The position numbers were made by a program, and so were the translations under genes. Shown in pieces: positions 1 through 64,000 of a stretch of DNA of 64,000 nt. The DNA is from Sinomonas cyclohexanicum (lineage in GTDB: Bacteria; Actinomycetota; Actinomycetes; Actinomycetales; Micrococcaceae), in contig NZ_AP024525.1 in NCBI RefSeq assembly GCF_020886775.1, positions 4,278,001 to 4,342,000 on the forward strand, written 5' to 3'. Below the pieces are notes generated by a model. That model saw nothing but the letters and a program-made list of their open reading frames with translations, did no database searches and had not been told where the DNA came from. Every line of letters starts with the position of its first letter. The first letter of the stretch is position 1.

Positions 1-439
1 CGCCGGAGCTCAGCGGTGCGCTGCCCGCGGGCTCGGCACCACGGTGCACCATGCGCGACAGGCCGCCGCCTGCCACGTAGACGTCGGTGAGCTGGTGCGT
101 GCCGGCCGTGGAGAACGTTGACGCCGTGATCGGCGCGACGGAGGCCGTGGTGGTGCCCGGACCGCTCCATTCGGCGCGCACCGTCTCCCGCGTGTAGACG
201 TCCTGGTAGTAGAAGACGGCGAAGCTGACAGGCTGCGAGGCGGCGAAGGTCACCACGGAAGGCTGGCCCGGCACGACGGCCTCCGCCGGCGGCTGGATGA
301 GGGTCAGGAAGGGCGGCTCGGGATCCGCGGCGTGGGCCGGCGGGGCGAGCAGCGCGGCGCCGACCAGCGCGGAAAGCACGACGGCGGCGAGGCGCCGCAC
401 GCGCGTGGGCGCGCCTGGGCGCGCGATGACAGACAACAT
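1..439 (-). CDS. Secreted protein with signal peptide, 3' end beyond window
   Basis: The frame opens at ATG 437-439 on the minus strand and stays open to the window edge, so about 146 N-terminal residues are visible and the C-terminus is missing. The start MLSVIARPGAPTRVRRLAAV is followed by a hydrophobic stretch and a likely signal-peptidase site at AHA-A (about residue 37). The mature part is rich in Thr, Ser, Val and Pro and looks like a beta-sandwich, with no catalytic motif I recognise. It is probably exported and extracellular or wall-associated. It is transcribed away from the oxidoreductase at 556. Function is unknown. Confidence 0.7.
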   Translation of the reverse strand, partial: MLSVIARPGAPTRVRRLAAVVLSALVGAALLAPPAHAADPEPPFLTLIQPPAEAVVPGQPSVVTFAASQPVSFAVFYYQDVYTRETVRAEWSGPGTTTASVAPITASTFSTAGTHQLTDVYVAGGGLSRMVHRGAEPAGSAPLSSG

Positions 440-555
440 TGGTCCCCTAAGACTGAGCGGCCGGGCTGTGCGGGCCAGGCCGGAAAGGATGCGACACCGA
501 CGACTCTAGCGATCCGGTCCGACACTCTTGCGCGAAGGGCTGGGCCGACAGCGGG

Positions 556-3393
556 CTAGGCACCGCCCCGCCGGGCCCCCTCCCGCAGCGCCTCCGCCAG
601 CACCTGCACGAGGTGCCGCCCCTCGAGGCCGGCGAGGTCGCGGATCTGGGTGCGGCACGAGAACCCGTCCGCGAGGATCGTGCGGTCCGGGGACAGCCCC
701 ACCTTCGCGAGGATCCCGCCTTGGGCGATCCTCTCGGACACCTCGTAGTGCCCCGCCTCCATGCCGAAGTTCCCGGCAAGGCCACAGCACCCGGCGGAGA
801 CGTCGACGTCACACCCGGCCCCCTCAAGCAGCGCGAGGTCGGCGTCGAACCCCATGACCGCGTGCTGGTGGCAGTGGGGCTGGGCAAGCACCTTCAGGCC
901 GACGCGCGGCGGCCGCCAGCCGATCCCCGTCAGGAGCTCCGCGACGGTCTTGACCGAGCCCGCGAGCTCGGCGGCGCGGGGATCGTCGGGCAGGAGCTCG
1001 GCGAGGTCCGAGCGGAGCGTCGCCGTGCAGCTCGGCTCGAGTCCCACCACCGTGCGGCCTGCGCGCACGTGCGGGACCAGGACGTCGAGGGTCCGGCGCA
1101 GGCGGGCGCGGGCGGCGTCGAGCTGGCCGGTGGAGATGTACGTGAGCCCGCAGCATGCGCCGGGCCCGGCCACCTCCACCGCGCACCCTGCGGCCTCGAG
1201 CACCGCGATGGCGTCGCGCGGGATGTCCGGGTCCAGCGCGTCGGAAAACGTGTCGACCCACAGCACCACCCCGGGCGCGCCCTCGGCCGCCGACCTCGAG
1301 CGCCGCCCAGAGGCACGACGCCGCGCGGCCGCCTCCCAGCGGAACGGCGCCCTCGGGAGGCGGGGCAGCGAGCGGCGAGGGTCCGCGCCCATGGCCGCGA
1401 GCGCCGTCGTGCGCAGGAACCCGACGCGGGCGGCGACGTTGAGGATCGGCGCGAACGGCGCGGCGAGCCGCAGCCACTGCGGGAGGCGGCCGAGCGTGTA
1501 GTGGCTGCGCGGGCGGAGACGGCCGCGATACGCGCGGTAGAGGGTCTCCGACTTGTACGCGGCCATGTCGACGCCGGCGGGGCAGTCGGTGGCGCAGGCC
1601 TTGCAGCTCAGGCACAGGTCGAGGGCCGCGTGGACCTCCGGCGAGCGCCAGCCGAGCTGGACGAGGCCGCCGTTGAGCATCTCCTGGAGGGCCCGCGCGC
1701 GGCCGCGGGTCGAGTCCTTCTCGTCCCGCGTCGCGACGAACGAGGGGCACATGAATCCTCCGGACCCGCGCAGGTCCGCGCGGCACTTCCCGACGCCCAC
1801 GCACCGGTGGAGTGCCTGCGTGACGCTCCCGCCATCCTCGGCGAACGCAAAGCCAGCGCCGGCGTGGAGTTCGGCGGCAGCGGGCCTGCGGAGGTCCTCG
1901 TCGACCTTCGCGGGGCGCACCACGATCCCCGGGTTGAGCGTGTCCCGGGGGTCGAGGAGGGCCTTGAACTCGGCCATCACCGCGAGCGCCTGCGCGCTGT
2001 ACATGGCGGGGAGGAGCTCGGAGCGCGCGCGGCCGTCCCCGTGTTCGCCCGAGAGGGAGCCGCCGTGCTCGGCGACGAGCCGCGCAGCGCGCTCGAGGAA
2101 GCGGCGCATGCCTGCGCCGCCGAGGTCGAGGGGGAAGTCGAGGCGCAGGTGCACGCAGCCGTCGCCGAAGTGCCCGTACGCCATCCCGTCGAGGCCCTCG
2201 GACTCCATGAGGGCGGTGAGGCCGCGGAGGTAGTCGCCGAGGTGCTCGGGCGGGACGGCCGAGTCCTCCCAGCCTCCCCAGGCCGGGTGCCCGGCCTGGG
2301 TGCGGCCCGCGAGGCCGGCGGTGTCCTCGCGGATGCCCCACAGCCTGCTGGCCTCGGCGCCGGCGGCGAGGACGCGCGTCTGGTCCGTGGCGGCGGCGTC
2401 CGCGAGCGCCCGCGCAGCGTCGGCGGCCTCCTCGGGCGTGCGCCCGGGGACCTCGGCGAGCAGGAGGCAGCCGCCATCCGGGACGTCGGGAACGCTGTCG
2501 TGGCCCTTGGCCTCGCGGACGGCGTCGAGGAGGCGGGTGTCGAGGCCCTCGAGCGCGAGGGGGCGGAAGGGCAGGAGGTTGGGCACGTCGTCTGCCGCGG
2601 AGGCCAGATCCGGGTAGCCGAGGACGGCGAGCGCGGGCGACTCGGCGCGCTCCACAAGCCGCAGCGTCGCCTCGAGGAGCACTCCGCACGTCCCCTCGGT
2701 GCCCACGAGGGCTGCGGCGAGGTTGGGACCGTTCTCGGGGAGCAGGTGCTCGAGCGAATAGCCCGAGACCTGCCGGCGGAACCGGCCGAACTCGGTGCGC
2801 AGCACGGCCAGATGCGCGTCCACGAGGGTCCGGAGACCGGGGATGGCGTCCAGCGCGCCCGCGCCTGATGAGGCGGTGACCACCTCCCCCGTGCCGGTGA
2901 GCCAGGTCAGGGACAGCACGTTGTCCGCAGTGCGGCCGTAGGACATGGCGTGGGCGCCGCACGCGTTGTTGCCGATCATCCCGCCGAGGGTGGCGCGCGT
3001 TCCGCTGGCGGGATCCGGGCCGAAGCGCAGGCGGTACGGCGCGCAGGCGGCCTGGAGGTCGGCGAGGACCACGCCCGGCTCGACGGTGGCGGTCCGCGCC
3101 TCCGGGTCCACCGAGAGGATGCGGTTGAGGTGCCGCGACGTGTCGATGACGAGGCCCGAGCCCACCGCGTTGCCCGCCATCGAGGTGCCCCCGCCGCGGA
3201 GCGTGACGGGGACGCCGTGCCTCCGAGCGGCGTCGACCGTGCCGACGAGCGCCTCCCGGGTGCGCGGGAGCACGACGGCGCCCGGCACCACCCGGTAGTT
3301 GGCCGCGTCCGAGGAGTAGAGCGTGCGGGCGAGGGACGAGTCGTCGACCTCAGCGTCGACGGTGCGGCGCAGCTCGTCGACGAGGGAGCTCAT
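556..3393 (-). CDS. FAD-binding and 4Fe-4S-binding oxidoreductase (D-lactate dehydrogenase/GlcD-GlpC type)
   Basis: A fusion of about 945 residues. The N-terminal half is a PCMH-type FAD domain (LRGGGTSMAGNAVG, GGMIGNNACGAHAMSYG) followed by the FAD-linked oxidase C-terminal domain. The C-terminal half has two ferredoxin-like cysteine clusters (CVGVGKC...CPS and CLSCKACATDCPAG) and two CCG-type motifs (GACCGLTY and AGCCGLAGNFG). Proteins of this build oxidise 2-hydroxyacids such as D-lactate or glycolate and pass electrons through Fe-S clusters to quinone at the membrane. The substrate cannot be read here. ATG 3391-3393 (MSSLVDELRR) fits homologues; an in-frame ATG ten codons upstream at 3423 is possible. 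Neither start has a well-spaced Shine-Dalgarno. It appears monocistronic. Confidence 0.9.
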   Translation of the reverse strand: MSSLVDELRRTVDAEVDDSSLARTLYSSDAANYRVVPGAVVLPRTREALVGTVDAARRHGVPVTLRGGGTSMAGNAVGSGLVIDTSRHLNRILSVDPEARTATVEPGVVLADLQAACAPYRLRFGPDPASGTRATLGGMIGNNACGAHAMSYGRTADNVLSLTWLTGTGEVVTASSGAGALDAIPGLRTLVDAHLAVLRTEFGRFRRQVSGYSLEHLLPENGPNLAAALVGTEGTCGVLLEATLRLVERAESPALAVLGYPDLASAADDVPNLLPFRPLALEGLDTRLLDAVREAKGHDSVPDVPDGGCLLLAEVPGRTPEEAADAARALADAAATDQTRVLAAGAEASRLWGIREDTAGLAGRTQAGHPAWGGWEDSAVPPEHLGDYLRGLTALMESEGLDGMAYGHFGDGCVHLRLDFPLDLGGAGMRRFLERAARLVAEHGGSLSGEHGDGRARSELLPAMYSAQALAVMAEFKALLDPRDTLNPGIVVRPAKVDEDLRRPAAAELHAGAGFAFAEDGGSVTQALHRCVGVGKCRADLRGSGGFMCPSFVATRDEKDSTRGRARALQEMLNGGLVQLGWRSPEVHAALDLCLSCKACATDCPAGVDMAAYKSETLYRAYRGRLRPRSHYTLGRLPQWLRLAAPFAPILNVAARVGFLRTTALAAMGADPRRSLPRLPRAPFRWEAAARRRASGRRSRSAAEGAPGVVLWVDTFSDALDPDIPRDAIAVLEAAGCAVEVAGPGACCGLTYISTGQLDAARARLRRTLDVLVPHVRAGRTVVGLEPSCTATLRSDLAELLPDDPRAAELAGSVKTVAELLTGIGWRPPRVGLKVLAQPHCHQHAVMGFDADLALLEGAGCDVDVSAGCCGLAGNFGMEAGHYEVSERIAQGGILAKVGLSPDRTILADGFSCRTQIRDLAGLEGRHLVQVLAEALREGARRGGA

Positions 3394-3476
3394 GGCCTTC
3401 TGCCCGGAGCGCTGGGACCTCATGGTCCATTGCTACCCCGGATCCGCCGCAGTGCACAGGCCGCGGGCCCGGGAGT

Positions 3477-4193
3477 TCAGATCACCGAGGCGTCCTCGCG
3501 GTCGTGGTCGGCGGAGCGCCAGCCGCCCCGGTTCAGGCGCTCGACGCCGGCGAGCATGAGGTCGATCCCGAACTCGAACTCGAACTGGTCATCGCACCCG
3601 GGCCCCACGACGCTGTCCGGATCGTGCGGCCGGCTCGCGGCGACGGCCGCAATGCCGGGAAGGGCCGCCGCCATGCGCGCCGCGGCCTCGGGCGGGAGGT
3701 CCGCGGCCGCCGTCGGGCTCGTCTCGTAGAGCTCCTGCGTGAAGCCGAAGATCCTGCTGCCGAGCGCGTGCATGACGTGGTGGACGAGGTCCACCGACAG
3801 GCCGCCGGCGAGGAACATGCCGATCGTGGAATCCATGTAGGCGAGCACCACCGGAGTCGGCGCGGCCTGGGCCTCCATGACGCGCCGCGCCCACGGGTGC
3901 CGGAGCATGGCCGCCCGGGCGGAAAGGATTCGGCGGCGCACGTTCGCCGACCAGTCCGGGCCGTTCTGCGCGGGCTCGATCTCGCCGAGGACCGCGTCGA
4001 CCACCCCGGCGAGCAGCTCGTCCTTGTTCGCCACGTGCTTGTACAGAGCCATCGGAACAACCCCGAGCGCCTGCGCGAGCCTGCGCATGCTGAGCGCCTC
4101 GAGCCCCTCGGCGTCGGCGAGCACGACGGCGGCGCGCAGCACCCTCTCGCGATTGAGCGGCACCCGCCGCCCGGCTTCTCCGCGTGACGCCAT
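3477..4193 (-). CDS. TetR/AcrR-family transcriptional repressor
   Basis: The protein has 238 residues. The N-terminal helix-turn-helix holds VLADAEGLEALSMRRLAQ then LGVVPMALYKHVANKDEL, the usual TetR signature, followed by a TetR_C-like ligand-binding domain. The frame is open much further upstream, but ATG 4191-4193 (MASRGEAGRR) places the DNA-binding domain at the usual distance and leaves the divergent promoter free. It is divergent from the DUF4386 gene at 4326, and two perfect inverted repeats lie between them. It very probably represses itself and that membrane protein. The ligand is unknown. Confidence 0.9.
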   Translation of the reverse strand: MASRGEAGRRVPLNRERVLRAAVVLADAEGLEALSMRRLAQALGVVPMALYKHVANKDELLAGVVDAVLGEIEPAQNGPDWSANVRRRILSARAAMLRHPWARRVMEAQAAPTPVVLAYMDSTIGMFLAGGLSVDLVHHVMHALGSRIFGFTQELYETSPTAAADLPPEAAARMAAALPGIAAVAASRPHDPDSVVGPGCDDQFEFEFGIDLMLAGVERLNRGGWRSADHDREDASVI

Positions 4194-4215
4194 GAATCCG
4201 GCTCCTTCGAGACCA

Positions 4216-4244
4216 TTGACAGGTGTACAGCGTACACCTACCGT
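4216..4244 (+). promoter_or_regulatory. Promoter of the DUF4386 gene overlapped by an operator
   Basis: TTGACA at 4216-4221 is followed after 17 bases by TACCGT at 4239-4244, a sigma-70-like promoter pointing at the gene at 4326. The first TetR half-sites occupy the whole spacer, so a bound repressor would block RNA polymerase. Confidence 0.55.
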
Positions 4245-4278
4245 TGAATTGATCGAAGGTGTACGGCGTACACCTTCG
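4221..4278. promoter_or_regulatory. Double palindromic TetR operator
   Basis: Two copies of the inverted repeat AGGTGTAC-N3-GTACACCT lie at 4221-4239 and 4257-4275. The second copy is extended to 11 bp arms (4254-4278). The centres are 36 bp apart, in the intergenic region between the TetR gene and the DUF4386 gene. The arms match perfectly and sit in the divergent promoter region, as expected for an autoregulated TetR repressor. Confidence 0.8.
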
Positions 4279-4325
4279 ATGAGAACCAAGAACCCACCAC
4301 TCCCCAGCACAAGGACTCGGTCCCC

Positions 4326-5030
4326 ATGGCCTCCACACGTCGCACGGCGATCGCCATCGGCACGTTCTTCCTCATCACCCACGTCACCTCGGTCGGGGGC
4401 ATGCTGCTCTACGGCCCGGTGCTCGCGAACGCCTCCTACGGCAGCTACCTCGCGACCCCCGGCGCGAGCGGCTCGGCCCTCGCCGGCGCCCTGCTCGAGG
4501 TGATCCTCGCGATCGCGATCGTCGGCACCGGAGTCGCCTTCTTCCCGGTGGTCCGGCGGATCAGCGAGGGGATGGCCCTGGGCTACGCGGCGCTGCGCAC
4601 GCTCGAGGCCGGGGTCATCGCCGTCGGCGTCACGCCGCTCGTGGCGGCGGTGGCGATCGCCCAGAACGCCGGCGATGCGGGCAGCGCCGGGCTCGTCCAG
4701 GCCCTCGCGGCGGTGCACAACTGGACCTTCACCGTGGGCCCCGGTCTCATCTGCCCGGCGAACACCGCCGTGCTGGCGATCGTCCTCTTCCGCTCGGGCC
4801 TCGTCCCGCGCGCGATCCCGGTCCTCGGACTCGTGGGCGCCCCGCTCGTGTTCGTGCTCAACGCCGCGCAGCTGTTCACGCTCACGCCCCAGGCGCCGGG
4901 CTGGGCCGGCCTCGCCGTCATCCCGATCTTCGCGTGGGAGGTCAGCCTCGCCCTCTACCTGATCATCCGCGGGTTCCGCCCCGCAGCCCTCGCCCGGGTA
5001 GCCGCGCGGCAGAACCTCCTCGTAGCCTAG
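4326..5030 (+). CDS. DUF4386-family integral membrane protein
   Basis: The protein has 234 residues with about six hydrophobic segments, starting MASTRRTAIAIGTFFLITHV. Its layout (first segment with a histidine, a loop with an LEA/GV motif, then AVHNWTFTVGPGL) matches the DUF4386 family of small actinobacterial and Bacillus membrane proteins, whose function is not established. An AAGGA Shine-Dalgarno lies about ten bases before ATG 4326. It is divergently paired with the TetR gene and is presumably induced when that repressor binds its ligand, so a role in coping with a small molecule is a reasonable guess only. Confidence 0.8.
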   Translation: MASTRRTAIAIGTFFLITHVTSVGGMLLYGPVLANASYGSYLATPGASGSALAGALLEVILAIAIVGTGVAFFPVVRRISEGMALGYAALRTLEAGVIAVGVTPLVAAVAIAQNAGDAGSAGLVQALAAVHNWTFTVGPGLICPANTAVLAIVLFRSGLVPRAIPVLGLVGAPLVFVLNAAQLFTLTPQAPGWAGLAVIPIFAWEVSLALYLIIRGFRPAALARVAARQNLLVA

Positions 5031-5103
5031 CCCCGGGGGGCATCGCTGCTCCCGCGATGCTTCGCCTCATCGGCCGCTGCGACGAGCAAAGGGGAACGGA
5101 ACT

Positions 5104-5859
5104 ATGGGACAGGACCAGCCACAGAACCAGGACACGTACGTGCTGGTCCACGGCGCATGGCACGGAGCGTGGTGCTGGCGGCCCGTCGAGCGGCTCCTGG
5201 TGGCCGCCGGGGCCCGGGTCTTCACCCCGACCCTGACGGGCCTCGGCGACAGGGCACATCTGCTCGCCCCCACGGTGGGGCTCGCCACCCACATCGCGGA
5301 TGTGCGTGCGGTGATCGAGACCGAGGGCCTCCGCGACGTCATCCTCGTCGGCCATAGCTACGCAGGGATGGTCGTGACCGGAGTCGCGGCCGAGATCCCC
5401 GACCGGATCCAGCGGCTCGTCATCGTCGACGGCTTCCTGCCGGAGGCGGGCGAGGCCGCCATCAGACTCCTCCCCGAGCACGCCGCGGCCCATTACCTCG
5501 AGTCGGCACAGGCAAACGACGGCCTCGTGATCGACCCGCGACCCGTCGGGAACCTCGGCGTCACCGACCAGCAGGTCATCGACGAGCTCACCCCGCGGCT
5601 CACCCCCCAGCCGGCCAAGACCTACATGGATGCGATCGGGCGCGGCCTGGCCGACCTGCCGTTCACCGGGGACTACCTGCTCTGCTCGGGCTGGCGCACT
5701 CCGTTCGCCCCCTTCGCCCGACGGGCGGCCGAGGCGGGCTGGTCCGTCGTCGAACTCGACGCCGATCACGAGGTCCTCGTCACAGACCCGGAGCTTCTCG
5801 CGCAGCACCTTCTCCAACGCGGACCGGTGGCATCGGTGCTCGGGGAAGCGAGGAGGTAG
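5104..5859 (+). CDS. Alpha/beta-fold hydrolase (methylesterase/hydroxynitrile-lyase-like)
   Basis: The protein has 251 residues. The oxyanion-loop motif LVHGAWHGAWCW lies near residues 14-25, the nucleophile elbow GHSYAG near 83-88 with Ser85, an Asp in VIVDGFLPE near 113, and the catalytic His in DADHEV near 229. This layout is that of the small salicylate-esterase-like hydrolases. ATG 5104 follows a good AAAGGGGAA Shine-Dalgarno. Only two bases separate it from the muconolactone-isomerase-like gene, and an FAD monooxygenase follows, so the three may act on one aromatic or lactone compound. The substrate is unknown. Confidence 0.88.
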   Translation: MGQDQPQNQDTYVLVHGAWHGAWCWRPVERLLVAAGARVFTPTLTGLGDRAHLLAPTVGLATHIADVRAVIETEGLRDVILVGHSYAGMVVTGVAAEIPDRIQRLVIVDGFLPEAGEAAIRLLPEHAAAHYLESAQANDGLVIDPRPVGNLGVTDQQVIDELTPRLTPQPAKTYMDAIGRGLADLPFTGDYLLCSGWRTPFAPFARRAAEAGWSVVELDADHEVLVTDPELLAQHLLQRGPVASVLGEARR

Positions 5860-5861
5860 CC

Positions 5862-6176
5862 ATGGAATTCCTCGTGAGGCAGGAGAACCGCATGCCGGCG
5901 CTGCCGGCCGACGAGGCAGCTCGCATCAAGGCCGCCGAAAGGGAGTATGCCCGGCAGCTGCGCGACCGCGGGATCCTCCGCCGCCTGTGGCGCGTCCCGG
6001 GCACCCGCACGGCTATCGGGTGGTACGAGGCGGAGGATCCGACAGTCCTCCACGAGGTGCTCTCAGGGCTGCCCACGTTCCAGTGGCAGGTGATCACCGT
6101 CGAGGCGTTGGCCACGCACCCGCAAGAGCAGGCGCCGCCGCCCGAACCGGATCTGCCCCCAGGCACGTCGGCCTGA
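5862..6176 (+). CDS. Muconolactone delta-isomerase-like protein
   Basis: The protein has 104 residues and starts MEFLVRQENRMP. It contains the features of the MIase family: a conserved basic region ARQLRDRGILRRLWRVPGTR, then a GWYEAEDPTVLHEVLSGLP segment. True muconolactone isomerases (about 92-96 residues) act in the beta-ketoadipate pathway, moving a double bond in muconolactone. Many homologues outside cat clusters are uncharacterised, and no catB, catA or pcaD is present here. Its start lies two bases after the hydrolase stop, which suggests translational coupling. I am confident of the family but not the reaction. Confidence 0.75.
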   Translation: MEFLVRQENRMPALPADEAARIKAAEREYARQLRDRGILRRLWRVPGTRTAIGWYEAEDPTVLHEVLSGLPTFQWQVITVEALATHPQEQAPPPEPDLPPGTSA

Positions 6177-6257
6177 TCGCGATCCGGTGATCCCTCCCGT
6201 ATTTCCAGACTATCCGTGCCCCGGGGGCTTCCGGCAAGGGCCACACTCGGGCTGAGA

Positions 6258-7763
6258 ATGCTGGCTGTGAACACTGCACGAAGCCATCAGGTGGTGATCG
6301 CGGGCGGTGGGCCCACAGGGCTCATGCTCGCCGCGGAGCTCGCCCTCGCGGGGGCGGACGCCGTGATCGTGGAGAGGCGCGCGGACCAGTCTGTCGAGGC
6401 GGTCCGGGCCGGCGGGGTGCACGCGCGCACTCTGGAGGTCTGGGACCAGCGGGGCATCGCGGAACGGTTCCTCGAGGCCGGAAAGACCATGCAGCTCACG
6501 GGATTCGCGGGCATCCCGCTGGGCATGAGCGACGTCCCCACCCGCCACCCCTACAGCCTCGCGCTCCGGCAGGGCGAGATCGAGCGGCTCCTGGCCGAAT
6601 GGGCGCTCGGCGAGCTCGGCGTCCCGATCCTCCGCGAGCGCGAGGTGACGGGATTCGCGCAGGGCGAGGGCGGCGTCGTCGTGCGCCTCTCCGACGGCCG
6701 GACGCTCGAGGCGGAGTACCTCGTGGGGTGCGACGGCGGCCGCAGCCTCGTGCGCAAGGCGGCCGGGATCGGGTTCCCCGGCTGGGATCCGTCCGTGAGC
6801 TCGCTCATCGCGGAGGTCGAGGCGCCCGGGCCGCCCGAGGCCGCCCTTCGGTACACCGAGGACGGCACGCAGGGCATCGGCCCGATCGGCGGCGGAACTG
6901 GGGTGCGTGTGGTCGTGACTCAGCGATACTCCGACGACGCGGCCCAGCAGGGGAATCCCACGCTCGACGACGTCAAGCGCGCCCTCGTCTCGGTCTGGGG
7001 CACGGACTACGGCGTGCACAGCCCGCACTGGATCTCGCGGTTCACGGACATGACCCGGCAGGCCGAGGCGTACCGGAAGGGCCGCGTGCTCCTCGCCGGC
7101 GACGCCGCCCACGTCCACTACCCCGTGGGCGGCCAGGGCCTCGGGACGGGCGTGCAGGACGCCGTGAACCTGGGCTGGAAGCTCGCGCAAGTGGCGCGGG
7201 GCGCCTCAGCGGAGTCCCTGCTGGACACGTACCACGCGGAGCGGCACCCCGTGGGCGCGCGCGTCCTGCAGAACACCATGGCACAGACCGCGCTCACCCG
7301 CCGCGACGCCCGGGTCGATGCCCTGCGCGGCACGATGGCCGAACTGCTAGCCATGGACGAGCCGCGCCAGCGGTTTGCCGGGATGATCAGCGGGCTCGAC
7401 ATCCGCTACGACCTGCCAGCGCCCGCGGACCCGCACCCGCTGCTCGGGCGGCGCATGCCGGACCTCGACCTCGCGACCGCCGGCGGGCCGCGGCGGGTCT
7501 TCTCCCTTCTGCGCGATGCCCGGCCCGTGCTGCTCAACCTCGGCGCGCCCGGCGCCGTTGACCCCGGACCGTGGGCCGACCGCGTGCCGCTCGTCGATGC
7601 GACGCACGACGGCGCGTGGTCGCTTCCCGTGCTCGGCCACGTCCCCGCGCCGGAAGCGGTCCTGATCCGGCCCGACGGGCACGTGGCCTGGGTCGGGAGA
7701 TCCGGGGATGCGGGGGGCCACGGCCTTAGAGAGGCCCTGGGGATGTGGTTCGGGCCGGCGTGA
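6258..7763 (+). CDS. FAD-dependent aromatic monooxygenase (PHBH-fold)
   Basis: The protein has about 501 residues. The Rossmann motif VVIAGGGPTGLMLAAELALA lies near the N-terminus with ERR closing the second strand. The DG motif is in YLVGCDGGRSLVRKAAG, and the GD motif in RVLLAGDAAHVHYPVGGQG. The C-terminal thioredoxin-like extension is typical of phenol/pentachlorophenol/rifampicin monooxygenase-type enzymes. These use NAD(P)H and oxygen to hydroxylate aromatic rings. The frame is open to 6216, but ATG 6258 (MLAVNTARSH) or GTG 6267 puts the FAD motif at the usual position. It lies 81 bases after the isomerase-like gene and may share its transcript. The substrate cannot be predicted. Confidence 0.88.
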   Translation: MLAVNTARSHQVVIAGGGPTGLMLAAELALAGADAVIVERRADQSVEAVRAGGVHARTLEVWDQRGIAERFLEAGKTMQLTGFAGIPLGMSDVPTRHPYSLALRQGEIERLLAEWALGELGVPILREREVTGFAQGEGGVVVRLSDGRTLEAEYLVGCDGGRSLVRKAAGIGFPGWDPSVSSLIAEVEAPGPPEAALRYTEDGTQGIGPIGGGTGVRVVVTQRYSDDAAQQGNPTLDDVKRALVSVWGTDYGVHSPHWISRFTDMTRQAEAYRKGRVLLAGDAAHVHYPVGGQGLGTGVQDAVNLGWKLAQVARGASAESLLDTYHAERHPVGARVLQNTMAQTALTRRDARVDALRGTMAELLAMDEPRQRFAGMISGLDIRYDLPAPADPHPLLGRRMPDLDLATAGGPRRVFSLLRDARPVLLNLGAPGAVDPGPWADRVPLVDATHDGAWSLPVLGHVPAPEAVLIRPDGHVAWVGRSGDAGGHGLREALGMWFGPA

Positions 7764-7838
7764 CTACTGGAACTTCCCCGGGAACTGGGCGATGATCCCC
7801 TGACTGAGCAGGTCGGCCGTGAACATGGTGCGGTCCAT
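7764..7838 (-). CDS. Candidate 24-residue peptide gene
   Basis: ATG 7836-7838 is preceded by a strong AGAAGGAG Shine-Dalgarno. The frame encodes MDRTMFTADLLSQGIIAQFP and four more residues (GKFQ), ending TAG immediately next to the stop of the monooxygenase. It is too short for routine gene callers. It is divergent from the small-protein/sigma-factor genes at 7946. The sequence is amphipathic with no cysteine and no membrane segment. I do not recognise it. It could be a leader peptide, a small regulatory peptide or a RiPP-like precursor; a chance ORF remains possible. Confidence 0.45.
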   Translation of the reverse strand: MDRTMFTADLLSQGIIAQFPGKFQ

Positions 7839-7901
7839 CGTGTGCTCCTTCTCGTGTGCGGGCGGACGCCCGTGCACCCTTAGTGGCGCCGGAACCTGGT
7901 C

Positions 7902-7917
7902 TCTTACCGGGGTAAGA
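7902..7917. promoter_or_regulatory. Inverted repeat between divergent 24-codon ORF and sigma module
   Basis: TCTTACC-GG-GGTAAGA is a perfect 7 bp inverted repeat with a 2 bp spacer. It lies 28 bases before ATG 7946 and 63 bases from the divergent ATG 7838. A GGAACC at 7891-7896, like the -35 box of many ECF promoters, directly precedes it. A site bound by an autoregulator is plausible but not proven. Confidence 0.4.
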
Positions 7918-7945
7918 ATCGCCCGCGCGGTGACACGAAGGAGGT

Positions 7946-8194
7946 ATGAGCATTCAGTGGGACGCGGAGACGCGCAGCGGGGCGGAGGTGCCCCGGGACA
8001 ACGAAGAGGAACGCATCGTGGCCTGGCGGGCCCGCCTGCTCCGCGATGCCGGGTTCCCTGCTACTCTGGCGGCACGGATGGCCGCCGCACGCGGCGTGGA
8101 CATCCACGAACTCCTCTCTCTGGTGGACAAGGGATGCCCGCCGGAGCTCGCGGTCCGGATCGCCGGACCGCTCGACCTCGGACACGAGGGGTGA
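7946..8194 (+). CDS. Conserved small actinobacterial protein upstream of ECF sigma factor
   Basis: The protein has 82 residues and a near-perfect GGAGG Shine-Dalgarno before ATG 7946. The second half, GVDIHELLSLVDKGCPPELA then VRIAGPLDL, resembles a short helical motif seen in many small uncharacterised actinobacterial proteins (hLL-h-hGCPPELAhRIhxPL). It is predicted soluble and mostly helical. The stop TGA overlaps the GTG start of the sigma factor, so the two are translationally coupled. It may be an accessory regulator of the sigma module; its function is unknown. Confidence 0.8.
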   Translation: MSIQWDAETRSGAEVPRDNEEERIVAWRARLLRDAGFPATLAARMAAARGVDIHELLSLVDKGCPPELAVRIAGPLDLGHEG

Positions 8195-8892
8195 CCCGAG
8201 TGGACAGCGTGAGCTCCCCCAGCGCGTCCGGCGATGCAGTGACCTCCACGGTGCGCTTCACTGCGGGCGCTGAGCGCGACGGCGCCGAGTGGGTCATGCT
8301 CCTCAGCTCGCCCGGGCCCGGCCACGAGGCCGCGCTCTCCGAACTCCACGCGCTCCTGCTCCGGGCGTGCCGGCACCAGATGGCCAACATGTACGGATAC
8401 CTGTCCGGGATGGGGTCCGCGCGCGTCGACGAGCTCGTGAACCAGGCCGCCGACGAGGCGATGATCGCGGTCCTCGGCAGGCTGGGCAGCTTCGAGGGCC
8501 GCAGCCGCTTCACCACGTGGGCGTACAAGTTCGGCATCCTGCACGCGGCCGTCGAGGCCCGGCGGAACCTGTGGCGGCACCGGGACGTAGATCTCACGTC
8601 GGTGCCCGAGCAGCCCTCCCGCTGGGCCTCGCCGGAGGACGCCGCCGAGGGCTCCGCGCTCTCGGCCGCGGTGCAGGCCGCGATCCGGGAAGCGCTCACG
8701 GCGCACCAGCGGCGGGTCGTCGTCGCCCTCCTCATCGACGAGGTGCCCATCGACGTCCTGGCCGACCGGCTCGGCACCACCCGCAACGCGCTGTACAAGA
8801 CCCTCCACGACTCCCGTGCGAGGCTCCGGCGGCACCTCGCTGCCGCCGGATTCCTCCCAGAGCCAGCACCCGAGACGAAGGTGGACCCATGA
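8191..8892 (+). CDS. ECF-type sigma-70 family RNA polymerase sigma factor
   Basis: The protein has 233 residues from GTG 8191, which overlaps the preceding stop. Sigma region 2 is visible as a helical segment ending RLGSFEGRSRFTTWAYKFG, the usual -10 recognition helix. Region 4 holds ALTAHQRRVVVALLIDEVPI then VLADRLGTTRNALYKTLHDS, a helix-turn-helix for -35 binding. About 40 extra residues precede region 2. It would direct polymerase to a small stress regulon. The next gene overlaps by four bases (ATGA) and encodes a likely anti-sigma factor, the usual arrangement for group 4 sigma factors. Confidence 0.9.
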   Translation: MTRVDSVSSPSASGDAVTSTVRFTAGAERDGAEWVMLLSSPGPGHEAALSELHALLLRACRHQMANMYGYLSGMGSARVDELVNQAADEAMIAVLGRLGSFEGRSRFTTWAYKFGILHAAVEARRNLWRHRDVDLTSVPEQPSRWASPEDAAEGSALSAAVQAAIREALTAHQRRVVVALLIDEVPIDVLADRLGTTRNALYKTLHDSRARLRRHLAAAGFLPEPAPETKVDP

Positions 8893-9158
8893 CCACGCCA
8901 CACTGGGACATCACCCCGGACACGCTGCGGAAGCTCACGCTCGACGCCGAGCCGTGGCTCTCGTGCGACGACTGCTTCGAGTCCGTCGACGCCTACGTCG
9001 AGCTCCTGCTCGCCGGCGCGCCCGACACGATGCCGGGCATGCGGGCGCACCTCGCGGCATGCGCCGCGTGCTTCGAGGAGGCCCGGTCGCTGCTCACGCT
9101 CGCCGCGGCGGAGGCCGGGACCGACCCGGGGCCGGCGCTGCGGCGCATCGGCGGGTAG
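8889..9158 (+). CDS. Small soluble zinc-binding anti-sigma factor candidate
   Basis: The protein has 89 residues with no membrane segment. It carries LSCDDCFESVDAYVELLLAG then MRAHLAACAACFEEA, i.e. a CxxC followed by the HxxxCxxC of zf-HC2/ZAS anti-sigma domains. Such proteins hold their sigma factor inactive and release it on oxidation or another signal. The start overlaps the sigma factor stop (ATGA). Lack of a transmembrane helix means it senses a cytoplasmic condition if it is an anti-sigma factor. The assignment rests on motif and neighbour only. Confidence 0.75.
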   Translation: MTTPHWDITPDTLRKLTLDAEPWLSCDDCFESVDAYVELLLAGAPDTMPGMRAHLAACAACFEEARSLLTLAAAEAGTDPGPALRRIGG

Positions 9159-9190
9159 TCGGGGAGCCGCCGTCTGGCGCACGCACGACG

Positions 9191-9206
9191 GCGGGTGCGC
9201 ACCCGC
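9191..9206. terminator. Palindrome between convergent genes
   Basis: GCGGGTGCGCACCCGC is a perfect GC-rich palindrome in the gap between the convergent anti-sigma and IclR genes. There is no U-run on either side, so termination would be of the tract-less kind seen in actinobacteria. Confidence 0.35.
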
Positions 9207-9239
9207 GCCGGCCTGCCTGGGTCCTTCCTCGGTTGCAGG

Positions 9240-9980
9240 TCAGAAGAGAAGGGGTGCAAGCCGCGACGCCAGTGCGCGGGCCGATTCAGCGTGTTCGCAG
9301 ATGGAATCGAACCGCTCCGCGGATCCCGTGAGGCACACGGCCGCGCCCACGGATCCGCTGGGCCGTGTCACCGGAACCGCAAGACTGGCGGATCCCTCCT
9401 CCAGCTCATTGATTTCCACGGCCTCTCCCTTCGACCGAATCTCGGCGAGCTCCTCCTTGAGCCTCGCATGGTCGGCGATGGTGTGCCCGGTCACTCGCAC
9501 CAGCGGTCCACCGGGGAACAGAGACTCGCGTTCCTCCAGGTGCGCGAGCATCAGCTTCCCGGCCGCGGAGGCGTGGGGATTCCGCAGCATCTCGAACACC
9601 GATCGGACGGGATAATCCGGGTCCTCATCGGCAACCCTCAGAGCTGCGTTCCGGAACATGACAAGGTGCACAGCGAAGCGATTCCCCGCGCGGAACTTCT
9701 CTATCTCATTGCGGGCAGCCGTCGGCACCGTCGGCGGCGTCGCCGCGGTGATCAAGCCTGAGATGGCGTGGCCCAAAGCGAACCCTCGAAGGTCCGACGT
9801 GCGGGCGAGGAACTCATCGGCAACGAGCGAGTTGAGCACGCGATAGGCGGTCGCCTGCGCCATGTGGAGAGTGTCCGTGACCTCCTTGGCCGTTGTCCCC
9901 GTTCCGAATCGGGCCACGGTCTCAAGGACCCTGATCGCATTGACTGCAGCACTCGGCTTGGAATCCGACCGATAGCTCAC
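9240..9980 (-). CDS. IclR-family transcriptional regulator
   Basis: The protein has 246 residues from GTG 9980 with a GGGAGG Shine-Dalgarno. The N-terminal winged helix is AVNAIRVLETVARFGTGTTA then KEVTDTLHMAQATAYRVLNS, followed by the effector-binding domain (LMLAHLEERESLFPGGP, IRSKGEAVEINELEEGSASL, VPV). IclR proteins bind small organic acids or aromatic compounds and control adjacent catabolic genes. The start overlaps the permease stop by four bases, so it is made from the gap-permease-IclR transcript. It is a candidate regulator for that permease or for the whole RuMP island. Confidence 0.9.
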   Translation of the reverse strand: MSYRSDSKPSAAVNAIRVLETVARFGTGTTAKEVTDTLHMAQATAYRVLNSLVADEFLARTSDLRGFALGHAISGLITAATPPTVPTAARNEIEKFRAGNRFAVHLVMFRNAALRVADEDPDYPVRSVFEMLRNPHASAAGKLMLAHLEERESLFPGGPLVRVTGHTIADHARLKEELAEIRSKGEAVEINELEEGSASLAVPVTRPSGSVGAAVCLTGSAERFDSICEHAESARALASRLAPLLF

Positions 9981-11563
9981 AGGGGGGACCTCCCTTGAAA
10001 CAGATCCAATTCCCGGGTCTCGTCGTAGACTCCGACAGCTGCCAGACGCGCAGGAAACCGCAATCGAAGGAACAAGGTATAGAGAACGCTGGCCAGGATG
10101 ACAGCCCCATAGATGAACGCCTGGACGTGGCCCCCGCCAAACGGCACGGACAATGCCCCCACCAGCACGGCACCAATGGCCAGCGCCGCGACCACCCCCA
10201 ACGCCCAGTTCCTGCGGCTGCCCTCGCCTATCCGACGGAGAAAGAACGGCAGCGAGGCACTAGCAAGGACGTATGCCCCAAGATTCCCATAGGCGCCCAG
10301 CAGGAACAGGCCCACGAGTCCCTGCTCAGGGCTGGCCCCCGAGAGGATGATCACGACGGGAACGAGCGCGATCACGGGGATCAGAATCATGATCGCGACC
10401 CAGGGTGTCCGAAAACTCGGGTGGGTGCCCCCCACGATTCGTGGCACCACGCCCTCCCTGCCCATGCAGAAGAAGATCCGGGCGAGGGCATTGACGGAGG
10501 CGATCACACAGGCGAACCAGGATGCCGCAATTCCGAGGTCCAGCGCAGCAGCGACAAGCGGTGATCCACCGGAGAACAGGTCCGGCAACGTGGTGGAACC
10601 AGATGCGGCCCCAGGAGCCGCCTGCCTGAGAGGGCCTCCTTGGGCTGCCGCGGAGAACAGGTAGAGGACACCCGTGGCGAGCGGTGTCCAGGTGATGGCC
10701 CTCGGGATGCTGACGAACGGCTTGTGCGCCTCGCCTCCGAGCGTGGTCGTGCTCTCGAATCCCGTGAAGGCACTCACAGCCACCACGATGCCGACCCAGA
10801 AAGAATCCAGACCGCCATTCCAGGCGAAGACACTTCCAAGGTCCATGCTCCGCGCATTCAGCACGAAATAGAAAACCATGACGATGACGAGCAGTCCTAT
10901 TGCCACGGATTCCATCAGCAACATGAACCATGCGGATATCTGGATCCCCCTGACCATGAGGAAGCCGGCCACGCCTGCTACTGCCAGCACCACCACGGCC
11001 GAGAAGACCATGGGATCGTGCAGCGGAATCCCGAGATTGATCACGAGTTGACTGCCGTACGTGCCGACGGCGAGCAGGCTCGCCATGGCGACCAGGCCAT
11101 ATCCAAGCATGGCCGACCAGCCAGCGGTGATTGCCGCCAGCGGGCCGAGGCCCTTGGCGGTGTAGCTGTACAGCCCGCTGACGGCAGCCATGCGCTGGGT
11201 CATCGGCCGCAGACAGAAGGCCACCAAGACGATGACTGCCATCGCTGCGCCGAATGTCAGCACGAGATTCGCGGGGGTCGCCCCTGAGACAAGTCCGGGG
11301 ATGACACCCATCGCACCCGCCGGCGCCACAGCCGCCACGGCCTGCGCGAATACCGGCAGGAACGGAAGGCGTCGACGACGCAGGCCGTCCACCGGCGAGC
11401 GCGCGGCAATGAGGCCACGATCGTGATCTGACAAGGGAACCAACTCTCCTCGGACGGCCAAGTCTGACTTGCTTCGTAGCAAGCCAGAGGCAGACGAAGC
11501 AAGGGGTGACCAACCACAGGACACCCGGCCGCCTTCCGCAGGAGCCTCCTGCACGAGGCTCAC
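9977..11563 (-). CDS. APC-superfamily amino acid/amine permease
   Basis: The protein has up to 528 residues with about twelve hydrophobic segments, e.g. GAMGVIPGLVSGATPANLVL, and the conserved AFTGFESTTTLGGEA region of APC transporters. The first 60 or so residues are hydrophilic, so the true start may be downstream of 11563. Only five bases separate it from gap upstream and it overlaps the IclR gene downstream, so all three are probably one transcript. In this setting uptake of a primary amine or amino acid that feeds the amine oxidase is plausible. The substrate is not readable. Confidence 0.87.
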   Translation of the reverse strand: MSLVQEAPAEGGRVSCGWSPLASSASGLLRSKSDLAVRGELVPLSDHDRGLIAARSPVDGLRRRRLPFLPVFAQAVAAVAPAGAMGVIPGLVSGATPANLVLTFGAAMAVIVLVAFCLRPMTQRMAAVSGLYSYTAKGLGPLAAITAGWSAMLGYGLVAMASLLAVGTYGSQLVINLGIPLHDPMVFSAVVVLAVAGVAGFLMVRGIQISAWFMLLMESVAIGLLVIVMVFYFVLNARSMDLGSVFAWNGGLDSFWVGIVVAVSAFTGFESTTTLGGEAHKPFVSIPRAITWTPLATGVLYLFSAAAQGGPLRQAAPGAASGSTTLPDLFSGGSPLVAAALDLGIAASWFACVIASVNALARIFFCMGREGVVPRIVGGTHPSFRTPWVAIMILIPVIALVPVVIILSGASPEQGLVGLFLLGAYGNLGAYVLASASLPFFLRRIGEGSRRNWALGVVAALAIGAVLVGALSVPFGGGHVQAFIYGAVILASVLYTLFLRLRFPARLAAVGVYDETRELDLFQGRSPL

Positions 11564-11568
11564 GGGGT

Positions 11569-13047
11569 TCAGACGGTCAGCGCTTCGAGTTCGGAAACCT
11601 GCTCCAGCACCGGAACGGAGGGCAGGGTGATACCTGCCATCTGCTCCATCACCCGGATCACTTGGCAGCTGTATCCGAATTCGTTGTCGTACCAGACGTA
11701 GAGGACGAGATTCTTGCCGTGGGAGACCGTGGCAAGGCCATCCACCGAGCCGGTGCGCCGGGAGCCGATGAAGTCGGTGGACACCGCCTCAGGCGAGTCG
11801 ATGTAGTCGATCTGCTCGCGCAGTTCCGGCTGCAACGACGTCTCCCGCAGGTGTGCATTGACCTCATCCTTGGTGGTCGCGTCCTGCAGAGTCAGATTCA
11901 GGATGACCAGCGACACATCGGCCGTGGGAACCCGGATGGAGCTTCCCGTGAGCTTGCCGCGGAGCTCGGGCAGCGCCTTGGCGACGGCGCGTGCGGCTCC
12001 GGTCTCCGTGAGGACCATATTCAGGGCAGCGGAGCGGCCCCTGCGGTCGCCCTTGTGGAAGTTGTCGGTCAGGTTCTGGTCGTTGGTGAAGGAGTGGACC
12101 GTCTCCACATGGCCGTGGACGACGCCAAACCTGTCGTTGATGACTTTCAGGACCGGGGCAATCGCGTTCGTCGTGCACGAGGCGGCGCTCACTATCGTGT
12201 CCGAGTCACGGATGGTGCGGTGGTTGATGCCGAACACGATGTCCTTCAGGTCACCGCTTCCTGGTGCGGTCAGGAGAACACGGCGGACACCCTTGCTCTT
12301 GAGATGCTGCGACAGTCCCTCTGCATCACGCCAACGGCCGGTGTTGTCCACGACCAACGCGTCGTGGATCCCGTACGCCGTGTAGTCGACTGTGGCTGGA
12401 TCGTCTGAATAGATGACGTGGATCCGCACCCCGTTGGCGGTGATTGTGCTGTCCTCGGCGTCCACTGTGATCGTTCCCTGGAAGGGCCCATGGATCGAGT
12501 CGCGGCGCAGCAGGCTGGCGCGCTTCGCCAGATCGTTGACGGCGCCACGCCGGACCACAATGGCGCGCAGGCGCAGTCCCTGCCCAGTGCCTGCGGCCTC
12601 GATGAGGAGGCGCGCGACCAATCGGCCGATCCTGCCAAAACCGTAGAGCACGACGTCGGTGCCAGCTCGGGCGCCGACGTCCCTCGTCCCCGCCAGCTCG
12701 GCCAGCTCGAGCAGGAGGAATGCTTCCAGACCCAGCTCACCACCCGAGACGGCGAACTTCTGGTGGAGCTGCCCAATGTCGATCACGGCGGGGCCCAGAT
12801 CCAAGTCGGCCAGTATGCCCAGGAGCGGAAACGTGTCTTCAACGGGTAGCTCGGCTTTGCCCACACGGCGGGCAAAGCGGTGCGCCTTGAGGATGGCGGT
12901 AGCGGACTTGTTGATCAGGCTCCGACCGTGAATCGTGATCACCACGTTTTTTTCACGATGCAGCCGCCCGATCACTGGAATCATGGCCTCGGCGAGAGCC
13001 ACCCTGCCCATCCACGTATCAAGACAGGAATCTGGCGTCTGGCTCAT
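11569..13047 (-). CDS. gap: Glyceraldehyde-3-phosphate dehydrogenase, long (GapB-like) form
   Basis: The protein has 492 residues, about 150 longer than standard GapA, with an N-terminal helical extension before the Rossmann motif VVLYGFGRIGRLVARLLIEA. The catalytic motif is SAASCTTNAIAPVL, followed by HSFTNDQNLTDNFHKGDRRG, RSAALNM and WYDNEFGYSCQV. The long form resembles corynebacterial GapB, an NADP-using enzyme favouring gluconeogenesis. It interconverts glyceraldehyde-3-phosphate and 1,3-bisphosphoglycerate, the exit of the RuMP cycle. A copy of the island's shared upstream element lies 123-169 bases before the start. It probably heads the gap-permease-IclR transcript. Confidence 0.93.
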   Translation of the reverse strand: MSQTPDSCLDTWMGRVALAEAMIPVIGRLHREKNVVITIHGRSLINKSATAILKAHRFARRVGKAELPVEDTFPLLGILADLDLGPAVIDIGQLHQKFAVSGGELGLEAFLLLELAELAGTRDVGARAGTDVVLYGFGRIGRLVARLLIEAAGTGQGLRLRAIVVRRGAVNDLAKRASLLRRDSIHGPFQGTITVDAEDSTITANGVRIHVIYSDDPATVDYTAYGIHDALVVDNTGRWRDAEGLSQHLKSKGVRRVLLTAPGSGDLKDIVFGINHRTIRDSDTIVSAASCTTNAIAPVLKVINDRFGVVHGHVETVHSFTNDQNLTDNFHKGDRRGRSAALNMVLTETGAARAVAKALPELRGKLTGSSIRVPTADVSLVILNLTLQDATTKDEVNAHLRETSLQPELREQIDYIDSPEAVSTDFIGSRRTGSVDGLATVSHGKNLVLYVWYDNEFGYSCQVIRVMEQMAGITLPSVPVLEQVSELEALTV

Positions 13048-13169
13048 AGGACTGCCTTTCTGGGCGACATTGGTCCTGCTGGGCCGTCCCCCTTGCCGAC
13101 GCTTGCGAGTAGCCCGGGGTGCGCTGTTGGTCCCAGCAGCTAGGTACCAATGATCTCGGGACGAGTCGT

Positions 13170-13216
13170 CGGGGTTAATCCCGATTTCAGGTGGTCCTGA
13201 CTACACTTTTGGACTG
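13170..13216. promoter_or_regulatory. Shared RuMP-island upstream element, copy 1 (gap)
   Basis: This 47 bp segment aligns with the elements at 20937 and 31904. On the plus strand it keeps the CGGG start, then TTTC, GGTGG, CCTGACTA and a final TTxGGAxTG. It is the most divergent copy and is two bases longer. All three copies lie in the same orientation 90-170 bases upstream of a minus-strand operon start. Confidence 0.55.
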
Positions 13217-13254
13217 GCCGACGCCGCGTGCCGCCCGCCTCCTGTCACGGCGCA

Positions 13255-14280
13255 CTACCCAAAGAGGACTCGCACCTCGTCGTACCGGTGCCGGGGAACG
13301 GTCTTGAGCCTCCCCAGTGCGGCTCCCAGGCCGACGTGGACGATGTCCGTGCCGCTGAGCGAGACCATCGTCCCCCATCTGCGGTCGGCCACCGAGTCGA
13401 CCGCGGCCATCCCGAGCCGCGTGGCTAGGACCCGGTCAAAGGCCGTCGGGACCCCGCCCCGCTGGATGTGGCCCAGGATCGTGGCGCGCGTCTCGATGCC
13501 GGTGTAGGCCTCGATCTCGGGGGCGAGCTGCTCGGCGATACCACCGAGACGCGGACGGCCGAACGTGTCGAGACCACGCTCCGAATATGGACTATCCATA
13601 CCCTCGGGGACGAAGCCTTCCGCCACGACGACCAGCGGGGCCCTGCCCCGGTCGTGGGCGAGCTTGACCCAGCCGGCGATCTCGTCGATGCTCACTCGCC
13701 GCTCGGGGATGAGGATCGCATGGGCGCCCGAGGCCATGCCAGCGTGCAGGGCAATCCACCCGACGTGGCGGCCCATGACCTCGGCGATCATGCAGCGGTG
13801 GTGCGACTCGCCGGTGGTCCGGAGCCGGTCGATCGCCTCGGTCGCAATCTCCACAGCGGTGTCGAACCCGAACGTGTAGTCAGTCGCGTCGAGGTCGTTG
13901 TCCACCGTCTTGGGAACCCCGACGATCTTGATCCCGGCCTCCATGAGGCGCTTCGCCGCGGCGAGGGTGCCCTCCCCGCCGATAGCGATCATCGCGTCGA
14001 TCCCCAGTCGGCCCATGTGGTCTTTGATGACCTCCGGGCCGCCCCCATCCTCGAACGGATTGGTACGGGAGGTGCCGAGGATGGTGCCTCCCTGCTTGGC
14101 GATGCCCCTCACCGCGGTACGGGGGAGATCGACGACGTCGCCCTCGATGACCCCCCGCCAGCCGTCACGGTACCCAACTAGCTCCAGGCCGTAGGTAGCG
14201 GTCCCCTTGAGGACGGCGCCGCGGATCACGGCGTTGAGGCCAGGGCAGTCGCCGCCGGACGTGAGGATGCCGATCTTCAT
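13255..14280 (-). CDS. pfkA: 6-phosphofructokinase
   Basis: The protein has 341 residues and starts MKIGILTSGGDCPGLNAVIR. GGEGT carries the glycine that marks ATP users at the position equivalent to E. coli Gly104. The substrate loop is PKTVDNDLDATDYTFGFDTA, with MGRHVGWIA and an RGGVPTAFDR near the end. The G104/K124 combination is that of the actinobacterial ATP-dependent group. It phosphorylates fructose-6-phosphate made by Hps/Phi so that aldolase can split it. It is the last gene of the tkt-to-pfk transcript and overlaps gnd by four bases. Confidence 0.93.
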   Translation of the reverse strand: MKIGILTSGGDCPGLNAVIRGAVLKGTATYGLELVGYRDGWRGVIEGDVVDLPRTAVRGIAKQGGTILGTSRTNPFEDGGGPEVIKDHMGRLGIDAMIAIGGEGTLAAAKRLMEAGIKIVGVPKTVDNDLDATDYTFGFDTAVEIATEAIDRLRTTGESHHRCMIAEVMGRHVGWIALHAGMASGAHAILIPERRVSIDEIAGWVKLAHDRGRAPLVVVAEGFVPEGMDSPYSERGLDTFGRPRLGGIAEQLAPEIEAYTGIETRATILGHIQRGGVPTAFDRVLATRLGMAAVDSVADRRWGTMVSLSGTDIVHVGLGAALGRLKTVPRHRYDEVRVLFG

Positions 14281-15161
14281 GGAGCCGGCCGGGTGGCGTG
14301 GCCGCCGAATTGATTGCGGAGAGCGGAGACCAACTTCATGCTGGGGGAATTGTCCTCTCGCGAGGCGAAACGGGCGAAGAGCGCAGCGGTGATCGCGGGC
14401 GCGGGAACCGAGCTCGCAACTGCTTCCTCAACGGTCCATCGGCCTTCCCCGGAATCCTCGACATAGGCGGCGACCGACGCCAGCTCAGGATCCTCGTCGA
14501 GGGCCTTCACTACGAGGTCCAGCAGCCACGACCGGACAACGGTGCCCTTCCGCCAGGCCCGGAACGTTCCCTGCATATCAGTCACGACGTCCTTGGCGGC
14601 CAACAGCTCGTAGCCCTCGGCGTAGGACTGCATCAGCCCGTACTCGATGCCGTTGTGGACCATCTTCGCGTAGTGCCCGGCGCCCACTCCACCCACATGG
14701 ACGAAGCTGTCCGCGCGGTCGCCCGGCGGGCGGAGTGCATCAAAGACCGGTAGGCAGCGCGCGATGTCTGCCGCGTCCCCGCCGGCCATCAGGCCATATC
14801 CATTCTCGAGACCCCAGATGCCGCCTGAAACGCCACAGTCCACGAAGCGAATGCCTTGCGATGCAAGGAACTCTGAGTGCTTCTTGTCTTCGGTAAAGCG
14901 CGAGTTCCCACCGTCTATCACCAAGTCATCAGTGCCGAGCTTCGCCCCGAGCTCCTTGATGACACCGTCGGTGATGCCACCGGCGGGAACCATCACCCAG
15001 ATCAGCCGTGGCGCCGGGACGTGGGCCAGCAACTCGTCGACTGACTGCACATCGCTGACCCGGACATCGCGGTCGAAGCCGCTGACTTCGATGCCTCCCC
15101 TGCGCAGGCGTTCGCGCATGTTGAACCCCATTTTGCCGAGGCCGATCATTCCAATGTGCAC
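14277..15161 (-). CDS. gnd: 6-phosphogluconate dehydrogenase, decarboxylating, short form
   Basis: The protein has 294 residues, the short type rather than the about 470-residue enzyme. MHIGMIGLGKMGFNMRERL is the dinucleotide motif, and the second strand ends GFDRD, whose acidic residue points to NAD rather than NADP (inference). DGGNSRFTEDKKHSEFL, SGGIWGLENGYGLMAGG and HVGGVGAGHYAKMVHNGIEY are the substrate and catalytic motifs with the conserved Lys and Asn. It converts 6-phosphogluconate to ribulose-5-phosphate, CO2 and a reduced cofactor, closing the oxidative RuMP cycle begun by Zwf. It overlaps pfkA by four bases. Confidence 0.92.
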   Translation of the reverse strand: MHIGMIGLGKMGFNMRERLRRGGIEVSGFDRDVRVSDVQSVDELLAHVPAPRLIWVMVPAGGITDGVIKELGAKLGTDDLVIDGGNSRFTEDKKHSEFLASQGIRFVDCGVSGGIWGLENGYGLMAGGDAADIARCLPVFDALRPPGDRADSFVHVGGVGAGHYAKMVHNGIEYGLMQSYAEGYELLAAKDVVTDMQGTFRAWRKGTVVRSWLLDLVVKALDEDPELASVAAYVEDSGEGRWTVEEAVASSVPAPAITAALFARFASREDNSPSMKLVSALRNQFGGHATRPAP

Positions 15162-15191
15162 GTGTGAAACCTCTTCCTGCGTTGGCGGGAA

Positions 15192-16214
15192 CTACTTGAT
15201 GGTCTTGCCGGCGGAGCCGAGCTGCTGGGCGGCCTCGACGACTCGGGCGGCCATGCCGGCCTCGGCGGCCGCGCCCCAGACGCGGGGGTCGTAGGCCTTC
15301 TTGTTCCCGACCTCGCCGTCGACCTTGAGCACGCCGTCGTAGTTGGCGAACATGTGCCCGGCCACCGGGCGGGTGAACGCGTACTGGGTGTCCGTGTCGA
15401 TGTTCATCTTGACCACCCCGTACGAGACCGCGTCCGCGATCTCCTGCTCGGACGAGCCCGACCCGCCGTGGAACACCAGGTCGAACGGGCGGTCCCTGCC
15501 CACCCTCGCCCCGACCTGGGCCTGGATGTCCTTGAGGATCTCCGGGCGCAGCTTGACGTTGCCCGGCTTGTACACCCCGTGGACGTTGCCGAACGTCAGC
15601 GCCGTGATGTACCGGCCGTCCTCCCCCGTGCCCAGGGCCTCGACCGTGGCCAGGCCGTCCGCGACGGTGGAGTAGAGCTTGTCGTTGATCGCGTTCTCCA
15701 CCCCGTCCTCCTCCCCGCCCACGGCGCCGATCTCCACCTCGAGGATCATCTTCGCCGCGGCCGTGCGCGGCAGCAGCTCCTTGGCGATGCGCAGGTTCTC
15801 CTCGAGGGTCTCGGCCGAGCCGTCCCACATGTGCGAGTTGAACAGCGGGTCCCGGCCGGCCTTCACCTCCGCCTCCGAGGCGGCCAGCAGCGGCAGGACG
15901 AACCCGTCCAGCTTGTCCTTGGGGCAGTGGTCCGTGTGCAGGGCGATGTTCACCCCGTAGCCCCTGGCGACCTCCCGGGCGAACGCCGCGAAGCCCAGGG
16001 AGCCGATGACCATGTCCTTCACCGACGCACCCGACCAGTACGCCGCCCCGCCCGTGGAGACCTGGATGATGCCATCCGAGCCCGCCTCCGCGAAGCCGCG
16101 GACCGCAGCGTTCAGGGTCTGCGACGAGGTCACATTCACCGCAGGGAACGCGTACCCGCCGGCCTTGGCGGAGTCGATCATCTCGGCGTACTTCTCAGGG
16201 GTGGCGATAGGCAT
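15192..16214 (-). CDS. fbaA: Fructose-bisphosphate aldolase, class II
   Basis: The protein has 340 residues and starts MPIATPEKYAEMIDSAKAGG. Zinc ligands and catalytic residues are in ALHTDHCPKDKLDGFVLP, EVEIGAVGGEEDGVENAIND, LTFGNVHGVYKPGNVKLRPE, LVFHGGSGSSEQEI and VKMNIDTDTQYAFTRPV. It splits fructose-1,6-bisphosphate into dihydroxyacetone phosphate and glyceraldehyde-3-phosphate, the cleavage step of the FBP-aldolase variant of the RuMP cycle. It may also act on sedoheptulose bisphosphate. It sits mid-operon with short gaps on both sides. Confidence 0.95.
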   Translation of the reverse strand: MPIATPEKYAEMIDSAKAGGYAFPAVNVTSSQTLNAAVRGFAEAGSDGIIQVSTGGAAYWSGASVKDMVIGSLGFAAFAREVARGYGVNIALHTDHCPKDKLDGFVLPLLAASEAEVKAGRDPLFNSHMWDGSAETLEENLRIAKELLPRTAAAKMILEVEIGAVGGEEDGVENAINDKLYSTVADGLATVEALGTGEDGRYITALTFGNVHGVYKPGNVKLRPEILKDIQAQVGARVGRDRPFDLVFHGGSGSSEQEIADAVSYGVVKMNIDTDTQYAFTRPVAGHMFANYDGVLKVDGEVGNKKAYDPRVWGAAAEAGMAARVVEAAQQLGSAGKTIK

Positions 16215-16242
16215 GCTGGTTCCTGTCTATGGGGACGGCGTC

Positions 16243-16716
16243 CTACTGGACGACCTCTCCGGTGGTCTCGTAGGTGGCGATCTTGCCGATCCGGCGGATG
16301 TGGCGCGCGTCGTCGCTGAATGGTTCGGCCAGGAACGCCTCGATCAGCGCGGTGGCCTCCTCAACGGTGTGCTGGCGTCCGCCCACGGCCACGACGTTGG
16401 CGTCGTTGTGCTCACGGGCCAGCTTGGCCGTGTCCAAGTTCCAGGCCAGGGCCGCACGGATGCCCGTGACCTTGTTCGCGGCGATCTGCTCGCCGTTTCC
16501 CGAGCCGCCCAGCACGATCCCGAGCGCATCGACGCCCGCTGCCTGGTCTGCCGCGACCGCCCTCGCGGCGTTGATGCAGAACGAGGGGTAGTCGTCCTGG
16601 GGGTCGTAGGCAGCTGGTCCGTGGTCCACCATCTCGTAGCCCTTGGCTGAGAGGGCGGCGATGAGGTGGGAGCTGAGCTCCATGCCGGCGTGGTCGGTTC
16701 CGATGTGTACGCGCAT
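16243..16716 (-). CDS. rpiB: Ribose-5-phosphate isomerase B
   Basis: The protein has 157 residues from ATG 16714-16716, preceded by an AAGGA Shine-Dalgarno. The frame is open further upstream but that part overlaps rpe. MRVHIGTDHAGMELSSHLIA and DYPSFCINAARAVA then GIVLGGSGNGEQIAANKVTG are the RpiB/LacAB signatures; here the usual catalytic Cys of GTGIG-type motifs is replaced by Gly-Ser, as in actinobacterial RpiB. It interconverts ribose-5-phosphate and ribulose-5-phosphate to regenerate the formaldehyde acceptor. The rpe stop lies ten bases upstream. Confidence 0.92.
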   Translation of the reverse strand: MRVHIGTDHAGMELSSHLIAALSAKGYEMVDHGPAAYDPQDDYPSFCINAARAVAADQAAGVDALGIVLGGSGNGEQIAANKVTGIRAALAWNLDTAKLAREHNDANVVAVGGRQHTVEEATALIEAFLAEPFSDDARHIRRIGKIATYETTGEVVQ

Positions 16717-16726
16717 GCGGGGTCCT

Positions 16727-17413
16727 TCAGGCTGGTTGGTGAACGGCGTGCTGGGCATGGGCGCGGAGCGCCTCGATGGCTTCGGCGGGCGACGGCCTGC
16801 CGTAGACGGCCGATCCGGCGACGAAGACGTTGGCGCCTGCCTCGGCGGCCCGGATGATGGTCTCCTCGGTGATCCCGCCGTCGACCTGGATGGCGACATC
16901 GATCCCCGAGCCGTCGACCGCTTCCCGGGCGCGGCGGATCTTGGGCAGCGTGACGTCCAGGAAGGCCTGCCCGCCGAAGCCGGGCTCGACGGTCATGATC
17001 AGCAGCACGTCCAGTTCGGGAAGCATGTCCAGATACGGCTCCAATGGGGTGGCCGGGCGCAGTGCCATGCCGGCCTTGGACCCCCGGGCCCGCAGCTCCC
17101 GGGCCAGCTTGATGGGGGCATCGGACGCCTCGACGTGGAAGGTCACCGAGTCCAGTCCGAGGTCGGCATAGTGCGGCGCCCATCGATCCGCATGGGAGAT
17201 CATGAGGTGCGCGTCCAGAGGGACCGGGCTGACCTTCTGCAGCCGTTCGACGACGGGGACGCCGATGGTCAGGTTCGGCACGAAGTGGTTGTCCATGACG
17301 TCGACGTGCACGGCGTCGGCGCTGCCGATGCGGGCCAGTTCGGCCTCGAGGTTGGCGAAGTCGGCCGAGAGGATGCTGGGGTTGATGCAGCACTTCGGGG
17401 GTGAGGTCGGCAT
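16727..17413 (-). CDS. rpe: Ribulose-phosphate 3-epimerase
   Basis: The protein has 228 residues with [37 protein letters not shown] (metal-binding Asp and catalytic region), DAHLMIS, the [11 protein letters not shown] loop and [12 protein letters not shown] with the second catalytic Asp. It interconverts ribulose-5-phosphate and xylulose-5-phosphate, supplying transketolase and refilling the ribulose-5-phosphate used by Hps. It lies between tal and rpiB in the same operon. Confidence 0.95.
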
Positions 17414-17450
17414 GATCCCTACCTTTCAGTTGGCGTGGAAGCTGGGATGC

Positions 17451-18578
17451 TCAGTGGCTCAGAGCGCCTATGCGCGCGGTCGCGAGGGCGTCTTCGACGT
17501 CCGCGAGGAGTTCGGCCCAGCTGGTCACGAACTTCTCCAGGCCTTCGGCTTCCAGGAGCGCGACGACGTCGTCGTAGGCGATGCCGAGGCCTTCGAGGGC
17601 GTTCAGGACCCTGCGTGATTCCTCGTAGGTGCCGGTGATCGTGTCGCCTGTGACCACACCGTGGTGGTAGGTGGCGTCGAGGGTCTTCTCCGGCATCGTG
17701 TTCACGACTCCGGCGGCGGCCAGCCCAGTCACGTAGAGGGTGTCGGGGTAGGCCGGGTCCTTGACACCGGTGGAGGCCCAGAGGGGACGCTGGGGAAGGG
17801 CGCCGGCCTCGGCGAGAGCGGCCCATCGGCTGCTGGAGAAGAGCTCCTCGTAGACCTGGTAGGCGAGCCTGGCATTCGCAACGCCGGCCTTGCCCTTGAG
17901 GCCCTTGGCCTCCTCGCCGATGGCCTCGAGGCGCTTGTCGATCTCGGTGTCCACGCGCGAGACGAAGAACGAGGCCACAGAGTGGATCGTGGACAGGTCG
18001 TGCCCGTTCTCCCGGGCCCGCTCCAGACCGGTCTGGAAGGCGTCGATGACCGCCCTGTACCGGTCGAGGGAGAAGATCAGGGTCACATTGACGCTGATGC
18101 CCTCGGCCAGGACAGCGGTGATCGCGGTGAGGCCCTCGAGCGTGGCGGGGATCTTGATGTGGACGTTGTCCCTGCCGACCCTCTGGTAGAGCCGCCTGGC
18201 CTCGGCGATCGTGCCCTCGGTGTCCCACGCCAGGCGGGGATCGACCTCGATGGAGACGCGGCCGTCGGCACCGGCCGTGGAGGCGGCGATCGGGGCGAAG
18301 AGGTCGCACGCGTCGGCAACGTCGGCCGTGGTGATCTCGAAGATCGTCTCCTCCACGCTGGCGCCCTGGGCGGCGAGCTCGGCGACCTTCGCCTCGTAGT
18401 CCGCGCCGGAGGTGATGGCTGCCTGGAAGATGGACGGATTCGTGGTCACTCCGACCACGTTCTTCTCGTCGATCAGCTTCTTCAGGCTGCCGCTGGAGAG
18501 CCGCTCGCGGGAGAGGTCATCCAGCCAGATGGACACCCCGGCGGCAGAGAGCTGTGCGGTAGGAGTTGGGTTGGTCAT
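17451..18578 (-). CDS. tal: Transaldolase
   Basis: The protein has 375 residues, the actinobacterial length. [20 protein letters not shown] and [13 protein letters not shown] open the barrel, [13 protein letters not shown] follows, [16 protein letters not shown] carries the Schiff-base lysine, and [20 protein letters not shown] and [13 protein letters not shown] complete the fold. It transfers a dihydroxyacetone unit between sugar phosphates in the non-oxidative branch. Its presence marks the transaldolase form of RuMP regeneration. ATG 18578 follows AAAAGGAAG. It lies about 110 bases after tkt. Confidence 0.95.
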
Positions 18579-18689
18579 GGCCTGTGGTTCTTCCTTTTCG
18601 CAAAGTGGTGGAGTAGAGGGAGGTCCGGTGGCCGGCGCTGCGGGGACATCCGTGCGGATCGTGCGGCGCCGGCCGGGGCACCGTGGGGA

Positions 18690-20843
18690 CTAGCTGCCTG
18701 CGGCGGCGAGGGATTCCTTGGCGGCGGCAGTGACCGCCTCGGCGGTGATGCCGAACTCGGCGAAGAGACGCTTGTAGTCCGCCGAGGCGCCGAAGTGCTC
18801 GAGGCTGACCGAGCGGCCGGCGTCGCCGACGAATTCCTTCCAGCCCAGCGCCAGACCGGCCTCGACGGAGACGCGGGCCCTGACCGCGGCCGGGAGCACG
18901 GACTCGCGGTACGCGGCGTCCTGCTTGTTGAACCACTCCACGCACGGCATCGAGACCACGCGGGTGGGGATGCCCTCGGCCTGGAGGGCCTCGCGCGCCT
19001 GGACGGCGAGCTGGACCTCGGACCCCGTGGCGATGAGCAGCACCTGGGCCGGGACCGTGGCCCCGTCCCGGGACGCCTCGGCCAGGACGTAGCCGCCCCT
19101 GGAGGTGCCGGCGGCGGAGCCGAACGTGTCGCCCTCGGCCGTCCCGTCGCCGCGGGCGAAGGTCGGGACGTTCTGGCGCGTGAGCACGATGCCGGCAGGG
19201 TTCTCGTGGTTCTCCAGGACGGCCCTCCACGCCGTGGCGACCTCGTTCGCGTCCGCGGGCCGGACGACGTCCAGACCCGGGATCGCGCGCAGGGTGGAGA
19301 GCTGCTCCACCGGCTGGTGCGTCGGCCCGTCCTCGCCCAGCCCGATCGAGTCATGCGACCACACGTAGATGGACGGCACACCCATGAGCGCGGAGAGGCG
19401 GATGGCCGGGCGCTGGTAGTCGCTGAAGATCAGGAACGTGCCGGAGAAGGCCCGGGTCGGACCGTGCAGCGCGATGCCGTTCACGATCGACGCCGCGGCA
19501 TGCTCGCGGATGCCGAAGTGCAGGACCCGCCCGTACGGGTTGCCCTTCCACGCGCCCGTGGACCGGGAGGACGGGATGAACGACGGCGATCCCTCGATCG
19601 TGGTGTTGTTCGACTCGGCCAGGTCCGCGGACCCGCCCCACAGCTCCGGCATGAGCGGACCGACCGCGTTCAGGACCCTGCCCGATGCAGCACGTGTGGA
19701 GACGTCCTTGCCCGCCTCGAAGGCCGGCAGGGCATCCCCGAGCCCCACGGGGAGCTCCCGGGCCGAGATGCGCTCCAGCAGTGCCGCGCCGTCGGGGTTG
19801 GCAGCCTTCCAGTCCTCGAAGGAGGAGTCCCATTCCCGGCGGGCGGCGGCGCCGCGCTCGACGGCGGCGCGGGTGTGCGCGAGCACGTCCTCATCGACCT
19901 GGAAGGAGCGCTCCGGATCGAAGCCCAGCACACCCTTGAGGGCCGCGACCTCCTCGGCGCCGAGGGCGGAGCCATGGATCTTGCCCGTGTTCTGCTTCTT
20001 CGGGGCCGGGTAGCCGATGATGGTCCGCAGCGAGATGATCGAAGGCCTGGACGTCTCCGCCCTGGCCGCCAGCAGCGCCGAGTAGAGCTCCTGGACGTCC
20101 TCGACATACTCCCCGGTCTTGGTCCAGTCCACGCGCTGGGTGTGCCAGCCATAGGCCTCGTACCGGGCCAGGACATCCTCGGTGAAGGCGATGTCGGTGT
20201 CGTCCTCAATGGAAATGTGGTTCTCGTCATAGACCACCACGAGGTTGCCCAGCTCCTGATGGCCCGCCAGAGAAGACGCCTCCGACGTCACGCCCTCCTG
20301 GACGTCGCCGTCAGATGCGATCACCCAGATGGTGTGGTCGAACGGGCTGGCGCCTGCTGGGGCGTCGGCGTCGAAGAGGCCGCGCATCCGCCGCTGCGAG
20401 TACGCGAAGCCGACCGAGGACGCCAGGCCCTGGCCCAGCGGGCCGGTCGTGATCTCCACGCCCTTGGTGTGCCCGTACTCGGGGTGGCCTGGGGTCAGCG
20501 AGCCCCACGTGCGCAGCGCCTCGAGATCCTCCAGCTCGAGCCCGTACCCGGCAAGGAACAGCTGAATGTACAGGGTCAGCGAGGAGTGCCCCGGCGAGAG
20601 GATGAAACGGTCACGACCGATCCACTCGGCGTCGCACGGGTCATGGCGCATGAGCTTCTGGAACAGAAGGTACGCCACCGGGGCCAGGCTCATCGCCGTC
20701 CCAGGATGGCCGTTCCCCACCTTCTCGACAGCGTCAGCAGCCAGAACACGGACGGTGTCCACGGCCCGCTCGTCTTCAGACGTCCAGTCGAGCGTCGCGA
20801 GTTCTGGAGTTGCCGGTGCGAAAGCAATTGGTGTCGGATTCAC
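18690..20843 (-). CDS. tkt: Transketolase
   Basis: The protein has 717 residues from GTG 20841-20843 with GAAGGGAA as Shine-Dalgarno. Near the N-terminus [15 protein letters not shown], and then the thiamine diphosphate motif [20 protein letters not shown] (read here as [10 protein letters not shown]), are present; [20 protein letters not shown] and [20 protein letters not shown] are the pyrimidine and substrate regions. It moves two-carbon units between sugar phosphates. It is the first gene of the seven-gene tkt-tal-rpe-rpiB-fba-gnd-pfk unit, preceded by a copy of the shared island element. Confidence 0.95.
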
Positions 20844-20936
20844 TCTTGATTCCCTTCAATAAATTCGCCGTCGGCCTACGCATGGGCCGAAAGGATTCTG
20901 CTTGGTTGATATCCATGGTCCCGGAGCAAACGGGTA

Positions 20937-20981
20937 CGGGTAACGCTGTTTTCTGGTGGTTCTGACTATCCGTTCGGATTG
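20937..20981. promoter_or_regulatory. Shared RuMP-island upstream element, copy 2 (tkt)
   Basis: A 45 bp segment on the plus strand contains GGGTAACGCTGTTTTCTG followed by GGTTCTGACTA and TTCGGATTG. It matches the copy at 31904-31948 at 39 of 45 positions without gaps. It lies 94-138 bases before the tkt start. A second short match, GGTTGATATCCAT against GGTTGACATCAAT, lies about 30 bases closer to each gene. Confidence 0.7.
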
Positions 20982-21006
20982 CCTGCACGCCGACGGACTC
21001 TCGCAG

Positions 21007-22275
21007 TCAGCGAAGGCCGTGGCTGTGGGCCAAGGCGATCGCCTCGGTGCGCGAGCCCACGCCGAGCTTCTTGAACAGATTCCGCACGTGGAATTTGACC
21101 GTGTTTTCGCTGATCCCCAAAGTCAGTGCGATGGTCCGGTTTCGCCGCCCCGACGCAAGGTGTTGGAGCACCTCGAGTTCGCGTGCCGCGAGCTTCCACG
21201 CCGCGATATCGACCGCAGAGCGCGATGGCGGGTCCAACGGGAGCGTGACAAAGACATCCGCGCCCCAGCCGGGCATGACATCCATGCGCAGCTGCCCGTC
21301 GAGCACCTGGACCCTTCGGTTCAGACGGCCAATGCTGGGCGCTGCGGGCGAAAGCGCCCCACCCCCATCGTCCCGAACGTTGATGAGCAGGTTCTCGCCG
21401 TCGCAGTCCCACTGAGCACGGATCCTGCTCACGCCGGGTTGCTCCATCATGGCTAGCACCAGTCCACGGACGACAGCGCGGGCGGCATGTGCGACTTCGC
21501 CGGGGAGGGCCCTGCCGCCGGCCGGGGGCTCAATGAACTGGATCTCGACACCGCTGAAACCCGTCACCGGCCGTAGGTCCTCCCGGAGCCGTTCAAATGC
21601 CGCGGCAACAGGTTCCTCGATCAAGTCAGCCGTGCGCTCACTGTGGACGCGGAGCCCAATCAATGCCTTGCCCGCGATACCCGTGGCGGCCGATCGAGCG
21701 GCCGCATCGTCCAAAGAGGATGAACGGAGCGCGGCCAGCAGCGTCTCCAGGGTTGTGGAGTGCAGATCGGTCAGTTCCGCGGTGACTCGCATGCGCTCGG
21801 CCGATGCTGCCCGCGACTCCAAGAGGAATGACGGCGGAGCATCGACCACCTTCTCGCGGATCCGATGGGCGGCGATGCCCCACAGGTAGGTCATGACGGC
21901 CAGCGCGTTGGTGACCTCCTGGTCGGGCAGGCTGGGGTCCGTGAGGACCATCAAGGCACCACTTGGAGCATGCCTCAGTGCAAGCACCCGCCGGAGCCGT
22001 CCAGCAATCTCCGCTTCTCCGGAGAATGGACCGTCGTCAAGCAGCGAGCCTCGAAGCCTATCTAGCTCGGCGATGGAAACCTGCGAGATGATCTCATCCG
22101 CCCCGGCCTTCTTCTGCGGCCGCCCCGTGCAATCCTCGGTGAAGATCACCAGAGCACTGCTCCCGACGTATGGCATCGTGGCGTTGCGCAGCCGCTCAGC
22201 GATCTGGGCTAGTGGGGCTTCGGCCAGTTCGGCCACGCTCTGCATAAGTGGCCACGGCACGTCTGGAAGAGACAT
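21007..22275 (-). CDS. LuxR-type regulator with GAF-like and degenerate histidine-kinase-like domains
   Basis: The protein has about 422 residues. The N-terminal 150 residues look like a GAF-type sensor. A NarX-like dimerisation helix follows (SAERMRVTAELTDLHSTTLE), but the usual ELHD histidine position is Thr. Then comes an ATPase-like domain with NVRDDGGGAL, and last a LuxR helix-turn-helix (LAARELEVLQHLASGRRNRT, then IALTLGISENTVKFHVRNLF). It probably senses a signal and binds DNA itself. It is the last gene after amine oxidase, permease and DUF5134, so it is the leading candidate regulator of amine use. An alternative ATG at 22326 overlaps the preceding stop. Confidence 0.8.
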   Translation of the reverse strand: MSLPDVPWPLMQSVAELAEAPLAQIAERLRNATMPYVGSSALVIFTEDCTGRPQKKAGADEIISQVSIAELDRLRGSLLDDGPFSGEAEIAGRLRRVLALRHAPSGALMVLTDPSLPDQEVTNALAVMTYLWGIAAHRIREKVVDAPPSFLLESRAASAERMRVTAELTDLHSTTLETLLAALRSSSLDDAAARSAATGIAGKALIGLRVHSERTADLIEEPVAAAFERLREDLRPVTGFSGVEIQFIEPPAGGRALPGEVAHAARAVVRGLVLAMMEQPGVSRIRAQWDCDGENLLINVRDDGGGALSPAAPSIGRLNRRVQVLDGQLRMDVMPGWGADVFVTLPLDPPSRSAVDIAAWKLAARELEVLQHLASGRRNRTIALTLGISENTVKFHVRNLFKKLGVGSRTEAIALAHSHGLR

Positions 22276-22322
22276 AGTCGTAGAATCCTGAATCGAGTTT
22301 ATGCGGGCAGTAAGGGGTGCCA

Positions 22323-22973
22323 TCATGCGGCCATTGAGAAAGACATGATGGCCATGATGGCCGCACCGAGAGCCTCGAGGCCGTGTTCCAGACGGGTCAG
22401 GCCCTTCGGGACCGACGCACGACGGCGACGAATCAGCAGAACTATGAAGGCGGCCGCGGCCGCCGCAAAGAACGCTGTCAGGCCTATTGCCATCCCGGGC
22501 GAGGAGAGGGACGCAGCAGCCGTGGACGTGCCGGTGGCAGGTGCGCCCATCGAATGGTGCGAAGAGGACATGTGCATTTCGGCTGCTTCGACGGCCCCAG
22601 CAGTGGCGCCGAACCCGTGACCCATCATTGCGACCATGACCGCGGCGCCCGCCATGAGCAGACTGTGGTAAATGCATCTCATTCGATCGTGGCCGCTCGT
22701 GCACAGCGCCTTGATCTCCGGCCGGGCGATCGCCTGGACGAAGAACCACACGGCCGCGCCAAGGAGGACTGCTATCTGAGCAAGCATGGTGGACGAAGCG
22801 ACGTTCCACAGCATGGCGGCCATGACGAGGTCCATGACACCGTGGAGGCCCTTGTTGACCCGCTCGGCGATCCGACGCGACCTCACGGCCTGAAGGAAGT
22901 GGTAGCCCCCGCTGACCAGCAGGGCCACCGTCAGGCTCCACGAGATGAAGGGATTGTCGAACACGCTGATCAC
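22323..22973 (-). CDS. DUF5134-like integral membrane protein
   Basis: The protein has about 216 residues from GTG 22971-22973 (GTG 22964 is also possible). The frame is open upstream but that part is arginine-rich and overlaps nothing useful. It has about five membrane segments. A cytoplasmic or loop motif HDRMRCIYHSLLMAGAAVMV and a Met/His-rich loop (AEMHMSSSHHSMG) are seen in actinobacterial DUF5134 proteins; such a loop could bind copper. It lies between the permease and the LuxR regulator in the amine oxidase operon. A link to copper supply for the oxidase is a guess from the loop composition. Confidence 0.7.
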   Translation of the reverse strand: MISVFDNPFISWSLTVALLVSGGYHFLQAVRSRRIAERVNKGLHGVMDLVMAAMLWNVASSTMLAQIAVLLGAAVWFFVQAIARPEIKALCTSGHDRMRCIYHSLLMAGAAVMVAMMGHGFGATAGAVEAAEMHMSSSHHSMGAPATGTSTAAASLSSPGMAIGLTAFFAAAAAAFIVLLIRRRRASVPKGLTRLEHGLEALGAAIMAIMSFSMAA

Positions 22974-23052
22974 GCTTTCAATCGGTGAGGTTGGATGAGG
23001 CGGGGCCGGTCCCCCGATGCGGCCTACGACCGAACCGGGGGACCGACGGGTT

Positions 23053-24718
23053 CTATCGCGGGTCCTCCTCCCGCTCAAGTTCGCGCTCCAGCTCCAGTTC
23101 CATCTCGAGTTCATCGCGCAGGGTCAGCTTCCCGCGCGTCTCTTCCAGAGTTCTGGCCACGGCGAGCTCGACCGGGCTGAGATGGGTCACGTCCTGCTCA
23201 TCCAGGACGGGGCCGTGACCGTCGTCGGCCATTGCGACGTGACCGATCAGTTCGTACTTCACTGGGTTGGCCTTGCGCAGGTAGAGGGCGTAGCCCGCTC
23301 CGGCGACGAAGAGTCCTCCGGTGATCCAAGGGATCAGTTTGAAGAGCAGGGACGAGGCCGCCGGGCCGGCCGCCGTGTCCAGATTGGTGACCATCATGAT
23401 GGTGACGGCCAGCATTCCCACTCCGCCGACTATAGGAGCGACCTTGGCGCGCCAGACGTTCTCTTCGGGGTGATGCTTGCGGAGATATGAACACGGCCAC
23501 CATCGTGACGGTCTGCACGATCACGAGCGAGAACGTGCCGATCACAGCGAGGAGGATGAAGGCGTCCAGATACGGATCCTTCTGGAAGAACCAGAACCCC
23601 AGCATCCACAGAATCGCAGCCACCGTCTGCACGATTGAAGCGACAAAGGGAGACCCGTGCTTCCCATGGGTCTTCGCCAGCACGCTGGGGAAGATTCCTT
23701 CCCTCGCCAGCGAATACTGGTACCGCGACTGTGAGTTGTGGAAGGACATGGCGCAAGCGAAGGACCCGGTCATCATCAGCCACTCCATGACCATCACCCA
23801 CCCATGTCCCACGTAGACCTCGGTGGGGTGGAAGAACATGTCCAACGGATTCGCGCTCTGCGCCAAGGCGATGGCCTCGTGCGCACCATTGCCGGCAACT
23901 GACATCCACGACACCCAGGTGTAGAAGACGCCGACCCCCGTGACCGCGATGACCGTGGCAATGGGGATGATCTTCCGCGGGTTCTTCGACTCCTCGCCGT
24001 ACATGACCGTTGATTCGAAGCCAGTCCAGGACCAGAAGGCGATGAACATCGCAAGGCCTGGTGCGGCGACTTGTAGGCCATTTGGCAGGAACACGTTGAC
24101 GGGATTCAAGGTCTCGGGCATGAGCCCGTCGGGACCTCCGCCATGGAAGAGCACACCGAAGCCCATGATGGCCAGGATCGCGATCTCGGTGCCCAGGAGC
24201 ACTGTGAGGACCTTGGCCGCCAGGCTGATTTCGAAGTACGTCAGCACCTGGATGACGAGGAGACCGCCGATGGCGAAGATGATCCAATTGACGTCGATGC
24301 CCAATTGGTCCAGCAGGGCCATGTGGCCAAAGTACGCAAAGATGCTGATGATGCTGGCTTCAAAAACACTGTAGGCAAAGGTGACCATGAAGCCCGTGCC
24401 GAGGCCGAACACGCGTCCCAGGCCGCGGGAGATGAACCCATAGAAGGCCGCCGTCGAGGTCACGTACTTCGCCATCGTGACATAGCCCACTGCAAAGATG
24501 GTGAGGATCACCGTCGCCCAGATGTACGTTGCCGGCGTCCCGGTGCCGACCCCGAAGCCGACGGCGAAGGGTACGTTGCCACTCATCACGGTGATCGGCG
24601 CTGACGTGGCGACGGCCATGAACACCACATCCCACAGCCCGAGCGAGTTGGCCTTGAGTTTGCCCGGCTGGGAACCGCGCTTGGGGGAGGCGTTCTGCGC
24701 GGTGCTCGGCCGGCTCAT
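23053..24718 (-). pseudogene. APC-superfamily permease with a single-base frameshift
   Basis: The first about 410 residues (from MSRPSTAQNASPKRGSQPGK) form an APC transporter with SLGLWDVVFMAVATSAPITV and FWSWTGFESTVMYGEESKNP. Near 23488 the frame breaks: after VTMVAVF the sequence reads TTC-A-TAT, and skipping that A restores YLRKHHPEENVWRAKVAP and the last two membrane segments in the other frame, which ends at 23053. The ATG shares one base with the amine oxidase stop (TGATG), so it is coupled to it and probably imports the amine. Either a real lesion or a sequence error. If unrepaired the first frame ends at 23198. Confidence 0.8.
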
Positions 24719-26646
24719 CAGTCGGCTCCCATGCCGCAGTGGCCCGCGCCAGCGGCGCCGTTGTCCGCAGGCAGGTCGAGGGTGGGGTTCTCGTCGAAGA
24801 AGCCGTAGGGCTCGATGAAGAAGCCGGTCATCTGCTTGGGCATGACGGGCCAGTCCTCGATGCGCACGACGTGGTTGAGGCCGAACGAGTGCCACATCAC
24901 GATGTCCTCGTTCACGATCGACTCGTCGGCCGCGACGTAGGCCGGCAGCCCGTCGGTGCTCAGCCGTGCGCTCTGGTTCGGGTACTCGCCCGCCGGGTAC
25001 CGCTCGCCCTCTTCGTACTTGGAGACCCAGATGGTCTTCGTGGCGAACTCTGCTCGCTTGGTGACCCAGTTGTTCGGGTTCTTCTTCATCAGGACCGGGT
25101 CGGTGGGCATGATGCGGTAGGCCGTGTTCTCGCCGACCTTGTTCGTGCGCGATTCGCTGGCGACCATCCACCAGCGGTGGGCCAGCGGATTCGCCTCGCG
25201 GGCCGCGGCCTTCTCGGTCTCCAGGAGGGTGCGCTGGGCGTAGAACGGGCTGATCAGCGGGTCGTCGGTGTCTTCGGCGACGGTCTCGACCTCGAAGACG
25301 GAGTTCTTCTCGCCGTCCAGGGCCCAGTCCAGGCGCGCATTGAAGATGTGCTCATGGATCGGCGCGTAGAGGCCGTCGGTGTTGAGCAGCTGCCCGTACT
25401 TGGTGGTCTCCCCGGGGGCGATGCCTGCGGTGGAGAGGATGCCGGTGGCCTTGATCTCGAACTGGATGGTGCCGTCAAGGTGCAGGGTCCAGTAGAACGC
25501 GTACTCGTAGTTCGCGACCGTGACGACGAAGGAGACCACGAGCTTGCGCCCGCGGCGGGTCTGGGCGTCATTGGTGCGGAAGTCCCAGTGCTTCCACTCC
25601 ATGCCGTCGTCCTCCTCGTGGAGGCAGATGGCGTTGGTGATGGTGTACGGCTTGCCGAAGGAGTCCACGAGGTTCGCGTCGAAGTACTGGATGTCGCCGA
25701 GGCAGTCGCAGCCGAGCTCGAGCGAGTTCGTCATGTAGCCGAAGTTGTACTCGCCGGCGTCGAAGGCGTTCTTCTGCTGCTGCGAGCGGCCGGGGGCCCC
25801 GTAGGGCACGACCATCTCGGTCAGGCTCGCACGGTGCAGGATCGGGCGCAGCTCTCCCTTGTCGCGGAACCCGACCTGGTGCAGGACCAGGCCCTCGCGC
25901 GGGGTGAAGCCGATGTCGAAGGACCAGTTGAGCCAGTCGATGTGGTTGCCCTCGACGGTGAAGTTGCGGCCCTGCGGGAAGCTGATCTCGATCGGCTTGA
26001 TGTCCGTGCGTGCCGGTCCGACGAAGTCCGGGTGGTAGTTGTTCTTCTCGCGCGGGACGTGCAGGAAGCCGTCGTCCTCGATGCCGATGACCTCCTGCTT
26101 GTTCAGGTCGACCAGGACCGTGAAGTCCTCCATCGGGTGCGCGTACGGGTTGTCGTTCGGCTCGAGCCGGGTGAACATGAGCGCGCGCATGATGCGCTTT
26201 CCGCCCTGGTCCTCACCCCAGTAGCCGATGGACCACGGCTCGGCCGCCACCAGGGACATGTCCGTGATGCCGCGCTTGGCCAGCGCCTCCTGGACCAGCG
26301 GCGAGGCCACCACAGCGGCCTCGCACTCGGCGAACTCATCGGCCATGATCGGCGGCTGGGTCCCGGCCGGCAGGCCCACCCACTTGGTGATCGTCGAGGT
26401 CTCCAGATCGACCACCGCCTCGTACGCGAGGTCAGTGGCACGGTCGACCAGCACCGCCTCGGCCTCTCGGCCATACACGCCGGACTTCAGCGCGGACTTG
26501 GACGGCTCGCGAAGGGACACACTGCTGAACCGGAAGCTCTCCGAAGCACCAGGGCCGGACCTGATGATCGCCACCGCCCGCGTCAGCTCCTCACGCGAAA
26601 GCTGCTCGAACGGAGAAGTCATTGTTTCGTTCTTTTCAATCGTCAT
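24718..26646 (-). CDS. Copper-containing primary-amine oxidase
   Basis: The protein has 642 residues, close to the Arthrobacter globiformis enzyme (638). VANYEYAFYW contains the Asn-Tyr-Glu motif whose Tyr becomes topaquinone. The copper ligands are HEHIFN and a third His in LNHVVRIEDWPVMP. The catalytic base lies in NLVDSFGKP. ATG 26644-26646 with GAGGT upstream gives the usual length; an internal ATG at 26622 has no good ribosome site. It oxidises primary amines to aldehyde, ammonia and hydrogen peroxide. Beside hps/phi the likely substrate is methylamine, giving formaldehyde, although histamine, phenylethylamine or tyramine oxidases look alike. It heads the oxidase-permease-DUF5134-regulator unit. 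Confidence 0.93.
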   Translation of the reverse strand: MTIEKNETMTSPFEQLSREELTRAVAIIRSGPGASESFRFSSVSLREPSKSALKSGVYGREAEAVLVDRATDLAYEAVVDLETSTITKWVGLPAGTQPPIMADEFAECEAAVVASPLVQEALAKRGITDMSLVAAEPWSIGYWGEDQGGKRIMRALMFTRLEPNDNPYAHPMEDFTVLVDLNKQEVIGIEDDGFLHVPREKNNYHPDFVGPARTDIKPIEISFPQGRNFTVEGNHIDWLNWSFDIGFTPREGLVLHQVGFRDKGELRPILHRASLTEMVVPYGAPGRSQQQKNAFDAGEYNFGYMTNSLELGCDCLGDIQYFDANLVDSFGKPYTITNAICLHEEDDGMEWKHWDFRTNDAQTRRGRKLVVSFVVTVANYEYAFYWTLHLDGTIQFEIKATGILSTAGIAPGETTKYGQLLNTDGLYAPIHEHIFNARLDWALDGEKNSVFEVETVAEDTDDPLISPFYAQRTLLETEKAAAREANPLAHRWWMVASESRTNKVGENTAYRIMPTDPVLMKKNPNNWVTKRAEFATKTIWVSKYEEGERYPAGEYPNQSARLSTDGLPAYVAADESIVNEDIVMWHSFGLNHVVRIEDWPVMPKQMTGFFIEPYGFFDENPTLDLPADNGAAGAGHCGMGAD

Positions 26647-27292
26647 TGCCTGTACCTCGATCTCCTTTGTCCTTCTGAGGATTGGCGCCAAAACCTTTGC
26701 CGGCCCAAGCGCCGAGCGAAATGGGCGCGGCGGATTGCTGAGACAAATCACCCAAGAGGGGAATTGGTCTGAGGCGCCCCCGGCCCCCGGGAAACTTGCC
26801 GGCAGAATCACTCCGCCGGTCAGAATCCTGCATCATCGCGCGATGTGCACGCACCGGTCCTGTAGGCGGCGCCGCCATTCAAGCCCCATTCTTATGAGGT
26901 TTAGTCCGAGCTCCTCACTGGGCTCAAGTCGCGTGATGCGGGTTACATTTCGTCTTTCGGTGAAACCTAACCTACGCCACAGAAACGGTCTTAGCGACCC
27001 CATTTCCTGAGAACTTCGGGACGATATTTTCCCAGTCCCGTTAACATGCCGGAAACATTCGAAACGAAGTGGCCAGGCCCGCCGGCGGGCCCAGTCGGCT
27101 AGGGGCACGGGGGCAGCGCGCATGGTCTTCCCGGCTGACACGCGCCTTCGCCCCCAGCCTGGTGGGCCCCTCCGGGGGTGCAGACGCGGGTCCTGCCGGC
27201 CACCTGCGCCGGAGCCAGCGGCAGCGGGCGGATACCAGGGCGGTGGGCACGGGCGGGCCCATCAGATGCCCCGGGATCCATCACCTCGGCGG
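26647..27292. other. Non-coding leader/promoter region of the amine oxidase operon
   Basis: No ORF with coding character is visible. The part nearest the gene (26830-27070) is clearly less GC-rich than its surroundings, as in a promoter region. A possible minus-strand promoter is TTGAGC at 26922-26927 and TAAACC at 26898-26903, 18 bases apart. A perfect 16 bp palindrome GGCCCGCCGGCGGGCC lies at 27076-27091 and could end transcription entering from opcA. The 45 bp element found before tkt, phi and gap is not seen here. Confidence 0.4.
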
Positions 27293-27376
27293 GGTCCTTT
27301 CGGCCTCCCGCTTACACCGAGGCTTAAGTCCGAAGGACCAGACATGCTCCCCGGCGGTGGGATATGCCTTGGGGAG
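27293..27376. other. Possible structured RNA element in the opcA-amine oxidase gap
   Basis: Nested complementary arms are present: GGTCCTT (27293-27299) with AAGGACC (27333-27339), continued by CGG/CCG, and inside them GCCTC (27303-27307) with GAGGC (27319-27323). A second hairpin pairs CTCCCC (27347-27352) with GGGGAG (27371-27376). This is more structure than a simple terminator. I do not recognise a known riboswitch. It lies about 650 bases before the amine oxidase start on the same strand. Confidence 0.35.
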
Positions 27377-27416
27377 GCTGCAGGTCGTGGCGGCGGCCGC
27401 GTGTTCCCGGGCATGC

Positions 27417-27455
27417 GAGAGGCCCCCGGGAGTCCAGGACTCCCGGGGGCCTCTC
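27417..27455 (-). terminator. Strong hairpin terminator after opcA
   Basis: A perfect palindrome has 19-base arms around base 27436 (arm start GAGAGGCCCCCGGGAGTCC). It begins 16 bases beyond the opcA stop. No U-run follows, as in many actinobacterial terminators. It should end the phi-hps-zwf-opcA transcript. Confidence 0.75.
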
Positions 27456-27470
27456 GCCCTCTGATGCAGC

Positions 27471-28463
27471 TTATACAGCGAGGAGAGAGACTCTCCCGCC
27501 GCGATGTGCCGGCCGTTCGCGGCCAATTCGGGCCGCCCTATCCGGTTGACGCGCGCTCAACAACCCAATGCTTCGCACTGCCTCACCGAAAACCGAGTCG
27601 GGCTCGAGGCGGCGCAGTTCCTCGGCCAGACAGTCATGCAGCGTGTAGTCCGACAGGCGGACCTGCTGCGGAAGGTGGCCGGGGATGGCGATCTCAGCGA
27701 GTCTGGGGCCCAGTCGAGAGAGCCGAGTGTCGCCTGAGGCCTGAGTCATCCGGACTCCCCAGATGCCAACGCCGGCAGGCCCCGGCTCGATGCTGACGGG
27801 GGCGTGCAGCCTCCATCTGAGCCACGCGGCGAGCAGGACAGTGCTGGGGCAATCAGGATCACCTTCAACGGCGACTGCCCCAACGGGCGTGCCGTCCCCC
27901 TGGTCGAGTGCGGCCGCGAGTTGGATGCGCCAGTTGGTCAGGCGGGTCCAGGCGAGGTCGGTGTCGCCGGGGCGGTAGGTCTCGCGCAGGTGGAACAGGG
28001 CCGCGACGGGGTCGGGTTCGTTGCCGGAGTCGGTGATGCGGCGGTGGGCGATGCAGCCGATGGAGGTCGCGGCGGCGTTCTCGGGTGCGCCGTGGGGCCA
28101 CCAGGCCACGATCGGGGCATCGGGGAGCAGGAGGGCGGCCACGAGGGACTCGCTCTCCTGGGCCAGGCGGCCGTAGCCGCGCAGGACGATGACCTCCGAG
28201 GCCCCGGCGTCCCCGCCGACGCGGATCTGCCCGTCGATCCGGTCCGTGGAGTCCCGGCCGGAGTCCACCAGGACGATGATCCGGCAGGGGTGCTCGCGGC
28301 TGGCCTCGTTCGCGGCCTCGATGGCCTCCTCCTCGAACCCGTGCCGGGTGATGACCACCAGGGTCAGCACCCGGCCCAGGGCCACGACCCCGCCGCGCTG
28401 GCGCAGGGCCGTGATCTCCTTGGAGATCTTCGAGGTCGTGGTGTTGGGCAGGTCGATGATCAT
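27471..28463 (-). CDS. opcA: Glucose-6-phosphate dehydrogenase assembly protein OpcA
   Basis: The protein has 330 residues and starts MIIDLPNTTTSKISKEITAL. The family features are the VITRHGFEEEAIEAANEASR region, VLVDSGRD, the PDAPIVAWWPHGAPENAAA segment and a C-terminal winged/beta region. OpcA is needed to assemble or activate G6PDH in cyanobacteria and actinobacteria. It overlaps zwf by four bases (ATGA), so the two are made together. Its presence with Zwf, rather than Zwf alone, argues that the oxidative RuMP cycle is meant to run at high flux. Confidence 0.93.
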   Translation of the reverse strand: MIIDLPNTTTSKISKEITALRQRGGVVALGRVLTLVVITRHGFEEEAIEAANEASREHPCRIIVLVDSGRDSTDRIDGQIRVGGDAGASEVIVLRGYGRLAQESESLVAALLLPDAPIVAWWPHGAPENAAATSIGCIAHRRITDSGNEPDPVAALFHLRETYRPGDTDLAWTRLTNWRIQLAAALDQGDGTPVGAVAVEGDPDCPSTVLLAAWLRWRLHAPVSIEPGPAGVGIWGVRMTQASGDTRLSRLGPRLAEIAIPGHLPQQVRLSDYTLHDCLAEELRRLEPDSVFGEAVRSIGLLSARQPDRAARIGRERPAHRGGRVSLLAV

Positions 28464-30016
28464 GGTCGCCTCCAGGAACGTCCGTCGCGGGCAAGGAGCT
28501 CATCGGCCGAGGACGGCCCCCAGGACCCCGGGGCGTACGGCTCGGGCTGGGTCCCGGTGCTGGCCCAGTAGTCCTCGAACGGGTCCAGGATCTTCCAGGA
28601 CAGCTCGACCTCCTCGTGCCGGGGGAACAGCGGCGGCTCGCCCAGCAGGACGTCCAGGATGAGCCGCTCGTACGCCTCCGGGGAGGACTCGGTGAAGGAG
28701 TGCCCGTAGCCGAAGTCCATCGACACGTCCCTGACCTCCATCTGGGTCCCCGGGACCTTGGAGCCGAACCGGATCGTGGCGCCCTCGTCCGGCTGGACCC
28801 GGATCACCACCGCGTTCTGGCCGAACTCGTCCTCGCCCTGGTCCTGGAACAGCAGGTTCGGGGCCCGCTTGAACACCACCGCGATCTCGGTCACCCGGCG
28901 CCCCAGCCGCTTCCCGGCCCGCAGGTAGAACGGCACCCCGGCCCAGCGGCGGGTGTTGATGTCCAGCCGGAGCGCCGCGTACGTCTCGGTCGTGGAGTCC
29001 GCCGGGATGCCCTCCTCCTGGAGGTAGCCCTGCACCAGCTCCCCGCCCTGCCACCCGCCGGTGAACTGCCCCCGGGCCGAATGCGTGGACAGGTCCGCCG
29101 GCAGCTTCACCGCGGCCAGGACCTTCTCCTTCTCCGCCCGCAGGTCATCGGCATTGAAGGAGATCGGCTCCTCCATCGCCGTCAGCGCCAGCAGCTGCAG
29201 CAGGTGGTTCTGGATCACGTCCCGCGCCGCCCCCACACCGTCGTAGTAGCCCGCCCGGCCCCCCGTGCCGATGTCCTCGGCCATCGTGATCTGCACATGG
29301 TCCACATAGTTCGCGTTCCACAGCGGCTCGAACAAAGTGTTCGCGAACCGCAGCGCCAGGATGTTCTGCACCGTCTCCTTGCCCAGATAGTGGTCGATCC
29401 GGAACACCGCATCCGCCGGGAACACCGACTCCACAATCTCGTTCAGCGCCCGCGCCGAGCCCAGATCATGCCCGAACGGCTTCTCGATCACCACCCGGCG
29501 CCACTTCCCCGGCTCCGCCTGGGCCAGCCCATGGGCCGAGAGCTGCCGGCACACCTGCTCGAACGCCTTGGGCGGGATCGAGAGGTAGAACGCATGGTTC
29601 CCCCGCGTCCCCCGCCTCTCATCCAACTCCTCCAGCGTGGCCTTGAGCGCCTCGAACGCCGCATCATCATCGAACGTGCCCTGCACGAACCGCACACCCT
29701 CATTCAGCTGCGCCCACACCGCCTCATCGAAAGGCGTCCGCGCATAGGTCCTCACAGACTCCTTGATGTCGGCCGGAAGATCCTCATCATCGCGGCTACG
29801 GCGGGCGAAGCCCACCAGCGCGAAGCTCGGCGGCAGCAGCCCCCGGTTCGCAAGGTCATACACAGCAGGCATCAGTTTCTTCCGGGCCAAGTCCCCGGAA
29901 ATGCCAAACAGGACCAGAGTGCACGGACCCGCCACCCGTGCAATTCTCCGATCGCGCAGGTCCCTCAGCGGACTGCGCCAGTACGTTACTTTCGGATCGG
30001 CGTAGGTAACAGACAT
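28460..30016 (-). CDS. zwf: Glucose-6-phosphate 1-dehydrogenase
   Basis: The protein has 518 residues. VLFGISGDLARKKLMPAVYD is the nucleotide-binding motif, IEKPFGHDLGSA and RIDHYLGKETVQNILALRFA are the substrate and catalytic region, and the C-terminal domain follows. It oxidises glucose-6-phosphate to 6-phosphogluconolactone with NADP or NAD, the first oxidative step of the dissimilatory RuMP cycle. Glucose-6-phosphate would come from fructose-6-phosphate by an isomerase outside the window. Start ATG 30014-30016. It is co-transcribed with phi, hps, two small ORFs and opcA. Confidence 0.95.
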   Translation of the reverse strand: MSVTYADPKVTYWRSPLRDLRDRRIARVAGPCTLVLFGISGDLARKKLMPAVYDLANRGLLPPSFALVGFARRSRDDEDLPADIKESVRTYARTPFDEAVWAQLNEGVRFVQGTFDDDAAFEALKATLEELDERRGTRGNHAFYLSIPPKAFEQVCRQLSAHGLAQAEPGKWRRVVIEKPFGHDLGSARALNEIVESVFPADAVFRIDHYLGKETVQNILALRFANTLFEPLWNANYVDHVQITMAEDIGTGGRAGYYDGVGAARDVIQNHLLQLLALTAMEEPISFNADDLRAEKEKVLAAVKLPADLSTHSARGQFTGGWQGGELVQGYLQEEGIPADSTTETYAALRLDINTRRWAGVPFYLRAGKRLGRRVTEIAVVFKRAPNLLFQDQGEDEFGQNAVVIRVQPDEGATIRFGSKVPGTQMEVRDVSMDFGYGHSFTESSPEAYERLILDVLLGEPPLFPRHEEVELSWKILDPFEDYWASTGTQPEPYAPGSWGPSSADELLARDGRSWRRP

Positions 30017-30031
30017 TCTTGCCTTCTAACC

Positions 30032-30268
30032 TCAAGAAATGCGTGCCATCGAGCAAGCGGCTGAAAGGGTCCGCTCGCGTGTTTCCCCGTAGGGAACCTC
30101 GCTGCTCAACGCAACCGTGTACCGGCCTGCACTGTGGCGGGTGACCAGAATACCCGAAAGGCTTTGGGGTATTGTTCTGAGCTCAGCCTCGGCCTCGTCG
30201 AGTAATTCGTAGAGGAGACCAGGGTCCGTCACCAAGACTTCCAAGTGATCGGCAGTACGCGAACTCAT
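30032..30268 (-). CDS. Small protein between hps and zwf
   Basis: The protein has 78 residues from ATG 30266-30268, with AAGGAA about twelve bases upstream. It starts MSSRTADHLEVLVTDPGLLY; a middle segment reads GILVTRHSAGRYTVALSSEV. It looks like a small alpha/beta protein without cysteines or membrane segments. I do not recognise a family. It ends 15 bases before zwf, so it belongs to the phi-hps-zwf-opcA unit and may be specific to RuMP islands. Confidence 0.7.
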   Translation of the reverse strand: MSSRTADHLEVLVTDPGLLYELLDEAEAELRTIPQSLSGILVTRHSAGRYTVALSSEVPYGETRERTLSAACSMARIS

Positions 30269-30334
30269 GACGAATGTGTTCCTTTCCAAGAATCAAGGCC
30301 CGATCGTGACCCGTCCGCCCGGTGGCACTGGGAT

Positions 30335-30451
30335 TCAGATCAAATACAGCGTGATCGGATCATCGCGATCACCACGGCCGAGGGATTCCCACCTCGCTGG
30401 TCGCGGCTCGCCGCTCTGGAGAGGAGGCTCGTCCAAGAACTGCTGATTCAT
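30335..30451 (-). CDS. Candidate 38-residue protein downstream of hps
   Basis: ATG 30449-30451 is preceded by AAGGA eight bases upstream. The peptide starts MNQQFLDEPPLQSGEPRPAR and ends ITLYLI; it is hydrophilic apart from the last six residues. It sits in the 257-base gap between hps and the 78-residue gene, on the same strand. The good ribosome site and position in an operon support it; the short length keeps it uncertain. No family recognised. Confidence 0.45.
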   Translation of the reverse strand: MNQQFLDEPPLQSGEPRPARWESLGRGDRDDPITLYLI

Positions 30452-30525
30452 GTCGAGGGTCCTTGCACCAGGCGCACGGTGGCGCCCCTTGCGAGACGCA
30501 ATGGGACGCCACCAGAAGCCAGCGG

Positions 30526-31149
30526 CTAGCGGATCGCGGCGCGGAGTTCCTTCGCCGCAAGCGCAGGATCGTCAGCACCGTAGATTCCACCGCCAACGAC
30601 TGCAACGTCGGCGCCCGCGCGCTGCACGGCGGCGATCGTGCTCAGGTTCACGCCGCCGGCAACCGAGAACGGAACGCGTGCCTCCTCGCCGGCGCTGAGC
30701 AGGCCGTTGAGGTCATAGCCGGGCTTCGCCTGCTCATCCAGACCGGCGTGCATCTCGACGAACTTCGCCCCGAGCGCACGCGCCTCCTTGGCGCGGGCAA
30801 CCTTGTCCGCGACGCTGATCATGTCCACGACGATGCCCTTGTTGTGCGCCTTGGCCGCCTTGACGGCTCCGGCAATGGTCGAATCGTCGGCGGTGCCGAG
30901 CACTGAAACCAGGTCAGCGCCGGCCTTGAACGCGATGTCGGCCTCGAGCTCGCCTGCGTCCATGGTCTTGAGGTCGGCGAAGACGATCTTGTCCGGGTGC
31001 GCGTTCTTGATCGCCGTGATGGCCGAGAGTCCCTCGCTCTTCACGAGCGGGGTGCCGAGCTCAATGATGTCCACGTACTCGGCGACCTTGTTGGCCAGCT
31101 CGAGGGCGTCTTCAGTGGTGAGGAGGTCGATAGCGACTTGGAGCTTCAT
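30526..31149 (-). CDS. hps: 3-hexulose-6-phosphate synthase
   Basis: The protein has 207 residues and starts MKLQVAIDLLTTEDALELAN. It has the OMP-decarboxylase-like barrel with Asp8, IIELGTPLVKSEG, the catalytic FADLKTMDAGELEADIAFKA, and the phosphate-binding SVAGGVN and VVGGGIYGADDP loops. It condenses formaldehyde with ribulose-5-phosphate to hexulose-6-phosphate, the fixation step of the RuMP pathway. It follows phi by 74 bases. The oxidase operon next door could supply the formaldehyde; detoxification alone is the other common role of hps/phi pairs. Confidence 0.95.
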   Translation of the reverse strand: MKLQVAIDLLTTEDALELANKVAEYVDIIELGTPLVKSEGLSAITAIKNAHPDKIVFADLKTMDAGELEADIAFKAGADLVSVLGTADDSTIAGAVKAAKAHNKGIVVDMISVADKVARAKEARALGAKFVEMHAGLDEQAKPGYDLNGLLSAGEEARVPFSVAGGVNLSTIAAVQRAGADVAVVGGGIYGADDPALAAKELRAAIR

Positions 31150-31223
31150 GATGTTGTCTCTTTTCTGTTCGGATACTGCTGTCTGACTTGCTTCATCGGA
31201 TTGGCTGAGGGCTGGGACCCGGC

Positions 31224-31814
31224 CTACTCGAGGTTGGCGTGGCGCAGCCACAGTTCTTCGGCAGGCGTTGCGTCGTTGTCCCACAGCGACTGGAAAACCG
31301 CCTCCGTGACAACAAAGAGCACCTGCTCGAAGAGCGACCCGGCGTACTGCTGGGAAACACTCGAACCGTGGTCGGTCTTCTGCGCAGCGGGAATGACCAC
31401 GAGCGCATCGGCGAGAGCCGCGAGCGGAGAGTCCGGGTTGGTCGTGAAGGCCGCAATACGAGCACCCACCTTCGCCGCCGTCTCCGCGGCCTTGACCACC
31501 CCCGACGTCGTGCCGGACCCAGAGGCCACCAAGAGCAGGTCGCCCGCACCGATGGCCGGAGTCGTGGTATCGCCCGCGACGTGGACGTTCATGCCCAGGT
31601 GCATGAGCCTCATGGCGGACATGCGGAGCACCAGCCCGCTCCTGCCGGCGCCGGCGACGAACACACGGCCGGGGCCCTCGAGGTAGCTCGCCAGGCGGGC
31701 CACCTGCTCCCCGTCGATCTTGGCCGCCGTATCGACGATCTCCTCCCTGACGAGGAACAGGCTGCGGACAATGTCACCTGCGGCGACGGTGGTACGCGTG
31801 GCTGTTGGATTCAC
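31224..31814 (-). CDS. phi: 6-phospho-3-hexuloisomerase
   Basis: The protein has 196 residues from GTG 31812-31814 with AAAGGGG just upstream. The frame is open to 31961 but that part is the regulatory element. It is a single SIS domain: VFVAGAGRSGLVLRMSAMRL, HVAGDTTTPAIGAGDLLLVA, SGSGTTSGVVKAAETAAKVG, then IAAFTTNPDSPLAALADALV and a C-terminal helix. It isomerises hexulose-6-phosphate to fructose-6-phosphate. It is the first gene of the phi-hps-zwf-opcA unit, under the shared element at 31904. Confidence 0.95.
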   Translation of the reverse strand: MNPTATRTTVAAGDIVRSLFLVREEIVDTAAKIDGEQVARLASYLEGPGRVFVAGAGRSGLVLRMSAMRLMHLGMNVHVAGDTTTPAIGAGDLLLVASGSGTTSGVVKAAETAAKVGARIAAFTTNPDSPLAALADALVVIPAAQKTDHGSSVSQQYAGSLFEQVLFVVTEAVFQSLWDNDATPAEELWLRHANLE

Positions 31815-31903
31815 GGTGTTGCCCCTTTCGTTTCGGTCCTCGGCCTTGAGCGGCCAACTGCATACCTTCCGGTTGACATCAATCATGTCGGGACGAAAGT
31901 GGG

Positions 31904-31948
31904 CGGGTAACGCTGTTTTCTGACGGTTCTGGCTACCCATTTGGATTG
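31904..31948. promoter_or_regulatory. Shared RuMP-island upstream element, copy 3 (phi)
   Basis: A 45 bp ungapped match to 20937-20981 (39 of 45 identical), including GGGTAACGCTGTTTTCTG, GGTTCTG and GGATTG. It lies 90-134 bases upstream of the phi start. On the gene strand CAGAACC is followed nine bases later by CAGAAAACAG, a possible direct repeat for an activator. Confidence 0.7.
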
Positions 31949-32023
31949 GTGCCAGTGGCATGGAGGTGCGGGTCAGATCGCGGAGCCGCTCCGGTCATCC
32001 GCCTGCGGGTCCCAGATCCGAGC

Positions 32024-32072
32024 TTGCTCGCCGCATCGCGTCACCCTACAATAGAAATACCCCTAGGGGTAT
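32024..32072 (+). promoter_or_regulatory. CsoR-type operator and promoter of the Cys-rich peptide gene
   Basis: TTGCTC at 32024-32029 and TACAAT at 32047-32052 are 17 bases apart. The perfect palindrome ATACCCCTAGGGGTAT at 32057-32072 sits over the likely transcription start. The same motif precedes csoR at 47994. CsoR repressors bind such GGGG-rich palindromes and release them on Cu(I). Confidence 0.8.
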
Positions 32073-32100
32073 CCAGATCCACTCTGACAAGGAGAATCCC

Positions 32101-32271
32101 ATGTGCAGCCCCGTGACGTGCTCGACCTGCGGCAAGGTGACCTGGGCTGGCTGCGGCCAGCACGTTGACCAAGTCTTCGCGAACGTCCCTGAGGATCGCC
32201 GCTGCCCCGGCCACGACTCGGGCACCGGCTCGAACGCGAACGTCATCAACAAGCTGCTCTCCTTCCGGTGA
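32101..32271 (+). CDS. Small cysteine-rich protein of the copper regulon
   Basis: The protein has 56 residues with an AAGGAG Shine-Dalgarno before ATG 32101. It starts MCSPVTCSTCGKVTWAGCGQ, followed by HVDQVFANVPEDRRCPGH, giving five Cys and two His able to bind a metal. Similar small proteins are widespread in actinobacteria without assigned function. The CsoR-type operator just upstream points to copper control, so a copper-binding or chaperone role is likely but inferred. It overlaps the following membrane-protein start. Confidence 0.85.
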   Translation: MCSPVTCSTCGKVTWAGCGQHVDQVFANVPEDRRCPGHDSGTGSNANVINKLLSFR

Positions 32272-32846
32272 CGGGCCACGAGCCTGAGCAGCCCGCCTTC
32301 GGCGCACAACCAATCCTGACGCTCGCCAGCCAGACAGCGAAGCCCCTCAGCAGCCGCTGGTCGGTGCTGCGGATGTGGACGCGTACCCGCTGGGGCATCG
32401 GGGCAGCGGCGGCGGTCCTCGCCGCCGCTGCCCTGGTGTTTGCCAACGGCGCGTTCGCGGGCGCCGCCACGCCGGGCGCACTCTGGATCGGACTGCTCGT
32501 GCTCGCAGGCTCGGCAGCGATGGGGCTGCTCGTCGGCAGCCTCGTCGGAGCCCCCATCGGCGCGGAGGCCACGATGTGCGACCTCCGTGGCCCGCTTTTC
32601 GGCATGATGGGCCTGCTGCTGGCCACGACCCAGGGCAGCCAGAGCATGATCGTCCAGATGTTCGCGGGCCTGCCGCTCGACACGATCCATTTCGTGGTCC
32701 AGCCCACGGTGGGCCTCGCCGCCGTCGTGCTCATGACCGCAGCGCTCTCCGGGCGTCTCCGGCTCGAACGCAGCGCCATCGAGGATCCAGCGAACGCCGA
32801 AGCGTGCGCCACCTGCACGCCCCTGTTCCCGGGACGCACCCGCTAG
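32268..32846 (+). CDS. Membrane protein co-transcribed with the Cys-rich peptide
   Basis: The protein has 192 residues if started at GTG 32268, which overlaps the previous stop. It has about four hydrophobic segments (e.g. GIGAAAAVLAAAALVFANGA) and a C-terminal CATC motif. A region reading MCDLRGPLFGMMGLLLATTQ precedes a last pair of segments. I do not recognise a named family. Its position behind the CsoR-type operator suggests a role in copper handling at the membrane. An in-frame ATG near 32371 could also start it. Confidence 0.75.
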   Translation: MTGHEPEQPAFGAQPILTLASQTAKPLSSRWSVLRMWTRTRWGIGAAAAVLAAAALVFANGAFAGAATPGALWIGLLVLAGSAAMGLLVGSLVGAPIGAEATMCDLRGPLFGMMGLLLATTQGSQSMIVQMFAGLPLDTIHFVVQPTVGLAAVVLMTAALSGRLRLERSAIEDPANAEACATCTPLFPGRTR

Positions 32847-32865
32847 CCGTGGCGGTCGTGCGCCC

Positions 32866-34272
32866 CTACAGCGCCTTGACCGCCGTGAGCACCTTGGTGA
32901 GCGACTCCTTTGCGTCGCCGAAGAGGAGCGTGGTCTGCGGCTCGTACAACAGGTCGTTCTCGATGCCCGCGAAACCGGGGCGCATGGACCGTTTGAGGAA
33001 CACGACCTGCTTCGCGTCCCCGGCTTCGAGGATCGGCATGCCGTAGATCGGCGACCCGGGCGTGGACTTCGCGGCGGGATTCACGACGTCGTTGGCGCCC
33101 ACCACGAGCGCGACGTCGGCCTGCTTGAACTCACCGTTGATCTCGCTCATCTCCTTGAGCGACTCGTAGGGCACATTCGCCTCGGCCAGCAGCACGTTCA
33201 TGTGCCCGGGCATGCGTCCCGCCACAGGGTGGATGGCGAACTCGACGTCGACGCCGCGCGACTCAAGCGCCTGCGCGAGCTCCGCGGCGGTGTGCTGGCC
33301 TTGGGCGACCGCGAGCCCGTACCCCGGAACGATGATGACCTTCTGCGCGTACCCGAGAAGAACCGCGACATCCTCGGCGCTCGACGACCGCACGGGCCGG
33401 TCCGAGACGGCGGTGGAGCCCGCCGTCGAGCCCCCGCGGAACGCGCCGAACATGATGTGCGTGACGCTCCGGCCCATCGCGGCGGCCATGAGCCGGGTAA
33501 GGATCGTGCCGGACGCGCCCACGAGCGTACCGGCGACGACGAGCAGCACGTTGCCCAGCACGAGGCCGCTCGCAGCAACCGCGAGGCCCGTGAACGCGTT
33601 CAGGAGCGAGATGACGATCGGCACGTCCGCCCCGCCCACGGGCAGCACGAGCAGGACGCCGGCCACGAGGCCGAGCGCGAGAACCACCACGGCGAGCAGT
33701 GTGGACGCAGTCGAGAGGGGCAGCACGATCACCATCGCGGCGGCCACCACCGAGGCGAGCAGCACGGCGCCCATGAGCACGGGCAAGCCGAGGAACGTGA
33801 CGGGCCGCGTGGTCATGAGCTCCTGGAGCTTGGCGAACGTGACGCCCGAGCCGGCGAAGGACACGGCCCCGATGAGCAGCGTGAACACGATCGCGAGCCG
33901 CACCCACGCGCCGTCAGGCATCTCCGAGTGCGGAAGCTCGAGGAGGGCTACGAGTGCGGCGGCCCCGCCGCCCACCCCGTTGAAGGCCGCGACCAGCTGC
34001 GGCATCTGGGTCATCTTGACGCGACGCGCCACGGGTGCCGCGATCGCCGCGCCCACCGCGATAGCAGCGAGGATCCACGGGAGATTGTCGAGCCGACTCG
34101 ACAGGAACACGGTCACGAGGGCCACGGCGGCGCCGACCGCCCCGATCGCGTTGCCGCGCCGGGCGTGCTTGGGCGAGGACAGGCCCTTGAGGGCGAGGAT
34201 GAAGCAGACGGCCGCGACGAGGTAGAGCAGGGCGGTCCAGGTCGGGTCGAGAATGGGCGCGGCGATCGTCAC
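32866..34272 (-). CDS. pntB: NAD(P) transhydrogenase subunit beta
   Basis: The protein has 468 residues from GTG 34270-34272. The first about 270 residues contain eight or nine membrane segments including the proton channel; the C-terminal NADP-binding domain III holds VIIVPGYGLAVAQGQHTAAE, HPVAGRMPGHMNVLLAEANV and GANDVVNPAA. With PntA it uses the proton gradient to make NADPH from NADH. In a RuMP organism with an NAD-type Gnd it could balance the two cofactors. It overlaps pntAB (GTGA). Confidence 0.95.
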   Translation of the reverse strand: MTIAAPILDPTWTALLYLVAAVCFILALKGLSSPKHARRGNAIGAVGAAVALVTVFLSSRLDNLPWILAAIAVGAAIAAPVARRVKMTQMPQLVAAFNGVGGGAAALVALLELPHSEMPDGAWVRLAIVFTLLIGAVSFAGSGVTFAKLQELMTTRPVTFLGLPVLMGAVLLASVVAAAMVIVLPLSTASTLLAVVVLALGLVAGVLLVLPVGGADVPIVISLLNAFTGLAVAASGLVLGNVLLVVAGTLVGASGTILTRLMAAAMGRSVTHIMFGAFRGGSTAGSTAVSDRPVRSSSAEDVAVLLGYAQKVIIVPGYGLAVAQGQHTAAELAQALESRGVDVEFAIHPVAGRMPGHMNVLLAEANVPYESLKEMSEINGEFKQADVALVVGANDVVNPAAKSTPGSPIYGMPILEAGDAKQVVFLKRSMRPGFAGIENDLLYEPQTTLLFGDAKESLTKVLTAVKAL

Positions 34273-34595
34273 TTGCTCCCCTCCCCGGCCTTCGCCCCGG
34301 CGCCCTGCCCTTCGCCCGGCCGGCGCCCCTTGAACATCTCGAGCATGCGGTCGGTCACCACGAACCCGCCCACGAGGTTGGCGGTGGCGAGCACGACGGC
34401 GAGCAGCGCCACGGTGAGCACCCATCCGTTCTCCGCCTGGCCCGCCACCACAATCGCGCCGACGAGGATGATCCCGTGGATCGCGTTCGCCCCGGACATG
34501 AGCGGGGTATGCAGAATGCTGGACACCTTCGAGACCACCTCGAAGCCCACGAACACCGCGAAGACGAGGATCGTGAGCACCTCCACGCCGCCCAT
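34269..34595 (-). CDS. pntAB: NAD(P) transhydrogenase subunit alpha, membrane part
   Basis: The protein has 108 residues with three membrane segments: VLTILVFAVFVGFEVVSKVS, NAIHGIILVGAIVVAGQAEN and LTVALLAVVLATANLVGGFV, then VTDRMLEMFK and a charged tail. This is domain IIa of the transhydrogenase, separate from the NAD-binding part as in other actinobacteria. It shares one base with the pntAA stop (TGATG) and overlaps pntB. Confidence 0.93.
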   Translation of the reverse strand: MGGVEVLTILVFAVFVGFEVVSKVSSILHTPLMSGANAIHGIILVGAIVVAGQAENGWVLTVALLAVVLATANLVGGFVVTDRMLEMFKGRRPGEGQGAGAKAGEGSK

Positions 34596-35824
34596 CAGCC
34601 TGCCCCTTCCTCGGTCTCGTCGATGGCGTTGCGCCGCTCCCCGGCCCGCGCGGCCTCCGTTGTCGTGGTGAGCGCCGCGAGCGCGTCGGCCGTCGGCGGG
34701 TGCCGCACCTCGCCGTCGTGCGTGAGGCACGACCCGGCGACCACCTCGTCGTCGAAATCGGGAAGGACGTCGCCGTCCTTTCCCGGCACGAGCAGCTCGA
34801 TGAAGTTGGAGACGTTCTTCGCGTACAGGCGGGAGGCGTCCGCGGCCATGGCCGAGGCGGCGTCCTTGAGCCCGACGACGGTCACCTCGCCGGCGCGGTC
34901 CGCCGTCGCCACCGCGACGTCCTCGCCGGCCACCGAGCCCTCAACGTTTCCGCCCGACTCGGCCGCCATGTCCACCACGACGGAGCCCGGCCGCATGCCG
35001 GCGACCATCTCCCGCGTCACGAGCAGCGGGGCACGACGCCCGGGAACGGCGGCGGTAGTGATGAGCACGTCCGCGTCGGCGATGTGCGGGGCGAGGAGCC
35101 GGCGCTGGAGTGCACCGCGGTCCGCGCTGAGTTCGCGGGCATAGCCGCCGGCGCCCGCCGTGGCCTCCGCCGACTCCAAGTCCAGATGGATGAAGGTGCC
35201 TCCCATCGAGGCGACCTCATCCGCGGATGCCGGGCGGATGTCGTTGGCGGAGACGCGGGCGCCGAGGCGCTTGGCTGTGCCGATGGCCTGGAGACCGGCC
35301 ACGCCTGCTCCGAGCACGAGCACCCTTGCGGGAGGAATGGTGCCGGCCGCCGTCATGTACAGGGGGAAGAAGCGCGGGAGACGGGTCGCGGCCTCGAGGA
35401 CGCACCTGTACCCGGTCACGAGGGCCTGGGACGTGAGGGCGTCCATCGACTGGGCGCGGGAGATGCGCGGCACGAGCTCGAGCGCGAACGCCGTGATGCG
35501 CGCGTCGACGAGCGCACGAACGGTGGGCAGATCGGTGGACGGCGAGGCCAGGCCCACTGTCACCGCCCCGGCCCGCAGGCCCGCGGCCGTCGCGGGGTGC
35601 AGTGGCCGCACATGCGCCAGGAGGTCCACCGCGGCGAGGTCCAAGGCGGGGACCACCTCCGCCCCCGCGTCGGTGTAGGCGGCATCCGCATGGCCGGCTG
35701 CGACCCCCGCCCCCGACTCGATGGCCACCGACAGGCCCAGCCCGACCAGCTGCCGCACGGACTCCGGGGTCGCGGCCACGCGCTTCTCGCCGACCGGCCA
35801 CTCTCTCGCGATGCCCACTCTCAC
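34595..35824 (-). CDS. pntAA: NAD(P) transhydrogenase subunit alpha, NAD-binding part
   Basis: The protein has 409 residues and starts MRVGIAREWPVGEKRVAATP, typical of the alanine-dehydrogenase/PNT fold. RVLVLGAGVAGLQAIGTAKR is the NAD motif, VLITTAAVPGRRAPLLVTRE and SVVVDMAAESGGN follow. It binds NAD(H) and passes hydride to the NADP site on PntB. First gene of a three-gene pnt operon; no clear regulator site noticed upstream. Confidence 0.94.
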   Translation of the reverse strand: MRVGIAREWPVGEKRVAATPESVRQLVGLGLSVAIESGAGVAAGHADAAYTDAGAEVVPALDLAAVDLLAHVRPLHPATAAGLRAGAVTVGLASPSTDLPTVRALVDARITAFALELVPRISRAQSMDALTSQALVTGYRCVLEAATRLPRFFPLYMTAAGTIPPARVLVLGAGVAGLQAIGTAKRLGARVSANDIRPASADEVASMGGTFIHLDLESAEATAGAGGYARELSADRGALQRRLLAPHIADADVLITTAAVPGRRAPLLVTREMVAGMRPGSVVVDMAAESGGNVEGSVAGEDVAVATADRAGEVTVVGLKDAASAMAADASRLYAKNVSNFIELLVPGKDGDVLPDFDDEVVAGSCLTHDGEVRHPPTADALAALTTTTEAARAGERRNAIDETEEGAG

Positions 35825-35954
35825 GTGCGCCCTCCGCTCCGCGGCACACCCTTGGCCGCCCTGCGCCCGAGTCTATGCGCCGCCGCGCACACACGGGCAG
35901 ACGCAACGCGAAGGGGAGGGGAAGCACTGCGCACATCCCCTCCTTCCGATCGAA

Positions 35955-36392
35955 TCAGGCCGGCGCCCCGCCCGCCTGCCCGGAGTTGATGTTGACGAGC
36001 CACTCGATGCCGAAGCGGTCCGTCAGCATGCCGAAGGAGTCGCCCCACGGCGACTTCGCAAGGGGAACCGCAACGGCGGCGCCCTCGGCGAGCTTGTCCC
36101 AGTAGCCGCGCAGCTCGGCATCGTCGTCCCCGGAGAGGGAGACCGAGATGCTGCTGCTGCCCTGGGAGACAGGCATGCCCTCCGGCGCATCGGAGCCCAT
36201 GAGCACGAGGCCATTGGGCGCGACGATCTGGCCGTGCATGACCTTGTCCGCATCGCCACCCGCTGCCGCCTCGGGCTGGAACTGGCCGTAGGTGCTGATG
36301 TTGAGGTCGCCGCCGAACACGGACTGGTAGAACGTCATCGCCTCACGGGCGTTGCCCGTGAAGTGCAGATAGGGGTTGAGGATGGTGGGCAT
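35955..36392 (-). CDS. VOC-family (PhnB/glyoxalase-like) protein
   Basis: The protein has 145 residues and starts MPTILNPYLHFTGNAREAMT, followed by FYQSVFGGDLNISTYG and a C-terminal KSPWGDSFGMLTDRFGIEWL. This is the PhnB-like branch of the vicinal oxygen chelate fold. Members of this branch are usually of unknown function and often metal-free. It is a tandem paralogue of the next gene, 18 bases away, sharing the same opening and closing motifs. Confidence 0.9.
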   Translation of the reverse strand: MPTILNPYLHFTGNAREAMTFYQSVFGGDLNISTYGQFQPEAAAGGDADKVMHGQIVAPNGLVLMGSDAPEGMPVSQGSSSISVSLSGDDDAELRGYWDKLAEGAAVAVPLAKSPWGDSFGMLTDRFGIEWLVNINSGQAGGAPA

Positions 36393-36410
36393 GGTGATGG
36401 TCCTTTCCGG

Positions 36411-36851
36411 CTATGCGCCGCCGCCGGGCGTCGACTCGCCGGCGATGTTCACGAGCCATGCGATGCCGAACCTGTCGGTGAGCATCCCGAACGTGTCACC
36501 CCAGATGGCCTTCTCGAGCGGCATCGTCACGGCAGCGCCCTCGGCCAGCTTGTCCCAGTATCGGCGCAGCTCGTCCTCCGTTTCGGGGCCGCCCGAGAGC
36601 GAAATGGAGAAGCTGTTGTTCCCCCGGTCGAACTCCATGCGCGACGGCGTGTCCGAGCCCATGAGTGTGAAGCCGCTCGGGGTGGTGAGCTGGGAATGCA
36701 TCACCAGCGACCCCTCGGACGGGTCCTGGGCCGCGTGGAGGTCGTCGAACGTGGAGATGGTCAGGTCTCCACCGAGCACCGACTGGTAGAAGGTCATGGC
36801 CTCGCGGGCGTTGTCCTTGAAGCTGATGTAGGGGTTCAGGGTGGCAGGCAC
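36411..36851 (-). CDS. VOC-family (PhnB/glyoxalase-like) protein, tandem paralogue
   Basis: The protein has 146 residues and starts MPATLNPYISFKDNAREAMT, with FYQSVLGGDLTISTFD and KAIWGDTFGMLTDRFGIAWL. It is clearly a duplicate of the gene at 35955, diverged in the middle. The two are probably co-transcribed and may form a heterodimer, since VOC domains work in pairs. The substrate is unknown. Confidence 0.9.
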   Translation of the reverse strand: MPATLNPYISFKDNAREAMTFYQSVLGGDLTISTFDDLHAAQDPSEGSLVMHSQLTTPSGFTLMGSDTPSRMEFDRGNNSFSISLSGGPETEDELRRYWDKLAEGAAVTMPLEKAIWGDTFGMLTDRFGIAWLVNIAGESTPGGGA

Positions 36852-36935
36852 AGCGACTCCTAGGGAAGTTCCTTGCTGACCCTCGCGAGCCTACGCCGAG
36901 CCACCGACACTTCTGAAGGCCCCGCGTGAAGCCGC

Positions 36936-38129
36936 TCAGCCCGCAAGCCTCTCGAGATGCGCGACGACCGCGGCCCGCTTGGGCGAGCGCGGCGGAAGGA
37001 GGCGGAGAGCGGTACGCCACGCCTCGGCGTCGTCCGCAGCCTCGGGCAGCCGCAGGTAGTGGAGCACCACGTCCACGGCCGCGCTGCCAACCACCGCTTC
37101 GCGCAGCGTCGCGGAGAGCTCGTCGCGCAGCTCGGTGATCGCTGGAGCCTCGGAGCGCGGCAGAAGCTGGCCGCCGTACGCGCCCAGAGCCTGCCGGTGC
37201 GACCCCCGTTCGAGCAGCGCGAGCGCAGTCATCGAGTCGACCTCGAGGCCCTCGACCCGGTACGGCCGCGAGCGCAGCGTGACCCCGACGCCAGCGGCGT
37301 CGAGGACCTTGCGGAGCCTGACCAGCTCCGCGCGCAGGGTCACGGGTGGCACGGGCTGAGCGTACAGCCGCTCGGCGAGCTCCTCTGCCGTGAGCCCTCG
37401 CGGGTGCCCTGCCAGGAGCACGAGGATCTCCGAGTGGCGCACGCTCAGGTTCAGGTCGCGGCCGCGGGAGCGCAGCACGCCCTGATCCCGGCCCGTCACG
37501 GCCAGCACGGCGCCGAGGGGGCTGCCAGGTCGCACCGCCCTCTGGGCCTGCTGAACGCCCTGCGGCGCCAGGCCGCGCAGCCGCTCCTCGGCCGCGGCGA
37601 CCGTGGCTCGGAGCCACGGCAGGGCGTGCCCCGCAACCGCCTGCTCGCCCCCCGTTATGTCGACGACGCCGATCGCCTCGCCCGTCCGCGGATCCCGGAT
37701 GGGCATCGCGGTGCAGGAGAAGGCCTCGACGAGCGGGCTGAAGTGCTCGGCACCGCGGATCTGGACGGCGGAACCGGCTGCGAGCGCGGTTCCCGGCGCG
37801 GACGTGCCGACGCTGGACTCGGACCAGTCGGCGCCCTCGAGGAACGCCATGGACTCCGCGCGGCGCCGCACGCTCGAGTCTCCGCCGAGCCAGAGGAGCC
37901 TGCTGCTCGCGTCCCCGACCGCCACGAGGATGCCCGCGTCCCGCGCGGGCTCGACCAGAAGCTGGTCGATCACCGGCATGACCGGAGCCAAGGGGTGGCC
38001 CGTGCGATAGTCGCAGAGCTCGCCCTTATCCAGAATGCTCGTCACCACCGCGTCCTCGCGGCGTCCGTGCGCGGCAAGCGAGCGCCGCCACGAATCTGCA
38101 ACGATGTCGCTCACCACCCACTCCTTCAT
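36936..38129 (-). CDS. GAF-domain transcriptional regulator
   Basis: The protein has 397 residues. IVADSWRRSLAAHGRREDAV and the long sensor segment (LVAVGDASSRLLWLGGD, FLEGADWSESSVGTSAPGTA, EHFSPLVEAFSCTAMPIRDP) match the GAF regulators near aldehyde and alcohol dehydrogenase genes in actinobacteria. The C-terminal part reads LNLSVRHSEILVLLAGHPRG then ELVRLRKVLDAAGVGVTLRS, a winged-helix of the kind also present in the regulator at 62955. The target is unknown; both VOC genes lie directly downstream on the same strand. Confidence 0.8.
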   Translation of the reverse strand: MKEWVVSDIVADSWRRSLAAHGRREDAVVTSILDKGELCDYRTGHPLAPVMPVIDQLLVEPARDAGILVAVGDASSRLLWLGGDSSVRRRAESMAFLEGADWSESSVGTSAPGTALAAGSAVQIRGAEHFSPLVEAFSCTAMPIRDPRTGEAIGVVDITGGEQAVAGHALPWLRATVAAAEERLRGLAPQGVQQAQRAVRPGSPLGAVLAVTGRDQGVLRSRGRDLNLSVRHSEILVLLAGHPRGLTAEELAERLYAQPVPPVTLRAELVRLRKVLDAAGVGVTLRSRPYRVEGLEVDSMTALALLERGSHRQALGAYGGQLLPRSEAPAITELRDELSATLREAVVGSAAVDVVLHYLRLPEAADDAEAWRTALRLLPPRSPKRAAVVAHLERLAG

Positions 38130-38219
38130 GTGTGCCGTGGCTCACAAGTGTACGCGCCCCGCCTCGCAACGCCTGCGGGAAAGGTTGCGTGGGCGTTGCA
38201 CAGGCAGCGCGGCCCGGTC

Positions 38220-38420
38220 TCAGGCCGTGCGTGCCGTGTGGTCCACGACGAGGGCCTGGGCCGCGACCTCGCGGATCTCCATGATCATCCTGCGCACCGA
38301 ATCCAGAGTGGGCAGATCCTTCAGGTCGGCGAGGACGTCCCCGTCGGGGCCCATGAGGCGCAGTCGATACCCGCCGTTGCGACGCGGGTCTTGGAGGACT
38401 TCGAAGGTGGGGCCCATCAT
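38220..38420 (-). CDS. Small YegP/DUF1508-like protein
   Basis: The protein has 66 residues: MMGPTFEVLQDPRRNGGYRL then RLMGPDGDVLADLKDLPTLD. The pattern of a short strand, a GxYRhRL segment and a final helix resembles half of a DUF1508 (YegP) repeat. Ribosome-site evidence is weak. It stands alone between two unrelated genes. Family assignment is tentative. Confidence 0.6.
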   Translation of the reverse strand: MMGPTFEVLQDPRRNGGYRLRLMGPDGDVLADLKDLPTLDSVRRMIMEIREVAAQALVVDHTARTA

Positions 38421-38532
38421 TCACCAATCGGTCGGCAGATCTCATCCGCGCGAATGTGACACTCCCAGTCTCAATCAGGCGGCCTGTCCCGACCAAGGCC
38501 AAAGGACCCTAACCGTCATGTTACGCAGGCCA

Positions 38533-38817
38533 CTAGCCCCCCGCGATCGACTGGATGACGAGCACCTCCTCGCCCGCGGCAACGGGCGTTGCGAGGCCAC
38601 CTCCGCGGCGCACGTCCTCACCGGCAACGTACACGTTGACATGGCGCCGCAGCTCGCCCCGCTCGTCACGCAGCCGGCGGCCCAGCACGGGGAATTGGCG
38701 GGCGACGGCGTCGAGCGCCTCGCCCGCGGACCTCACCGACCCGTCCGGCAGCTCGAACATGGTGCGTCCATCGCTCGCTGGCGCGAGGACGGAGGGGACG
38801 ATCACGGTGACCGGCAT
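38533..38817 (-). CDS. MoaD/ThiS-family ubiquitin-like protein
   Basis: The protein has 94 residues ending IQSIAGG, the Gly-Gly tail that accepts or carries sulfur in MoaD/ThiS-type proteins. The beta-grasp features include TMFELPDGSVRSAGEALDAV and RHVNVYVAGEDVRRGGGLAT. It starts one base after the BNR-repeat gene ends, so the two are co-transcribed. This pairing is common in actinobacteria, but the sulfur acceptor is not known to me. Confidence 0.85.
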   Translation of the reverse strand: MPVTVIVPSVLAPASDGRTMFELPDGSVRSAGEALDAVARQFPVLGRRLRDERGELRRHVNVYVAGEDVRRGGGLATPVAAGEEVLVIQSIAGG

Positions 38818-38818
38818 G

Positions 38819-39925
38819 CTAGGCTAGCTCGGCGCCGTCGTGCGTCAGGACCGCAGCACGCACACAGAGGACATCCGGCAGGTGGGCGGTCACCTCCTGG
38901 AACGTCTCGCCCTCGTCGGCACTCGCGTAGACGGAGCCGCCTCGCGTACCGAAGTAAACCCCCACCGGCTCGGCGGTGTCCACGGACGCGGCGTCGCGCA
39001 GCACCGTGTTCCAGTCCGGCTCCGAAATGCCGCTATCGAGAGGGCGCCAGGTCGTGCCGGCGTCGTCGGTGCGGTGGACCGCGAGATGGCCGCCCGGGGC
39101 CACGCGTTCCCAGTCGGAGACAAGCGGAATCACCCAGGCTGTCCCCCCACGCCGAGGATGGGTGAGCATCACGAAGCCGAAGTCGGCGGGGAGGCCATCC
39201 GCGATCGACACCCAGGTGTCGCCGCTGTCATCGCTCCGGTAGACCCCACGGTGGTTCTGCGCGTACAGCCGGCCGTCCACATCCGCCGCGATCTTGTGGA
39301 CGCACTGGCCCACCTCGGGGTCCGGGTTGGGGAGGAAATAGGCCGATATGCCGCGGTTTCGCGCGGTCCAGCTCGCGCCGGCGTCCGTACTGCGGTAGAC
39401 GCCGCCCGCGCTGATCGCCAGATGCACGAGGTTGTCGTCCACAGGATCCGGCACGATCGTGTGGACCGCCGCCCCACCTGCACCCGGGCCCCACTGCTCC
39501 TTGTCCGGATGCTCCCAGAGGGCCCGGTTCAGCTCGAATGTCTCGCCGCCGTCGGTCGACTTCCAGATCGAGATCGGCTCAGCGCCGAGCCAGACGACGC
39601 CGGCTCGGCTCTCGGTGTCGGGCCGGATCTGCCAGATGCGCTCGACGGCGGCATCCGTCGCCTCAGGAAAGACCACCGAACCCTGTTCCGGCTCGGTCCA
39701 CGTGGCACCGAGGTCATCGGAATGGGCCACCGTTGGCCCGAAGTGCTCGGACCGGACACCGACCAGGATTCGGATGCGGCCCCCACGGGTGTCGATCGCA
39801 ATCGACGGGATCTCCTGCATCAGGAACTGCGGGACGCCAACCGTCCAGGTCCTGCGGTCGTCGCTTGTGGCGAGCCACAGGCCCTTCTTGGTGCCGATTG
39901 CCAGAAGGACGCTGGGTGAAGTCAT
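38819..39925 (-). CDS. BNR/sialidase-like repeat protein
   Basis: The protein has about 368 residues from ATG 39923-39925 (an ATG three codons upstream is possible). Asp-box repeats of the SxDxGxTW type recur: SDDLGATWTE, STDGGETFEL, STDAGASWTA, SDDSGDTWVS, TDDAGTTWRP and SADEGETFQE. That makes a six-bladed propeller of the photosystem II assembly/sialidase-like kind. There is no signal peptide, so it is probably cytoplasmic. Catalytic sialidase residues are not evident. It is coupled to the MoaD-like gene. Confidence 0.85.
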   Translation of the reverse strand: MTSPSVLLAIGTKKGLWLATSDDRRTWTVGVPQFLMQEIPSIAIDTRGGRIRILVGVRSEHFGPTVAHSDDLGATWTEPEQGSVVFPEATDAAVERIWQIRPDTESRAGVVWLGAEPISIWKSTDGGETFELNRALWEHPDKEQWGPGAGGAAVHTIVPDPVDDNLVHLAISAGGVYRSTDAGASWTARNRGISAYFLPNPDPEVGQCVHKIAADVDGRLYAQNHRGVYRSDDSGDTWVSIADGLPADFGFVMLTHPRRGGTAWVIPLVSDWERVAPGGHLAVHRTDDAGTTWRPLDSGISEPDWNTVLRDAASVDTAEPVGVYFGTRGGSVYASADEGETFQEVTAHLPDVLCVRAAVLTHDGAELA

Positions 39926-40024
39926 GGGCTCCATTCGACGACACACGCAGGAAGGCGTCAATGCTAGGCAGCACCGGACGAACCCGGTACTGTTCTCGAC
40001 AAGTCCACAAGGGCACTCGGAATC

Positions 40025-40126
40025 TTGACAGCATCCGACATGTCGGATCATCCCGATTGGCCCGTGGCACCTGAGCTGCCCCGGAGCGCGCACCCCCCCA
40101 ATTGCGCGCTCCGGGGCTCCTTTTTG
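40025..40126 (+). ncRNA. Candidate short transcript with its own promoter, operator and terminator
   Basis: TTGACA at 40025-40030 and a weak TCATCC at 40048-40053 are 17 bases apart, with the perfect palindrome TCCGACATGTCGGA (40034-40047) in the spacer. An intrinsic terminator follows at 40079-40125. No ORF lies between, so any product would be an RNA of about 65 bases. It may instead be a leftover of a gene lost from this site. Confidence 0.35.
40079..40125 (+). terminator. Intrinsic terminator on the plus strand
   Basis: CCCCGGAGCGCGCA (40079-40092) pairs perfectly with TGCGCGCTCCGGGG (40103-40116) across a ten-base loop and is followed by TTTTT. It only works rightward, yet no plus-strand gene precedes it. 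Confidence 0.8.
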
Positions 40127-40147
40127 CCCGCCACGCCGGTCCTAGGG

Positions 40148-40222
40148 CCGAACGGCTGTGGTTGTTAAATGTCAGGACCCCCGGCCGTGTGGTCGGGGGT
40201 CCTGGAATGGTTGTCCGGCGGT
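40148..40222. repeat. Left copy of 75 bp target-site duplication
   Basis: Identical to 41991-42065. It carries the last bases of 5S rRNA and a second copy of the rRNA terminator hairpin (40174-40203). It directly abuts the left inverted repeat of the insertion element. Confidence 0.9.
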
Positions 40223-41990
40223 CCTGAGTTTGGTCATTTGCTTAGTGCCTGAGATTTCCCGGTGGTGAGGGCGTCGATGATGGCCTGCCGGTCGGGGTCG
40301 ATGTGGGGCGCGATGGTCTGGGTGGTGCCGTTGGAGGCGACGGTGGCTGAGCGCAGGGGCCTGAGCTGGCGGACGATGTTGCGGATCGCGAGGCCGGTGC
40401 GGGTCTGGGCCTCGCGGGAGACTGCGAGGGCGGTGAAGACGATGGTCAGGTGGGCCTCGATCGCGTCGCGGGTGCGGACGAACATGGGTCGCGCGGCGAG
40501 GTCGGTCTTGGACATCCGGAAGGACTGCTCGACATGCCAGAGCTCGTGGTACGAGGCGATGACCTCGCCGGCGGGCATGAGGTGCGCGGGGATGTTGGTC
40601 ACGTAGCCCTTGAGCCCGACCAGGCGGCGGGCGCGGGCCAGGGCGGCTTCGTCCAGGGTGTGCCCGTCGCCGCTGGTCTTGACGAACCGCGGGGCGCGGG
40701 CGGCCTTCTCGCCGGCGATGACCGCCCGGGCGCGGTCCTCCTGCAGTGTCAGGGTCTTGCCGTCCCGCACGGCCCGCTTGGCCGAGTAGGCCCACACGGC
40801 CCGCCAGGAGCCGGGGTGCGTCTCGGGGTCCCAGACGGGTTCGGCGCGCAGGAGCTCGTTGTTCTCGCTGCGCCGGCCGGTCCTGGGCGTGATGGTGTCG
40901 ATGACCTGCGCGTCGGTGAACGCGTCGCCGTGCCAGCGGAAGTGGGAGGCCAGGTCCAGCGGGGCCTTGACGGCGCGGGAGCCGACGATGAAGCGCAGGC
41001 CCGCCTCCTCGAGCGCGGTGAGGTTGGCCGCGGAGAGCATGCCGGCGTCGGCGACCACGACCATGTCCCCGATGCCATGCCTGTCCTGGAACTGCTTCAC
41101 GATCGGGATGATCGTGGTCTGCTCGGCCCTGTTGCCCTCGTAGCAGCCGATCTCCAGCGGGAACCCTTCCCGGTCCACGAGCAGGCCGACGACGATCTGC
41201 GGGTCGACCCGGCGTTCCTTGGAGTAGCCGACCTTCCGCAGCCCGTCTTCCTTCTCGGCCTCGAAGTACAGGGTCGTCACGTCGTACAGGCACAGCGAGA
41301 CATCGCCGCTGGCCGCGGCGTGCTCGAAGCACGCCCTGGCGATCTGGTCCCGGTAGCTGCCCCTGTGCGCGCGGGACAGGGTGCGCCGCATCGTCTTCTC
41401 GCTCGCCGGCGCACGCCCAGGTCGCCCAGCACGCGGGCGGTGTCCAGGATGGAGGTCGGCTCCACGATCCGGGCGACCACCAGGTCCCGGAACACCTCGT
41501 CGGCGAGGGCGTCGAAGCCGAGGTCGTCGAACACCGCCGCGAGCGTGTCGAAGAGGACCCGTGAGGCGGTGGCGACCACCCGTGGCGGGGCAACCGCCGA
41601 TCGCCCTGGCACCGCTGTCCCCGGGTTCTCGAAGAGCGCCGGCTCCCCGGGCGGGCCGATCAGCGCAGTCCTGGGCGCAGCAGGGGCCAGGCCCAAGTCG
41701 AGCTCGCCCTGGCCGGGGTCGTCCAGCAGCTCCCGCGCCCGCTCGACTAGGAGCCCGAGCTCAGCCTCGGTATGGGCCGAGCCGACGTGGGCCACGATCC
41801 GCCGCCGCCCGTCGACGGACTCGGCGATCTGCACGGCCGTCGCCCCGGAGGCCGTCCGAACCCGCCGAATCCATGCCACAGCCACCACAGTAGAGCACCA
41901 ATTAGTGCCTCAGAACCGCCCCCGCGACAGCGTTACCGCAGGTCAGAAGCCAGTCCGTCGCCGGAATGCGACCAAGTGACCAAACTCAGG
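40223..41990 (-). mobile_element. IS1634-family (IS1549-like) insertion sequence
   Basis: Terminal inverted repeats are CCTGAGTTTGGTCATTTG (40223-40240) and CAAGTGACCAAACTCAGG (41973-41990), 17 of 18 paired. The element is 1768 bp with one transposase gene. It is flanked by a 75 bp direct duplication of the 5S 3' end and its terminator. Unusually long, variable target duplications are a published property of IS1549 and IS1634, which supports the family call. Confidence 0.9.
40234..41888 (-). pseudogene. IS1634-family transposase with a single-base frameshift
   Basis: The N-terminal frame runs from GTG 41888 (MVAVAWIRRVRTASGATAVQ) to 41277; the rest is in another frame from upstream of 41391 to 40234. 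The catalytic DDE residues lie in LCLYDVTTLYFEAEKEDG, MVVVADAGMLSAANL and ASYHELWHVEQSFRMSKTDL. Around 41408 the sequence reads GTGCGCCGGCG where one more C would restore continuous reading through PASEKTMRRTL, so one base is missing. No slippery heptamer is visible, so programmed shifting is unlikely. It is either dead or a sequence error. Confidence 0.85.
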
Positions 41991-42065
41991 CCGAACGGCT
42001 GTGGTTGTTAAATGTCAGGACCCCCGGCCGTGTGGTCGGGGGTCCTGGAATGGTTGTCCGGCGGT
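41991..42065. repeat. Right copy of 75 bp target-site duplication
   Basis: Identical to 40148-40222 and continuous with the intact 5S rRNA gene. The rRNA operon therefore keeps its natural 3' end and terminator. Confidence 0.9.
42008..42046 (-). terminator. rRNA operon terminator
   Basis: On the minus strand AGGACCCCCG and CGGGGGTCCT form a ten-base-pair stem about ten bases beyond the 5S end, followed by GACATTTAAC. A duplicate at 40174-40203 lies beyond the insertion element. Confidence 0.8.
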
Positions 42066-42174
42066 GTCCTACTCTCCCACACCCTGGCGGGTGCAGTACC
42101 ATCGGCGCTGTGGGTCTTAGCTTCCGGGTTCGGGATGGGTCCGGGCGTTTCCCCCACGCTGTGGCCGCCGTAAC
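42058..42174 (-). rRNA. rrf: 5S ribosomal RNA
   Basis: About 117 bases, starting GTTACGGCGGCCACAGCG and ending in CACCGCCGGA. The loop sequences CCCGAACCCGGAAGCTAAG and GATGGTACTGCA are characteristic of bacterial 5S rRNA. It lies about 190 bases after the 23S gene. Confidence 0.95.
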
Positions 42175-42361
42175 CCTTTGTCCCGTCCCCCGGGGTGGGG
42201 GTGGGAAGCTGTGGTCACGGTTGTTGTCCGTGGATCTGTGTTCGGTTGTGGTTGCGGTGCCCGTGACGCCCCGGTGTGGGGTGGGGTTTGTTGTCTGGGG
42301 ACCGTATGGTGGACGCGGGGCATTGTTGGTTCTTGCCACCACCGGGTGGGTGGTGTGTGTT

Positions 42362-47513
<5,152 letters not shown>

Positions 47514-47650
47514 ACACGCCAACCAGAAACCCCAGGAAAATGAGGCCACCAGCCAGCAGAAAATGATCCGGCATCAAACACCCAGCCACGCACACAGGGG
47601 CGCACGCAACCAGGCAACTGATAACCAAAAAAATGGCATCAACAAAACTT

Positions 47651-47771
47651 GGCACACTATTGAGTTCTCAAACAACAAACACCCGCAGGTAACACCCCCG
47701 GCCCATCCAGACCGTTCGCTTCCCCGCGGCAACGAGGTTCTACTCTACCCTTTCGAGTTCATTCTGTCCAA
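47651..47771 (-). promoter_or_regulatory. rRNA promoter and leader antitermination motif
   Basis: TTGGAC (47766-47771) and TAGAGT (47742-47747) are 18 bases apart on the minus strand, about 230 bases before 16S. Downstream at 47651-47680 the leader has TTGTTTGAGAACTCAATAG, matching the motif in the spacer. The remaining 47772-47990 shows no gene. Confidence 0.65.
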
Positions 47772-47992
47772 TTCTCGATTTCTCGACATGGGCGATGAAC
47801 TCGCTCTGATTCCTACCATCCGGGCGCACCAAGGTGCGGCCGTTCCGGCCGGATTCTCAGGGGTTTGGCCGCCGTTCCGTCCGCGTTTCCGCGGCCGCTC
47901 CCGGCGACTCAGAAAACAATACCGGGATCAGGGCGGCCAGCCAAATCCCAGCGCTGTGCCTTCGGCCACATGCGTCCACGGACATGTGGGGT

Positions 47993-48039
47993 GATACCCC
48001 TAGGGGGTACTTGACGCATACCCCTCTCGGGTATAGCTT
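47993..48039 (+). promoter_or_regulatory. Tandem CsoR-type operators and promoter of csoR-copZ-copA
   Basis: GATACCCCTAGGGGGTAC at 47993-48010 and ATACCC-N5-GGGTAT at 48018-48034 are two palindromes. TTGACG at 48011-48016 lies between them, with TAGCTT at 48034-48039 after 17 bases as a possible -10. Binding would cover the whole promoter. The first site matches the palindrome at 32057. Confidence 0.8.
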
Positions 48040-48045
48040 CGGGGC

Positions 48046-48378
48046 ATGGAGAACGTCGTTGACTTCAACGTCCACCCGGGGCCGCCCTATGGCTACACCG
48101 CGGACAAGGACGCCTACCTTCGCCGCCTTAGGCGCATCGAGGGCCAGGTGCGCGGCATTGCGCGCATGGTGGAGGAGGACAAGTACTGCATCGACATCCT
48201 CACGCAGGTCGCTGCGGTGACCAAGGCCCTCCATGCCGTGAGCCTCGGCCTCGTCGAGGAGCACATAGGGCATTGTGTGGTCGGTGCAGCCAACGAGCCC
48301 GATCCCTCCAAACGAGCTGACGAGATCGATGCCAAGGTCAAGGAGGCCACAGATGCCATCGGACGACTGCTGCGGTAG
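48046..48378 (+). CDS. csoR: CsoR-family copper-sensing repressor
   Basis: The protein has 110 residues. The helical core YLRRLRRIEGQVRGIARMVE, then DKYCIDILTQVAAVTKALHA, and VEEHIGHCV provide the Cys-His-Cys Cu(I) site (C in YCID, H and C in HIGHC). Apo-CsoR represses from the palindromes upstream; copper releases it. It is first in csoR-copZ-copA and likely also controls 32101. FrmR-type formaldehyde repressors are related, but the operator type and the copper genes favour CsoR. Confidence 0.93.
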   Translation: MENVVDFNVHPGPPYGYTADKDAYLRRLRRIEGQVRGIARMVEEDKYCIDILTQVAAVTKALHAVSLGLVEEHIGHCVVGAANEPDPSKRADEIDAKVKEATDAIGRLLR

Positions 48379-48445
48379 CGACTGCTGCGGAGGCAGCGGT
48401 CCTCAGGCCATCACCATCCAGAACGCCCATCCAAGGAGCACCGCC

Positions 48446-48676
48446 ATGACCCACTTCACCACGACCGTGCACGTCGATGGGATGACCTGCGGCCACTGCG
48501 TCGCCTCGGTCACCGAGGAGATCGAGGCACTCGACGGCGTTGAGGGCGTGTCGATCGACCTCAACGCCGGGGGCCTCTCCGAGGTGACCATCAGCTCGGA
48601 CCGCAAGCTCAAGCACGAGTCCATCAGCGAGGCCGTCGCGGAGGCGGGCTACGTCATGGTGGACAACAACGCCTAA
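48446..48676 (+). CDS. copZ: Copper chaperone CopZ (HMA domain)
   Basis: The protein has 76 residues from ATG 48446 with AAGGAG upstream. [20 protein letters not shown] has the MxCxxC Cu(I) site of the heavy-metal-associated fold. It carries copper to CopA, whose gene begins five bases later. The same frame is open further upstream from ATG 48353 and would add a CCGSDCCGG-containing extension (see findings). Confidence 0.92.
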
Positions 48677-48680
48677 GTCC

Positions 48681-51044
48681 ATGGACCTGCGCACCCCAGT
48701 CCAGCTCCCCCGGATTGTCGAACTCGACATCGAGGGCATGACCTGCGCCTCGTGCGTCAATCGCATCGAGCGCAAGCTCGGCAAGATCGACGGCGTGCAT
48801 GCGTCCGTCAACCTCCCCCTTGAGTCGGCGCGCGTCGAGGTGCCGTCCGGCGTCACGGACGAGCAGTTGCTCGCCACCGTCACCGCCGCGGGCTACACGG
48901 CCCGGGTCAAGGACGCCGACCGCCGCAGCGGCGGGATGAACGCCGACGGCGACCCGGCGCCGTCGTCAGCACACCCCAGCGAGGTACCGGAGGCAACACC
49001 TGAACCCCGGCCGGTGGACTCGCCGGTGAGGCGCACGGCGGCGGACCGGCTGCTGCCCAGGCTTGCGGTGGCCGCCGCGCTGACGATCCCGGTCGTGCTC
49101 ATTTCCATGGTGCCCGCCGCACAGTTCGGCAACTGGGGCTGGTGGGTCGCGGCGCTCACTCTGCCCGTCGCGACGTGGTCGGCGTGGCCCTTCCACCGAG
49201 TCGCGGCGGTCAACGCGAGGCATGGGGCCTCAACGATGGACACCCTCGTCTCGATCGGAGTCGCGGCCGCGTATCTGTACTCGGTGGTAGAACTCCTGCT
49301 CGACCCGCGTATGACGGAGCACCCGGGCATGGATATGGGCGGCGCCGCGCTCTACTTCGAAACCGCCGCCGTGGTGACGACCTTCCTACTGCTCGGGCGC
49401 TGGCTCGAGGCCCGGGCGAAGGCCCGAGCCGGCGATGCGCTACGTGCTCTTCTGGACCGGGGCGCGAAGCGCGCGACACTGCTGCGGGACGGGATGGAGC
49501 GCGAAATCCCGGCTGACCAGCTCGTCCCCGGCGACCTCTTCGTGGTGAGGCCCGGCGAGAAGATCGCGACCGACGGCGTGGTGCGTTCGGGCGCATCTGC
49601 CGTCGACGCGTCGCTGATCACCGGCGAGTCCGTGCCGGTCGAGGTCACCGTCGGCTCCGCCGTGACGGGCGCAACCGTCAACACGTCCGGGAGACTCGTG
49701 GTTGAGGCGACCCGGGTCGGCTCCGACACCACACTTGCCGCAATGGCCCGGCTCGTCTCGGAGGCGCAGACCGGCAAGGCACCCATTGCCCGGCTGGCAG
49801 ACCGGATCAGCGGCGTGTTCGTTCCCGTAGTCCTCGTCCTCGCCGCTGTGACGTTCTTGCTCTGGCTCGTGCTCAGCGGATCCCTGCCGGCCGCGTTCAC
49901 CGCGGCGGTCGCGGTGCTCGTCATCGCGTGCCCGTGCGCGCTCGGACTCGCCACCCCCGTAGGGCTGCTCGCGGGCAGCGGACGCGGCTCGCAGCTGGGC
50001 ATCCTCATCCGCGGTCCGCAGGTCCTCGAGGACACCCGGGGTGTGGACACGATCGTGCTGGACAAGACCGGCACGGTGACCACTGGGCGCCTCGCGCTGG
50101 ACTCGGTCGACACATTCGGGCCCTGGGACCGGGACGCGCTCCTCCGGCTCGCCGGCGCCGTGGAGGCTGCCAGCGAGCACCCGCTCGCCCGGGCGATTGC
50201 CGCCGCAGTTCCTACTGCGGCACCCGCGGCCACGCAGGCCGCCGCTGCCCACTCGGCTCACGCGGTCTCGCACGACGGCGGGACCCTGGCTGACGTTGCC
50301 GGCTTCCGGTCCGCTCCCGGCGGCGGTGTGGAGGGAACGGTCGAGGGGCACCTCGTGCTCGTCGGACGGACCGATTGGATCACCGAGCGCGCCGCCGCCC
50401 CGGACGATGCCCAGGCCGCGCGGTTCGCCGAGCGGGAGGCGGGCGGGTCCACCGCCGTATGGGTCGCCGTCGACGGCCGGATTGCCGGGATACTCAGCCT
50501 GCGGGACACCGTGAAACAGGGCTCAGCAGCTGGGATCGCGCGGCTCAAGAACCTCGGGCTGCGGCCAGTGCTCATCACCGGAGACAACGCCGCCGTCGCC
50601 ACGCGCGTCGCGGCGGAGGTCGGAATCGCGCCGGAAGACGTCCAGGCCGGCGTGCGGCCCGAGGGCAAGGTCGAGGCGGTCAAGCGCCTACAGGCTGCCG
50701 GCGCAAGGGTGGCGATGGCCGGCGACGGCGTCAATGACGCACCCGCACTCGCCCAGGCAGACCTCGGCATCGCCATGGGTTCCGGCACGGACGTGGCACG
50801 CGAGGCCGCCGAGCTCACGGTCATGGGTGACGACCTCGGTCAGGTGGCCACCGCGATCGAGCTTTCCCGGCGCACCCTGAAGATCATCAAGCAGAACCTG
50901 TTCTGGGCGTTCTTCTACAACACGATCGGCATCCCCGTCGCGGCGCTCGGGCTCCTGAACCCCATGCTCGCAGGTGCAGCGATGGCGGCGAGCTCCGTCC
51001 TCGTTGTCACCAACTCGCTGCGGCTCACCCGGTTCCACCGCTAG
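48681..51044 (+). CDS. copA: Copper-translocating P-type ATPase
   Basis: The protein has 787 residues. An N-terminal HMA domain ([20 protein letters not shown]) is followed by membrane segments, the actuator motif ITGESVP, the CPC channel motif [15 protein letters not shown], the phosphorylation site DKTGTVTTG, an SEHPLA motif and [20 protein letters not shown]. It exports Cu(I) using ATP. An Ala/His-rich insertion with [15 protein letters not shown] lies in the nucleotide-binding region. Third gene of the csoR operon. Confidence 0.95.
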
Positions 51045-51253
51045 CGCCACCTTCTCGGGTACGCAAACCCCCGCCCACCGCTGTTCCGGGAGCGTCAGCT
51101 CTACCGCACGCCCATCTCGGGAACGCGCCATCGCGCCCACCGCAGGCTCGGGCGCGCACGACGTCGGCCAAGGGTCCTCATCCGTGCGGGACACCCACCG
51201 TCCCGCGTACCCGAGAGGACCCACGGCGCGGCCTCGCGTACCCGAGACGGGAA

Positions 51254-51526
51254 TCAGGCGGTGCCGAAGCGGACCTCCGCGCGGGCCTTGGCCTTGGCAG
51301 CCTCGGCCTCGCGATTGCGCGGCGGAGCAGTCGTGACCAGATCTTCGAGGAGGTGCCCGGTGATGTGCGCGATCTCCGCGACGGCCCGGTTGAAGGCCTC
51401 CTCATTGGCCTTGGACGGGTGCGTGCTGCCGCTCACCTTGCGGACGTACTGCAGGGCGGCGGCGTGTACCTCCTCGTTCGTGGCGTGCGGCTCGAAGTTG
51501 TGCAGGACCTTGATGTTGCGGCACAT
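51254..51526 (-). CDS. DUF2277-family protein
   Basis: The protein has 90 residues from ATG 51524-51526. MCRNIKVLHNFEPHATNEEV, then HAAALQYVRKVSGSTHPSKA, is the family signature, with the N-terminal MCRNIK invariant. Function unknown; widely conserved in actinobacteria. It may be co-transcribed with the EamA gene, which ends ten bases upstream. The 209 bases between copA and its end contain only inverted TCTCGGGTACGC/GCGTACCCGAGA repeats. Confidence 0.9.
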   Translation of the reverse strand: MCRNIKVLHNFEPHATNEEVHAAALQYVRKVSGSTHPSKANEEAFNRAVAEIAHITGHLLEDLVTTAPPRNREAEAAKAKARAEVRFGTA

Positions 51527-51536
51527 GCCCACAAGG

Positions 51537-52562
51537 CTACGCGGGCCGCTCCGCGATGGGCAGGGCCCCCGTGGCCAGGTCCACGGCGGGGAGGGCCTCG
51601 GGGGCAGAATCGAGGATCATGCCCTCGCCCTGCACGGCGGGAGCCCGGAGCTCATCGGCGCGAACCATGACGACGCCGCCGACGATCAGAGCCCCGCCGA
51701 AGAACTGCATCGGGCCCGGGACATCTCCGATCAGGATCCACGAGGCGATCACCGAGAACAGCACCTCGGTCAGGGAGACGAAGCTCGCGACCTTGGATCC
51801 AAGCCGCTGCGTGCCGATGATCCCCAGCGTGTACGCGACAACGGCGGCCACGAGCGTGATGCCCGCGAGCGGCACGATCCAGGAAACCTCGCCGCCGAAC
51901 AGCTCGACGCCGGCGAACGTCGCGCTCACGGGCAAGAGCCCGACGACCGCGAGCACCGCGAGCGTCAGCGCGCCGAACAGCATCCCGCCGGCCACAGTCA
52001 CGAACGGCGGCAGGACGCCGTCAGACTTCGCGGAGAGCACGAAGTACACCGCGAGGCAGACCGCCGCGCCGACACCCCACAGGACCCCGACAGGGTCGAC
52101 CCGCTGAGCGCTCAGGAGATCGAGCACGAGCGCGAGACCCAGCATGGCGACGACAGTGCCGATCATCGTGAGGGTCCCGGGGCGACGCCGCGAGCGCGCC
52201 CACACCCAGCCCACGAGGATGATCGGCGCGAGGTACTCGAGCATGAGCGCGACCGGAGGGCTCATCCGCGCCACGGCGTTGAAGTAGAAGAACTGGCACA
52301 TCGCGATCGCAACAGCACCGTACCCGGCCATGAGGGCCACGCCGCCGCGGAGCCTGCCCCACTGCCCGCGCATCATCCACGCTGCGGGGACGACCATGAT
52401 GAGCGCCGCCAGGCCGATCCGCGCGCCGACCACAGCACCCGGGGTCCAGCCTGCCTCGAGGAGGGACTTGCCCAGCGCCCCGGAGCTCCCGAAAGTCGCG
52501 GCGGACAGGACAGCGTAGACGAGTCCGGATGCGGACCGGTTTCGGGACAGCGTGGACAGCAC
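51537..52562 (-). CDS. EamA/DMT-family transporter
   Basis: The protein has 341 residues from GTG 52560-52562, chosen because GGGAGG lies six bases upstream; an ATG at 52589 is less well placed. It has ten predicted membrane segments in two EamA repeats, e.g. AVLSAATFGSSGALGKSLLE and TEVLFSVIASWILIGDVPGP. Such proteins export amino acids or other small metabolites. It is divergent from the CGNR regulator, which probably controls it. Confidence 0.9.
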   Translation of the reverse strand: MLSTLSRNRSASGLVYAVLSAATFGSSGALGKSLLEAGWTPGAVVGARIGLAALIMVVPAAWMMRGQWGRLRGGVALMAGYGAVAIAMCQFFYFNAVARMSPPVALMLEYLAPIILVGWVWARSRRRPGTLTMIGTVVAMLGLALVLDLLSAQRVDPVGVLWGVGAAVCLAVYFVLSAKSDGVLPPFVTVAGGMLFGALTLAVLAVVGLLPVSATFAGVELFGGEVSWIVPLAGITLVAAVVAYTLGIIGTQRLGSKVASFVSLTEVLFSVIASWILIGDVPGPMQFFGGALIVGGVVMVRADELRAPAVQGEGMILDSAPEALPAVDLATGALPIAERPA

Positions 52563-52644
52563 GGGGCACCTCCCAAGGGGTCGTGTCATGGGTCAAACAT
52601 GGGTATGGTAATGACAGTACGGCCCCCACACGTCAGGAGTCAAC

Positions 52645-53199
52645 ATGATCTTCGCCCATGACACCGAGGTGGCGCTCCGCAGCGTGGTCAACCTCGTCAA
52701 CACGGTCGATCCCCTGGACCCCGAGGGCGGCGAGCAGCTCGCCACAGTCGCCGACCTGGACCGCTTCCTCGACGAGGAGGAGTTCACGGGCTCCCGCACG
52801 CACGACGCCGCGGAGCTGGCTGCCGTGCGCACGCTGCGGTCTCGCCTGAGGGGCCTGTGGGACGCGACCGAGGACGAGGCCGTGGAGCTCGTCAACGCGC
52901 TCCTGCGCGAGGCCCACGCCCTGCCGCAGCTCGTCAAGCACGACCACTGGGACTGGCACCTCCACGCGACCACGCCCGAGGCACCGCTTGCCGAGCGCAT
53001 GGGCACCGAGGCGGCCATGGCATTCGTGGACGTCATCCGGGCGCAGGAGGGAGACCGGCTGCGGATCTGCGCGGCCGAGGACTGCGGGGCGGTGCTGATC
53101 GACCTGTCGAAGAACAGGTCCAAGAGGTACTGCGACACCGGGAACTGCGCCAACCGCGCCCACGTGCGCGCCTACCGGGAGCGCAAGGCGGCAAGCTGA
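52645..53199 (+). CDS. CGNR zinc-finger/ABATE-domain regulator
   Basis: The protein has 184 residues. The N-terminal ABATE domain includes SVVNLVNTVDP, and the C-terminal zinc finger RICAAEDCGAVLIDLSKNRS then KRYCDTGNCANRAHVRAYRE has the four Cys and the CxNR motif. It is thought to be a stress-related DNA-binding regulator. Divergent pairing with the EamA transporter over an 82-base gap is typical. Confidence 0.92.
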   Translation: MIFAHDTEVALRSVVNLVNTVDPLDPEGGEQLATVADLDRFLDEEEFTGSRTHDAAELAAVRTLRSRLRGLWDATEDEAVELVNALLREAHALPQLVKHDHWDWHLHATTPEAPLAERMGTEAAMAFVDVIRAQEGDRLRICAAEDCGAVLIDLSKNRSKRYCDTGNCANRAHVRAYRERKAAS

Positions 53200-53251
53200 C
53201 GGCTACGCCCGCGCCGGCAGCCGGCGTCGCGCGAGCACGTCTGGCTGGGGC

Positions 53252-53656
53252 TCAGGCCTTGGCGCCGGGACCCTCGCCGTCTGCTTTGCCTTCGGAGGTC
53301 GGGGCGTCATCCTCGGGGGAACCGCCGGCCTGCGGCTCCGCGCCGCCCTCCTCCTCGGCCGACTGCCCAGTCTGCCGCGGCCGCTTGACACGGTCCTCCG
53401 AGCGGAGGTTCACGCCGTCGCCGTGGCCGAGGTGCTCGGCGTTCTCCTTGTAGCTCATCGACATCATCGCGGCGAAGACCAGGCACACGATGAACGCGAT
53501 CCCGAATGCGGCGAACGCGAGGTCGTAGCGGAGCCCGTTGGCGGTGCCTCCGGATGCTGCGAACAGCACCACGACAAAGGCGATCGCGCCGAAGAATGCG
53601 GAGAACATCAGCGGGCCCTTGATCCCGACACGGGGGCCACGCGGCGAATCAGACAT
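53252..53656 (-). CDS. Small membrane protein with acidic tail
   Basis: The protein has 134 residues with two membrane helices (GPLMFSAFFGAIAFVVVLFA and AFAAFGIAFIVCLVFAAMMS) followed by a hydrophilic, Glu/Gly-rich and probably disordered tail. I do not recognise a family, although similar two-helix proteins are common in Arthrobacter. Nothing in the context indicates a role. Confidence 0.75.
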   Translation of the reverse strand: MSDSPRGPRVGIKGPLMFSAFFGAIAFVVVLFAASGGTANGLRYDLAFAAFGIAFIVCLVFAAMMSMSYKENAEHLGHGDGVNLRSEDRVKRPRQTGQSAEEEGGAEPQAGGSPEDDAPTSEGKADGEGPGAKA

Positions 53657-53719
53657 GGGCCCTCCTCAGGCGTCCGGGGGAAGAAGATGTGCTTCTACGC
53701 GGGGTAGAACACATCGATT

Positions 53720-54346
53720 CTAGGCCACCGGACCGGCGGCGGCGGAATCGTGCCTCAGGCTCAGGCCCGCGATCGCCAGCAGGACGCCCGTGATGATGGC
53801 CGCGCCACCCGCCACTCCGAGGAGCGCGTGCGCCCCCATGCCGGCGAAGAACGGCACCAGGATCGCGGCGCCGAGATGCACGACGCCGGTGATCACCTCG
53901 TCGCGCGAGAGCGGGCTCCGGCCTCGGCCGGCGACTCCGCCGACAAGGTCCGAGATCCCGGTCAGGGCGAGCGCGATGGCGGCGCCCGCACCGATGACCA
54001 CGGTGTCCGGGGCCGCGACGAGTCCAAGCCCGATCGCCGCTGCGAGGCCATAGGCCGCTGAGACGGTCGCCCGGACGCCACCGGAGGGACGGCCAGCCGG
54101 ATCCGCGGTGCGTGCCTGGCGTCGCAGCAGCCACGTGCGGGCCACCGCGAGCCCCACGAAGTACCCCGCGAGGCAGCACGCCGCCCCGAACGCTGTCGGC
54201 GCCCCCCAGAACACCGTCACGGCACCGAACGCGAGGGCCACCGCGGCGCGGAGCAGCAGGGGAGGGGCGAGCACGCGCCGTCGCGCGTCGGGGGCCGATG
54301 CGGCGGCAGCCTCGGCCGAGGGCGGGGTGGAGGGGGTCTCAGGCAC
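53720..54346 (-). CDS. Uncharacterised integral membrane protein
   Basis: The protein has 208 residues. A disordered Pro/Ala-rich start (MPETPSTPPSAEAAAASAPD) precedes about five or six membrane segments such as AAIGLGLVAAPDTVVIGAGA. It resembles the HdeD/DUF308 type of small membrane proteins only in general layout. It lies 13 bases beyond the MATE gene on the same strand and could be co-transcribed with it. Confidence 0.75.
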   Translation of the reverse strand: MPETPSTPPSAEAAAASAPDARRRVLAPPLLLRAAVALAFGAVTVFWGAPTAFGAACCLAGYFVGLAVARTWLLRRQARTADPAGRPSGGVRATVSAAYGLAAAIGLGLVAAPDTVVIGAGAAIALALTGISDLVGGVAGRGRSPLSRDEVITGVVHLGAAILVPFFAGMGAHALLGVAGGAAIITGVLLAIAGLSLRHDSAAAGPVA

Positions 54347-54359
54347 GCGTCAAGTCTAG

Positions 54360-55730
54360 TCAGTGCGCTCCGAGCACCATCCATGAGTCACCCCGCGCAC
54401 GCAGGCCTAGCGTCGCGGCGCGCGCGAGCATGTACCCGCCGGCGAAGGCCGCCCACAGCCACATGAGCCCGGCCGGGCCACCGACGCCGGACGTGCCGAC
54501 CCACACCAGGAGCGGCGCGTAGACCACGAGGTTGAGGACGCCCGCGAGCGCGAGATACCGCGCGTCCCCGGCGCCGATGAGGACGCCGTCGAGCACGAAT
54601 ACGTACCCGCACACAGGCTGGCTCAGGGCCAGCACGAGGAGGGCCGGAAGGAGCGCCTCATGCACCTGAAGGTCCGGCGTGAAGACCCAACCGATCCACG
54701 GCGCCGCGGCGGCGAGCACCGCCCCGGTCAGCAGCCCGTAGCCCAGCGACCACCGCACCATGGTCCCCGTGAGCTCGCGGGCCCTCGCGGCACGGGACGC
54801 CCCGAGCTCCTTGCCGATGAGGGCCTGGGCGGCGATCGCGAGGGCATCCAGGGCGAACGCAAGGAAGCTGAAGAGGGTCATGGCCAGCTGGTGCGCCGCG
54901 AGGTTGGTGGCCCCCTGCTGGGCGGCCACCACCACGGCCGCGAGGATCGCGGCGCGAAGCGTGAGCGTGCGGAGCATGAGCCACGAGCCCACGTGCGCGG
55001 CGCCGAGCACCCCTCGCCGGCTCGGCACGACGCCGACGCCCTCGTGGCGCATCCGGCGCAGCACGATGGCGACGTACACCGCGGCCATGCCCAGCTGCGC
55101 GATGCTCGTGCCGATCGCCGACCCGGCAATGCCCCAGCCGATCCCATAGACGAACAGCAGGTTGAGCACGATGTTCCCCGTGAAACCGACGGTCGCGACC
55201 ACGAGTGGGGTCCGCGTGTCCTGCAGCCCGCGCAAGGCCCCCGTGCCGGCGAAGACGAGGAGCATTCCCACGAGGCCTGGCATGGACCACACCAGGTAGT
55301 CCACCGCGTAGCCGTGCACGGCGCCCGAGCCGCCGAGGAGCGCGATCATCGATGGCGCGAACGCCCAGCTGAGCGCCGCGAGGGCGAGGCCGAGCAGCAG
55401 CGCGAGCCACGCGCCGTCGCGCGCGGCCGCCATCGCGTGGCCCATCTTCCCCGCGCCGAGGTAGCGAGCCACGGCCGGGCCCGTGCCGTAGGCGAGGAAC
55501 ACCATGAGCCCGACGGCGGTCTGAAGCACCGTCGTGGCGAGGCCGAGGCCGGCAAGCTGGTCGACGCCGAGGTGCCCCACGATCGCCGAGTCGGCCAGCA
55601 GGAACATCGGCTCGGCGATGAGCGCGAAGAACGCGGGCACGGCGAGGCGCAGGATCTCGCGTGCCGTGGACCGCTCGGCCACCCGAGTGCCTCCGTTTCC
55701 TGCGGTGCCGTGCTCTGCCGCGTACTCCAT
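54360..55730 (-). CDS. MATE-family efflux transporter (DinF-like)
   Basis: The protein has 456 residues from ATG 55728-55730 (MEYAAEHG). It has twelve membrane segments, with ILRLAVPAFFALIAEPMFLL, ADSAIVGHLGVDQLAGLGLA in the first half and AHQLAMTLFSFLAFALDALA in the second, typical of the DinF branch. It exports drugs or other cations using a sodium or proton gradient. The frame continues upstream to 55760 without a better start. Confidence 0.93.
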   Translation of the reverse strand: MEYAAEHGTAGNGGTRVAERSTAREILRLAVPAFFALIAEPMFLLADSAIVGHLGVDQLAGLGLATTVLQTAVGLMVFLAYGTGPAVARYLGAGKMGHAMAAARDGAWLALLLGLALAALSWAFAPSMIALLGGSGAVHGYAVDYLVWSMPGLVGMLLVFAGTGALRGLQDTRTPLVVATVGFTGNIVLNLLFVYGIGWGIAGSAIGTSIAQLGMAAVYVAIVLRRMRHEGVGVVPSRRGVLGAAHVGSWLMLRTLTLRAAILAAVVVAAQQGATNLAAHQLAMTLFSFLAFALDALAIAAQALIGKELGASRAARARELTGTMVRWSLGYGLLTGAVLAAAAPWIGWVFTPDLQVHEALLPALLVLALSQPVCGYVFVLDGVLIGAGDARYLALAGVLNLVVYAPLLVWVGTSGVGGPAGLMWLWAAFAGGYMLARAATLGLRARGDSWMVLGAH

Positions 55731-55819
55731 GCGACCCACTGTAGGCGGGGGCACCGACAAGACTCGACGGGATCCCGGGGTCTGGACGCCCCACCCGATT
55801 TGGAGTTAGTCTCGTTAAC

Positions 55820-56487
55820 ATGAAATCGGAGGGCGGGCGGCAGGCAGAGCCCGAGGCCAGCGCGGAGGTCCCGACCCGGGCCGAAGCCGGGTCCGGGACG
55901 CGGCCCTACGTCATGACCAGGCGCGCCTCCGCCGCCGAGGACACCCGCGTACGCATCCTGGACGCCATGGGCGAGCTCTTCCTCGAGCGGCCCCTCGCCC
56001 AGATCACGCTCGGCCAGGTCGCGGAGCGCGCGGGGGTCACGGTCCAGACGGTCATCCGGCGCTTCGGCGACAAGGACGGACTGACGCGGCCGCGGCAGCC
56101 CACGGTCTCAGCGCTGTAGCGAACACGAGGGACGCCGCCCCCGTGGGGGACCTGCGCGGCGCCCTCGAGAACCTCACCGAGCACTATGAGACCTCCAGCC
56201 GCCTCGCCCTCAAGATGCTCGCCGAGGAGCACGACTCCCCCGTCATGGAGGAGATCACCGGTCGCGGCCGCGCCTACCACCGTGCGTGGTGCGAGCGGGT
56301 CTTCGCGCCCTCGCTTGACGGGCTGGCCGGCGCCGAACGCGCGCGCCGCCTCGCCCAGTTCGTCGCCGTGTGCGACGTCTACACCTGGAAGCTGCTCCGC
56401 CTCGACGCGGGACTGAGCCGCCCCCAGTACATCGTCGCCCTCACCGAGCTCCTCGAGCCGCTCCTCGGCCCCGGACCCACACACTAG
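55820..56487 (+). pseudogene. TetR-family regulator with a single-base frameshift
   Basis: The N-terminal frame has a TetR helix-turn-helix (RILDAMGELFLERPLAQITL then VAERAGVTVQTVIRRFGDKD) but ends at 56119. Reading shifts near 56082: GGACTGACGCGG would need one more base (e.g. GGACTCGACGCG) to continue as DAAAAAHGLSAVANTRDAAP and join the second ORF (GDLRGALENLTEHYETSSRL) to 56487. It lies just before the glycosyltransferase and probably regulates it. Real inactivation or a sequence error. Confidence 0.8.
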
Positions 56488-56496
56488 AAGGTCGCC

Positions 56497-57804
56497 ATGG
56501 CCACCGTCCTCGCCTACACGTCACCGGCACTGGGGCACCTCTTCCCCATGATGCCGCTCCTGCTTGAGCTCGCCGGGCGCGGGCACCGGGTCCATGTGCG
56601 CACGCTCGCCTCACAGGTCGGGCTCGTGCGCGATCACGGGCTCGACGCCGAGCCGATCGACCCGGGCATCGAGGCGATCGAGCACCACGACTTCGGCGCC
56701 CGCACTGCGATCGAGGCCCTCTCGGCCACTGGCGACGTCTTCGCGCGCCGCGCCGGGCTCGACGCACCGGACCTCGAACGCGCCGTGGGCGCCGTACGGC
56801 CGGACGTCCTCGTCGTCGACATCAACCCGTGGGGCGCCCGGCTTGCGGCCGAGGCGTGGGGCGGCCCGTGGGTGACCTTCAGCCCGTACATCCCGCCGAT
56901 CCGTGCCGCGGGGACACCGCCCTTCGGCCCGGGCCTCGCCCCGATGCGCGGGCCGCTGGGCAGGCTCCGCGACGCTGTGCTGCGGCCGCTCATCCTCGGA
57001 CAGGTCGAGAAGCGCTTCCTGCCGGGCATCAACGCCGTTCGCGCGGCGCGGGGCCTCGCGCCGGTCGCGGACGTGGACGCATTCTTCCGCTCGGCGCCCG
57101 TCATGCTCGTCACGACCTCCGAGCCGTTCGACTATCCCCACTCCGACTGGCTCCCCGCGGTCCGCTCGATCGGCGCCCTGCCGTGGGAGCCGCCGTCGGC
57201 CGTGCCGGCATGGGTCGAGGAGCCCGGGGACCCGTTCGTCCTCGTCACGACCTCCTCCGAGTACCAGGCCGACGAGTCCCTCGCCCGGGCCGCGGTCGAG
57301 GGGCTCGCCGGAGAGCCCTACCGGGTCGTCGTGACGATGCCGGCAGGGGTCTCGGACCTCGGTCCGCTGCCCGCGAACGCCCGGGTGGAGCGGTTCGTGC
57401 CCCACTCGGCGGTCCTCGCCCGGGCCGCCGTCGCCGTGACGCACGGCGGGATGGGGGCCACGCAGAAGGCGCTCGCCGCGGGCGTGCCCTGCGTGGCGGT
57501 CCCGTTCGGCCGGGACCAGCCCGAGGTGGCCGCGCGCGTGGTGCGCTCCGGCGCCGGGGTGCGCGTGGCCAAGGGCAGACTCACTCCCGAACGGCTCCGC
57601 GAGGCCGTCCGGCGCGCGGCCGGGATGGCCGACGGCGCGCTCCGGGTCTCCGCCGGATACCGCGCCGCGGGCGGGGCTGCTGCAGGTGCCGATGCCGTCG
57701 AGGAGCTCCTCGGGCCATCCGGGGAACGGGCCCATCGACGCAACCCAGCGCCTCGCCGCAACCCAGCGCCCGAATCGGCCACGGAGCGCGCGGATCGCCC
57801 GTGA
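56497..57804 (+). CDS. GT1/MGT-family glycosyltransferase
   Basis: The protein has 435 residues. The start MATVLAYTSPALGHLFPMMP is the acceptor domain opening; the donor motif is THGGMGATQKALAAGVPCVA then VPFGRDQPEVAARV. Such enzymes transfer a sugar from a nucleotide donor to macrolides, sterols or carotenoids. The C-terminus carries a repeated RRNPAP. It lies nine bases after the TetR remnant and 66 before a methyltransferase, so the pair may modify one natural or foreign compound. Confidence 0.9.
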   Translation: MATVLAYTSPALGHLFPMMPLLLELAGRGHRVHVRTLASQVGLVRDHGLDAEPIDPGIEAIEHHDFGARTAIEALSATGDVFARRAGLDAPDLERAVGAVRPDVLVVDINPWGARLAAEAWGGPWVTFSPYIPPIRAAGTPPFGPGLAPMRGPLGRLRDAVLRPLILGQVEKRFLPGINAVRAARGLAPVADVDAFFRSAPVMLVTTSEPFDYPHSDWLPAVRSIGALPWEPPSAVPAWVEEPGDPFVLVTTSSEYQADESLARAAVEGLAGEPYRVVVTMPAGVSDLGPLPANARVERFVPHSAVLARAAVAVTHGGMGATQKALAAGVPCVAVPFGRDQPEVAARVVRSGAGVRVAKGRLTPERLREAVRRAAGMADGALRVSAGYRAAGGAAAGADAVEELLGPSGERAHRRNPAPRRNPAPESATERADRP

Positions 57805-57870
57805 CCTGTGTCGGCCTGCGGGACGGGGCCTCCTCTGGCCGGGGCGCCGGGCCGGTCCCATACTGATCGC

Positions 57871-58674
57871 ATGTCCGCCGACGCAGCCTTCACAGGTTCC
57901 ATGCCCGAGCTCTATGACACCATCCTCGTTCCCATGATGTTCACGGACTTCGCCGAGGACCTCGCGGCGGAGGTCGCCTCCATCGACCCCGCCGACGTCC
58001 TTGAGACGGCGGCTGGGACCGGAGTCCTGACCCGGGAGCTGCACCGCATCCTCCCGGGGGCCACAATCACCGCGACCGACCTCAATCCGGCGATGCTCGC
58101 CCAGGCCGCCAAGTCCCTTCCGGCCTCGGACAGCGTGCGCTGGCAGCAGGCCGACGCCCAGGCGCTCCCGTTCGAGGACGCCTCCTTCGACGCCGTGATG
58201 AACCAGTTCGGCATCATGTTCTTCCCCGACCGGCACCGTGCGTATGCGGAGGCGCGCCGGGTCCTGCGGCCGGGCGGGCGGCTCTCGGCTGCGGTCTGGG
58301 GCGAGCTCGAGGACAACGAGGCGAGCCTCCTCGTCGAGCACACCCTCAGGTCCCTGTTCCCCGAACGGCCGCCGCAGTTCTTCCGCCGGGTGCCGTTCGC
58401 GTACACGGACCCTGAATTGATCAGCTCCGAGCTCGAGGGCGCCGGCTTCTCGGACGTAGCGGTCCGCACGGTCGAGCACCGCAGCGCTCCGGCCTCGGCC
58501 CGCGACATCGCCGTCTCGCACCTGCGGGGCACTCCGCTCGCGAACGAGCTGTCCGAGGGCTACGGCGACCCCGACAAGGTCACCGACGAGGTAGCCCGGC
58601 TCCTCGAGGCACGGTTCAGAGGCGTGCCGTTCGCGGGCAGGACCTCGGCGGTTTTCTTCACAGGCGTCGCCTGA
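57871..58674 (+). CDS. Class I SAM-dependent methyltransferase
   Basis: The protein has 267 residues from ATG 57871 (MSADAAFTGS). Motif I is VLETAAGTGVLTRELHRILP, followed by ATDLNPAML, the ADAQALPFEDASFDAVMNQF segment and RVLRPGGRLSAAVWGE, the usual UbiE/Methyltransf_11 layout. The acceptor is unknown. The frame is open to 57808 but without a ribosome site. It is probably co-transcribed with the glycosyltransferase. Confidence 0.9.
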   Translation: MSADAAFTGSMPELYDTILVPMMFTDFAEDLAAEVASIDPADVLETAAGTGVLTRELHRILPGATITATDLNPAMLAQAAKSLPASDSVRWQQADAQALPFEDASFDAVMNQFGIMFFPDRHRAYAEARRVLRPGGRLSAAVWGELEDNEASLLVEHTLRSLFPERPPQFFRRVPFAYTDPELISSELEGAGFSDVAVRTVEHRSAPASARDIAVSHLRGTPLANELSEGYGDPDKVTDEVARLLEARFRGVPFAGRTSAVFFTGVA

Positions 58675-58677
58675 GCC

Positions 58678-58797
58678 ATGGCCACCCAGTTCTACACAGC
58701 CTCCAGCATCGACGGGTTCATCGCGGACCCCGATCCACTACGCGCCGATCGCGCTCGGCGGGAGTGCGCACGACGGCGCGATGCCGGCCGCCACTGA
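58678..58797 (+). pseudogene. Deletion remnant of a dihydrofolate-reductase-family gene
   Basis: ATG 58678 begins MATQFYTASSIDGFIADPDP, the N-terminus of RibD/DHFR-family proteins. Immediately after it, in another frame, TAC GCG CCG ATC GCG CTC GGC GGG AG reads YAPIALGG, the conserved segment near the C-terminus of the same family. The middle, about 120 codons, is missing. The remnant runs into the hairpin repeat at 58765 and ends at TGA 58797. Confidence 0.65.
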
Positions 58798-58822
58798 CCC
58801 GGCACCGCGCCGTCGTACTTGC
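58765..58822. repeat. REP-like hairpin repeat, copy A
   Basis: A 58 bp unit with 18-base arms (ACGACGGCGCGATGCCGG with one mismatch to CCGGCACCGCGCCGTCGT) around an eleven-base loop. It matches 60937-60994 at 51 of 58 positions. It sits between the DHFR remnant and the end of the amino-acid permease, where a bidirectional terminator would be expected. Confidence 0.75.
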
Positions 58823-58847
58823 CGCACCGAGCGGAACGGAGGTGGGG

Positions 58848-60284
58848 CTACGCCCCGTGCCCGTGCACCTCTGCGTCCACCTCGAGGGCCTCGGCTGCGT
58901 CCTCCGCGGCGGTGTGCACATGGGGCCCGACGGGGCCGCGCTGGCGGCGGTATCGGACCACACCGATCGCGACGACCACGGCGGCAAGCCCCACGGAGAG
59001 AATGAGCTCATCACGGGTGTCATCGAGGAACAGCATGCCCACGAGCAGGGCGACGATCGCGATGATGGACGCCCACGTGAGGTACGGGAAGAGCCACATC
59101 CGGATCTCGAGCTTCGTCCCGGCGGCGTCGGCCCGGCGCCTGAGCACGAGCTGAGAGGCCGAGATGACGAGCCAGACGAACAGGGCGATCGCGCCCGAGG
59201 TGTTCACGAGGAAGAGGAAGACCGTGTCCGGCCAGAGGTAGTTCAGACCCACGGTGATGAACCCGACGACGGTCGAGACGAGGACCGAGCGGACCGGCAC
59301 GCCGCGGCCCGAGATGCGGCCCCAGGACGTCGGGGCGTCGCCGCGGGTCGAGAGCGAGAAGATCATGCGGCTCGCCGTGTACAGGCCCGAGTTGAGGCAC
59401 GAGAGGACGGACGTGAGCACGACGATGTCCATGATGGTGCCCGCGCCGGGGATTCCGAAGCGCTCGATCACGGCCACGTAGGGGCTCTTCGCCACGGAGG
59501 CGTCGTCCCACGGGAGGAGGGTCACGACGATGGCCATCGAGCCGATGTAGAACACGAGGATGCGCCACACCGTGGAGGTCACGGCCTTGCGGACGGCCGT
59601 CACCGGATCAGTGGACTCGCCGGCGGCGATGGTGGCGATCTCCGCGCCGAAGAACGAGAAGACGACCACGAGGATGCCGGCGAGGACCGCGCCGCCGCCG
59701 TTGGGCATGAAGCCGCCGTGTCCCAGAGGGTTGCTGGTTCCCGGCGCGGGCAGTCCGGGGATGAGGCCGAGGATCGCGGCGATGCCCGCGATAAGGAACA
59801 GCAAGATGGCGGTGACCTTGACGGACGCGAACCAGAACTCGAACTCGCCGTAGGACTTCACACTCCACACGTTGGTGAGCGTGAGGGCAATCATGAGCAC
59901 GAGTGCCCACACCCACTGGTCGACTCCGGGGAGCCAGCGATGCATGATGGCGGCACCGGCGGTTGCCTCGATGCCGAGGACGATGATCCAGAACCACGCG
60001 TAGAGCCAGCCGATGCTGAACCCGGCCCAACGGCCGAGCGCCTTGTCGGCGTAGGCGGAGAACGAGCCGGTCTCCGGATTCGCGGCGGCCATCTCGCCGA
60101 GCATGCGCATCACGAGGATGACCACGATGCCCGCCGCCGCGTACGCGACGAGGATGCCCGGCCCGGCCTGGTGGATCGCCGCACCGGAGCCGACGAAGAG
60201 CCCGGCCCCGATGACGCCGGCAATGGCGATCATCGACAGGTGGCGCGGCTTGAGGGATTTGTGGAGTTGGGGCTGGGAAGCCAT
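58848..60284 (-). CDS. Amino acid permease (AAT/GabP-like)
   Basis: The protein has 478 residues from ATG 60282-60284, preceded by GGAAGTGAG; an ATG five codons upstream is possible. HKSLKPRHLSMIAIAGVIGA and GLFVGSGAAIHQAGPG are the family opening; SFFGAEIATIAAGESTDP is the conserved middle, and twelve membrane segments are present. It imports an amino acid, perhaps GABA or proline. The 270 bases upstream are AT-richer promoter sequence shared with the divergent VOC gene. Confidence 0.92.
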   Translation of the reverse strand: MASQPQLHKSLKPRHLSMIAIAGVIGAGLFVGSGAAIHQAGPGILVAYAAAGIVVILVMRMLGEMAAANPETGSFSAYADKALGRWAGFSIGWLYAWFWIIVLGIEATAGAAIMHRWLPGVDQWVWALVLMIALTLTNVWSVKSYGEFEFWFASVKVTAILLFLIAGIAAILGLIPGLPAPGTSNPLGHGGFMPNGGGAVLAGILVVVFSFFGAEIATIAAGESTDPVTAVRKAVTSTVWRILVFYIGSMAIVVTLLPWDDASVAKSPYVAVIERFGIPGAGTIMDIVVLTSVLSCLNSGLYTASRMIFSLSTRGDAPTSWGRISGRGVPVRSVLVSTVVGFITVGLNYLWPDTVFLFLVNTSGAIALFVWLVISASQLVLRRRADAAGTKLEIRMWLFPYLTWASIIAIVALLVGMLFLDDTRDELILSVGLAAVVVAIGVVRYRRQRGPVGPHVHTAAEDAAEALEVDAEVHGHGA

Positions 60285-60554
60285 GAGGCTCACTTCCATG
60301 TCACGGGGTCAATGCCGGGATTAATGGTGAACCCATGCCAGTTCGGCATGCGCGGCACATCGCACAGTCTTAGATCAATTCTTCCATGTGAGTGCACAAA
60401 ACCGTTTCCTTTGGCGCAACACCTGTATATTCACAAGTTCCTTGAAACGTGGATGCAACGTAGCGCGGGCCACTGGGCAGCATGACCCGCCTCACAGAGA
60501 GGCTGGTCGAGGCAGCGGACACGCCTTGTCCTCAGGGGCCGCTACGTTGTCCGC

Positions 60555-60914
60555 ATGGCTATCGCACGATTCCCCAATGTCGTCATCGACTGCCCCGATC
60601 CCGCGGCCCTCGCACGGTTCTACGCGGCCCTTCTGGACTGGACGGTCGAGGAGGCGTCCGCCGAATGGGGCCAGATCCGCGCCGACTACGGGCAGTGCAT
60701 CTCCTTCCAGGGCGTGGACGGCTACCACGCCCCCGAGTGGCCCGGCCAGGAGGTCCCCCAGCAGATGCACCTCGACGTCATGGTGGACGAGCTCGACGCC
60801 GCCGAGCAGGCCGTCCTGGGCCTCGGCGCCACGAAGGCCGAGCACCAGCCCGGCACCACCTTCCGCGTCTTCCTCGATCCCGCCGGACACCCGTTCTGCC
60901 TCTGCGCGTCCTGA
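60555..60914 (+). CDS. VOC-family protein
   Basis: The protein has 119 residues: ARFPNVVIDCPDPAALARFY, then ISFQGVDGYHAPEWPGQEVP and QMHLDVMVDELDAAEQAVLG, ending FRVFLDPAGHPFCLC. The layout is that of the short VOC proteins often called glyoxalase/bleomycin-resistance-like. A His in MHLDV and a Glu/Asp in the last strands could bind a metal. The function is unknown. Confidence 0.9.
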   Translation: MAIARFPNVVIDCPDPAALARFYAALLDWTVEEASAEWGQIRADYGQCISFQGVDGYHAPEWPGQEVPQQMHLDVMVDELDAAEQAVLGLGATKAEHQPGTTFRVFLDPAGHPFCLCAS

Positions 60915-60936
60915 GCTCGCCCCGGCCCTGATGGGA

Positions 60937-60994
60937 TGCGCACGACGGCGCGGCGCCGGCCACCGCTGACCCGGCATCGCGCCGTCGTGCGTGC
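60937..60994. repeat. REP-like hairpin repeat, copy B
   Basis: Matches 58765-58822 at 51 of 58 bases, with the same stem and loop. It lies between the convergent VOC and flavin monooxygenase genes and probably ends both transcripts. Shorter relatives of the GCACGACGGCG arm occur at 9183 and 62958. Confidence 0.75.
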
Positions 60995-61007
60995 CCCCGC
61001 CCCGCTC

Positions 61008-62795
61008 CTAACGCGTGTGGAACGTCTCCGCGAGCGCGTAGACCGGGGTGTCGAGCCCCTCGAGCCGTGCCTTGAGCTGGAGCGCGAGGTACTTCGAGTA
61101 GTGGCGCGACTGGTGCAGGTTGCCGCCGTGGAACCAGAGGTTCTCCTGCCGGGTGGGCTTCCACATGTTGCGCAGCTCGCCCTGCCACGGGCCCGGGTCC
61201 TTCGTGGTGTCGGAGCCGAGGCCCCAGCACTTGCCGACCTTGTCCGCGACCTCCTGCGAGATGAGCTTGGCGGCCCAGCCGTTCATCGAGCCGTACCCCG
61301 TCGCGTACACGACGGCGTCCGCCTCAAGGCGCGTGCCGTCGTCGAGCACCACCGCGTTCTCCTCGAGGTGGGAGACCTGGCCGTTCGCGAGCCGGATGGC
61401 GCCCTTCGCGATGAGCTCGGAGGCGCCGATGTTGATGTAATAGCCGGAGCCGCGGCGGAGGTACTTGAGGAAGAGGCCCGAGTCGTCGTCGCCGAAGTCC
61501 AGCTGGAAGCCGGCCTGCTCGAGGCTGTCGTAGAAGTCCTTGTCCCGCTCGCGGATCTCGTCGAAGGCGGGCCGCTGGAAGTCCGGGAGGACCTTGTACG
61601 GGATGGAGGCGAAGATGAGGTCCGCGGTCTCGTGGTCGATCCCGTTGGCCAGGGCCTCCTCTGAGTAGAGCGGCCCGAGGACCACCTCCATGAGCGAATC
61701 GGACTTGACGATGTGGGTGCTCGAGCGCTGGAGCATGATCGGCTCGGCGCCGTTCTGCCACAGGTCGGCGCAGATGTCATGAGCCGAGTTGTTCGATCCC
61801 ACCACCACGACCTTCTTGCCCGCGTACTTCGCGCCGCCCGGGTGCTGGGACGAGTGGTGCTGATCGCCGCGGAACACGTCCTGGCCTGGCAGCGTCGGGA
61901 CGCTCGGGATGCCGGACATTCCCGTGGCCATCACGAGGTGCGTCGGGGTGAGCGTCAGCTCGTGGCCCTCCCGCGTGACCTGCACCGTCCACTGCTGCGT
62001 CCCCTCGTCGAAGGACGCGCTCGTGGCCTCGGTGCTGGGCCAGTAGTCGAGCTCCATGATGTGGGTGTAGTGCTCGAGCCAGTCGCCCATCTTGTCCTTG
62101 GGGGTGAACACCGGCCAGTGGTCCGGGAAGGGGAGGTACGGCATGTGGTCGTACCAGACCGGGTCGTGGAGGCAGAGCGAGTGATACCGCGAGCGCCACT
62201 GGTCGCCGGGGCGAGGGTGCTTGTCGATCACGAGGGCCGGGACGCCGAGCCTCTTGAGCCGCGCCGCGAGGCCGATCCCGCCCTGACCGCCGCCCACCAC
62301 GAGCACGTACGGCTGCTCGTCGATGCCGAACGTCTCTGCGCGGGACCTGCGGCGGTCGAGCCAGTTCTGGGTCGAGACGTTGACGCCGTGCTCCGCGCCA
62401 CGCTCCCGGCGGCTGCCCGATGGCTCCGGGAAGGCGTTGAGGCCCTGGGCGCTGGACAGGAAGGTCCACGCCTTGCCGCCGCGCAGGCGCACGAGCCCCT
62501 TGCCGTGGAACGCCTTGTTCCGGAAGGTGTACCAGGCCTCGGTCACGCCGTCGTCCTCGCTCGCGCTCGTCACCTCGAGCTCGCGCGGCCAGCTGTCCGG
62601 GCCGACGGCGGCGAGCATCGCCTCGATCTCCTGCCGGCCCTCGGCGGTGTGGATGTTCCAGGTGAGGCTGGCCAGGTCGCGCCAGTAGCTCTCGTCGCCG
62701 AACAGCGAGGCCGCGGCCCCGACGTCGCCCGCGGCGAACGCCTCCTCGAGGTCCGCAAACCAGACCCTCGCGCCCTGCAGCGCTGCATCACTCAT
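61008..62795 (-). CDS. Flavin-containing monooxygenase with N-terminal NTF2-like domain
   Basis: The protein has 595 residues. Residues 1-110 look like a SnoaL/NTF2-like domain (VWFADLEEAFAAGDVGAAAS, GKGLVRLRGGKAWTFLSSAQ). Then VLVVGGGQGGIGLAARLKRL binds FAD, VIDKHPRPGDQWRSRYHSLC follows, and KVVVVGSNNSAHDICADLWQ binds NADPH; ATGYGS is the late FAD motif. It probably performs a Baeyer-Villiger or N/S-oxidation. It lies 159 bases from the GAF regulator, an association common in actinobacteria. Confidence 0.92.
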   Translation of the reverse strand: MSDAALQGARVWFADLEEAFAAGDVGAAASLFGDESYWRDLASLTWNIHTAEGRQEIEAMLAAVGPDSWPRELEVTSASEDDGVTEAWYTFRNKAFHGKGLVRLRGGKAWTFLSSAQGLNAFPEPSGSRRERGAEHGVNVSTQNWLDRRRSRAETFGIDEQPYVLVVGGGQGGIGLAARLKRLGVPALVIDKHPRPGDQWRSRYHSLCLHDPVWYDHMPYLPFPDHWPVFTPKDKMGDWLEHYTHIMELDYWPSTEATSASFDEGTQQWTVQVTREGHELTLTPTHLVMATGMSGIPSVPTLPGQDVFRGDQHHSSQHPGGAKYAGKKVVVVGSNNSAHDICADLWQNGAEPIMLQRSSTHIVKSDSLMEVVLGPLYSEEALANGIDHETADLIFASIPYKVLPDFQRPAFDEIRERDKDFYDSLEQAGFQLDFGDDDSGLFLKYLRRGSGYYINIGASELIAKGAIRLANGQVSHLEENAVVLDDGTRLEADAVVYATGYGSMNGWAAKLISQEVADKVGKCWGLGSDTTKDPGPWQGELRNMWKPTRQENLWFHGGNLHQSRHYSKYLALQLKARLEGLDTPVYALAETFHTR

Positions 62796-62954
62796 CGCAC
62801 TTCTCCTTTGAACGCCTGAGCTGATGCACTCGAAGGTATGGCGCGAATCACATTCACGGGAGCGTTGCAGAACGTTGCAGCCGTGGCCAGGGACCCCGCA
62901 ACCGACGGGACATGACCCCTCAACGTTGTGGGGTCACTTCTCGCGGTTGAGAGG

Positions 62955-64000
62955 TCAGCGCACGACGGCGGCCGGCACCGTCAGTCGGTACGGCCGGCTC
63001 TCGATGAGCCCGCCGAGGCGCTTGCGCAGGCGCGAGAGCTCGGCGCGGACGGTGACCTCGGTCTGGGCGCCATCGAGCCGGGCGAGGACCTCGCGGGCCT
63101 CAAGCCCGCGCGGGTGCGCAGCGAGGAGGGCCAGGAGCTCGAAGTGCCGCGCGGTCAGGGGTATCTCCGTCGCACCCTCGCCGGAGCCGAGGACGGCCGA
63201 CGGCGGCGGGCCGGGCCGCAGCTCGAGCTCGGCGCGCGCGGTGGCCGGGCGCAGGACCCAGCCTCCGTCGAGGCGTTCGACCTGCATCGGGCCCACGCCC
63301 GGGACCCAGTGCTGGCCAGCGGCCAGACCGGCGGGGAGTCGGATGCGCTCGCCCACGCCGAACCCGTCCGCCGAGGCGACCCACCCGGCGTCGTCCACCA
63401 CGAGTCGCCGCCCGAGCACCCCCGAGCCAGCGGCCGCCGCGAGCGCGAGGCGGCGCAGCTCGCCGTCGTGCGCGCGGCCGAGGAGGTCCATCGCCTCGCG
63501 CGCGGTCATGCTCACCAGGGAGAGCGTGTGCGGGTGGGCCGTGCGGTAGGAGCCGGAGAGGGTCACGACGCCGAGCGGCGCGCCGGACTTCGGGCCGAGG
63601 ATCGGCGCGCTCGTGCAGACCCACGTGTGCTGCTCCTCCGCCCCGTGCTCAGGTCCGAAGATCTGCACCGGCCGGCGCTCCTCCATCGCGGTGCCGAGGG
63701 AATTGACGCCGACGTCGCGCTCGCGCCACCGGGCACCCTGGACGAAGCCGAGCTCCTCGCTCTTGCGGCGCACTGCGGCAGGTCCGCTGACCCACAGGAC
63801 ATAGCCCTCGTCGTCGCTCACCACGAGCTCGTTGCCGGCCTCCGCTGCGAGCGGCATGAGGCGGTCCATGAGGAGCGGCAGCACGGAGGCAAGGGCGCCC
63901 GCACGTTCGCGCCGCTCGGCGAGCGCGGCGTCGTCGAGCGGTCCGCGGCGACCCGGCGGGGCTCCCTGCCGCTGCCACGCGCGGGCGACGACGGTCCGCA
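62955..64000 (-). CDS. GAF-domain transcriptional regulator, 5' end beyond window
   Basis: The frame is open from 62955 to the window edge, so the N-terminus is missing; about 348 residues are visible. It begins RTVVARAWQRQGAPPGRRGP and includes the sensor part ELVVSDDEGYVLWVSGPAAV, FVQGARWRERDVGVNSLGTA and CTSAPILG. The C-terminal winged helix is ARHFELLALLAAHPRGLEAR then ELSRLRKRLGGLIESRPYRL. It is a paralogue of the gene at 36936. It likely controls the flavin monooxygenase downstream. Confidence 0.85.
   Translation of the reverse strand, partial: RTVVARAWQRQGAPPGRRGPLDDAALAERRERAGALASVLPLLMDRLMPLAAEAGNELVVSDDEGYVLWVSGPAAVRRKSEELGFVQGARWRERDVGVNSLGTAMEERRPVQIFGPEHGAEEQHTWVCTSAPILGPKSGAPLGVVTLSGSYRTAHPHTLSLVSMTAREAMDLLGRAHDGELRRLALAAAAGSGVLGRRLVVDDAGWVASADGFGVGERIRLPAGLAAGQHWVPGVGPMQVERLDGGWVLRPATARAELELRPGPPPSAVLGSGEGATEIPLTARHFELLALLAAHPRGLEAREVLARLDGAQTEVTVRAELSRLRKRLGGLIESRPYRLTVPAAVVR

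Follow-up and report, generated by a model that had tools for sequence, protein, structure and literature searches.

Arthrobacter sp. 31Y, 35W, and MA-N2 were isolated on methylamine, and their C1 islands have been published (McTaggart et al. 2015, PMC5023230). The locus that we describe here, in a 64,000-nucleotide stretch of the Sinomonas cyclohexanicum genome (the whole stretch analysed, hereafter the window), shares with these islands an amine oxidase clustered with RuMP-cycle genes, extra gene copies elsewhere, regulators, permeases, and signs of lateral transfer (PMC5023230); it differs in its oxidase (see below), and trimethylamine monooxygenase and eutQ, which are tabulated for 31Y, 35W, and MA-N2 (PMC5023230), are not among the island ORFs scanned here. 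In our scan, gnd, gap, pfk, and zwf lie near the MA-N2 oxidase, and phi lies near the 35W oxidase. We found further RuMP islands in Micrococcaceae, Cryobacterium, and a Mycolicibacterium MAG; the genomes G162 and G182 and the Arthrobacter sp. ERGS1:01 plasmid have similar gene sets with an oxidase. A preliminary description of this DNA had called the compact single-locus design unusual, which is too strong, since islands of the same kind were published in 2015 (PMC5023230) and occur in several other genomes.

Three other types of loci are informative. The ERGS1:01 plasmid (NZ_CP012477.1) carries the LuxR-type gene, phi, hps, zwf, opcA, iclR, apc1, cao, apc2, the DUF5134 gene, rpe, rpiB, gnd, tal, and tkt; it differs in being plasmid-borne, in having an oxidase of the clade other than that of the present enzyme (see below), and in lacking a match to fba, pfk, or gap within the 45 kb read. 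pTC2 of Paenarthrobacter aurescens TC1 shares the pair iclR-apc1, and a cao followed by a permease and a DUF5134-like gene (24-27% identity to apc2 and about 31% to the DUF5134 protein, respectively), but this cassette is joined to an aldehyde dehydrogenase and acsA instead of RuMP genes. Finally, minimal phi-hps loci of Micrococcaceae, often with a divergent luxR, share Hps, Phi, and the LuxR-type regulator, but no oxidase or regeneration genes were seen adjoining them.

A profile search of the island ORFs (enzyme calls being NCBIfam matches scored against curated cut-offs) revealed 12 RuMP/pentose-phosphate genes, a copper amine oxidase, two APC permeases, and two regulators, all on the minus strand; the block as a whole comprises about 18 genes. 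Formaldehyde fixation is represented by hps (3-hexulose-6-phosphate synthase, 30,526-31,149; TIGR03128, 260 bits, cut-off 200) and phi (6-phospho-3-hexuloisomerase, 31,224-31,814; TIGR03127, 237 bits, cut-off 160). Further genes are pfk (phosphofructokinase, 13,255-14,280; TIGR02483), whose GGEGT motif we take to mark the ATP type, fba (class II aldolase, 15,192-16,214; TIGR01520), rpiB (16,243-16,716; TIGR02133, matching from residue 62), rpe (16,727-17,413; TIGR01163), tal (17,451-18,578; TIGR00876), tkt (18,690-20,843; TIGR00232), a long GAPDH gene, gap (11,569-13,047; PRK08289, 766 bits against a cut-off of 431), zwf (28,460-30,016; TIGR00871), opcA (27,471-28,463), and a short 6-phosphogluconate dehydrogenase gene, gnd (14,277-15,161; TIGR00872 and PRK09599). 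All enzymes exceed their curated cut-offs except OpcA (TIGR00534, 199 bits, under the cut-off of 256; E 9.8e-59), and chance matching is no concern because the hps match alone has an E of 1.4e-77. The remaining genes encode an IclR-family regulator (9,240-9,980; IclR_C and HTH_IclR domains), APC permease 1 (apc1, 9,977-11,563), a LuxR/GerE-type regulator (21,007-22,326; GerE), a DUF5134 protein of the amine cassette (22,323-23,114; PF17197), APC permease 2 (apc2, 23,198-24,718), and the copper/TPQ primary amine oxidase (cao, 24,718-26,646; PRK11504, 835 bits against a cut-off of 651). Gene starts are inferred where an ORF reaches back to start codons further upstream: phi at 31,814 (ORF to 31,961), hps at 31,149 (to 31,284), cao at 26,646 (to 26,811), apc2 at 24,718, luxR at 22,326 (to 22,941), and rpiB at 16,716 (to 16,899). 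Thus every gene named in the preliminary description is present on the minus strand; it had overlooked the DUF5134 gene. Its near-complete RuMP cycle likewise holds as a dedicated set with an amine oxidase, but the set does not complete the cycle by itself: the scanned island ORFs gave no match to pgi, pgl, tpi, pgk, or glpX, and the first four would need to be encoded elsewhere in the genome.

Both expected APC permease genes are there, matching amino-acid-transporter models below cut-off (their ERGS1:01 relatives are annotated as APC family permease), but the apc2 frame is broken near 23.49 kb: its matches to G162, G182, and ERGS1:01 split at one shared point, and the G162 relative is open. 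The broken frame, together with an opcA that scores below its family cut-off and is divergent in its 3′ part, could point to decay or inactivity of the island in this strain. We consider this very unlikely, as the remaining enzymes are above their cut-offs, apc1 is still there, and the apc2 break could be an assembly error.

All 12 RuMP/pentose-phosphate genes have additional copies elsewhere in the complete genome, so the island is a dedicated set; had it held the only copies, which the preliminary description named as a refuting case, it would have been plain central metabolism. For example, island gap is 69% identical to its second copy, phi 65%, and rpiB 79% (second copy at C1:2414298), and fba shares 98.4% DNA identity over the ORF with the host copy at C1:479436-480455. 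The same genome also has a second phi-hps locus, of the minimal type, at C1:93189.

The flanks of the island are collinear in the congeners G197 and G198, which lack it (6.3 kb there versus 24.3 kb in the window), and island genes are absent from all 11 pnt stretches of congeners compared, one of which is uninformative. This comparison of boundaries, which the preliminary description had proposed, thus gives conserved flanks with the island missing at the homologous site. The GC content of 2-kb bins is 0.626-0.707 between 10,001 and 32,000, 0.707-0.749 for 1-8,000, and 0.680-0.725 for 32,001-42,000; GC3 is lower in the island genes except fba and cao. In the tal tree, island copies form one clade (9/9; support 98/97). 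The missing island at the homologous congener site, the tal clade, and the lower GC3 together indicate a lateral acquisition. The GC3 of cao is host-like (93.5) and that of apc1 is not (74.9); the former counts against reading the locus as a laterally acquired C1 island. Island and host tkt are not separated in the tree (a weak split, 74/88): the G162 island tkt is nearer to the host copies of the genus, and the G182 island tkt pairs with its own host copy (90/71). That the island tkt copies form no clear group is a further point against this reading. A search of the window for tRNA genes gave none, hence no tRNA insertion site, and an Rfam scan of the window at gathering scores returned the rRNA operon only. 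We also considered pntAB (32,866-35,824) as an NADPH/NADH-balancing part of the island and rejected it; the pnt region is found in 15/15 genomes of the genus and is not island-limited.

A tract of 1,844 bp across zwf-opcA (27,901-29,744) differs from the host housekeeping pair at 10 sites and has sharp edges: zwf is divergent to about codon 87 and host-like beyond, and opcA is host-like in its 5′ part and divergent in its 3′ part, which has no close row (best 55.5%) and a very long branch in the tree. Since one edge of the tract falls within zwf and the other within opcA, and the sequence on either side is divergent, the tract fits homologous replacement and appears to be a gene conversion from the host housekeeping pair. 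The fba gene is near identical to its host copy across the ORF with no internal edge, so duplication and conversion are indistinguishable for fba. A fresh duplication of the host-like zwf-opcA and fba into the island would agree with the edgeless fba; we regard it as quite unlikely as an account of these genes, given that the zwf-opcA edges lie within both genes.

Conversion tracts or near-identical pairs were found in 5/7 island genomes tested. In a run test of 33 gene pairs (1000 shuffles, nominal p, the gene set tested varying by genome), identical runs exceeded all 1000 shuffles in four pairs: zwf and opcA of this genome (G000), tal of G162, and zwf of ERGS1:01, which likewise has a partial conversion tract. 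Further pairs with nominal p < 0.05 were left out of this tally (G000 tkt, twice; G000 rpe; G129 opcA). Near identity without edges was seen for G000 fba, for zwf, opcA, and fba of G182, and for G129 fba; G151 and G098 showed neither tracts nor near-identical pairs in the run test. The zwf trees omit the CryoY29 and G164 rows (long branches), and the fba rows G098b and G098c are assigned to no group. None of the paper titles listed points to this conversion result.

The oxidase gene lies in the same cluster as hps, about 3.9 kb away, and its product, aligned with 1rjo, has NYEY (TPQ-site motif N-Y-[DE]-Y) as well as the three copper histidines, in HEH and a later H. In such oxidases, the tyrosine is the TPQ residue and the histidines hold the copper. 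A pattern search of viral contigs gave 33 matches, none related to the oxidase. In the tree, the oxidase falls in a separate four-row clade (100/100) with those of G162, A. terricola, and Microbacterium Root53, and the Arthrobacter MA-N2 and 35W oxidases, 54-58% identical to it, fall in a different, 18-row clade (100/100). The enzyme is therefore not a member of the clade that holds the published methylamine oxidases of Arthrobacter, so methylamine is no more than a likely substrate; of the reading in the preliminary description, an amine oxidase joined to a dedicated RuMP set is supported, and methylamine use is weakened by the clade of the oxidase.

This divergent clade, and the related pTC2 cassette with its aldehyde dehydrogenase and acsA, make other short amines possible. 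The island might accordingly serve ethylamine, propylamine, or a mixture, with Hps/Phi merely detoxifying formaldehyde from other sources; many relatives retain phi-hps alone, commonly accompanied by luxR, and the second locus of this genome is likewise of that kind. We judge this improbable: no aldehyde dehydrogenase or acsA is among the matches of the island ORFs scanned, in G162 this type of oxidase occurs together with RuMP genes, and the acceptor-regeneration set would be superfluous for detoxification alone. The Root53 oxidase relative, which has no RuMP gene within the 16 kb compared and adjoins an ammonium transporter (Amt), suggests that the oxidase may serve nitrogen supply. The amine could then be a nitrogen source, with the island chiefly disposing of formaldehyde via an oxidative cycle, consistent with zwf-opcA and gnd in the island; this seems unlikely, for fba, pfk, tal, tkt, and gap indicate assimilation too.

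Relatives of the IclR gene lie beside apc1 in G162 and ERGS1:01 (68-70% identity), and apc1 relatives adjoin iclR in G162, ERGS1:01, and pTC2; relatives of the LuxR-type gene are divergent to phi in many genomes. The motif CYACCC-N4-GGGTRG occurs exactly in 15/29 luxR/phi intergenic stretches of relatives (mean 0.0 in 30 shuffles) and with at most two mismatches in 23/29 (shuffle mean 1.8), where the control is 30 plain base shuffles with dinucleotides not kept, the pattern is derived from the same 29 stretches, and three of the 29 are shorter than 60 bases. Over the whole window, the motif is no more frequent than chance predicts (16 matches with two mismatches or fewer, 15.5 expected), so the imperfect copy at 31,933-31,948, 119 bp before phi, stays a candidate operator.

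Taken together, the locus is most probably a dedicated C1 island that was acquired laterally and is akin to those of methylamine-using Arthrobacter. Its substrate would be a short primary amine, with methylamine the likeliest, imported by the APC permeases and oxidized by the copper/TPQ oxidase to formaldehyde, ammonia, and H2O2. Next, Hps and Phi would convert formaldehyde and ribulose 5-phosphate to fructose 6-phosphate, Pfk, Fba, Tkt, Tal, Rpe, and RpiB would regenerate the acceptor, and Gap would channel carbon out of the cycle, presumably supporting growth. Zwf/OpcA and Gnd would permit cyclic oxidation, for which Pgi and Pgl would be supplied by other loci, and the IclR and LuxR-type proteins may regulate uptake/oxidation and Hps/Phi. 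After arrival, gene conversion from the housekeeping pair of the host would have replaced most of zwf-opcA, and fba would have been either converted by the host gene or copied from it anew.

More generally, RuMP islands may be modular and fitted to the host after transfer, a proposal on which we are evenly divided: the C1-cycle genes such as tal would share a common island ancestry, the oxidase module could be swapped for a distant one, and zwf, opcA, fba, and once part of tal would have been repeatedly overwritten by housekeeping paralogs via gene conversion, giving host-tuned enzymes. The locus extends methylamine-type RuMP islands to another genus of Micrococcaceae, and shows that such islands can have an oxidase other than the published type, so that the substrate is to be assayed rather than taken for granted. 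Its conversion tracts make it possible to test how an acquired pathway whose enzymes duplicate those of central metabolism becomes adapted to a new host, which also bears on the engineering of RuMP methylotrophs.

The window (C1:4278001-4342000) lies within the complete 4.41 Mb genome (G000, contig C1), whose 16S has its top match in Arthrobacter (95.3%, compared with plasmid records only). The island runs on the minus strand from 9240 to ∼31.8 kb in the order phi, hps, zwf, opcA, cao, apc2, DUF5134, luxR, tkt, tal, rpe, rpiB, fba, gnd, pfk, gap, apc1, and iclR; ORF and profile matches confirm the RuMP genes, amine oxidase, permeases, and regulators listed in the preliminary description. In profile searches its enzymes exceed the curated cut-offs, except OpcA, and by these scores only apc2 (frame broken near 23.49 kb) and the 3′ part of opcA depart from an intact island. 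A transposase gene (DDE_Tnp_1; 40234-41391) separates it from minus-strand 5S, 23S, and 16S rRNA genes (42056-47510), ∼10 kb from the island.

The second chromosomal gene set for which that description proposed a search was found: G000 holds further copies of tkt (two, 82%), tal (two, 72-73%), zwf (95%), opcA (83%), fba (98-99%), pfk (86-87%), gap (69% and 38%), gnd (76-77% and 33-35%), rpe (80-82%), hps (79%), rpiB (79%, plus three at 30-35%), and phi (65%), and a distant amine oxidase (40-43%). The island is a dedicated gene set. At the housekeeping tkt-tal-zwf-opcA locus, a weak phosphoglucose isomerase match (E 8e-9) lies between tal and zwf. The second hps-phi pair (C1:93189-94431, L024), with a divergent luxR, is of a minimal type common to many relatives. 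The third tkt-tal pair (C1:4137001-4157000, L006), sister to the housekeeping pair in trees, adjoins an RpiB relative of 34-35%; our guess is a sugar or polyol locus.

Island zwf-opcA differs from the housekeeping pair at only 10 positions in 1,844 gap-free bp (27901-29744); beyond this stretch, the beginning of zwf and the end of opcA are divergent from that pair. Identical runs reach 446 nt in zwf and 347 nt in opcA, compared with maxima of 306 and 87 after shuffling. Phylogenetically, the zwf tract clusters with the housekeeping copy of G000 itself (100/99) and nests within the genus (100/98), and the first part of island zwf branches outside the remaining copies (fork 86/94, without a starred branch). 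These features mark a clear case of island zwf-opcA being overwritten by the host through gene conversion. A host-to-island direction is supported for this pair and for the zwf of G182, which is nested in its genus, and less so for fba of G129 (90/89). A tract or near-identical pair was seen in 5 of 7 island-bearing genomes tested (G000, G162, G182, G129, and the Arthrobacter plasmid island ERGS1:01) and in neither G151 nor G098; near-identical pairs without edges may reflect duplication instead of conversion. The zwf of G151 was left out of this count: the tree places it with the housekeeping copy of that genome, but the two share 87% DNA identity. In contrast to zwf-opcA, all nine island tal copies form one clade (98/97), with one short tract in G162 tal; island tkt shows no clear grouping.

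The pnt genes to the right of the island are present in all 15 genus genomes, and island genes were found in none of 11 pnt stretches, among which that of G135 ends at a contig edge and is uninformative. In the boundary comparison suggested earlier, the two flanks (3477-7696 and from 32044) proved collinear with those of G197 and G198, where the island is absent and the interval is 6.3 kb versus 24.3 kb in the window (malate synthase, lactate permease, and FAD oxidase in G197). In G121 the right flank and a single left-flank gene remain, ∼4.8 kb apart, and in the congener G162 the island lies ∼165 kb from pnt. GC3 of the measured island genes is 75-91%, except cao (93.5) and fba (97.7). The housekeeping copies of tkt, tal, zwf, and opcA have 93-98%, and three genes in the flanks have 90-93%. 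Three congeners (G150, G199, and G175; L275, L276, and L279) carry near pnt, the island's place in the window, a DUF779 gene and an aldehyde dehydrogenase that is 83-85% identical to the enzyme of Paenarthrobacter aurescens plasmid pTC2.

Hps exceeded the cut-off in 39 of 197 family genomes, and 39 stretches around hps were taken from 38 genomes, the window's own excluded. Many show phi and hps alone, frequently accompanied by a divergent luxR; sets are extended in G162, G182, and G129 and partial in G151, G098, G164, G177, G096, and G113. G162 has two tandem hps genes (L065 4398-6332), both matching window hps at 78%. A LuxR-type gene is divergent to phi in 29 stretches, in which the imperfect palindrome CYACCC-N4-GGGTRG recurs. 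In the window luxR is displaced from phi, and a candidate site with two mismatches lies 119 bp before phi; window-wide, matches at this level are expected by number alone.

Full-length oxidases of at least 54% identity were found only in G000, G162, and G182, with short pieces (53-68%) in G098, G056, G061, G103, and G105. In G182 one oxidase gene is interrupted by a transposase gene (L110 1132-5583), and two further oxidase genes of that type are located within ∼55 kb. Among the best 80 of 352 oxidase relatives in named genomes (one scan), 13 loci in 12 genomes have a RuMP gene other than zwf/opcA near the oxidase: Arthrobacter MA-N2, 35W (phi only), 18067, MYb23, P2b, A. cavernae, and A. agilis, Pseudarthrobacter NamE2, two Cryobacterium, a Mycolicibacterium MAG, and a Micrococcaceae MAG. 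The other 67 show no such gene by this count (L182 has a pfk match of 34%, L123 has opcA, and L183 a zwf match of 43%); many of the stretches compared are short. The ERGS1:01 plasmid carries an almost complete island.

Window cao scores above its family cut-off and, aligned with Arthrobacter phenylethylamine oxidase, retains NYEY, HxH, and a downstream His, which correspond to the TPQ tyrosine motif and the copper histidines of the family. In a 52-row tree it forms one clade (100/100) with G162, A. terricola, and Microbacterium Root53, separate from an 18-row clade (100/100) that includes MA-N2, 35W, ERGS1:01, and G182, where 16 of 18 rows lie near RuMP genes by the labels assigned here. A. 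terricola has both types on short contigs (L119, L158). The Root53 gene adjoins iclR-apc1 as well as an ammonium transporter gene, and the 16-kb stretch that contains it shows no RuMP gene. Since its clade is apart from the MA-N2/35W type and the Root53 relative lacks nearby RuMP genes, the window oxidase appears to have been exchanged or separately acquired. A related iclR-apc1/cao cassette occurs on plasmid pTC2. It includes a DUF5134-like gene (∼31%) and a permease only 24-27% identical to apc2, and is joined to aldehyde dehydrogenase and acsA, which we infer to be an ethylamine-type back end. Methylamine is a likely substrate of cao because hps-phi is present. The proposed methylamine reading thus holds in part: the dedicated set with oxidase and hps-phi favors it, but the oxidase belongs to another clade than those of MA-N2 and 35W, which were isolated on methylamine.

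The C1 island is real and of a known kind, since McTaggart et al. (2015; PMC5023230) report islands like it from three Arthrobacter strains that had been isolated on methylamine. They recognize the oxidases by their likeness to the enzyme of Arthrobacter P1, suggest that Arthrobacter and Mycobacterium have exchanged such genes by lateral transfer, and warn that Hps and Hpi alone are no proof of methylotrophy. The compact design, initially called unusual, has in that light already been published. The island is ordinary in design and of moderate interest for evolution.
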